The notes under the pieces are model-generated. The model ran no database searches. It had not been told where the DNA came from and saw only the letters and a program-made list of their open reading frames with translations. A DNA stretch of 32,506 nt from Gammaproteobacteria bacterium. Lineage in GTDB: Bacteria; Pseudomonadota; Gammaproteobacteria; JACCYU01. Below are positions 1-32,506 of this stretch, in pieces. The stretch is taken from positions 1 to 32,506 of the forward strand of contig JACCYU010000038.1 in assembly GCA_013696315.1 (NCBI GenBank). The letters are read 5' to 3'. The position numbers and the translations under genes were made by a program. Every line of letters begins with the position of its first letter. Within the stretch, counting starts at the first letter, position 1.

Positions 1-27
1 ACACCCATCACTTGCCGCAAACCGCCC

Positions 28-261
28 TCAATGCCAAGCCACCCATCCAGGCGATGAAGCAATGGCATGCCAAGCACCCTGCGTTGTTTCATCGTAAGCC
101 TTATAATCGTCCGGGACTTGACATTTAGGCTTCACCATCGCGTCCAGCATGCGATAAAACTCGCGCCAATCGCCCTTATGTGGATGTTCTTTAGCAAACA
201 GTTCTAGCTGCTTTTTCTTTCGAGCTTCTTCTAGGCTGAGGTATTTTCCGACTGACATCAT
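28..261 (-). CDS. Small hypothetical protein (77 aa)
   Basis: I do not recognise this protein. It is a complete 77-residue reading frame, highly charged in its first half (a KKK run near residue 16) with several Trp and His residues toward the C-terminus. It has no signal peptide or membrane segment. The start is supported by an AGGT stretch a few bases before two consecutive ATG codons. It lies 6 bp after the stop of the 280-residue membrane protein upstream, so the two are probably co-transcribed. The local base composition is lower in GC than the ribosomal and rfb genes, which suggests acquired DNA. Function is unknown. Confidence 0.55.
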   Translation of the reverse strand: MMSVGKYLSLEEARKKKQLELFAKEHPHKGDWREFYRMLDAMVKPKCQVPDDYKAYDETTQGAWHAIASSPGWVAWH

Positions 262-267
262 CGTTAC

Positions 268-1110
268 CTATGCTTCTCTTTGCACGTTTAGATACGTGTC
301 ATCACCCTCTTTCCTATAGCTTGCGAGTAGCTTCATCTGTACAGAAGGCACATCGTCAGCTTCAACTACTACAGTCAGTCTAAATAACTTTCCTGAATCT
401 CTACTCAACTGTATCGGAATCTTGCTTTTTGCCTCCGTATTCCGGAATGCCCAAATCATCAGTCCGCGTTGATCGTACAGCAAGACATGGAGATAGCGGT
501 CAATGGTTGGAGACAAATCAATCGGCTGTCCTTCATTAAGCTGTATAGGGCGTGTCATGTTAGATGATTTCCACCGACCATCATTTTCATGGCTCTCTAT
601 TTCCGTGATATAGCCGCAACAGTTCTTAATAGTGCGACCGGAAATAACTTTTGGAAGGATACTGAATTGTGCGTTGACTATTGTTGGCGGAACAATATCC
701 GGTGCATAACTACTAAGTTTATATGGCGGATTGTCTTCAAAAAGCAATTCGATTGCCGGCTTTAACCTGTCTTCTAAACTTCTTATTTTTTCTGTTTGGC
801 CATTAATTTCATTCTGTTGGATTTTCCACAAGCGGTAAGGAGCCATAAAAACTTCATAGCCGCTTAGTGCAATGGCTACCATCCCGAAGGATGCCACTCC
901 GTACAGTAATGTGTATTGCAGCTCCGTCATCGCCGCGCTGACGTCGCTTAACTTCTTATTGACCAGGAAGCCAACCGCAAGAGAGAGTACAATACTGACT
1001 GTCCAGGTCAGCAGGGTAAGACGACCGAGATGATGAGATAATCTCTGACGTACAACGCCAATCAAAACGCGCCTGAATGCGATGTACCGTATCCAATCCA
1101 TGTTGCGCAT
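268..1110 (-). CDS. Hypothetical two-helix membrane protein (280 aa)
   Basis: An unrecognised membrane protein. Two hydrophobic segments are visible at about residues 31-50 and 68-90, separated by a short polar loop. A charged, possibly coiled-coil stretch follows (about 95-120), then a soluble domain of about 160 residues without any motif I know. With two helices, both termini should lie on the same side of the membrane; the basic N-terminus suggests the cytoplasm. It is followed after 6 bp by the 77-residue gene, so the pair probably forms an operon. GC is visibly lower than in the neighbouring glycan and ribosomal genes (two 60-base lines counted by eye gave about 40 and 48 percent). It could be a cell-surface accessory or an island-borne gene; nothing in the sequence decides this. 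Confidence 0.6.
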   Translation of the reverse strand: MRNMDWIRYIAFRRVLIGVVRQRLSHHLGRLTLLTWTVSIVLSLAVGFLVNKKLSDVSAAMTELQYTLLYGVASFGMVAIALSGYEVFMAPYRLWKIQQNEINGQTEKIRSLEDRLKPAIELLFEDNPPYKLSSYAPDIVPPTIVNAQFSILPKVISGRTIKNCCGYITEIESHENDGRWKSSNMTRPIQLNEGQPIDLSPTIDRYLHVLLYDQRGLMIWAFRNTEAKSKIPIQLSRDSGKLFRLTVVVEADDVPSVQMKLLASYRKEGDDTYLNVQREA

Positions 1111-1145
1111 AATAATACCGGATGCAAAGGGATAATTACGATAAG

Positions 1146-1335
1146 CTATGCCTTCAGCTGCGGCTCGCTTGGCGCGTCGCCCAAGCCCGCGTTGATCTGT
1201 TCGATTTCCACGTCACTTAATGGCTCACGCCATTTATCGATGGAGGTCGTTTTGATCTCCGGCGACGTTAGCGGGCACGACAAATCTAGAATTGGCCGCG
1301 CCCAGCAGAAATGGCAACCGCATCGCCTGGTTCAT
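1146..1335 (-). pseudogene. Remnant of an internally deleted sulfotransferase
   Basis: Two short pieces in different frames look like the two ends of one sulfotransferase. An ATG that overlaps the stop of the upstream glycosyltransferase (ATGA) opens a 33-codon frame (1234-1335). Its start, with FLLGAANS, resembles the beginning of a sulfotransferase 5'-phosphosulfate loop (family pattern FLxGxxxSGTT). In another frame, ending at a TAG at 1146, the sequence reads TSIDKWREPLSDVEIEQIN, which matches the usual C-terminal end of PF00685/PF13469 sulfotransferases (W-R-x-x-L-s-x-x-E). The roughly 200 residues expected between are absent. The reading is by eye; the C-terminal part is the stronger half. 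If right, the cluster once carried a further sulfotransferase here. Confidence 0.45.
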
Positions 1336-2276
1336 TGCTCTGGAAAAGGTCCGCGCCGGCCTCGCACGCCGTGCCAGATACCCACTGTCATCATTCGCAG
1401 ATGCTGCCGGCGAGGCGCCGTTATCGTCGAGTAGAAGACGTATTTCAGGACCAGGCGGCGAGCATCATTGAGAACCCAGGCCCACGATGCGTAGGGGCGT
1501 TTGTACAGATGTATGGCATTACGAAAAAAGTAGTAGTGTCGAAGCGGACCGTGTACGACGACCCGGCGCTTTTTCATCCACGGCAGCGCCACGTCGGTAT
1601 CGCCTAAGCAATGCTCGATGTGGGCCTCGTAAACACCGTAACAATGGTATCCCTTCGATCGCGCTCGCAAGCCCCACTCGATGTCCACGTAATCGATAAA
1701 TAAAGCCTCCTCCATTTCGCCCACGATCTCTAGCTTTTCCAGCTCGATGAGACTGCCTGAGGAAATGACGTAGTCGAGCTGCTGGCATTTTCCGCCCGCC
1801 CTGGTCTCGACGACTTCGCCCGCCGACCAGCCTTGAGCCACCGCGGAAAGCGCTGCTTGCTTCCGTCTTACATGCAAGAACCGAGGCGCCACAGCGGCCA
1901 CCGATTTCCCTTCGGCTTTAAGAGAAATCTCCGCCGCGAGCAGCCGCACCACCAGGTCGGGCGCCACCACGCTATCCTGATCCATCAGGAGGACATGGGT
2001 AAACCCCCGCGCTTGTGCCCATGTCGCGCCCACGTTCTGGCCGCCCGCCACGCCCCGGTTATGGCCCAGTGCCAGCACGGTGACGGTCAACCCGACTATC
2101 GCCTCACACAAGTCGTGTCGACCCGGCGTGTTGTCGACGATCAGCACAGCCTGAACCTGCGCGTAGATCGCATGTAGCGCTGCTCTAAGCATGCTCGTGT
2201 CCGGGAAATAAGCCACCACGATGGCACACACCTGAGCGCTGTTCTCGGTTGATTGAGTGCGTAATTTCACGCTCAT
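1332..2276 (-). CDS. GT2 glycosyltransferase, rhamnosyltransferase-like
   Basis: A family 2 glycosyltransferase of 314 residues that resembles bacterial rhamnosyltransferases (RfbF/TIGR01556 type), which move rhamnose from dTDP-rhamnose onto a growing glycan at the cytoplasmic face of the membrane. Visible features are an N-terminal beta-strand and nucleotide-binding region (LIVDNT near residues 45-50), the GHNRGVAGGQN segment (71-81), DQDS as the DxD-like metal/nucleotide site (99-102), ISSGSL (171-176) and FIDYVDIEW (193-201), all typical of this family. I chose the ATG at 2276; an in-frame GTG at 2306 would add 10 residues of low-complexity sequence. It follows the methyltransferase gene by 97 bp. 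Substrate is inferred from family and from the rfb genes in the same cluster. Confidence 0.85.
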   Translation of the reverse strand: MSVKLRTQSTENSAQVCAIVVAYFPDTSMLRAALHAIYAQVQAVLIVDNTPGRHDLCEAIVGLTVTVLALGHNRGVAGGQNVGATWAQARGFTHVLLMDQDSVVAPDLVVRLLAAEISLKAEGKSVAAVAPRFLHVRRKQAALSAVAQGWSAGEVVETRAGGKCQQLDYVISSGSLIELEKLEIVGEMEEALFIDYVDIEWGLRARSKGYHCYGVYEAHIEHCLGDTDVALPWMKKRRVVVHGPLRHYYFFRNAIHLYKRPYASWAWVLNDARRLVLKYVFYSTITAPRRQHLRMMTVGIWHGVRGRRGPFPEQ

Positions 2277-2373
2277 CTGCGATGGCTCAGGCGGGCCAGG
2301 TGACACGAGCGCTGCTTATCTTGACCTTCAGCTCATTCACGGTCACCGCATAGCGCGGCTGCTTGCCGGGCCG

Positions 2374-3291
2374 TCAGCGGAAACGGGAACTCAGCACTCC
2401 CGCGGCTCGTCTCACGAACTGGTTTCCCTTGAGGCGCGCTAGCCACGGTTGAGGCTCGGGAGGCTGTTCGTTGCGCGGTCTCTCCCACGCCAGATCTTTT
2501 TCTATCTTGTCCAGTAACTGTAGCCGGTCGAGTTTTACTCCTTCTCCCGAGCGACTCAGACTTATGAAAAACTCGCAACCTACGGTCTCAAAGAAACCGA
2601 CTTCCTTGAGGGGTGTCAGACCCAGAGAATGCAGGTCATGCATGAGCAAACGGAAAGAATGGGGGGTAAAGCACCAGGCGTGGATATCGTAATACACCCC
2701 TTTGGCACGAATCTGATCGATCGCAGCGCGGGCGTGGTCAATCGTGTGCACAAACGTGTAATCCGCTTGATGGTACTGATCCCACGCGATACGCCCCCCT
2801 TTAGCAACGACGTTCAGGAAATACTCGGCGGCGACACCCGGCGTATGGATCACGTTTTTCTGGATGTGGCTGTCGATGACGCGCGCGATGCCGGTAATGG
2901 GTCGGAATCGATCGAAACAAAACCGCTTGTCAGGTACGGCCAGAGAAAGGATACCGTCGTCCTTGAGCAAACTTTCACAGTCATTTAGAAAACCCACGAG
3001 ATCCGGCGTGTGCTCGACAACGTGCGAGGCAATGATCCAGTCGTAGAACTTACTCTTGCCGATCAGCTCCGCGTATGGTTGTCCATTCCAAACGAAATCT
3101 ACATCCTCGATTTTTTTTAAGTTGACCTTGTGATCTTTGTACTTTTCGACTAGTCCTTCTCTGCTCATGTGGTCGATGATGTGAACCCTGTAACCCTCTT
3201 TCTTGGGCGCGATCGGGTTAATGCTGGGACCGATCTCGAGTCCCAGTCCGTCCTTTCTCAGATAATGAAAGACTTTGTCTTTTCGCGTCAC
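2374..3291 (-). CDS. Class I SAM-dependent methyltransferase (305 aa)
   Basis: A Rossmann-fold methyltransferase of the Methyltransf_11/23 type. The SAM-binding motif I appears as LEIGPS (residues 18-23), and the motif around ASHVVEHTPDL (88-98) with the following LLKDDGILSLAVPD is typical of this class. The C-terminal third carries a histidine- and tryptophan-containing region (near HAWCFTPHSF) and a charged tail. Its start lies 3 bp after the stop of a sulfotransferase gene, so it is part of the glycan operon. The likely role is O-methylation of a sugar in the polysaccharide or of its chain end; the acceptor cannot be read from sequence. A role outside glycan synthesis is less likely because of the packing. 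Confidence 0.8.
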   Translation of the reverse strand: MTRKDKVFHYLRKDGLGLEIGPSINPIAPKKEGYRVHIIDHMSREGLVEKYKDHKVNLKKIEDVDFVWNGQPYAELIGKSKFYDWIIASHVVEHTPDLVGFLNDCESLLKDDGILSLAVPDKRFCFDRFRPITGIARVIDSHIQKNVIHTPGVAAEYFLNVVAKGGRIAWDQYHQADYTFVHTIDHARAAIDQIRAKGVYYDIHAWCFTPHSFRLLMHDLHSLGLTPLKEVGFFETVGCEFFISLSRSGEGVKLDRLQLLDKIEKDLAWERPRNEQPPEPQPWLARLKGNQFVRRAAGVLSSRFR

Positions 3292-3294
3292 GAG

Positions 3295-4164
3295 CTATGA
3301 TCCCGGTTGTGCATACGCTCCTCCTCGCTCGAGTTGTTCCTTCAAGGAAGTCGGGAAGGCGTATCTTAAAAAATCCTCCGCGTAGAGTGCCGCGACTCGC
3401 TCTTCGAGGTCCGCATCATAAAATGCGCGATAATCTGGAATCACTGCGCTTTTTTTGTCCGCGAAATCATAAACCGTATCGCCGCTGAACTTCTCGTTAG
3501 CACACGATGATGTACGCGTATGGTGGGATGATTCACGGTAGTCGTCTGGATCCGTCCGCGGCAAGGCGAGCACCCGTTCCAGCTTCGGGAGCAAAGCCAT
3601 GGAATGATCCAGATCGATTATGAAACGGGAGCCCCGCACAAAATAACGCTCAAGCGGATGGACCTGCATGCGATGATGGACGTTACAGGTGCACAGATCG
3701 ATGGTTTCGAGATATGCAACGAATTCCCTGAAAGTAAACCCGCTGTGTTGGTCGACGGGCCGACCCAGAAAGACGGATACTCTGGCATCCTCGTAACCGC
3801 AACAAGCCGCGTGAATGTAAGAGCTGACGGCGCGCTTATGTGGGTTCCGGACGATTTTAATTGCCCGGTATCCCTCGAAAGAATTGAGAAAGTCGCGCAC
3901 GGATGCCTTGTGGGCTGGTCCTGCGTAAAGCTTTGCGACACGAAATTTATGTACCCACTGATCGTGCGCCAGCGCCTCCTGCAGAAGCCCCATATGATCA
4001 AGCATCCATTTAACGGCGAATGTACAACCCGCCTTGGCGCTCCAGAGAAGCATCAGCTTGTGTTGCGAATCGAGTATCGGGCGAGGACGCGTCGCGAGGC
4101 AGCGGATCACTTTCTGCTTCTCCTCGCGAACTCGATCTGATCGAAGAGGCGTTCGATCGATCAT
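3295..4164 (-). CDS. Carbohydrate sulfotransferase, tandem copy 1 (289 aa)
   Basis: A PAPS-dependent sulfotransferase of the type that modifies carbohydrates (best fit Sulfotransfer_2, PF03567). The 5'-phosphosulfate-binding loop is WSAKAGCTF (residues 41-49) and the 3'-phosphate-binding region is VRNPHKRAVSSY (105-116), with the Arg and Ser of the R...S signature present. Further conserved stretches shared with its two neighbours are CNVHHRMQ, FIIDLDHS and YRESSHHTR. It starts 3 bp after the frameshifted copy 2 and ends 3 bp before the methyltransferase. It is closest to copy 2 at the DNA level (long near-identical runs around 3967-4050 versus 4797-4880), so the two arose by recent duplication. 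The acceptor sugar is unknown. Confidence 0.85.
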   Translation of the reverse strand: MIDRTPLRSDRVREEKQKVIRCLATRPRPILDSQHKLMLLWSAKAGCTFAVKWMLDHMGLLQEALAHDQWVHKFRVAKLYAGPAHKASVRDFLNSFEGYRAIKIVRNPHKRAVSSYIHAACCGYEDARVSVFLGRPVDQHSGFTFREFVAYLETIDLCTCNVHHRMQVHPLERYFVRGSRFIIDLDHSMALLPKLERVLALPRTDPDDYRESSHHTRTSSCANEKFSGDTVYDFADKKSAVIPDYRAFYDADLEERVAALYAEDFLRYAFPTSLKEQLERGGAYAQPGS

Positions 4165-4167
4165 GGT

Positions 4168-4979
4168 TTAACTACCGAGTGTCGTTGAGAATCCGTAGAG
4201 TAGAAAATCTTCCACATATAGATCATTAACGCTTCGCTCTAAGTCCACGTCGTAGAATTGACGAAAGCCGGGCAGCTCTCGCTTGGACTTTGGCGTTACG
4301 CGTAGCAGCGCATCTCCGCTGAACTCGGTGGCGAGACGCGCGGACGGCCGCGTGTGGTGGTGCGATTGCCGGTAACGGTTCAATTTCGATCGCGATAGGC
4401 CGAGCAGATGTTCGAGTCTGGGCAGCAATACCATGGAGTGGTCGAGATCAATCACAAAACGCGTTCCCGGCGCGAAAGCCCGCTCGATGAGGTGCGTCTG
4501 CAAGCGATGGTGTATGTTGCACGCATTCAGGTCGTTTCCAGATAGCCAACGAACTCCCGAAAGGAATAACGGTTCTCCGCATCGACGGCTCGGCCAAGAA
4601 ACGTCGCCATGGGTACATCTTCGTAGCCGCACTGCGAAGCGTGTATATAGGAGCTCAAGGCGCGCTTGAACGGATTCCTGACGATCTTGACAAAACGGTA
4701 ACCGGCGGGCTCGTCGACGAAGTCCCGAACTGCCGCCTTGTGCGCCGCGCTTTTGTATAGCTTTTGAATGCGGTAATGATGAACCCAACGATGATGCGCC
4801 AGCGCCTCCTGCAGCAACCCCATGTGACCGAGCATCCATTTTACCGCGAATGTACAGCCCGCCTTGGCGCTCCAGAGAAGCACCACCTTGTGTCGAGAAT
4901 CTACGATCGGCTCCGGCGGCGCCACTATCAACTTGTGAAGCCGGGATTGCTCAAGGTCAAATCGCGTGCGGACTCTCAT
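4168..4979 (-). pseudogene. Sulfotransferase, tandem copy 2, frameshifted
   Basis: The middle of three tandem sulfotransferases is broken. The first 150 codons (4527-4979) carry WSAKAGCTF and VRNPFKRALSSY as in copy 1. The family resemblance then continues in another frame from CNIHHRLQ through FVIDLDHS and QSHHHTR to a stop at 4168. In the other copies the junction reads YLETxDL; here the DNA goes from GAA-AC straight to GAC-CTG at about 4533-4535, four bases short of the expected spacing. Restoring four bases would give about 271 residues, between copies 1 and 3 in length. No slippery heptamer is visible. The ATG overlaps the stop of copy 3 (ATGA). Either the gene is inactive or there is a sequence error; the N-terminal part alone lacks the second half of the fold. 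Confidence 0.85.
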
Positions 4980-5767
4980 GCCTGATTACGACGCTCTTCG
5001 TCCAGCGACGGGCTAAAGCCGTAGCGCACGAGATCCTCCGCATACAGACTGGCAACGCGGTCTGTTAATTCCGCGTCATAGAAGCCGCGATAACCCGGCA
5101 TCTCGGGAGCGGCTTTGTCGTAGATGTCAAAAACTTTGTCGCCGTGAAAATCACCAGACTCGCTGGACGGCTTGCGGGTGTGATGGTGCGATTCGCGAAA
5201 TTGATTAGGGTCCGTTTTCGCAAGCGACAAGAACGATTCAAGTTTTGGAAGTGTTTGCAGAGAACAGTCCAGATTGACCAGAAACATCGATGCCAGCATG
5301 CGGTGGCGCTCCAGTGCGTGCGCCTGCAATTGATGATGGATATTGCAATTGGTCAGATCCACGGTTTCGAGATAGCGGAGGAACTCATTGAAAGAAAAGC
5401 GATGGGTAGCGTCGATTTCGCGCCCGAGAAATTCGCTCAGCCCGGCATCTTCGTATCCAAATCGAGCGGCCTGTATATAAGAACTGACGGCCCGCTTGAA
5501 GGGTGGCCGGACGAACTTTATCGCGCGGTAGTCGCCGGGCGCGCGCAGGAAATCATCGACCGCGGCGCTGTATTGCTGACTGGGATACAAAGTCTCCACG
5601 CGATACTTGTGAACACGCGGAAATGCCGCGTCGAAAACGCCCATGTGGAAAAAAATCCATTTCACGACGAAGGTGCATCCTGCTTTCGCGCTCCACAGCA
5701 CAATCAGCTTGTTACGTGAGTCGATTATCGGCTGCGGATTGATGCGCAGCAGTGTATCTAGTTCCAT
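4976..5767 (-). CDS. Carbohydrate sulfotransferase, tandem copy 3 (263 aa)
   Basis: An intact member of the tandem sulfotransferase set and the first to be translated. The 5'-phosphosulfate loop is WSAKAGCTF (residues 25-33) and the 3'-phosphate site is VRPPFKRAVSSY (86-97). Here Pro replaces the Asn that follows the Arg in the other copies, while the Arg and Ser used for PAPS binding remain. CNIHHQLQ and RESHHHTR are shared with copies 1 and 2, but overall it is the most diverged of the three. The start is supported by GGAG eight bases before ATG. It overlaps copy 2 by 4 nt (ATGA). It probably transfers sulfate from PAPS to a sugar hydroxyl of the cluster's polysaccharide; the exact acceptor is unknown. 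Confidence 0.85.
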   Translation of the reverse strand: MELDTLLRINPQPIIDSRNKLIVLWSAKAGCTFVVKWIFFHMGVFDAAFPRVHKYRVETLYPSQQYSAAVDDFLRAPGDYRAIKFVRPPFKRAVSSYIQAARFGYEDAGLSEFLGREIDATHRFSFNEFLRYLETVDLTNCNIHHQLQAHALERHRMLASMFLVNLDCSLQTLPKLESFLSLAKTDPNQFRESHHHTRKPSSESGDFHGDKVFDIYDKAAPEMPGYRGFYDAELTDRVASLYAEDLVRYGFSPSLDEERRNQA

Positions 5768-5788
5768 TAGACGTCTCCGTGACTTTAC

Positions 5789-5872
5789 TTATGGAATGCC
5801 GCGCGCGAGCCTCGCCGAAGCCCGTTGGAGTGCGGCCATAATTGCCGGCTTCAGCCGGTGGCGCGGATTCAT
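5789..5872 (-). CDS. Possible 27-residue coupled ORF
   Basis: A short frame begins with an ATG that shares one base with the stop of the upstream methyltransferase (TGATG) and ends in TAA at 5789, 21 bp before the start of sulfotransferase copy 3. It encodes a basic, alanine- and arginine-rich peptide of 27 residues. It may serve only to keep ribosomes moving across the gap, or be the leftover N-terminus of a lost gene. No family is recognised, and it may not be a real gene. Confidence 0.2.
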   Translation of the reverse strand: MNPRHRLKPAIMAALQRASARLARGIP

Positions 5873-6675
5873 CAAACTGTTGCCGCAAGGGTCACCGCCG
5901 GGCCGTGCGGGTGATTCGCGTCATCGTGAATGATATGAACCTCGTTGTATGCGCTCTGCCGCAGCATACGTTCCAGTGCTGGCAAAGTCGGCCAGAAGGA
6001 TTCCTGCGACATGCCGCTCAATGGATCGCCGAGACCGCTTTCCCGGTACCACTTGCCGCGATAGCCGTTGACTTCCACATTGCCGTCACCGGTGGCGTAA
6101 TGCGTCCACATAAAGAATCCGGGGCTGACCTTTGCGCACTGATCCAGAAGCTTCCAGGGCTCGGGCAGGTGGTACAAGAGTCCGGAGCAGAAAACCGCGT
6201 CGAACCGACCCCAGTCGGTAAGGTCCGTTTGCTCGAGATTGACTTCGTGAAACTCAACCTCGCCGACGCCAAGCAGCTGCTGAACCAGACGTGCGCGCTC
6301 GATATTGGAAGCCCGGCCCTCCAGACCCACGATACGCGTTACCTGAGGAGCCGCGGCCAGCCCGAAACTATGGCCGCCTTCCAGCGCGCCGAGTTCAAGA
6401 ATAGTTTTGACCTCGGAGAATCGCGCGCGGAACTGCTCCAGGCGCACATCGTTCATGGCGTCAAAGGCGCCGCCATAAGCCACGCCGTTTATCCAGAACC
6501 GCGTAACCCACGGCTGACGCTGGTCAAATTCGCGCGCGATTGCGGCTGCTCGCGCATCGTCGTCACGGGCCGCGTCGCCCTGCGACGTGTCGGCCTGGGG
6601 CGTAGTGTCGGTGCTCTGGTGATCCGTCCGCGCGCGATTACCCGCGAACAGACGCTGGCGAATCCTGTTCCACAC
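5872..6675 (-). CDS. Class I SAM-dependent methyltransferase (267 aa)
   Basis: A second methyltransferase of the glycan operon. After a polar, probably disordered N-terminus (about residues 12-45, rich in Asp, Thr and Arg) comes a Rossmann fold with motif I LELGALEGGHS (93-103), the acidic end of beta-2 in VGLEGR (116-121), and FCSGLLYHLPEP (162-173) as the post-motif region. The start is GTG at 6675, supported by GGAGG five bases upstream. It is not clearly similar to the methyltransferase at 2374-3291, so the two probably act on different positions. The sulfotransferase gene upstream ends 81 bp before. The acceptor is inferred to be the polysaccharide or its lipid-linked intermediate. Confidence 0.8.
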   Translation of the reverse strand: MWNRIRQRLFAGNRARTDHQSTDTTPQADTSQGDAARDDDARAAAIAREFDQRQPWVTRFWINGVAYGGAFDAMNDVRLEQFRARFSEVKTILELGALEGGHSFGLAAAPQVTRIVGLEGRASNIERARLVQQLLGVGEVEFHEVNLEQTDLTDWGRFDAVFCSGLLYHLPEPWKLLDQCAKVSPGFFMWTHYATGDGNVEVNGYRGKWYRESGLGDPLSGMSQESFWPTLPALERMLRQSAYNEVHIIHDDANHPHGPAVTLAATV

Positions 6676-6756
6676 TTCAGCCTCCAGTCGAATTGAAACG
6701 CAAAATCATGCGATTAATGCCCCCATGTAATATCCTCTGAGGTCGCGGCGCAGCGT

Positions 6757-7575
6757 CTATCCTGGCGCCGCGGCGGCCGCGTGCACGCCGGCGACGATGC
6801 GTCGCACATAGCCGGAACATTCGTCCGGTTTCAGCACCGGGTCTGGGTCCAGCGCCCAGTCAGTGTAGCCATGCCGGATGAGCAGCGGCTCGTAAAGATC
6901 GCGTAATTGTTCGACATCGCCAGGGGTAAAAAACCGCTTCCAGTTATTATAGGCAGCGGTTCGACGCGTCCAGTGATATTCGCCTACATGGCGATCGTCC
7001 GACACCTCGAATCCCAGATACGATTCCAGACTATCGAGCCGGTCCTCGATAAAATCCTCATACTTGATGACGTGGATCCTTTTCGCATGCTTGTCGAGAA
7101 ATCGTAGGTAACGCTGATCCACAGGCGGGCACGGCGCCACCTTCGTTCCAAAGATGCCATTCAGTTGCTCGATCATGCCCAGAAAAGAGATGGCATGGGG
7201 ATCCCGCTCCTTTTCCTTCAGCACATCCAGCCACGCATCCATAAGCCGGGTTTCCACACCCCGTTGCGCCAGCGGCAGCGCGATGTAAAAAAGCCGACTG
7301 ATCGCCTCATCACGCAGATCGCGCACGATCGCGACGATACGCTTGAACTTGAGCGGCAGTTCGTTATGCATAATGGCCTCGCGCAGGTTCGGAGTCGGAT
7401 CCCAGTGCTCGTAGATGATCTTCACCACACACGGGAGCGCGGGCTGCGCGGGCCTCATGAAAAAACCGACCTTCTTGGGTTCCAGATAATATAGCGAATC
7501 CTTCATGGAGGCTTGGATCGATTTCGAGATAATCGTGGTGCCGGTCTTGCCCTTGCCGATAACCAGAATATTCAT
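6757..7575 (-). CDS. Sulfotransferase-fold protein (272 aa)
   Basis: A P-loop sulfotransferase unlike the tandem trio. The 5'-phosphosulfate loop is KGKTGTT (residues 8-14) directly after the first beta-strand, and RIVAIVRDLRDEAISRLFY (79-97) is the 3'-phosphate-binding strand and helix with Arg and Ser in place. A later segment (HVIKYEDFIED) fits the sulfotransferase fold, where a Y-E-D motif is common. The start overlaps the stop of the 1074-residue fusion protein by 4 nt (ATGA), so translation is probably coupled. It probably adds sulfate to a sugar of the exported glycan. Because the family is broad, the acceptor remains open. Confidence 0.75.
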   Translation of the reverse strand: MNILVIGKGKTGTTIISKSIQASMKDSLYYLEPKKVGFFMRPAQPALPCVVKIIYEHWDPTPNLREAIMHNELPLKFKRIVAIVRDLRDEAISRLFYIALPLAQRGVETRLMDAWLDVLKEKERDPHAISFLGMIEQLNGIFGTKVAPCPPVDQRYLRFLDKHAKRIHVIKYEDFIEDRLDSLESYLGFEVSDDRHVGEYHWTRRTAAYNNWKRFFTPGDVEQLRDLYEPLLIRHGYTDWALDPDPVLKPDECSGYVRRIVAGVHAAAAAPG

Positions 7576-10500
7576 CCGTTTTGTTTTCCTTCCAGCGCCG
7601 CCGCATGGTGCCTTTCGCCGGATGAGGTCAGCTCAGTCAAAAAGTTAATCCAGGGTCTGCTAGCGCGCGTCTCGTGGGCCAGAGTGAAATCTTCCCTGTC
7701 GAGCGTCAGGTTGGGGCTGTAGTAGGGATCTTGCAGCAAAGTGTCCCCCCAGTGATCTTTCATCCACAGTACTTCTCTCGCGAACCGCTCAATCTTCTCC
7801 GGCGCCGTGTCCGTGCCGCGCGAGGCCGACTCCAGATGGTAGAGCTCCGCGTGCGGCGTCCATATAATGCGATAGCCCAGCGCGCGTATACGCAGGCACA
7901 AATCCACATCGTTGAACGCAATCTTGAGGTTCTCTTCGTCCAGCCCGCCGCACTCGTCGATTATTTCACGCCGCATAAGCAGACAGGCGCCGGTGACGGC
8001 GCTCACGCTCTGAACGAGAGTCAGCCTGTCGAAGTATCCGTGATGCCCGCGCGGAACGTGCTTGTGAGAGTGTCCGGCGACGCCCCCGATGCCCAGAATG
8101 ACACCAGCGTGTTGAACGGTGTCATCCGGATAGTACAACATCGCGCCCACTGCGCCGACTTCGGGTCTCACGGCGTGGCTTACCAGCTCAGTCAGCCAAT
8201 CCTCGTTGATGACGACAATATCATTGTTGATCAGGCCGATGATGTCCCCTCTGGCCTGACGCATGGCGAAGTTGTTGATCGCCGAGTAATTGAATGCCTG
8301 ACCATAATCGATGACCTGAACTCTGCTGTCCACCGACACGCTCGTAAGGTAGGCATGCGTTTCCGGCTCAACGCTCCCATTATCAACGATGATCACCTCC
8401 AGCGGCGAATAGGTCGTCTTGAACAGGATGCTGTCGATGCATTGCTGCAGGAGATCGACTTTATCCTTGGTCGGTATGATCAAGGAAACCAGGGGCGCGG
8501 GCTGTGGGACGGATCGCCGTATGCGCTGGTAGTGTGGGGAGTCTGGCGCGGTTTCCACCTCCGCATCGATGTCAAGCCGGGCAAAATGCTCTCTGATTGC
8601 CGTATGGGCCGCCGTTACCGCCCGCGCCCGCTGGCTCTGGGAGAACGAAGCGGCCGCCGAAGTATTTCTCCAGTGGTACAGGATTTCAGGAATGTGCACG
8701 ATATCCCGCGGGGCCGAGCGCTCGATTATGCGCAGGGCAAGATCATAGTCCTGACTGCCCTCGAAGCCTAAGCGGAAGCCAGAAATCTCCTTGACCGCGG
8801 AAGCTCGATAGACGCCCAGATGGTTGATTATGTTCTGTCCGTAGAACAGGTCTGGATTCCAGTCCGTCTTGAAGTACGGCGTATTGCGTTTATCGTGTTC
8901 GTCGATCTTGTCTTCATCGGAGTAGATGATGTTGGCGCTCGGGTGCTTGTTGATCGCGACGGCAACCGTGTACAGGGATTTCTCGGGCAGGGCGTCATCG
9001 TGATCCAGGAGCGCGAAATAATCACCCGTAGCGAGCGCTATCGCGCTGTTGCTGCAAGCAGAGATATTGCCGTTCTCGGTGCGTACCACGACCTTGATCC
9101 TCCTGTCCTTGCCTTCGTATTCGCGCAGAACCCCGGCAACATACGGCTCGGTCGAACAGTCGTCGGCAATACAGAGCTCCCAGTGATCGTAGAGCTGATC
9201 CAGGACCGACTGGATGGCGCTACGCAGGAACCGCTCTGGCGGATTGAATACCGGCATAATGACCGAGATCAGCGGCTTTCTCGCAAGCGTCGCGATGTGC
9301 CGCTTTATCGCGGCGCGATCGTCATCGTCAAGCGTATCGTTGGCCTTTATCCAATCTTGATACTTTCTGTTGGACGCCGAGGAGGCGGCATCCTTTAGGA
9401 ATTCGCCAACCCTCGGCCTCAAGGCAACCGCGTGCGCTTTCAATCGCAGCTTGTTGTTGTACGACATCGGGAATCGATCAAACACCCAGCGCAGGCTGCG
9501 CGCGAGCGGGCCGCGCAACGCGCCGGCGCAGCTTTGCAGCCCGGTTTTGACCCCTCGTAGTGGCGCCGTTACACGCCAGCTGGTCGACGACTGCAGCGCC
9601 GTGATCGCTCCGGCCAGCGAGGTGATCGTGGAAGCCTGTTCTCGGAGCGCGCCATCGCGCACCGCAACAATGTCTTGCAGATGGTTTATTTCCGCCAGCC
9701 GGCTCGCAGCCTGCTGTGTGACGTTCGCCAGCTCGTGGCTAAGCTGGTTGATCTCCGCCAACCGGCTGGTCGACTGCTGCGTGACGGTCGCCAGCTCGTG
9801 GCTAAGCTGGTTGATCTCCGCCAGCCGGCTGGTCGACTGCTGCGTGACGTTCGCCAGTTCATGCCGAAGCTTGTTTATCTTTCCTGTAGCGGCGTTTATG
9901 CGGAGATTGGCCGAGTGCAATTCAGTCGCGAGTGCTGTTTTTTGCGTGCGCGCGTCATCGATGACCGCCCCGAACAGAAATGACGCCTCGGTGAGCGTTT
10001 TTTCCAGCGCGGACAAAGCCGTTGATCCTTGCGACTGATCATCGCTTATCGTCGATGCGTAATCGTCGTAGACCCGCCGGATCAGCGTGAGGCGTTCGTC
10101 GTTGTCCAGATCGTCACGGCTGCTGGCATGATGCCGCAGGTCCGTTTGCAGGAAAGAGTCGATTTCGCGCGACGTTGAAGGGTCCACGGTCAGCTCATCC
10201 AGTCCGAGCTGCCGCCAGGCCGGCGTCATCGCCGCGCGCCAGTCCGCCATCAACTGCTCATAGCTGACATACGCGCGAGGCTGACCGCGCGTCCATCGTT
10301 CCGCCTCCAGAACGTGCCGCAGCCACAGCAGATGCGATTGACAATGATGCAATCCATCCCGGGCGCTCAATGAGCGGGCCACGTCCAGCGGATTACGTAC
10401 CGGGAGCAGATAATGCGGCTCCCACTTTATCTCGTCGAATATGCCTTTCCACAACGGCATGAGCCGGCACATTCTGGGATCTTTGAGACAGGCAAGTGCC

Positions 10501-10796
10501 GCGCCTGCAAATTCTTCCCGCACCACGTGGATCAAGCGATCCCTGAATTCGGAGACTACGGAGTTCCGCCACCAGTTCGCGGGCAGCGGTGCGGTCGCAT
10601 CCCAGGACGAGCCAAGCGCCTGCAGCAGTTCGTCATGAATAACCCTGACCTCGTCAAGCTCCCAGAAGCCGGCGGGATTATTGCCTTCGCTGGGCGGCAT
10701 CAGCTGTTCGCCGATCTGGGCGCCCAGCAGATTGCACACCCGCGCCACCGCGGAGGTGCCGCTTCGGTGCATGCCCAGGATGACGATGATGTGCAT
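7572..10796 (-). CDS. Sulfotransferase - coiled coil - GT2 - GT2 fusion (1074 aa)
   Basis: A large modular protein. Residues 1 to about 250 form a sulfotransferase-type domain with phosphosulfate loop GMHRSGTS (8-15) and 3'-phosphate region VRNPLDVARSL (133-143). Residues about 265-390 are a coiled coil containing near-identical 21-residue (three-heptad) repeats. A linker with TSWRVTAPLRG follows. A first GT2 domain begins near residue 500 (LISVIMPVFN, ADDCS, LLDHDDALPE) and a second near 765 (LVSLIIPTKDK, IVDNGS, NNDIVVINEDWL), a double-GT2 arrangement known from rhamnan and O-antigen glycosyltransferases. The protein may therefore both extend and sulfate the chain. It lies 20 bp after wzt and overlaps the next sulfotransferase by 4 nt. 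It lacks transmembrane segments, so it probably works at the inner face of the membrane. Specificities are not known. Confidence 0.88.
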   Translation of the reverse strand: MHIIVILGMHRSGTSAVARVCNLLGAQIGEQLMPPSEGNNPAGFWELDEVRVIHDELLQALGSSWDATAPLPANWWRNSVVSEFRDRLIHVVREEFAGAALACLKDPRMCRLMPLWKGIFDEIKWEPHYLLPVRNPLDVARSLSARDGLHHCQSHLLWLRHVLEAERWTRGQPRAYVSYEQLMADWRAAMTPAWRQLGLDELTVDPSTSREIDSFLQTDLRHHASSRDDLDNDERLTLIRRVYDDYASTISDDQSQGSTALSALEKTLTEASFLFGAVIDDARTQKTALATELHSANLRINAATGKINKLRHELANVTQQSTSRLAEINQLSHELATVTQQSTSRLAEINQLSHELANVTQQAASRLAEINHLQDIVAVRDGALREQASTITSLAGAITALQSSTSWRVTAPLRGVKTGLQSCAGALRGPLARSLRWVFDRFPMSYNNKLRLKAHAVALRPRVGEFLKDAASSASNRKYQDWIKANDTLDDDDRAAIKRHIATLARKPLISVIMPVFNPPERFLRSAIQSVLDQLYDHWELCIADDCSTEPYVAGVLREYEGKDRRIKVVVRTENGNISACSNSAIALATGDYFALLDHDDALPEKSLYTVAVAINKHPSANIIYSDEDKIDEHDKRNTPYFKTDWNPDLFYGQNIINHLGVYRASAVKEISGFRLGFEGSQDYDLALRIIERSAPRDIVHIPEILYHWRNTSAAASFSQSQRARAVTAAHTAIREHFARLDIDAEVETAPDSPHYQRIRRSVPQPAPLVSLIIPTKDKVDLLQQCIDSILFKTTYSPLEVIIVDNGSVEPETHAYLTSVSVDSRVQVIDYGQAFNYSAINNFAMRQARGDIIGLINNDIVVINEDWLTELVSHAVRPEVGAVGAMLYYPDDTVQHAGVILGIGGVAGHSHKHVPRGHHGYFDRLTLVQSVSAVTGACLLMRREIIDECGGLDEENLKIAFNDVDLCLRIRALGYRIIWTPHAELYHLESASRGTDTAPEKIERFAREVLWMKDHWGDTLLQDPYYSPNLTLDREDFTLAHETRASRPWINFLTELTSSGERHHAAALEGKQNG
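9681..9880. repeat. 63-bp tandem repeats inside the fusion gene
   Basis: Two full 63-bp units (9711-9773 and 9774-9836) differ at only a few bases. They are flanked by a partial unit on each side (about 9681-9710 and 9837-9880). Each unit encodes 21 residues, exactly three heptads of the coiled coil, with the core SHELA(T/N)VTQQ. Copy number could vary between strains by slippage without breaking the frame. Confidence 0.9.
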
Positions 10797-10816
10797 TGGT
10801 GTGCGTCCGTGTGCGG

Positions 10817-11596
10817 TCAGGCTGGATGCCGCTTTCTGGCCAGACGTGCGCGTGGCCGACGCGGCGCCGTCAGGTCGTCGTCGCCATATTGACTCAGCAC
10901 CTCGTCCACACTACCGACCATTTTTGTTACGCCTTTTTCGATCCACACCACGCGGTCGCACAACGCGCGGATCTGCGCGGTCGCATGCGACACAATCACC
11001 ACAGTCTTGTCGGACTTGATCTTTTCGCGCAGCAGGGCGCTCGATTTTCGCTTGAAATCCGCGTCTCCCACGCCCAGCGCCTCGTCCACCAGCAGGATGT
11101 CGGGGTCGGAAAGAAACGCCACCGCGAAACCGAGCCGCGCCTTCATGCCGGCGGAATAGATGTTGAGGTGCTGGTCGATGAAATCCTCAAGACCGGAAAA
11201 GGCGATGATCTCGTCCATGTTGCGCTCGACTTCGCGACGCCGGATGCCCATCAGCATGCCGCTCAGGATCGCGTTCTGGCGCCCGCTCAGATTAGGGATG
11301 AAGCCGATGCGCAACGACAGCATCGCGGCGTGCAGATCGCCCCGCTCCACAGCCCCAAGGTCCGGTTCGATGATGTCCGCGATCACCTTCAACAGGGTGC
11401 TCTTGCCCGCCCCGTTGCCACCGATGACACCGAGACTCTCACCGCGGCGCAGTTCGAATGAAATATCGCGCAGCGCCCAGAACGGCTTGCGGCTGAACAG
11501 GCCGCTGCGACGCTGATAGGAAACGCCGACGTTACGCAGCCGCAGCGCGATCCTGGGATCGAGCAATGCCTTCGGATCAGCCGGGCCGCCGTTCAC
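10817..11596 (-). CDS. wzt: ABC transporter ATP-binding protein for polysaccharide export
   Basis: The ATPase of a two-gene polysaccharide exporter (Wzt/RfbE/KpsT group). Walker A is GGNGAGKST (residues 59-67), the signature is YSAGMKARL (147-155), which is typical of O-antigen and teichoic acid exporters, Walker B is ILLVDEAL (167-174), and a VSHAT switch histidine lies near 203. At 259 residues it has only a nucleotide-binding domain plus a short basic tail. The C-terminal carbohydrate-binding domain of long Wzt proteins such as that of E. coli O9a (over 400 residues) is missing, so chain-end recognition by Wzt itself is unlikely. The start is GTG, overlapping the wzm stop (GTGA). It powers flipping of the undecaprenyl-linked glycan across the inner membrane. 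Confidence 0.92.
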   Translation of the reverse strand: MNGGPADPKALLDPRIALRLRNVGVSYQRRSGLFSRKPFWALRDISFELRRGESLGVIGGNGAGKSTLLKVIADIIEPDLGAVERGDLHAAMLSLRIGFIPNLSGRQNAILSGMLMGIRRREVERNMDEIIAFSGLEDFIDQHLNIYSAGMKARLGFAVAFLSDPDILLVDEALGVGDADFKRKSSALLREKIKSDKTVVIVSHATAQIRALCDRVVWIEKGVTKMVGSVDEVLSQYGDDDLTAPRRPRARLARKRHPA

Positions 11597-12354
11597 GAGA
11601 TGGCCAGCTTGGCGTAGCGCCGGTCAAAGCGCGTCAGCAGATAAAGCGCCGAGGCCAAGCCGAGCAGCGCGACCAGCAAGACGATGCCCATCGCCGACCA
11701 GTCCGGCCAGACGCCCTCAAGCAGCACCGCGCGGTAACTCTCGATCACCGTGACCATCGGATTCAGATAGAAATAGACACGCAAGTCGGCAGGAAACGTG
11801 GAGATGTCATAGAAAATGCCCGACATGAAAAGCATCAAGGTCAGCCCGTTCTCGATGAGAATCCTCAGATCGGGCACAAACGGCACCACCGCCGCCAGCA
11901 GCGAGGCGCACGCGGCGATCAGCAGAAACTGAATCACCATCAGCACCGGCAGGGCCAGCCAGGTCATGCTCAGCGTTTGCTCCACGAGCACTAAATATAT
12001 AAGGTACAGCGAGAACACGATCAAAAACCTGAGCGTGTTGGTCACCAGCGCGATGGCGGGGAACAGGTACTTCGGCAGATAGACCTGCAACATCAGCCGG
12101 GCATTCGCCGGAATGGCGTTGGCGCAACGAATGACCGAGCTGCCGAACCAGCGCCAGATCATCAGGCCGCACAACAGGAACGATACAAAGCCTTCCCCGC
12201 CCCGGCCCAGTAGCACACCGAACACCAGATAAAAAACCGACATGTAAAGCAGCGGCTCCAATACCCACCACAGCATGCCCAGGTACGCACGCGCGGCCTC
12301 GGCGCGCAAATCTGCGCAGGCCTTGTACCAGACCAGCTCGAGATAGTGATGCAT
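11593..12354 (-). CDS. wzm: ABC transporter permease for polysaccharide export
   Basis: The membrane subunit that pairs with the ATPase encoded next to it. The 253-residue protein has about six hydrophobic segments. Its N-terminal LRAEAARAYLGMLWWVLEP stretch is the conserved start of ABC2-type polysaccharide permeases (cytoplasmic helix followed by TM1). The segment LRVYFYLNPMVTVIESYRAVLLEG before the last helix is likewise typical of this family. It starts 28 bp after rfbB and overlaps wzt by 4 nt. Together they export a lipid-linked glycan made fully in the cytoplasm, which implies that sulfation and methylation happen before export. I see no wzx or wzy gene in the window. Confidence 0.92.
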   Translation of the reverse strand: MHHYLELVWYKACADLRAEAARAYLGMLWWVLEPLLYMSVFYLVFGVLLGRGGEGFVSFLLCGLMIWRWFGSSVIRCANAIPANARLMLQVYLPKYLFPAIALVTNTLRFLIVFSLYLIYLVLVEQTLSMTWLALPVLMVIQFLLIAACASLLAAVVPFVPDLRILIENGLTLMLFMSGIFYDISTFPADLRVYFYLNPMVTVIESYRAVLLEGVWPDWSAMGIVLLVALLGLASALYLLTRFDRRYAKLAIS

Positions 12355-12382
12355 TATCGATGCGGTAGTCGAGTATGGATTT

Positions 12383-13480
12383 TCACAGCAGGCGCGGCGC
12401 GTCCGCGTCCCTGACCTTGGGCGCGTATTGCGCCTTTATCCACCCCTTGTAGCCCGCATCCAGCAGCGCCTGCCACCACGCCTCGTTCGCCATGTACCAC
12501 GCCAGGGTCTTGCGCAGCCCGCTCTCGAAGCTTTCGCGCGGGTCAAACCCAAGTTCGGCCGCCGCCTTGTCCGCGTCAATGGCGTAACGCCGGTCGTGGC
12601 CGGGCCTATCCTTGATGAACGTAATCAACTCTCCATGCGGCGCGGGAGACGGCGCGGCCTCATCCAGCAGCGCGCACAGCATCCGCACGACCTCAATGTT
12701 GGTTCTTTCGCACTGGCCGCCGAGGTTGTAGGTCTCCCCCACGCGCCCGTGCTCCAGCACTAGCGCGATGCCGTGGCAATGGTCTTCGACGTAAAGCCAG
12801 TCGCGCACGTTGAGCCCATCGCCGTAAACAGGCAGCGGCTTGCCCTGCAGGGCGTTGATCAACATCAGCGGGATGAGTTTTTCGGGAAACTGATAAGGCC
12901 CGTAGTTGTTGGAGCAGTTGCTGGTGGTGACGTTGAGGCCATAAGTATGATGGTAGGCGCGCACCAGATGATCGCTGGCGGCCTTGCTGGCGGCATATGG
13001 CGAATTTGGCGCGTACGCCGTAGTCTCGCGAAACGGCGGATCGTTCGGCGCCAGGGTGCCGTACACCTCATCGGTCGAACAGTGATGAAAACGGTGGTGC
13101 GCACGTCGCGATGAATCGGGCGCATCCAGCCATACATTTTTCGCCGCCTTGAGCAGGCTGTGCGTTCCGAGCACGTTGGTTTCGATAAAGGCGTCCGGTC
13201 CCAGGATGGACCGATCTACGTGCGATTCCGCCGCGAAGTGCACGAGCAGGTCGATGGATTCTTTTTCCAGAAGACCTTCCACCATTGCCTGATCACGGAT
13301 ATCGCCATGTACGAAACGAAAGCGGGGATTGCCCTCCGCCGCGGTGAGGCTCGCGCGATTGCCGGCGTATGTCAGTGCATCCAGCACGACGACCCGATCC
13401 TCGGGATGCTCACCCAGCCAGGAGTGCACGAAGTTCGCGCCGATGAAGCCCGCGCCGCCGGTAACCAGCAGCCTACGCAC
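12383..13480 (-). CDS. rfbB: dTDP-glucose 4,6-dehydratase
   Basis: It catalyses the second step of dTDP-L-rhamnose synthesis, dTDP-glucose to dTDP-4-keto-6-deoxyglucose. The NAD-binding GGAGFIG motif is at the N-terminus, followed by HFAAESHVDRS, the catalytic TDE stretch in STDEVYG and the YAASK catalytic Tyr/Lys pair, all diagnostic for RmlB. I chose the GTG at 13480 because AAGGAG ends seven bases before it. A TTG at 13486 is also in frame but lies only one base beyond that site. The product is 365 residues, the usual length. It overlaps the end of rfbD by 8 nt. The order A-C-D-B differs from the classical B-D-A-C order of enteric bacteria but is known in other lineages. Confidence 0.96.
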   Translation of the reverse strand: MRRLLVTGGAGFIGANFVHSWLGEHPEDRVVVLDALTYAGNRASLTAAEGNPRFRFVHGDIRDQAMVEGLLEKESIDLLVHFAAESHVDRSILGPDAFIETNVLGTHSLLKAAKNVWLDAPDSSRRAHHRFHHCSTDEVYGTLAPNDPPFRETTAYAPNSPYAASKAASDHLVRAYHHTYGLNVTTSNCSNNYGPYQFPEKLIPLMLINALQGKPLPVYGDGLNVRDWLYVEDHCHGIALVLEHGRVGETYNLGGQCERTNIEVVRMLCALLDEAAPSPAPHGELITFIKDRPGHDRRYAIDADKAAAELGFDPRESFESGLRKTLAWYMANEAWWQALLDAGYKGWIKAQYAPKVRDADAPRLL

Positions 13481-14372
13481 GGTCAAGCTCCTTGAGCATC
13501 GCGCGCAGCGACATCCGCCAGTGCGGCGCCTTGTAACCCAGCGTCTGCCAGATCGCGGATTTGTCCAGCACGCTGTAAGCCGGCCGCCGCGCCGGCAGTG
13601 GATATTCGCCCGTAGCTATCGGCTCGATCGGAATTTCCCGGCTCAGCAGACCAAGGGTCAGCGCCTCTTCCTGTATCGCCACAGCGAAATCGTACCAGCT
13701 CGCCACGCCGGCATCGGTCCAGTGGTACTTGCCCGTCAGCTTTGCTTCCAACGCGCGCCAGATGCAATCGGCAAGCCCGCCCGCCCAGGTGGGCGATCCT
13801 ATCTGATCGTCCACCACCCGCAGCGCATCGCGGCTCGCCATCAGGCGCAACATGGTATGCACAAAGTTGCCGCCATGCGACGAGTACACCCAGGCAGCGC
13901 GCACGATAAGCGCCTCGCGCGTCAGCACATCCAGCACGGCCTGCTCGCCGGCGAGCTTGGTGGCGCCATAAACGCATCGCGGCGCGGGGGCGTCATCGAC
14001 CAGATACGGGCTGCCCTTCGCGCCATCGAAGACGAAATCGGTGGAGACGTGTACCAGGCGGGCACCACACTCACGCGCGGCTCTCGCCAGATTCGCCGCG
14101 CCATCCCGATTGACCGCGTGTGCGAGCTCCGGCTCCTCTTCGGCCCGATCCACCGCCGTATACGCTGCGGCGTTGATAATCGCTTGCGGACGCAGCCGAC
14201 CCACAATGGCATCGACGGCCGCGGCGTCGGTGATATCCATGGACTGACGATCGAACGCACGCAGCGAATAAGTGAGTTGCTGCGCCCGGCGCTGTGTCTC
14301 CCATCCCAACTGACCATTCGCGCCCGTGAGCATGATCACCGGCAATGATTGATTTTCTTCGGCAACCTTCAT
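13473..14372 (-). CDS. rfbD: dTDP-4-dehydrorhamnose reductase
   Basis: It catalyses the last step to dTDP-L-rhamnose, with NAD(P)H as reductant. GANGQLG (residues 17-23) is the nucleotide-binding loop, INAAAYTAVDRAE follows beta-4, STDFVFDG and YGATKLAGE provide the catalytic Thr and Tyr-x-x-x-Lys residues of the RmlD family. At 299 residues the length is normal. An internal ATG at codon 14 would start just ahead of the nucleotide-binding strand, so the true start may be there. The annotated ATG overlaps the rfbC stop by 4 nt. Confidence 0.96.
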   Translation of the reverse strand: MKVAEENQSLPVIMLTGANGQLGWETQRRAQQLTYSLRAFDRQSMDITDAAAVDAIVGRLRPQAIINAAAYTAVDRAEEEPELAHAVNRDGAANLARAARECGARLVHVSTDFVFDGAKGSPYLVDDAPAPRCVYGATKLAGEQAVLDVLTREALIVRAAWVYSSHGGNFVHTMLRLMASRDALRVVDDQIGSPTWAGGLADCIWRALEAKLTGKYHWTDAGVASWYDFAVAIQEEALTLGLLSREIPIEPIATGEYPLPARRPAYSVLDKSAIWQTLGYKAPHWRMSLRAMLKELDRA

Positions 14373-14926
14373 GCGGAGTACATCGGTAGTCCTGACGGCG
14401 GGATCTGATCCAGCGGCGACGCACTGTCATCTTTGGCCGACAGTTCGGGGCGTTTCAGCGGCCAATCGACGCCAACGCGCGGATCGTTCCACGCGACCGT
14501 ACCCTCCGCTTCCGGCTGGTAGTAATCGGTGCACTTGTAAGCGAACAGCGCCGTCTCACTGGTCACGCAAAATCCGTGCGCGAAGCCGGCGGGCACCCAT
14601 AGCTGCCGCTTGTTGTCGGCGGACAAGCTCGCCGCGAACCATTTGCCGAACGCGGGAGACCCTTGCCGGATATCCACGGCCACATCGAATACTCCTCCCT
14701 GCAAGACATACACCAGCTTGCCCTGCGCGTGCGGGTGCTGAAAGTGCAGACCGCGCAGCACCCCAAAGCGCGAGAACGAAACATTGTCCTGCACGAACGG
14801 GCCCACGATACCCCCCTCGGCGTAGCGCCGCGCCTGAAAGGCTTCCATGAAAAACCCCCGCGCATCACCGACGAACTTTGGTTTGACGATCAAGACGCCC
14901 GGCAACGATGTCTCAACGATCCTCAC
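14369..14926 (-). CDS. rfbC: dTDP-4-dehydrorhamnose 3,5-epimerase
   Basis: The cupin-fold epimerase of dTDP-rhamnose synthesis, converting dTDP-4-keto-6-deoxyglucose to its L-lyxo form. RGLHFQ (residues 58-63) holds the catalytic His, [18 protein letters not shown] is the conserved beta-strand, and the segment with FAYKCTDYY carries the conserved Tyr. The length of 185 residues is standard. It overlaps rfbA and rfbD by 4 nt each (ATGA type), so the four rfb genes are translated as a unit. Confidence 0.96.
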
Positions 14927-15804
14927 ATCAATTTTCCGTCGGTCAGGATCCCACGCAGATACTCGCCATAACCACTTTTATCCAGCGGCGCCGCGAGCCG
15001 CTCCAGCGCTTCGGCGTCGATAAAGCCCATGCGATAGGCGATCTCTTCCGGACAGGCTATTTTCAGACCCTGCCGTTCCTCCACCACCCTGATGAAGGTC
15101 GCCGCGTCCAGTAGCGCGCCGTGCGTACCGGTATCCAGCCAGGCCGTGCCTCGGCTTAAGATCTCCACGGTGAGATCTCCGCGTTCGAGATAGGCCTTGT
15201 TCACGTCGGTAATCTCGAATTCCCCGCGCGACGACGGCCGTATATGTCGGGCGATGTCGACCACGTCGTTGTCGTAAAAATAAAGGCCGGTCACCGCGTA
15301 ATGGGACTCCGGCGCCGCGGGTTTCTCTTCGATGCGGGTTACACGGCGGTCGCGATCGAACGAAACCACGCCGTACTGACTTGGATTGCTGACGTAATAG
15401 CCGAACACGGTAGCCCCGGTGTCACGCTGACTCACCGCCTGCAGGCGTTTAGTGAAACCTTCGCCATAAAAAATATTGTCGCCCAGGGTAAGGGTCACCG
15501 GATCGGTACCGACGAACTGCTCGCCGACGATAAACGCCTGCGCCAGCCCATCGGGCCGCGACTGCACCGCGAACGACAGCGACAAGCCCCACTGCGATCC
15601 GTCGTTCAGCAGGTTAAGGAACGCGGCCTGATCGCGCGGTGTGGTGATGATGAGAATATCGCGGATGCCGGCCAGCATCAGCGTCGCCAATGCGTAGTAA
15701 ATCATAGGCTTGTCGTACACGGGCATAAGCTGCTTGCTCACCGAATGGGTGAGCGGATAAAGCCGCGTGCCCGAGCCGCCGGCGAGGATAATACCCTTTC
15801 TCAC
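14923..15804 (-). CDS. rfbA: Glucose-1-phosphate thymidylyltransferase
   Basis: The first enzyme of dTDP-L-rhamnose synthesis: glucose-1-phosphate plus dTTP to dTDP-glucose. [14 protein letters not shown] near the N-terminus is the nucleotide-binding signature, [14 protein letters not shown] follows, and [10 protein letters not shown] and [10 protein letters not shown] are typical RmlA motifs. The start is GTG at 15804; an in-frame TAA lies three codons upstream, so no longer form is possible. AGGA is present about a dozen bases upstream. It is the first gene of the glycan operon. The 95 bp before it hold a hairpin and no gene. Confidence 0.96.
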
Positions 15805-15828
15805 AAACTGTTAATCCTGCGGTCCATC

Positions 15829-15854
15829 AGGGGCGCCACGTGCTGGCGGCCCCT
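15829..15854. other. Inverted repeat upstream of rfbA
   Basis: AGGGGCGCCA (15829-15838) pairs with TGGCGGCCCCT (15844-15854) through a ten-base-pair stem with one bulged base and a five-base loop. It lies 25 bp before the rfbA start, inside the probable leader of the glycan operon. No U-run follows on either strand, so it is not a standard intrinsic terminator. It may be a leader structure or a protein-binding site. The 12-base ops (JUMPstart) element was not found in the rfbA leader. Confidence 0.4.
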
Positions 15855-15899
15855 CAACCACTCCTTTAGATAAAATCGAACACTACGTTTTGTATAGAA

Positions 15900-16280
15900 T
15901 TAAACCATAGGTTTCCGCGACTTCACATACACCCAAACCGTCTCGACCATCAAAGCCCGCGCAAACCCTTTGCCCCGCGATTGTAACGTGTTCCACTCGT
16001 CGACGGTGTAGACGAGCATTTCCGTCGGCACCGGCAGCGCGCTCAGATCCCACTTCAGACTGCGCCGATCGAATGGTTCGTCTGTCGCATCCACTATCGC
16101 TACGACGTCCAGGTCGCTGCCCACACCCCAGTCGCCGCGCGCGTATGACCCGAAGTAGCCGAGCCGCGCGAGTTCCGGATGCCTTGCGGCGTGAAGTTCG
16201 GTCCAGTCGCGCAACGCCCGCTCAACCGCTGCGCGGTTGGGCCATTTGAACACGGACGAATTCAATGATCTCACCGGCAT
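15900..16280 (-). CDS. MntA-type nucleotidyltransferase (antitoxin candidate)
   Basis: A minimal nucleotidyltransferase of about 126 residues. The catalytic pattern GS-x10-D-x-D is exact (residues 44-58, GSYARG then SDLD). Such proteins are coupled to HEPN proteins; in characterised HepT-MntA pairs the nucleotidyltransferase is the antitoxin and AMPylates the HEPN toxin. I chose the ATG at 16280, which overlaps the HEPN gene by 59 nt and has GAGG about 12 bases upstream; GTG at 16253 is an alternative. Further in-frame codons upstream to 16367 lie inside the HEPN gene and are improbable. The pair sits between ssb and the glycan cluster. Confidence 0.8.
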   Translation of the reverse strand: MPVRSLNSSVFKWPNRAAVERALRDWTELHAARHPELARLGYFGSYARGDWGVGSDLDVVAIVDATDEPFDRRSLKWDLSALPVPTEMLVYTVDEWNTLQSRGKGFARALMVETVWVYVKSRKPMV

Positions 16281-16620
16281 GACGTATGGCTTCCTCACTT
16301 TGGAGCGAACCGTAATGCTCGAACGGCGCGCCCTCGGCATGGCCGTTGGCGTAGCGGGTGGCAACATAGAAGTTATCCAGCACCTTGCCTTTTTCCACCA
16401 GGATTTCCGGTACCGTCAGCGGCAACTCTCGCAACAAGCGGGCGACTACATGCCCCCACGCTTCCTGGTCGAGGTACAGATGCAGTCCTTTTACCGCTTT
16501 CTCAGCCGACTGCTGCGCGGCAAAACAGGCCCATTCGTGCCGCGCTTCACGTCGCGACGCCAGCGCTTGCTCCAGGTCCCGTTCGGCTTGCGCAAACCAG
16601 TCTTTGGCGCGATTAGCCAC
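16222..16620 (-). CDS. HEPN-domain protein (toxin candidate)
   Basis: A 132-residue all-helical HEPN protein (PF05168 type). DWFAQAERDLEQA at the start and FAAQQSAEKAVKGLHLYL (33-50) are the family's first two helices. RYANGH (89-94) has the R-x4-H spacing of RNase HEPN proteins, but relatives of this subgroup often have RYPD at this place, so nuclease activity is not certain. The partner nucleotidyltransferase gene overlaps its 3' end. The gene order HEPN then nucleotidyltransferase matches known HepT-MntA modules. Likely role: toxin half of a toxin-antitoxin or phage-defence pair. It starts 43 bp after ssb. Confidence 0.8.
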   Translation of the reverse strand: MANRAKDWFAQAERDLEQALASRREARHEWACFAAQQSAEKAVKGLHLYLDQEAWGHVVARLLRELPLTVPEILVEKGKVLDNFYVATRYANGHAEGAPFEHYGSLQSEEAIRHAGEIIEFVRVQMAQPRSG

Positions 16621-16663
16621 GTCGAGTACGTTGTCGCATCAGCGCGTCATGACGCGCGCGCCG

Positions 16664-17119
16664 TCAGAACGGTATGTCGTCGTCGAAATCGTCCGTTTTC
16701 GATTGCTGGCGTTTCGCGGACGCGGGACCGGACGACGCGCCAGCCGCGGACGCTGAATCATCGAAACCGCTACCACCACCGCCGCGACCGCCCAGCATCT
16801 GCATCTCATTGGCGACGATCTCGGTCATGTAGCGGTCCTGGCCTTCTTTGTCCTGCCATTTGCGCGTCTGCAGACGACCCTCGACATACACTTGCGAGCC
16901 TTTGCGCAGATATTCGCCCGCGATCTCGGCGAGTCGATTGAAAAACACCACGCGGTGCCATTCGGTACGCTCCTGACGCTCGCCAGAGCTCTTGTCCTTC
17001 CAGAAGTCCGTCGTGGCCAGCGTGACGTTGCACACCGCACCGCCGCTGGGCATGTACTTGACCTCCGGATCCTGACCCAGATTACCGACCAGAATCGCTT
17101 TATTGATGCCTTTAGCCAT
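16664..17119 (-). CDS. ssb: Single-stranded DNA-binding protein
   Basis: SSB of 151 residues. The OB fold spans about residues 1-110 ([50 protein letters not shown]). A Gly/Ser/Ala-rich linker follows and the acidic tip DDFDDDIPF binds partner repair and replication proteins. The start is backed by GGAGG five bases before ATG. It stands downstream of the MFS transporter gene and close to uvrA, a neighbourhood shared with Pseudomonas and other gammaproteobacteria. No LexA-type box was found by eye. Confidence 0.97.
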
Positions 17120-17170
17120 GCGCGCGCCTCCGTTAAACCCTAGGTAGTGAGCCGATGTTAGCCGCGTATT

Positions 17171-18550
17171 CTAAGCCGCCGAGATGGAAAACTCACGCAA
17201 GGTCTTTTCGTCGAGCAAATTACGGTCCACCTTGAGGTACGCCGTGCCGTCCTCGGGGAGGATCACTGCCTCCTTAACACCTTTCACGGAGGTGAGCCGG
17301 TTGGTCATGGCGCGCGCGTGCTCCGCGGTCAGCGGGCCGACGTTCAGCAGATAACGGCTCAGCCCGCTGGGGTTCTGCATGCCCAGCATGACCAAAGCGC
17401 ACAGCAACGACGCCACGCCGCCGCCGACAAATACGGCTTGCGGCCCGGCGACATGCAGCAGCGCGCCGCCCAGCGCGCCGCCAGTGAAAACGCCCAGGAA
17501 CTGACTGCTGGAGTAAACGCCCATGGCGGTACCGCGCAGTCCCGCCGGGCTGGCCCTGGACGCCAGCGAGGGCAGCGCCGACTCGGCGAGGTTGAAGGCG
17601 GTGAACAACAACAGCATCGAAACCCCCATCACGATCAGCAGCGATCCAGTCACCGCCAGACAGAATTCGGCCGCGGCCAGCAACAGAATCGAGCCGATCA
17701 ATACAGGCTTCATGCGATGGCGGCGCTCGCCGTAGATCAGCGGCGGCAGCATGGCGGCGAAAGACACCAGCAACACGACCAGATAGAGCAGCCAGTGCCA
17801 CTGTGCGGAGAGTCCTGCCGTGTCCCGCAACTGGCTGGGGATAACCGTAAAATTGGAGGTCATCACCATGTGCAATACAAAGATGCTCAAGTCCAGGCGC
17901 AACAGGTGGGGGTCCTTGATGACCCTGCCCAGCGCGGACGTCACTACCCCCCTGTCGCCCTTTGCGCGCAAGGAAGGCGGGGTCGGTACCGCGCTCAAGA
18001 CCAACAGAATCGCAAGTCCGGCCAGCACCGCAGTCGCCCAGAATATCCCGGGCACGCCTATCCATTGTTGCAGCAACGGCCCGACGACCAGCGCGAGCGC
18101 GAACGACAGGCCGATGCAGAAGCCCAAGGTTGCCATAATCTTGGTGCGCTGCTCGTCGCGGGAAAGATCCGCCGCCAGCGCCAGCACCGTCGCGGCGATC
18201 GCGCCGGAGCCTTGCATCGCGCGCCCGGCGATTACCCAGTAAATCGATTCCGACATCGCCGCGAGCACGCTGCCGGCCGCGAAAATAAGCAAACCACCGA
18301 CGATCACCGGCTTGCGGCCTATCCTGTCCGACAGCATCCCCAGCGGAATCTGCAACAGCGCCTGCGTCAGGCCATACGCGCCGATGGCGAGGCCCATGAG
18401 TACCGGCGTTCCTCCGTCGAGCTTGCCGGCATACAGCGCGAACACGGGCAGCACCATAAAAAGACCCATCATGCGCACGCCGTAAATCAGGCCCAGCGAT
18501 ACGGTGGCGCGGCGCTCGACGGGTGTCATGCGGTTATTGTCTGAATTCAT
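17171..18550 (-). CDS. YajR-like MFS transporter with C-terminal YAM domain
   Basis: A major facilitator transporter of 459 residues with about twelve hydrophobic segments. The loop after TM2 reads GMLSDRIGRKPVI, the MFS motif A (G-x-x-x-D-R-x-G-R). After the last helix comes a soluble domain of about 70 residues (VGPLTAEHARAMTNRL, then VKGVKEAVI) that matches the ferredoxin-like YAM domain of E. coli YajR (454 residues). The substrate is unknown. I chose the ATG at 18550, because the frame extends much further upstream only across the divergent uvrA gene. It is divergent from uvrA and followed by ssb. Confidence 0.85.
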   Translation of the reverse strand: MNSDNNRMTPVERRATVSLGLIYGVRMMGLFMVLPVFALYAGKLDGGTPVLMGLAIGAYGLTQALLQIPLGMLSDRIGRKPVIVGGLLIFAAGSVLAAMSESIYWVIAGRAMQGSGAIAATVLALAADLSRDEQRTKIMATLGFCIGLSFALALVVGPLLQQWIGVPGIFWATAVLAGLAILLVLSAVPTPPSLRAKGDRGVVTSALGRVIKDPHLLRLDLSIFVLHMVMTSNFTVIPSQLRDTAGLSAQWHWLLYLVVLLVSFAAMLPPLIYGERRHRMKPVLIGSILLLAAAEFCLAVTGSLLIVMGVSMLLLFTAFNLAESALPSLASRASPAGLRGTAMGVYSSSQFLGVFTGGALGGALLHVAGPQAVFVGGGVASLLCALVMLGMQNPSGLSRYLLNVGPLTAEHARAMTNRLTSVKGVKEAVILPEDGTAYLKVDRNLLDEKTLREFSISAA

Positions 18551-18607
18551 CACGATAGGCGGCGAAATTGCGAATCGGCGTCGACACTTCATGACCGAAT
18601 GTCTGTT

Positions 18608-18636
18608 TTGCCTGTCAAAACGGAAGCAAGTATATT
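18608..18636 (+). promoter_or_regulatory. Likely uvrA promoter
   Basis: TTGCCT (18608-18613) and TATATT (18631-18636) are 17 bp apart and match the sigma-70 consensus at 4/6 and 5/6. A 6-bp inverted repeat GTTTTG/CAAAAC (18605-18610 and 18616-18621) overlaps the -35 box and could be an operator. It does not fit the LexA box of uvrA in E. coli. Confidence 0.5.
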
Positions 18637-18665
18637 GATTAATTAACCTGTTTGATATGACATCC

Positions 18666-21518
18666 ATGCAAGCCATCCGCATCCGCGGCGCGCGCACCCA
18701 TAATTTGCGCGATGTCGACCTCGACCTGCCGCGCGACAAGCTCATCGTCATCACCGGTCTGTCCGGCTCCGGCAAGTCGTCGCTCGCGTTCGACACCATA
18801 TTCGCCGAGGGCCAGCGGCGCTACGTGGAGTCGCTGTCGGCTTACGCGCGCCAGTTCTTGTCGATGATGGAAAAGCCCGACGTGGATCACGTCGAAGGTC
18901 TTTCGCCGGCGATCTCTATCGAGCAGCGAACAACCTCGCACAATCCGCGTTCCACGGTTGGTACCATCACCGAAATCTACGACTATCTGCGGCTGCTGTA
19001 CGCGCGCGCGGGCCAGCCACGGTGCCCCGAACACAACCTGCAACTGGATGCCCAAACCGTCAGTCAGATGGTCGATCAGGTGCTGGCGCTGCCCGCGGGC
19101 ACGCGCCTGCTGCTGCTCGCGCCCGTGGTCCAGAACCGCAAGGGCGAGCACCTGGGCGTGCTACAGGAACTGCGTGCGCAAGGGTTTCTGCGCGCGCGTA
19201 TCGACGGAAAGGTCGTTGAACTGGAACAGGCACCGAAGCTCGATCTGCGCCGCAAGCACAGCATTGAGGTCGTCGTCGATCGCCTGAAAGTGCGCGACGA
19301 GTTGCAGTTGCGGCTGGCGGAATCTTTTGAAACCGCGCTGAAACTTGCCGACGGCATCGCCGTGGTCGCATACATGGACGCACCGGAACAAACGGAGCTT
19401 GTGTTTTCGTCGAAGTTCGCCTGCCCGATCTGCGGTTATTCGTTGAGCGAGCTGGAGCCGCGGCTGTTCTCGTTCAACAATCCTATCGGCGCCTGCCCCG
19501 CATGCGATGGCTTAGGCGTGCGTCAATTCTTCGATCCCGCGCGCATCGTGGCACATCCGCAACTGAGTCTTGCGGGCGGCGCGGTGCGTGGCTGGGACAG
19601 GCGCAACGCTTACTTTTTTCAGCTGATCCGCTCGCTGGCCGCGCATTACGACTTCGACATCGAGGCGCCATTCGCATCGCTGAACGACAAAACGAAACAC
19701 GCCATCCTGTACGGCAGCGGCAAGCAGCGGATTGAATTCAATTACACAGACGAACGCGGGCGCACCAACACCCGCCGTCATGCGTTCGAGGGCATCATCC
19801 CCAACATGCAGCGGCGCTACCGCGAGACGGACTCCGAGGCGGTGCGCGAAGAGCTGGCGAAATACCTGGCGAATCAGCCTTGCCCGGAATGCGGTGGCAC
19901 ACGCCTGAACGTAGCCGCCCGCAATGTGTTCATCGAGGACCGCAGTCTGCCGGAGATCGCGCGCCTTCCGATCGGCGAGGCCGGCGAGTTTTTCAACGCG
20001 CTGGCGCTGAGGGGGCGTCGCGGAGAGATCGCCAGAAAGATCGTCAAGGAGATCCAGCAGCGGCTCACCTTTCTGATCAACGTCGGACTCGATTACCTGA
20101 CTCTGGAACGCAGCGCCGAGACGTTGTCTGGCGGCGAGGCGCAGCGCATTCGCCTCGCGAGCCAAATCGGCGCCGGTCTGGTGGGCGTGATGTACATCCT
20201 GGACGAGCCCTCGATCGGGCTGCACCAGCGCGACAATCAGCGGTTGCTGGATACGCTTTACTTTCTGCGCGATCTAGGCAACACCGTGATCGTGGTCGAG
20301 CACGACGAGGACGCGATACGCGCCGCCGATCACGTGGTGGATATGGGGCCCGGCGCCGGCCGGCACGGTGGACGCGTGGTCGCCGAGGGGCGGCCGGCCG
20401 AAATCGCCGCCAACCCGGCGTCGCTGACCGGCCAGTACCTGTCGGGCAAGCGATGTATCGACATCCCGAACCAGCGCGTTGCGTTCAACGATGAGAGAAC
20501 GCTGAATTTGCGCGGCGCCCGTGGCAATAACCTGCGCGACGTGGACGTGGAAATTCCTCTGGGCCTGTTCACCTGCGTTACGGGCGTCTCCGGCTCGGGC
20601 AAATCGACCCTAGTCAACGACACCCTGTTCCGCTATCTGGCGCGCGAACTGAACGGCGCCGCGGTCGACCCCGCACCCTGCGAGGCGATCAGCGGGCTCG
20701 AACGCATCGACAAGGTGGTCGACATCGATCAGAGCGCCATTGGCCGAACACCGCGCTCCAACCCGGCCACGTATACCGGCCTGTTCACGCCCATTCGCGA
20801 GTTGTTCGCGGGCACCGCCGAGGCGCGCTCGCGTGGCTACACACCGGGCCGCTTCAGCTTCAATATCAAGGGCGGGCGCTGCGAGGCCTGTCAGGGCGGC
20901 GGCGTCATCAAGGTCGAAATGCACTTTCTGCCGGACATCTACGTGCCCTGCGACGTGTGCAAGGGCAAGCGTTACAACCGGGAAACCCTGGACGTTCACT
21001 ACAAGGGCAAGAACATCTTCGAGGTGCTGCAGATGCCGGTGGACGAAGCGGCGGAGTTCTTTCGTCCGGTGCCTGCGATCCGTCGCAAACTGGAAACGCT
21101 GGCCGAGGTCGGACTGACCTATATCACGCTCGGCCAGAACGCGACCACCTTGTCGGGCGGAGAGGCGCAGCGGGTCAAACTTTCGCGCGAACTATCCAAA
21201 CGCGACACGGGCAACACGCTTTACATTCTGGATGAACCGACTACCGGGCTGCATTTCCACGATGTGGAGCAACTGCTGAGAGTACTTCACCGGCTGCGCG
21301 ATCACGGTAACACCATCGTGGTGATCGAGCACAATCTGGATGTCATCAAGACCGCGGACTGGGTCATCGACATGGGGCCGGAAGGCGGTCACCGCGGCGG
21401 CGAAGTGGTGGCGGCAGGTACGCCTGAAGCAGTCGCCGCCGTCGATGCCTCGCATACCGGCCAATATCTGCGGCGCATATTGAAACCAATGCCTAAGGAG
21501 ACGCGCCGCAAGGCGTGA
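18666..21518 (+). CDS. uvrA: Excinuclease ABC subunit A
   Basis: The damage-recognition ATPase of nucleotide excision repair, which works with UvrB and UvrC. Two ABC modules are visible. The first has Walker A GLSGSGKS (residues 31-38), a zinc module with CPICGY and CPACDG, and [12 protein letters not shown]. The second has Walker A GVSGSGKS (near 640), a zinc module with CEACQGG and [10 protein letters not shown], and [12 protein letters not shown] with [10 protein letters not shown] prefer the ATG at 18666 ([14 protein letters not shown]), which matches the usual UvrA start; ATG at 18657 adds three residues. The length of 950 is normal. It is the only plus-strand gene in the window and converges on the SAM hydrolase gene. 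Confidence 0.98.
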
Positions 21519-21547
21519 ACGGATCTGTACGAGTCGTTCGCTTTGCG

Positions 21548-22279
21548 CTAATCGCCCTGCGCGAGCGTGACCGTCGCGCCGATTTTCAGATCCATTGCGT
21601 GCGTGCCACTCGCTTCTTTAAGCGCGATCTCGACCAGACCGTTAGCGTTGTCGTACCAGAACGGCTCACCTGCGCGCGCCACGCTGAAGGTGCGGGCGTA
21701 AGCCAGTTCTTGCCCTTTCACCGAAAGCCGCGCGCTTTTGTCCAGCACACAGGCGCGTATCCCGGTCATCGCATTCCCGAAATGATCGATGTAGACGATC
21801 TCGTACAGATCGTCGGGCCATTCGCCAGGCGCGGCTTTGTCCGTTAGCAGCTCGCCAGGCACGGGCAGCCCCATGGCGAGCCTCGCAGCCACCGGCGCGA
21901 ACAGATCGCGACCGTGGAAGCTTGCGGACATACGTTCCGGCGCGTAGGTGATCTCCCATTGCCGCACCTGCCTGGCCCGGCTTCCGATGACCTCGAGTAA
22001 TCCATTATCCGGCCCCACGAACCAGCGGCCATCGGCCTGTACGACCAGCGGGCGCCGCGCCGAACCCACGCCCGGATCGACGACGCACAGAAAAACGGTG
22101 CCAGTGGTAAATTCATCGGTGTAAGCCGCCAGCAGATACGCCGACGCACGCGCGTTGAACGACGGAAGGTCGGAAAACAGGTTGATCACCGGCACGCCGG
22201 GCGCGTCCCGCAACAACCTGGCCCGCACCTGCCCGACATAGGGGCCGTGCAGGCCGAAGTCAGTGCACAGAACGATCAT
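21548..22279 (-). CDS. SAM hydrolase / SAM hydroxide adenosyltransferase (DUF62)
   Basis: A 243-residue member of PF01887, the family of SAM-dependent chlorinase/fluorinase and the more common SAM hydroxide adenosyltransferase, which splits SAM to adenosine and methionine. Signature stretches are TDFG (residues 6-9), VVDPGVGS, VGPDNGLLE, SFHGRDLFAPVAARLA and DHFGNAMTGI. As the housekeeping enzyme of this family is widespread, hydrolase activity is more likely than halogenase. The gene starts just 34 bp downstream of the rplQ terminator, on the same strand, and converges on uvrA with 29 bp between the two stops. Its physiological role is not settled in the family. Confidence 0.9.
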   Translation of the reverse strand: MIVLCTDFGLHGPYVGQVRARLLRDAPGVPVINLFSDLPSFNARASAYLLAAYTDEFTTGTVFLCVVDPGVGSARRPLVVQADGRWFVGPDNGLLEVIGSRARQVRQWEITYAPERMSASFHGRDLFAPVAARLAMGLPVPGELLTDKAAPGEWPDDLYEIVYIDHFGNAMTGIRACVLDKSARLSVKGQELAYARTFSVARAGEPFWYDNANGLVEIALKEASGTHAMDLKIGATVTLAQGD

Positions 22280-22305
22280 TGATTATCCGCATCAATAATT
22301 CGCAC

Positions 22306-22333
22306 AAACAAAAAGCCGGCTTGCGGCCGGCTT
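22306..22333 (-). terminator. Intrinsic terminator of the alpha operon
   Basis: An 8-bp stem (22313-22320 with 22326-22333, AAGCCGGC and GCCGGCTT) with a 5-base loop is followed on the minus strand by TTTTTGTTTG. It lies 21 bp after the rplQ stop. Confidence 0.92.
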
Positions 22334-22354
22334 ATAAACGATACGTTTCAAGTC

Positions 22355-22717
22355 TTACTCGGGCCTGTCTACCAGCTCCACAAACGCCATGGCGGCGTTG
22401 TCGCCGCGGCGAAAACCGTATTTTAGAACCCGCATGTAGCCGCCCGGCCGGGCGCGATAGCGAGGGCCCAACTCGCTGAACAACTTGCCGACAACTTCTT
22501 TGTCGCGCAGTCTCGCGAATGCCCGTCGACGCCGCGCCACATCATCCTGTTTGGCCAGGGTGATGAGCGGCTCCGCGACCCGCCGCAGTTCCTTGGCCTT
22601 GGCCAGAGTGGTGATTATCGTCTCGTGCCGGAACAGCGATGACGCCATGTTCGAGGTCATCGCCTTGCGATGGCTGCTGTTGCGGCTCAGTTGCCGGCCG
22701 GAGTTGCGATGGCGCAT
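22355..22717 (-). CDS. rplQ: 50S ribosomal protein L17
   Basis: The last gene of the alpha operon. The N-terminus [17 protein letters not shown] and the core [29 protein letters not shown] are diagnostic of L17, which sits near the exit tunnel of the large subunit. The 120 residues are within the normal range. It follows rpoA by 24 bp and is closed by the terminator at 22306-22333. Confidence 0.98.
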
Positions 22718-22741
22718 ATCAGCATTCCTTGGGTAGCGGCC

Positions 22742-23746
22742 TTAAGCCGCGGTGGACTTTTTCTCTTTCTCGGCACGCAAGCTGGGCGGTGGCCAGTTTT
22801 CCAGCCGCATGCCGAGCGACAACCCGTGCGAACCCAGCACGTCCTTGATCTCGGTCAGCGATTTCTTCCCCAGATTCGGCGTTTTCAAAAGCTCGACTTC
22901 GGTGCGCTGAATCAGGTCGCCGATGTAATGAATGTTCTCGGCCTTGAGACAATTTGCGGAGCGCACGGTGAGTTCCAGATCGTCCACCGGACGCAGCAGA
23001 ACTGGATCCAGCTCCGATTCGCCGCGTGCCTGTACGCTCTGTTCGTCACCTTTGAGATCGACGAACACGGATAACTGCCCCTGCAGAATGTTCGCGGCCC
23101 GCCGAATGACGTCCTCGGGATCAACCGTGCCATCAGTTTCGAGTTCGATCACGAGCTTGTCCAGATCGGTACGCTGCTCGACCCTGGCGCTCTCGACGGT
23201 ATACGCCACGCGCCGCACCGGGCTGAAACTCGCGTCGAGCAACAGACTGCCCAGCGCGCGTTCTTCGTCCGAACGCTGTACGGAGGCCGGCTGATAACCG
23301 CGGCCGCGCGCAATCTTCAACGTCATGGCGAGTTCGGCACCCTTGGTCAGGTGCGCGATCACATGGTCGGAATTGACAATCTCGACATCGTGTCCGGTCG
23401 TGATATCGCCCGCCGTAACCACACCGGGCCCCTGCTTGCGCAAGCTGAGGCTGGCTTCATCCTTGCCGTGCATGCGGATGGCCAGCCCTTTAAGATTGAG
23501 CAGGATATCGATGACGTCTTCCTGCACGCCCTCGATCGTTGTGTATTCGTGCAACACGCCCTCGATGCTGGCTTCCACCACGGCGCAACCGGGAATGGAC
23601 GACAGCAGTATGCGTCGCAACGCGTTGCCCAGGGTGTGTCCGAAGCCGCGTTCCAGCGGCTCGAGCACGACCTTGGCGTTCTTCGGGCCCGATGCCTGAA
23701 CGTCGACGAATCGGGGCCGCAGCAGTTCTTCAACCTTGGCTGCCAT
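22742..23746 (-). CDS. rpoA: RNA polymerase alpha subunit
   Basis: Alpha subunit of 334 residues. The N-terminal dimerisation and assembly domain (to about residue 230) includes [19 protein letters not shown] and [17 protein letters not shown]. After a linker comes the C-terminal DNA- and activator-binding domain with [20 protein letters not shown]. It lies between rpsD and rplQ, as in most proteobacteria. Nothing unusual is seen. Confidence 0.98.
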
Positions 23747-23785
23747 AAACAGTGCTACCTCGTAAATTCCAGTAAATTTGAACGA

Positions 23786-24406
23786 TTACTTGGAGTAAAG
23801 CTCGACCACCAGCGATTCGTTGATATCCGGCGGCAGTTCGTCGCGCTCGGGTGTGGCCTTAAACACGCCTTCCATCTTCTTGGCGTCGACTTCCACCCAC
23901 TCGGGCATGCCGTATTGTTCCGCGACGTTAAGGGCATCCTGAATGCGAAGCTGCTTCTTCGCTTTTTCGCGCACCGCCACTACGTCCCCGCCGCTGACGG
24001 TAAAGGACGGGATATTCACAACCTGACCATTGACCGCGATCGCCTTGTGCCGCACCAGTTGCCTCGCCTCTGCCCGGGTGGCCGAGAAACCCATCCGGTA
24101 CACGACGTTATCCAGCCGGCATTCCAGCAGCTGCAGCAGACGCTCGCCGGTCGCGCCCTTGGAACGCGACGCGGTCTTGTAGTAGTTGCGGAACTGTCGC
24201 TCCAGTACGCCGTATATCCGGCGCAGCTTTTGTTTTTCACGCAGCTGAACACCGTAATCGGATATGCGTGTGCGTCGGTCGCCGTGCTGGCCGGGAATCT
24301 TGTCCAGCTTGCACTTCGTATCGAGCGCCCGCGTCCGACTCTTGAGCAACAGATCAGCGCCTTCGCGGCGGCTAAGTTTGCATTTCGGTCCCAGATATCG
24401 CGCCAT
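23786..24406 (-). CDS. rpsD: 30S ribosomal protein S4
   Basis: S4 of 206 residues, a primary 16S rRNA binder and, in E. coli, the translational repressor of the alpha operon. [15 protein letters not shown] at the start and the S4 RNA-binding domain ([31 protein letters not shown]) are clear. The E. coli-like type without the zinc-binding cysteine cluster is present. An 81-bp spacer with a perfect hairpin separates it from rpsK. Confidence 0.98.
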
Positions 24407-24423
24407 TTACAGCTCCAGTGACT

Positions 24424-24443
24424 CCGGCCCAAGCCAGGGCCGG
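24424..24443. other. Perfect hairpin between rpsK and rpsD
   Basis: CCGGCCC (24424-24430) and GGGCCGG (24437-24443) form a 7-bp perfect stem with a 6-base loop in the spacer. There is no U-run, so it is not an intrinsic terminator. It could slow transcription, mark an RNA processing site, or affect rpsD translation. Confidence 0.5.
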
Positions 24444-24487
24444 CAGGCAAATCAGTTAACGCAGCAGGAATCCTGGCCAGCGACCAG

Positions 24488-24877
24488 CTATACGCGGCGT
24501 CTTTTCGGCGGACGGCAGCCATTGTGTGGAATGGGCGTCACGTCGTTGATGTTGGTGACTTTGAAACCGACGTTGTTCAATGCCCGGACCGCCGATTCAC
24601 GCCCCGGTCCCGGACCCTTGACCATGACCTCCAGGTTCTTGAGACCGAACTCCAGTGCGGCCTTGCCCGCGGTTTCAGCCGCTACCTGCGCGGCGAACGG
24701 CGTGCTTTTGCGTGACCCGCGAAAACCCGACCCACCCGATGTCGCCCAGCACAAGGTGTTGCCCTGCCGGTCACTGATGGTGATGATGGTGTTGTTGAAC
24801 GACGCATTGATGTGCGCCACGCCGTCCGAGACGGTTTTCTTGATTTTCTTACGCGAGCGTACCGGTGCTTTAGCCAT
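24488..24877 (-). CDS. rpsK: 30S ribosomal protein S11
   Basis: S11 of 129 residues, the usual length. [29 protein letters not shown] and the C-terminal [14 protein letters not shown] are family hallmarks. It lies on the platform of the small subunit. The gene sits 37 bp after rpsM in the standard alpha operon order. Confidence 0.98.
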
Positions 24878-24914
24878 CTGTTCTTAGATTCCGGGAGGAT
24901 TGATTCCGAGTAGG

Positions 24915-25271
24915 TTACTTCCGAATGGCGCGACGCGGACCTTTGCGCGTGCGCGCGTTGGTGCGTGTACGCTGCCCGCGCAACGGCAGGCCGCGCCGAT
25001 GACGGATGCCGCGATAACAGCCGAGGTCCATCAGCCGCTTGATGTTCATGGTGACGTCGCGTCGCAGGTCACCCTCGACAGGGTACTTGCCCACTTCCGT
25101 ACGCAGCTTGTCGATCTCGATCTCGCTCAAATCCTTGACCTTGATCGTTGGCTGCACGCCGGCACGCTCACAGATCCCGCGCGCGCGGGTGCGGCCGATC
25201 CCGTATATCGACATCAGGGCGATTTCAGTGTGCTTCTGAACGGGGATATTGATACCTGCGATGCGCGCCAT
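24915..25271 (-). CDS. rpsM: 30S ribosomal protein S13
   Basis: First gene of the alpha operon here; S13 of 118 residues from the head of the 30S subunit. [28 protein letters not shown] and the C-terminal [18 protein letters not shown] are diagnostic. The upstream spacer holds a good promoter and GGAG a few bases before the ATG. In E. coli the S4 target lies upstream of rpsM; I cannot confirm such a pseudoknot by eye. Confidence 0.98.
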
Positions 25272-25328
25272 TCAAACGAACTCCAAGTTAATTACCCGTA
25301 TTAATGCTACAAAGCGGCAAAACCGCGC

Positions 25329-25357
25329 ATTGTAGCGAGTTCAACAGCATCATTCAA
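25329..25357 (-). promoter_or_regulatory. Likely alpha operon promoter
   Basis: On the minus strand TTGAAT (25352-25357) and TACAAT (25329-25334) are 17 bp apart and match sigma-70 consensus at 4/6 and 5/6. The expected start of transcription lies about 50 nt before the rpsM ATG. Confidence 0.6.
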
Positions 25358-25386
25358 TATCGGTGACTACAGTTCCGAATCAGCCG

Positions 25387-25765
25387 AAACGACCATGTCG
25401 GGTCGTTCGATCGATGCGAGACTGAGTTGTGCCCGCCATCCCTGGCGCGGCAACTGCGCGTCGCTAACCCCCTGCCCGAACTTCCTCGTAGGGGCCTTCG
25501 CCGGGAAAATGACACGTTAAGTGTCACTTTTCTTAATCCGGCTCCGCCGCTCTGCGCTGTCCTGCTTCGAGCCCCGGCCCAGCCACGACATCCCTGTCCT
25601 GTCGTTCGATCGAAAAATCAATGCACTGGATCGCTGCGCAACGACGCATGTCACATAGTTTATTACATGCCATCTGGGGCGCAGCTAGTCGTCTTCGCTA
25701 AGCCCCGGCCCGCACATCCTTATGCGTGCGTTCGCCGGGGAAACGACACATTGAGTGTCGTTTCC
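25387..25765. repeat. Cluster of intergenic hairpin repeats
   Basis: Two element types alternate. Type A hairpins share a CATCCCTG-like loop and often continue with GTTCG: ACGACC/GGTCGT (25389-25394, 25401-25406), CGCCA/TGGCG (25434-25438, 25443-25447), ACGACA/TGTCGT (25585-25590, 25600-25605), and the element nested in CCCCGGC/GCCGGGG (25703-25709, 25734-25740). Type B hairpins are TTCGCCGGG followed by an inverted repeat around GACAC...GTGTC and TTAATCCGGCTC: TGACAC/GTGTCA (25510-25515, 25521-25526) and the longer stem at 25739-25765. They look like members of a dispersed intergenic repeat family. Confidence 0.75.
25703..25765. repeat. Composite double hairpin just past rpmJ
   Basis: A 7-bp stem CCCCGGC/GCCGGGG (25703-25709 and 25734-25740) encloses a smaller CGCAC/GTGCG hairpin. 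Immediately next to it, sharing two G bases, is a perfect 11-bp stem GGAAACGACAC/GTGTCGTTTCC (25739-25749 and 25755-25765) with loop ATTGA. It begins 10 bp after the rpmJ stop on the transcribed strand and has no U-run. It may protect the 3' end of the spc transcript, or end it in a factor-dependent way. Confidence 0.65.
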
Positions 25766-25775
25766 TTAATCCGGC

Positions 25776-25889
25776 TCACCCCTGGCGCTGCTTGTGTCGC
25801 GGGTTGGGGCAGATGACGCGCACAACGCCGTTGCGGCGTATCACCTTGCAATTACGACAAATCCGTTTAACCGAAGCCTGTACTTTCAT
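25776..25889 (-). CDS. rpmJ: 50S ribosomal protein L36
   Basis: A 37-residue protein starting [17 protein letters not shown] and ending KQRQG. It is the zinc-binding L36 form with Cys11, Cys14, Cys27 and His32 in place. It lies 29 bp downstream of secY and is the last gene of the spc operon. The hairpin cluster begins 10 bp after its stop. Confidence 0.97.
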
Positions 25890-25918
25890 GTTGCTTATCC
25901 TGCTCTAGGGAACGAGCG

Positions 25919-27259
25919 CTACCGTAGCAGTCCCGATTTGCCATAACTCTTGAGGTTGGCCTTTTTCATCAGGCCTTCATACTGATGCGACATCAGCTGC
26001 GCCTGCAGCTGTGCCATGAAGTCCATCACCACCACCACAATAATGAGCAGCGAGGTGCCACCGAAGTAAAAGGGTACGTTCCACGCCAGAATCAGAAACT
26101 CCGGCAGTAGGCACACCAGGGTGATATAAATCGCGCCGACGCCAGTCAGCCGGGTCATTACGCCATCGATATAGCGCGCGGTCTGGTCGCCGGGCCGGAT
26201 GCCGGGAATGAACGCGCCCGATTTTTTGAGATTATCCGCCGTCTCACGCGAATCGAACACGATCGCGGTATAGAAAAAACAGAAAAAGACAATCGCTGTG
26301 GCATAGAAAGCCACATACAGCGGTTGCCCGGGGCTCAGCGCGGTCGACAGATTCTGCAGCCAGCTCATGCCGTCGGCGCGGCCGAACCACTGACCCAGGG
26401 TCGCCGGGAACAGAATAATACTGGACGCGAAGATCGGCGGAATCACACCCGCCATGTTCAGTTTCAGCGGCAGATGGCTGCTCTGTGCCGCGTACAATTT
26501 GCGCCCCTGCTGTCGTTTGGCGTAATTGACCGTGATGCGCCGCTGCCCCCGTTCGATGAATACCACCGCGCCGGTGACCGCGATCGCTAGCGCGAACAGC
26601 AGGATCACGAAAGCCGCGGACAGTTCGCCGGTGCTGGCCAGTTCCAAAGTGCCGCCAATCGCCGAGGGCAGGCCGGCTACTATACCCGCGAAGATAATAA
26701 TCGATATGCCGTTGCCGATGCCGCGCTCGGTGATCTGCTCGCCCAGCCACATCAGAAACATGGTGCCGGTCACCAGGGTCACCACGGACGTGAAAATGAA
26801 TCCATAGCCCGTGTGGATGGCCACACCCTGACCCTGCAACGCGACCGACACGCCGAGCGCCTGAAACGTCGCGAGCCCCAGGGTGCCGTAACGCGTGTAC
26901 TGAATAATCTTGCGGCGACCGGATTCGCCCTCTTTCTTGATCTCCTTCAGCGCGGGCACCACGGTGGTCATCAACTGCACGATGATGGACGCCGAGATGT
27001 ACGGCATGATGCCGAGCGCGAAGATCGACAGCCGCTCCAGCGCGCCGCCCGAGAACATGTTGAACATGTCCAGGATGGTGCCGCTCTGCTGGTCGAAGAA
27101 CTGCGCCATGGATTCGGGATTGATGCCCGGCACCGGGATGAACGTGCCGACGCGATAGACGACCAGCGCCATCAGCACGAACAGCAGGCGCTTGCGCAGT
27201 TCGGTGACTTTGCCAAGACCGCCGAACGACGCGGCCATTGCGGAAGTAGATGACGCCAT
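25919..27259 (-). CDS. secY: Protein translocase subunit SecY
   Basis: The channel subunit of the SecYEG translocon, 446 residues with ten predicted membrane helices. Visible hallmarks are [12 protein letters not shown] after TM1, the plug-region segment with [35 protein letters not shown], and the cytoplasmic loop with [17 protein letters not shown] chose the ATG at 27259, 7 bp after the rplO stop. An upstream in-frame start at 27301 would add a basic stretch overlapping rplO and is unlikely. Confidence 0.97.
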
Positions 27260-27266
27260 TACTGTT

Positions 27267-27752
27267 CTACTGTTCCGCTTCGCGGCCCTTGTCTTTCTCA
27301 ATCACGGCGGGCTCATCTGCGGGTGTCACCGAACCGCCCGCCGCCTCGATCGCCGCGCGCGCGCCGCGTGTGACCGCGATACCTTTAATGGATACCGCCT
27401 TGGTCAGCGCGCCGGAGGCGATAATCTTGACCCTGGTGGTGCGTCGTCCGATCGCGCCCTGCGCCTTGAGCACTGCGAGATCGATCGTCTCGGCGTCAAT
27501 CGAATTCAATCTGTCCACACGCAATTCCTCTGAATCGCGCTTCTTCGCCGATACAAACCCGAACTTGGGCAGCCGGCGCTGCAGCGGCATCTGGCCGCCC
27601 TCGAAGCCCACCTTGTGATAGCCGCCGGCGCGCGCACGCTGGCCCTTGTGGCCGCGGCCGCAGGTCTTGCCCAGACCGCTGCCGATCCCGCGGCCTACGC
27701 GCTTGGCGTCGGTGCGGCTACCTTTTGCGGGTTGCAGGGTATTGAGTTTCAT
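27267..27752 (-). CDS. rplO: 50S ribosomal protein L15
   Basis: L15, about 161 residues. [20 protein letters not shown] and the glycine-rich region [19 protein letters not shown] are diagnostic. It has a longer acidic-basic C-terminus ([14 protein letters not shown]) than E. coli L15 (144 residues). Two adjacent ATG codons exist; I used the second, which gives the usual MKLN start. Confidence 0.97.
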
Positions 27753-27871
27753 CATTGTTCCTGGTTGATCATTGCCGGCCGAACTGCTTCGGCGCCATTA
27801 GCATCCGGGACGATGCGCCTGTCATGCGGGACGATTGCGCCTGGAGCCGCCCGGTCACGCGCGTTTCGCGT

Positions 27872-28054
27872 TTAACGCCCTTCCACTTTCAGCATATATT
27901 TAATTTTCTCGATCATGCCGCGATTCTGCGGTGTGTCTGACACCATCACCGGGTTATGTATCCGCCGAATACCTAGACCCCGCGCGCAGGCGCGGTGATT
28001 TTTCATCCGCCCAATCAGACTGCGGACCAGCGTTACCTTAAGCGGTCCGGTCAT
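27872..28054 (-). CDS. rpmD: 50S ribosomal protein L30
   Basis: L30 of 60 residues, the normal size. [19 protein letters not shown] and [22 protein letters not shown] are typical. I chose the ATG at 28054, which overlaps the end of rpsE by 17 nt. A frame start at 28078 would add eight residues foreign to the family. A 119-bp spacer separates it from rplO. Confidence 0.95.
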
Positions 28055-28568
28055 CGACTCGCGCCCCCAGCATCGCATCCACAGTCATGCCCCGCTTGGC
28101 AGCGAAAAACTCGGGCGCCTGCATGTTCGTCAACCCCTTCATGGTGGCGCGCACCACGTTGATCGAATTGCGTGAGCCGATCACCTTGGCCAGCACATTG
28201 TGCACGCCCAGCACCTCGAACACGGCACGCATCGCGCCACCGGCGATGATCCCGGTGCCGTCCGAGGCCGGCTGCATGTGCACCTTGGCGGCGCCGTGGC
28301 GCGACGTGACCGGGTAATACAGCGTGCCTTCATTCAACGGCACGTGCATGAGGCTCTTGCGCGCCTTTTCCATCGCCTTCTGGATGGCGAGCGGCACCTC
28401 GCGCGCCTTGCAGTAACCGAAGCCTACCCTTCCCTGACCATCACCGACGACCGCCAGCGCGGTAAACCCGAATTGCCGGCCGCCCTTGACGACCTTGGCC
28501 ACACGGTTGACCGTGATCAGTTTTTCCTGCATGCCATCGGTGACTTTATTACCGTCGCTTTGAGCCAT
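28038..28568 (-). CDS. rpsE: 30S ribosomal protein S5
   Basis: S5 of about 176 residues. [20 protein letters not shown] and [20 protein letters not shown] are diagnostic, along with the later [17 protein letters not shown] region. It takes part in translational fidelity and mRNA unwinding in the 30S subunit. Two ATG codons are adjacent; I used the second. Its last bases overlap the rpmD start. Confidence 0.97.
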
Positions 28569-28662
28569 CACTTACCTTTTTCGGATTGTCATCCGACCGC
28601 GCTTAATTGCGCAGCCAGTATCTATTGAACGCGCGCCGCTGCCACCGCTGCGCGCGCAATGT

Positions 28663-29019
28663 TCAGAACTCCAGGCCGCCCTCGCGCGCCGCATCCGCCA
28701 GGGCCTTGATGCGGCCATGGTACTTGAACCCCGCGCGGTCAAAAGCGATCCGTGTAATCCCTTTCGACTTCGCGCGCTCGGCGATCAGTTTTCCGACCCG
28801 GATCGCGGCCTGCACGTTGCCGGTGTTGGCGAGTCCCTGCTTGACCTCGCCTTCCAGCGAAGAAGCGCACGCCAGCACGCTCGCACCGCCGGGGGCGATA
28901 AGCTGTACATAGATGTGTCTGGGCGTGCGATGCACGCACAGCCGATACGCTCCCAGGGTGCGTATCTTGTTGCGCGCCCGTTGTGAGCGCCGTTTGCGGC
29001 TGAGTCGTTTGTCCAACAT
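28663..29019 (-). CDS. rplR: 50S ribosomal protein L18
   Basis: L18 of 118 residues, a 5S rRNA binder. [39 protein letters not shown] and the C-terminal REGGLEF are family marks. It is separated from rpsE by about 94 bp and from rplF by 121 bp, longer than in E. coli; I see no gene or clear signal in either spacer. Confidence 0.97.
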
Positions 29020-29140
29020 GATTAGTCAATACCAACAAAATATGTAATGTCTGTAACTGAGAAACACAGCCCGGGAAACCGAAGCATACGTTTCAGCATT
29101 ATCGTCAACACCGCACGCACAGAACTGATCAGGCACGCCG

Positions 29141-29674
29141 CTATTTCTTCTTGGCTTCCTTGCGGACAATGCGTTCGCCCGCATACTTGACGCCCTTGCC
29201 CTTGTAAGGTTCCGGCCGGCGAAAATTCCGAATCTGCGCGGCGACATGTCCGACCAGTTGCTTATCGATGCCACGCACGATCACTTCGGTCTGCGTCGGG
29301 GCCTCGACCGTGACGCCTTTCGGCATCGGATACTCGATGGGGTGCGAGTACCCCAGGGTCAAATTGAGCGTGTTGCCCCGGACCGAGGCGCGATAGCCGA
29401 CTCCCACCAGCTCCAGCTTACGCTCGAACCCCTGGCTTACCCCTTGCACCATGTTATTGAATAACGCGCGCATGGTGCCGGCCATCATCATGCCGGAGTC
29501 CACTTGCGGCTCTGAATCGAACACCACGCTGTCTTGTTGCTGAGTGACGGTCACGCGCCGGTGAACGTTGAACTGCATCGCGCCTTTCGGACCCTTGACG
29601 CCTACGGTGCGGCCCTGAACGCTGACTTCCACACCCGCGGGGATCGCAACCGGATTTTTGGCAACTCTGGACAT
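29141..29674 (-). CDS. rplF: 50S ribosomal protein L6
   Basis: L6 of 177 residues. MSRVAKNPVAIPAGVEV, GVSQGFERKLELVGVGYRA and the C-terminal RRPEPYKGKGVKYAGE are diagnostic. Two similar RNA-binding domains are expected. It starts 15 bp after rpsH. Confidence 0.98.
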   Translation of the reverse strand: MSRVAKNPVAIPAGVEVSVQGRTVGVKGPKGAMQFNVHRRVTVTQQQDSVVFDSEPQVDSGMMMAGTMRALFNNMVQGVSQGFERKLELVGVGYRASVRGNTLNLTLGYSHPIEYPMPKGVTVEAPTQTEVIVRGIDKQLVGHVAAQIRNFRRPEPYKGKGVKYAGERIVRKEAKKK

Positions 29675-29689
29675 CGTATAACTCAGGTC

Positions 29690-30085
29690 TCAGGCTACGA
29701 AACAGAGCACTTCGCCGCCATGACCCGCCGCGCGCGCCGCGCGATCGCTCATCACTCCCTGCGGGGTCGATACGATGGCGATGCCAAAGCCGCCGCTTAC
29801 CCGCGGGATCTCCTGCACGCCGCGGTACACTCGCAGGCCAGGACGACTCACACGCCTGATCATCTCGATGACAGGCTTGCCGAGATGATACTTGAGCACG
29901 ACCGACAGCTCGGGTTTGTTGTCCCGCTGCTCCACGGAAAAGTCCTGCACATAACCCTCCCGCTTCAGCACCTCGGCGACCGCGAGCTTGATGCGCGAGG
30001 AGGGCATGCTGACCTGCACCTTGGCCGCCGTCTGTCCGTTGCGGATGCGGGTCAGCATGTCGGAAATTGGATCGCTCATACTCAT
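29690..30085 (-). CDS. rpsH: 30S ribosomal protein S8
   Basis: S8 of 131 residues, a primary 16S rRNA binder; in E. coli it represses the spc operon at the rplE start. [16 protein letters not shown] and the C-terminal [20 protein letters not shown] with the last residues LCFVA are typical. The first codons MS precede the family start M, so the true start may be the ATG two codons on. Confidence 0.98.
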
Positions 30086-30168
30086 GGTTTCATTCTCAAC
30101 GGATGCTTAGTTCTCACAGAGCCTGCTATCAACACATGCGATCCGGTTACCGGTTGTCTCACGATGAT

Positions 30169-30474
30169 TCACCAGCTCGATTTAACCAGGCCGGGCACGT
30201 CCCCGCGCAGGGCGGCTTCGCGCAGCTTGTTGCGCCCCAAACCGAACTTGCGGTAAAAGCCATGCGGACGGCCCGTCAACGCGCAGCGGTTGCGCAGGCG
30301 CACAGGGCTGGAGTCGCGCGGCAGCTTGCGCAACTGCGCCTGCGCTGCTCGCCGTTCTTCCAGGGACGCCTCGGCGTTTCCAATCGTGGCCTTGATCGCG
30401 GCGCGCTTCTTGGCGAATCGCTTCACTATCAGTTCGCGCTTGCGTTCGCGCTCAATCATCGACGTCTTTGCCAT
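30169..30474 (-). CDS. rpsN: 30S ribosomal protein S14
   Basis: S14 of 101 residues, the long zinc-free form: the C-terminal [19 protein letters not shown] lacks the CxxC pairs of the short zinc form. It follows rplE by 2 bp. An 83-bp spacer leads to rpsH. Confidence 0.98.
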
Positions 30475-30476
30475 AA

Positions 30477-31034
30477 CTATCCCTGACCGCCGGCTTGTCG
30501 CCGGAACGGAAAATTGAAGGCTTCTAGCAACGCGCGCGCTTCATCGTTGCTGCGCGCGGTGGTGCCGATTGCAATGTCCATCCCTCGCAGGACATCGATC
30601 TTGTCGTATTCGATCTCCGGGAAAATAATCTGCTCGCGCACACCCATGTTGTAATTGCCGCGTCCGTCAAAGCCCCTGGGGCTCAAGCCACGGAAATCGC
30701 GGATGCGCGGAATCGCGATATTGACCAGCCGGTCGAGAAACTCGTACATGCGCGCGCGACGCAGAGTGACCTTGCAGCCGATGGGCCAGCCCTCGCGAAT
30801 ATTGAAGCCCGCAATCGACTTGCGCGCGACCGTCACGACCGGCTTTTGACCCGCGATGCGCGTCATGTCTTCGACCGCGTGGTCGACGATTTTCTTGTCG
30901 CCCACCGCTTCGCCAAGCCCCATGTTCAAGGTGATATTGGTGAAGCGTGGCACCTGCATTACGTTCGCATAGCCGAAGTGTTCAGCGAGCTGTTTTCGCA
31001 CGCGGTCCTGGTATTGTGCATGCAGGCGCGTCAT
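30477..31034 (-). CDS. rplE: 50S ribosomal protein L5
   Basis: L5 of 185 residues, a 5S rRNA binder of the central protuberance. [36 protein letters not shown] and [19 protein letters not shown] are diagnostic. It is slightly longer than E. coli L5 (179) because of the C-terminal RRQAGGQG. Its ATG follows directly on the rplX stop. In E. coli this start is the S8 repression site; that structure was not verified here. Confidence 0.98.
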
Positions 31035-31352
31035 TTAGGCGTCAACCACTTCGTCATTGGCTTTGAAAAAGCGGACCTTGCGGCCGTCACCGAGCTGCCG
31101 GAATCCGATGCGCCCGCCCTTGCCCGTGGCCGGATTGAACAGCATCACGTTGGAGCCGTGGATCGACATCTCACGCTCCACGATGCCACCGCCCACACCA
31201 CGCTGAGGGTTGGGCTTGGTGTGCTTTTTGGCGACGTTGACGTTCTCGACCACGACCCGATCATTGCGCAGCACGCGCAACACGGTGCCCCGCCTGCCCT
31301 TGTCCTTGCCCGAGATGACAACGACGTCGTCGCCTTTTTTCAATCTGTTCAT
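31035..31352 (-). CDS. rplX: 50S ribosomal protein L24
   Basis: L24 of 105 residues with the KOW motif at the start ([20 protein letters not shown]). [19 protein letters not shown] and [18 protein letters not shown] fit the family. It is an early assembly protein of the 50S subunit. A 76-bp spacer separates it from rplN. Confidence 0.97.
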
Positions 31353-31428
31353 CGATGGCCAATTCGGTAAGTCGTTTGCAAAAAAGTCAGTGTACAGAAT
31401 ACACGGGAGTTACAAGATCCCGGGCGTT

Positions 31429-31797
31429 TTACAGAACCTCGGGCGCCAGCGAAATAATCTTCATGAAGCGCTCGCCGCGCAGCTCGCGCGTCACCGGTCC
31501 GAAGATTCGCGTGCCGATCGGCTGTAACTGGTTGTTCAACAACACCGCGGCGTTGCGATCGAAACGAACCAGCGAACCATCGGTGCGTCGCACCCCTTTG
31601 GCGGTGCGCACCACCACGGCGCTGTATACTTCGCCCTTCTTGACCCGCCCGCGCGGAATCGCGTCCTTGACGCTGACCTTGATGATATCGCCGATGTGCG
31701 CGTAACGCCGCTTTGAACCGCCCAGCACTTTTATACACTGAAGCTTGCGCGCGCCGCTGTTATCGGCGGCCTCCAAGACCGTTTCAGTCTGAATCAT
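31429..31797 (-). CDS. rplN: 50S ribosomal protein L14
   Basis: L14 of 122 residues, the standard length. [39 protein letters not shown] and the ending [14 protein letters not shown] are diagnostic. It is the first gene of the spc operon in E. coli; no promoter was assigned in the 45-bp spacer before it. Confidence 0.98.
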
Positions 31798-31842
31798 GGC
31801 CGTGTCCTTTTAATTAGCTATCGCTATTGCGCTTATGCGAGC

Positions 31843-32115
31843 CTACTGCGAATTCCTGTCGAGCACCTGAACCAGCTTCCAGGCCTTGGTCTTGGAAAAC
31901 GGGCGGCATTGGGTGATCGATACCTTGTCACCGAGCTTGCTCTCATTGCGCTCGTCGTGCACATGCAGCTTGCTCGAACGGCGCATGTATTTGCCGTACA
32001 GCGGATGCCGCACCTGCCGGTCGATTCTTACCGTCACCGTCTTGTCCCGCTTGTCGCTGACCACCTGGCCGGTTAGCGTGCGCTGGACGTGGCTCTCTGC
32101 TTTCGTTTCGTTCAT
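31843..32115 (-). CDS. rpsQ: 30S ribosomal protein S17
   Basis: S17 of 90 residues. [20 protein letters not shown] and [20 protein letters not shown] are diagnostic of this OB-fold rRNA binder. Its ATG shares one base with the rpmC stop (TAATG). It is the last gene of the S10 operon. Confidence 0.98.
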
Positions 32116-32336
32116 TAGGGCGTGCCGCCTGCCGCCGACACACTGCCGGATGCGGCACGCTCGGTCATTATGGTCTTGATGCGCGCGATATCGCGGCGCA
32201 GCTTCGCGAACTGATCATGTCGGGGCGCCTGGCCCAGTCCCCGCTGCATGCGCAGATTGAACTGCGCGCGCAACAGCGCCAGCAGTTCCTTGTCCAGGTC
32301 CGATGCGGACTTCTGCCGCAGTTCACTTACCTTCAT
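32115..32336 (-). CDS. rpmC: 50S ribosomal protein L29
   Basis: L29 of 73 residues, two long helices near the exit tunnel. [19 protein letters not shown] and the [28 protein letters not shown] region fit, and the C-terminal extension ([11 protein letters not shown]) makes it about ten residues longer than E. coli L29. It lies 18 bp after rplP. Confidence 0.97.
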
Positions 32337-32354
32337 CGTTGCTTGTCCGTCAAC

Positions 32355-32506
32355 TCACATTACGGTGCGAATTACAAACGTCGTGCTGATCGGCAGCTTG
32401 GCCGCCGCCAGGCGCAACGCCTCGCGCGCGATGTCTTCATCAACACCTTCCATCTCGTAGAGCATGCGACCGGGCTGAACCTGGGCGACCCAGTACTCGA
32501 CGTTAC
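32355..32506 (-). CDS. rplP: 50S ribosomal protein L16, C-terminal part
   Basis: Only the last 49 codons lie in the window; the gene continues beyond its end. The frame reads [19 protein letters not shown], then [20 protein letters not shown] and TGA, matching the end of L16 (about 137 residues in all). Its place before rpmC is standard for the S10 operon. Confidence 0.96.

Follow-up and report, generated by a model that had tools for sequence, protein, structure and literature searches.

The minus-strand operon that extends from position 15804 to 1146 of the window, the 32,506-nt stretch of DNA analysed in this study, probably encodes the synthesis of a sulfated, methylated, L-rhamnose-containing surface polysaccharide, an O-polysaccharide or capsule-like glycan that is predicted to follow the ABC-transporter route. 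The probability of this reading was estimated at about 0.78. ABC-exported sulfated rhamnose glycans are already known, and the new point is a protein in which a sulfotransferase is joined, through a predicted coiled coil, to two GT2 modules.

Gene content and conservation of the operon

The genes of the operon are mostly joined by 4-base overlaps or short gaps (Table 1). They begin with rmlA, rmlC, rmlD and rmlB and the genes for Wzm and Wzt. The 1074-residue fusion and a sulfotransferase encoded on its own come next, and further on lie two methyltransferase genes, a tandem trio of the Sulfotransfer_2 type, a GT2 resembling rhamnosyltransferases and, last, a fragment of a sixth sulfotransferase. 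The first-pass annotation of this DNA had listed and placed the same genes, and the open reading frames and Pfam matches agreed with it. All four dTDP-rhamnose genes scored far above their Pfam cut-offs, the proposed Wzm/Wzt exporter gave ABC2_membrane and ABC_tran matches, three GT2 domains in two proteins were recovered with Pfam and NCBIfam profiles, and both methyltransferases were found by Pfam. Six sulfotransferase-like units were present as claimed, but the middle tandem copy was frameshifted, so that four of the six are intact. Wzm and Wzt lie beside glycosyltransferases and nucleotide-sugar genes, which is the arrangement of an ABC-transporter-dependent O-polysaccharide or capsule locus. 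No chain-initiating enzyme was recognised by Pfam in the scanned part of the window.

Table 1. Features of the predicted sulfated polysaccharide operon (positions in the window)
Feature	Position	Strand	Evidence
rmlA, glucose-1-phosphate thymidylyltransferase	14923..15804	-	PF00483 246 bits; 97% amino acid identity to G001
rmlC, dTDP-4-dehydrorhamnose 3,5-epimerase	14369..14926	-	PF00908 233 bits
rmlD, dTDP-4-dehydrorhamnose reductase	13473..14372	-	PF04321 336 bits
rmlB, dTDP-glucose 4,6-dehydratase	12383..13486	-	PF16363 293 bits
Wzm, ABC-2 exporter permease	11593..12354	-	PF01061 34.5 bits; strongly hydrophobic stretches
Wzt, exporter ATPase, 259 aa	10817..11596	-	PF00005 79.4 bits
Fusion protein, 1074 aa	7572..10796	-	Pfam, motif alignment, heptad scan
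63-bp (21-residue, three-heptad) tandem repeat inside the coiled coil	9682..9880	-	3.2 copies
Single sulfotransferase (Sulfotransfer_1-like)	6757..7575	-	Sulfotransfer_1 20.6 bits (cut-off 22)
Class I SAM methyltransferase 1	5872..6675	-	PF13847 37.8 bits; PF08241 37.9 bits
Tandem copy A, intact	4976..5767	-	Sulfotransfer_2 23.6 bits (cut-off 22)
Tandem copy B, N-terminal part before the frameshift	4527..4979	-	Sulfotransfer_2 22.5 bits
Tandem copy B, C-terminal part, other frame	4168..4557	-	97/127 aligned residues identical to G001 copy B
Tandem copy C, intact	3295..4164	-	Sulfotransfer_2 23.4 bits (cut-off 22)
Class I SAM methyltransferase 2	2374..3291	-	PF13489 29.9 bits
GT2, rhamnosyltransferase-like	1332..2306	-	TIGR01556 199.4 bits (just under the cut-off of 200.55); PF00535 30.5 bits
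Remnant, C-terminal scrap of the sixth sulfotransferase	1146..1331	-	89% DNA identity over 106 bases to the G001 gene

The comparison with related genomes that the first-pass annotation had proposed showed that the locus is conserved: the block aligned to the congeneric genome G001 at 88% over 20.6 kb, and dN/dS ranged from 0.05 to 0.23 for the 15 stretches tested, which did not include the GT2 at 1332-2306. The gene set is therefore not a chance assembly. Purifying selection acts on the genes that were compared in this way, among them the intact sulfotransferases.

Identity and integrity of the sulfotransferases

Pfam matches, conserved motifs, profile matches and the predicted fold of copy C together identify the units as sulfotransferases at the level of sequence and structural model. 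The Pfam cut-off was cleared by copies A and C and by the N-terminal part of copy B, and was missed by the fused domain (Sulfotransfer_3, 22.6 bits for the domain alone against a cut-off of 27) and by the single enzyme. Nevertheless, Sulfotransfer_3 was matched at E <= 0.01 by 18 of the 21 aligned fused-domain homologues, the window domain included, and a homologue of the single enzyme in locus L082 cleared the Sulfotransfer_1 cut-off with 26.0 bits. Copy C of G001 gave a Sulfotransfer_1 match only (E 0.076) and no Sulfotransfer_2 match at E <= 0.1, whereas its window orthologue passes Sulfotransfer_2. In the alignments, GMHR.GTS together with R134, P136 and S142 was invariant across 21 fused-type sequences, K10, G12, T13, R85 and S93 across 4 single-type sequences, and WSAK.GCT together with R111 and S114 across 10 tandem-type sequences; these residues are presumably the 5'-phosphosulfate loop and the 3'-phosphate motif.

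It is very improbable that these P-loop proteins are other transferases or kinases. Such a reading could draw on the two units under the Pfam cut-offs, on the searches of solved-structure sequences with the copy A/C profile and with the single enzyme, in which no sulfotransferase was among the matches, and on Foldseek, which returned no match of copy C at E 0.001 (best E 0.0049). However, the best 50 rows of each fold comparison of the copy C model (pLDDT 82.6) with the PDB, which in Foldseek were the best 50 of 104 matches, all had the sulfotransferase fold, with a best Z of 8.9 and an rmsd of 4.1 over 193 residues. Moreover, sulfotransferases were the first matches of the fused-type profile among solved structures, a sulfotransferase was the first match of the single-type profile (E 0.0012), and the motifs are conserved. 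The fold evidence is that of copy C, the model of the single enzyme having a pLDDT of 34.9. The first-pass annotation had named placement in unrelated P-loop families as the outcome that would overturn it; given the profiles, motifs and predicted fold, this outcome did not occur.

Two of the six units are damaged. Compared with its counterpart on contig C77, copy B lacks 4 bases; that counterpart is itself frameshifted by a different lesion. In G001 copy B is open (271 aa, 43.7 bits), and the N-terminal part in the window is identical to it at 128 of 149 aligned residues; the C-terminal part alone gave no Pfam match. The remnant alone likewise gave no Pfam match. Its matching stretch lies near the 3' end of the G001 gene, and the approximately 670 bases before it are absent from the window. 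The gene in G001 is longer and split over two frames, and its pieces match Sulfotransfer_3 (49.3 and 22.6 bits). The two lesions of copy B and the state of the sixth gene, a scrap in the window and frameshifted in G001, may be taken to mean that sulfation is decaying, with sulfotransferases being lost and the glycan little or not sulfated. This is improbable, as the four intact units keep dN/dS values of 0.15-0.22 against G001, all three tandem copies are open in that genome, and the frameshifts could be assembly errors. Copy A has diverged from its G001 counterpart (70% amino acid identity, dS 1.03).

PAPS supply and the proposed pathway

It had been suggested that PAPS must come from outside the window, and CysD, CysN and CysC are indeed encoded on other contigs of the assembly: cysH-cysD-cysN lie on contig C120 and cysC on contig C222. 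CysC (310 bits), CysD (460 bits) and CysN (547 bits) each exceeded the cut-off of the fitting model. One genome thus holds both sulfotransferases and PAPS synthesis genes, the combination of a sulfated-polysaccharide locus. Two cysteine pairs mark APS reductases. CysH carries both pairs and exceeds the APS-reductase model TIGR02055 (265.3 against 235.3), and cysteine synthesis may therefore not need PAPS; its typing is mixed, because it also exceeds two phosphoadenylyl-sulfate reductase models (NF002537, 276.7 against 154; TIGR00434, 178.2 against 165.1) and falls under TIGR02057 (143.6 against 254.2). The neighbours of cysC are other polysaccharide genes, and most of the PAPS that it provides may therefore be used at other loci. 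In addition, nine further Sulfotransfer_3 places, two of which are parts of one gene, were found in the assembly beyond this contig.

No 19-residue stretch of the modifying enzymes exceeded 1.6 on the Kyte-Doolittle scale, the highest value being 1.55 in copy A. This absence of strongly hydrophobic stretches is consistent with the earlier proposal that sulfation and methylation would take place in the cytoplasm before export. In the pathway that we infer, from its substrates and the sequence of its steps to the lipid linkage and the product, RmlABCD would supply dTDP-L-rhamnose, and the GT2 modules of the fusion and the rhamnosyltransferase-like GT2 would lengthen the chain, attached to a lipid carrier, at the inner membrane face. 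Decoration in the cytoplasm would be the work of the methyltransferases and of soluble PAPS-dependent sulfotransferases, namely the fused domain, the single enzyme and tandem copies A and C, with PAPS made by CysD, CysN and CysC. The finished chain would be exported by Wzm/Wzt.

Sulfated bacterial surface glycans had been described in the first-pass annotation as known, and precedents are found in the available text of two reports. The capsule cluster of Vibrio sp. KMM 8419 contains dTDP-Rha genes, an ABC transporter, sulfotransferases and cysC, cysN and cysD (PMC11641403), and the sulfated capsule cluster of Cobetia marina KMM 1449 contains cysN/cysC, cysD, cysQ and kps export genes (PMC11766843); ABC-exported sulfated rhamnose polysaccharides are thus on record, and the sulfated polysaccharide was demonstrated chemically in both strains (PMC11641403, PMC11766843). 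As far as these texts describe them, both clusters resemble the window in having an ABC transporter and dTDP-rhamnose genes with a sulfotransferase gene close to them, and PAPS synthesis is encoded in both genomes. Their PAPS genes lie inside the cluster, whereas those of the present genome lie on other contigs, and Cobetia has kps export genes in place of Wzm/Wzt. Set against these clusters, the window has three tandem sulfotransferase genes and, in a further protein, one sulfotransferase domain linked through the predicted coiled coil to two GT2 modules. Sulfotransfer_2-like genes related to copy C occur in Xenococcaceae (41% identity), Trichodesmium (35-36%) and Planctomycetes MAGs (25-31%). 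Two tandem copies lie near rml genes in locus L024, and L025 holds rml, GT2-GT2 and methyltransferase genes; in the fetched stretches of loci of this type, neither a third tandem copy nor, by blastp with the window proteins, a Wzm/Wzt neighbour was found.

The fused sulfotransferase

In the fusion protein, a sulfotransferase (residues ~1-240) is followed by a predicted coiled coil (~233-411) and two GT2 modules (511-670 and 768-991). The first-pass annotation was right that a fused sulfotransferase is present; it took the domain for one more decorating enzyme and overlooked the coiled coil before the GT2 modules. The coiled coil was scored with a home-made heuristic heptad scan with shuffled controls, in which the linker signal of the window protein was reached by 2 of 200 shuffles. 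In the available text on Klebsiella pneumoniae O7, ORF6 consists of a terminator, a coiled-coil ruler and two C-terminal GT2 modules, and WbdD, O12 WbbB and O7 ORF6 are polymerase-terminator proteins that end chains with other groups (PMC11231755). The window fusion has the module order of ORF6, as far as the heuristic defines its coiled coil, with a sulfotransferase at the putative terminator place where the Klebsiella proteins of that account have a methyltransferase-kinase or a Kdo transferase.

The fused sulfotransferase may accordingly be a chain terminator and length gauge, although we regard this as tentative: it would add sulfate to the growing end as soon as the chain is long enough to bridge the coiled coil, and the other sulfotransferases would decorate internal residues. 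Besides the module order, a heptad-rich linker was detected at <= 3/200 shuffles in 16 of the 22 long proteins with a sulfotransferase domain that were scanned (those of the window and G001 plus 20 fetched homologues), and the copy number of the 63-bp in-frame repeats varies among relatives (3.2 in the window, 2.1 in G001, at least 2.9 on C77, where the contig ends). Furthermore, stand-alone sulfotransferase genes adjoin wzt in L102, L103, L105 and L111, with a heptad signal at <= 3/100 shuffles in all of these except L105 (5/100), and some neighbouring Wzt proteins carry the cap-binding domain Wzt_C (over the cut-off in L081 and L087, just under it in L111). On the other hand, the window and G001 fusions (1074 and 1067 residues) differ by just 7 residues despite their repeat difference, and of the 22 long proteins 4 gave no linker signal and 2 a borderline one. 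Among the 13 stand-alone proteins in the second batch of loci, a signal at <= 3/100 was seen in just 3, one of them L111, whose linker has masked letters, and Wzt was recognised near only 7 of the first 20 loci, some of whose stretches end early.

The exporter also bears on this question. By Pfam search, the window Wzt has no C-terminal cap-binding domain (Wzt_C, PF14524), a hallmark of capped polymerase-terminator systems, and the locus was therefore not placed among capped-glycan systems. Its best NCBIfam models were galactan Wzt/RfbE and TagH, both under their cut-offs, and the sole Wzt_C-like match of the assembly is sub-threshold, on contig C8. Export by such a Wzt needs no cap, and this favours a second role, to which we give an even chance: the fused sulfotransferase would be a tethered decorator of repeat units, with the coiled coil oligomerising the polymerase and keeping the enzyme near the chain. 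The four intact sulfotransferase units suggest dense internal sulfation, and the domain is also found without a coiled-coil signal; however, a tethered decorator leaves unexplained why a long heptad-rich linker so often carries the domain at its distal end (16 of 22 proteins). The fused protein may still work like a capped polymerase-terminator system while standing outside that class.

Significance

Of 369 genomes of the class, 43 were found to encode the fused-type sulfotransferase domain, the window genome and its sister among them, and the domain often stands ahead of a coiled coil. In other genomes the module, fused or stand-alone, lies in loci that have a cap-binding Wzt as well as in loci that lack one. 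A related arrangement is known in the wbsalmo cluster of Aeromonas salmonicida, where Wzt is followed by a sulfotransferase-domain gene and the WbbB polymerase, and no corresponding sulfated residue was reported for its O-antigen by the authors (PMC4483657). There the sulfotransferase is a separate protein of 216 aa and Wzt has 438 aa (PMC4483657), whereas in the window the domain is fused and Wzt has 259 aa.

Bacterial polysaccharide sulfotransferases are little characterised, and the present locus offers several related ones, with intact sister copies and a PAPS supply. The broader idea that sulfation serves as a chain-terminating chemistry, in which a sulfotransferase borne on the distal end of a coiled-coil ruler sulfates the growing end of an ABC-exported glycan and thereby sets its length, here without a cap-binding Wzt, is somewhat unlikely. 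If it holds, repeats of 21 residues would permit changes of the ruler length by whole heptads. If the fused sulfotransferase does end chains, this could account for the presence of sulfotransferase genes in those O-antigen clusters whose repeat unit is seemingly free of sulfate, such as that of A. salmonicida, and it would represent a new terminating chemistry for ruler-type assembly systems.

Organization of the glycan locus

The gene content of the minus-strand block suggests that a sulfated, methylated and rhamnose-containing glycan would be built and decorated in the cytoplasm and then carried out by Wzm/Wzt. On the Kyte-Doolittle scale, every 19-residue stretch of the modifying enzymes stayed at or below 1.6. 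Several neighbouring genes of the block overlap by 4 bases, the widest gap is 104 bases, and the uvrA and ssb genes that adjoin the locus point to a probable gammaproteobacterial origin. The assembly (G000; 3.05 Mb in 280 contigs) is 96% complete and fragmented, with the window as its contig C38; the Pfam scan of window genes covered positions up to 22279. Beyond these genes, a pair of direct repeats was observed.

Coordinates of the glycan block and of other features discussed in the text
Feature	Sequence	Position	Strand	Description
Glycan block	window (C38)	15804 to 1146	minus	rmlA, rmlC, rmlD, rmlB, wzm, wzt, 1074-aa fusion, single sulfotransferase, methyltransferase, three tandem Sulfotransfer_2-type copies (A, B, C), second methyltransferase, rhamnosyltransferase-like GT2, scrap of a sixth sulfotransferase
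Fused protein	window (C38)	7572..10796	minus	1074 aa
Single sulfotransferase	window (C38)	6757..7575	minus	
Direct-repeat pair	window (C38)	25435-25777		110 bases, 75% identity
Second version of the locus (L008)	G000, C77	1-8316		8.3 kb
Sulfotransfer_2 gene (L002)	G000, C37	22371-22772		interrupted frame
Sulfotransferase and sulfatase-like genes (L045)	G000, C150	15883-18021 (of L045)		sulfotransferase gene followed by a sulfatase-like gene
Another ABC-export locus (L111)		5096-12168		four sulfotransferase-like genes (by eye) around wzm-wzt

This kind of locus is already known. The strains Vibrio KMM 8419 and Cobetia KMM 1449 have sulfated rhamnose-containing capsules, and dTDP-rhamnose genes, ABC transporters and sulfotransferases are common to their loci and that of the window (PMC11641403, PMC11766843). 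The abundance of sulfotransferases in a single export locus, which had been singled out in the first-pass annotation, is present in the window but is not unique to it, as the genes recognized by eye in L111 illustrate.

Identity of the sulfotransferases

The assignment of these proteins as sulfotransferases held under profile comparison and, for copy C, under fold comparison. Copies A and C passed the Pfam cut-off of Sulfotransfer_2. The structural model of copy C (pLDDT 82.6, from a 10-sequence alignment) had no Foldseek match at E 0.001; the best 50 of its 104 matches (E <= 10) were all sulfotransferases, headed by a tyrosylprotein sulfotransferase at E 0.0049. VIA-align likewise gave the sulfotransferase fold throughout the 50 matches listed, the best of them with a Z of 8.9 and an rmsd of 4.1 over 193 residues; two were to retinol dehydratase, which shares this fold. 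Since the E-values are modest, the fold evidence for copy C lies in the uniformity of the match list. In the fused domain, Sulfotransfer_3 was found at E <= 0.01 in 18 of the 21 members of the fused-type alignment (21 of 22 sequences, L088 being left out as truncated by its contig end), and the profile of this type had solved sulfotransferases as its first matches (E 2e-4). The single enzyme fell slightly below the Sulfotransfer_1 cut-off of Pfam, its homologue in L082 lay above it, and a four-member profile reached a solved sulfotransferase first (E 0.0012). Against the sequences of solved structures, neither the profile of copies A and C nor the single enzyme alone retrieved a sulfotransferase; copy C of the sister genome G001 did not match Sulfotransfer_2 at E <= 0.1, and the model of the single enzyme, built from one sequence, was uninformative (pLDDT 34.9).

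The three tandem genes described earlier are intact in the window only as copies A and C, although all three are open in G001. Copy B has no single frame: its N-terminal part exceeds the Pfam cut-off (22.5 bits), its C-terminal part lies in a different frame, and it has 4 bases fewer than its C77 counterpart. An explanation by programmed frameshifting was rejected, as the gene is open in G001 and broken at a different place on C77. The sulfotransferase remnant of the window is accounted for by G001, which carries at that place, 3' of GT2, a longer sixth gene in two frames whose pieces match Sulfotransfer_3. On contig C162 of G001 (L038/L039), the second methyltransferase and GT2 form one 674-aa frame; they are two genes in the window. 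A single fused protein of these two was rejected, since a stop separates them in the window and the G001 linker lies in a different frame.

Relatives and divergence of the locus

Comparison with related genomes, which had been proposed as a check, showed the locus to be conserved in the congeneric G001 in one 20.6-kb alignment at 88% DNA identity. The dN/dS values between the two were 0.05-0.23 for the stretches tested. Copy A of the window had a dS of 1.03 to its G001 counterpart, against 0.19-0.49 for the other tested genes, and the C77 copy A was near the G001 copy (dS 0.32). These divergences suggest that the copy A allele was exchanged. On contig C77, the locus recurs in a second, collinear version with 79-82% DNA identity in long matches, a different 3' end and a copy B frameshift of its own; this contig could represent either a second locus or contamination of the bin by another species.

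Relatives of the tandem copies were found in 3 of the 94 genomes searched (G000 itself, G001 and G017). When a named collection of 84,980 genomes was scanned by sequence pattern, seven loci emerged, in Cyanobacteria, Planctomycetes and one Gammaproteobacterium, some of which also contain rml genes, GT2-GT2 proteins and methyltransferases. At pattern-based sensitivity, viral contigs yielded no relatives of the single enzyme or the tandem copies.

The fused protein as a possible chain terminator

The fused protein consists of a sulfotransferase, a heptad-rich linker of about 170 residues and two GT2 domains. In Klebsiella O7 ORF6, the order is methyltransferase-kinase, coiled coil, GT2 and GT2, and the coiled coil is an established ruler in related systems (PMC11231755). 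The window protein has a sulfotransferase in place of the methyltransferase-kinase of that protein, followed by the heptad-rich linker and the two GT2 domains. This module layout fits a role of the fused sulfotransferase in ending or measuring the chain, a tentative reading that we put at about one in three.

The first 400 residues of the fusion were matched in at least 47 of 369 genomes of the class, own and sister included, a lower bound because just 5 candidates were scored in many genomes. The N-terminal sulfotransferase part was matched in 43 of these 47; in the other four the match starts only at residue 147 (G349), 194 (G166), 303 (G322) or 289 (G175). The first batch comprised 20 places with long open frames, leaving out long ones at G070 and G351:C1:537575; the long frames at G256:C2:1073676, G030 and G366:C14 were in the second batch only. 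A heptad signal in the linker, scored against shuffles by a home-made scan, was reached by <= 3 of 200 shuffles in 16 of 22 long proteins, was borderline in 2 and absent in 4; the C77 protein stayed outside this test because its N-terminal part falls off the contig. In the second batch (16 loci), L115 had no recognized sulfotransferase, and the other 15 proteins were 13 stand-alone and 2 longer ones (L112, L113). The signal was present in both longer proteins and, at <= 3 of 100 shuffles, in only 3 of the 13 stand-alone ones. Stand-alone genes adjoin wzt in L102, L103, L105 and L111.

Further observations weigh on both sides of the terminator role. The linker holds 3.2 copies of a 63-bp repeat in the window and 2.1 in G001, a difference in its favour, but the lengths of the window and G001 proteins are only 7 residues apart, which counts against it. 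Wzt was recognized near 7 of the 20 first-batch loci. When eight Wzt proteins were scanned for the cap-binding domain Wzt_C, two exceeded the cut-off (L081, L087), one was just under it (L111) and five, including the window Wzt, had none. For L080, L082, L086 and L090, whose Wzt proteins are short, length was the sole criterion, and the ABC proteins of L107, L112 and L114 lay outside the scan. The masked letters in the linker of the L111 sulfotransferase are a further point against this role. Because the window lacks a cap-binding Wzt, the hallmark of the capped class, the fusion is not assigned to that class. Open-literature searches, whose reach did not extend to the census of Mann et al. 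(2019), found no sulfotransferase chain terminator described. The work in question (Mann, Kimber and Whitfield, Glycobiology 2019) reportedly anticipates further terminator chemistries, and sulfotransferases may already be among those it lists; no priority is therefore claimed.

PAPS supply in the organism

Other contigs of the assembly contain further sulfotransferase genes. In the Sulfotransfer_2 gene on C37, a TGA interrupts the frame directly after an RNP motif. A polysaccharide locus on C8 (L044) has three Sulfotransfer_3 places, with a sub-threshold Wzt_C match elsewhere on the contig, and the sulfatase-like gene on C150 was named by eye.

The expectation that PAPS would come from outside the window was borne out within the same assembly, in which CysH, CysD and CysN are encoded together on C120 and CysC on C222. 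No PF01747-type ATP sulfurylase was found in the assembly; CysD and CysN are present instead. The APS kinase (CysC) gene lies within a polysaccharide cluster (L009), adjoined by a WecA-like transferase gene and accompanied by UDP-sugar dehydrogenase-like and heparinase-like genes (both named by eye); G001 also encodes an APS kinase. CysH passed the APS-reductase model TIGR02055 and failed the PAPS-reductase model TIGR02057, and it also passed two models of broader scope that bear the name phosphoadenylyl-sulfate reductase. This mixed typing counts against the sulfated-glycan reading. CysH has two cysteine pairs, presumably a mark of APS reductases. If CysH is an APS reductase, cysteine synthesis would have no need of PAPS, and the product of CysC would most likely go to the sulfotransferases. 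As the assembly holds further sulfotransferase places, the PAPS supply would be common to several loci of this organism.
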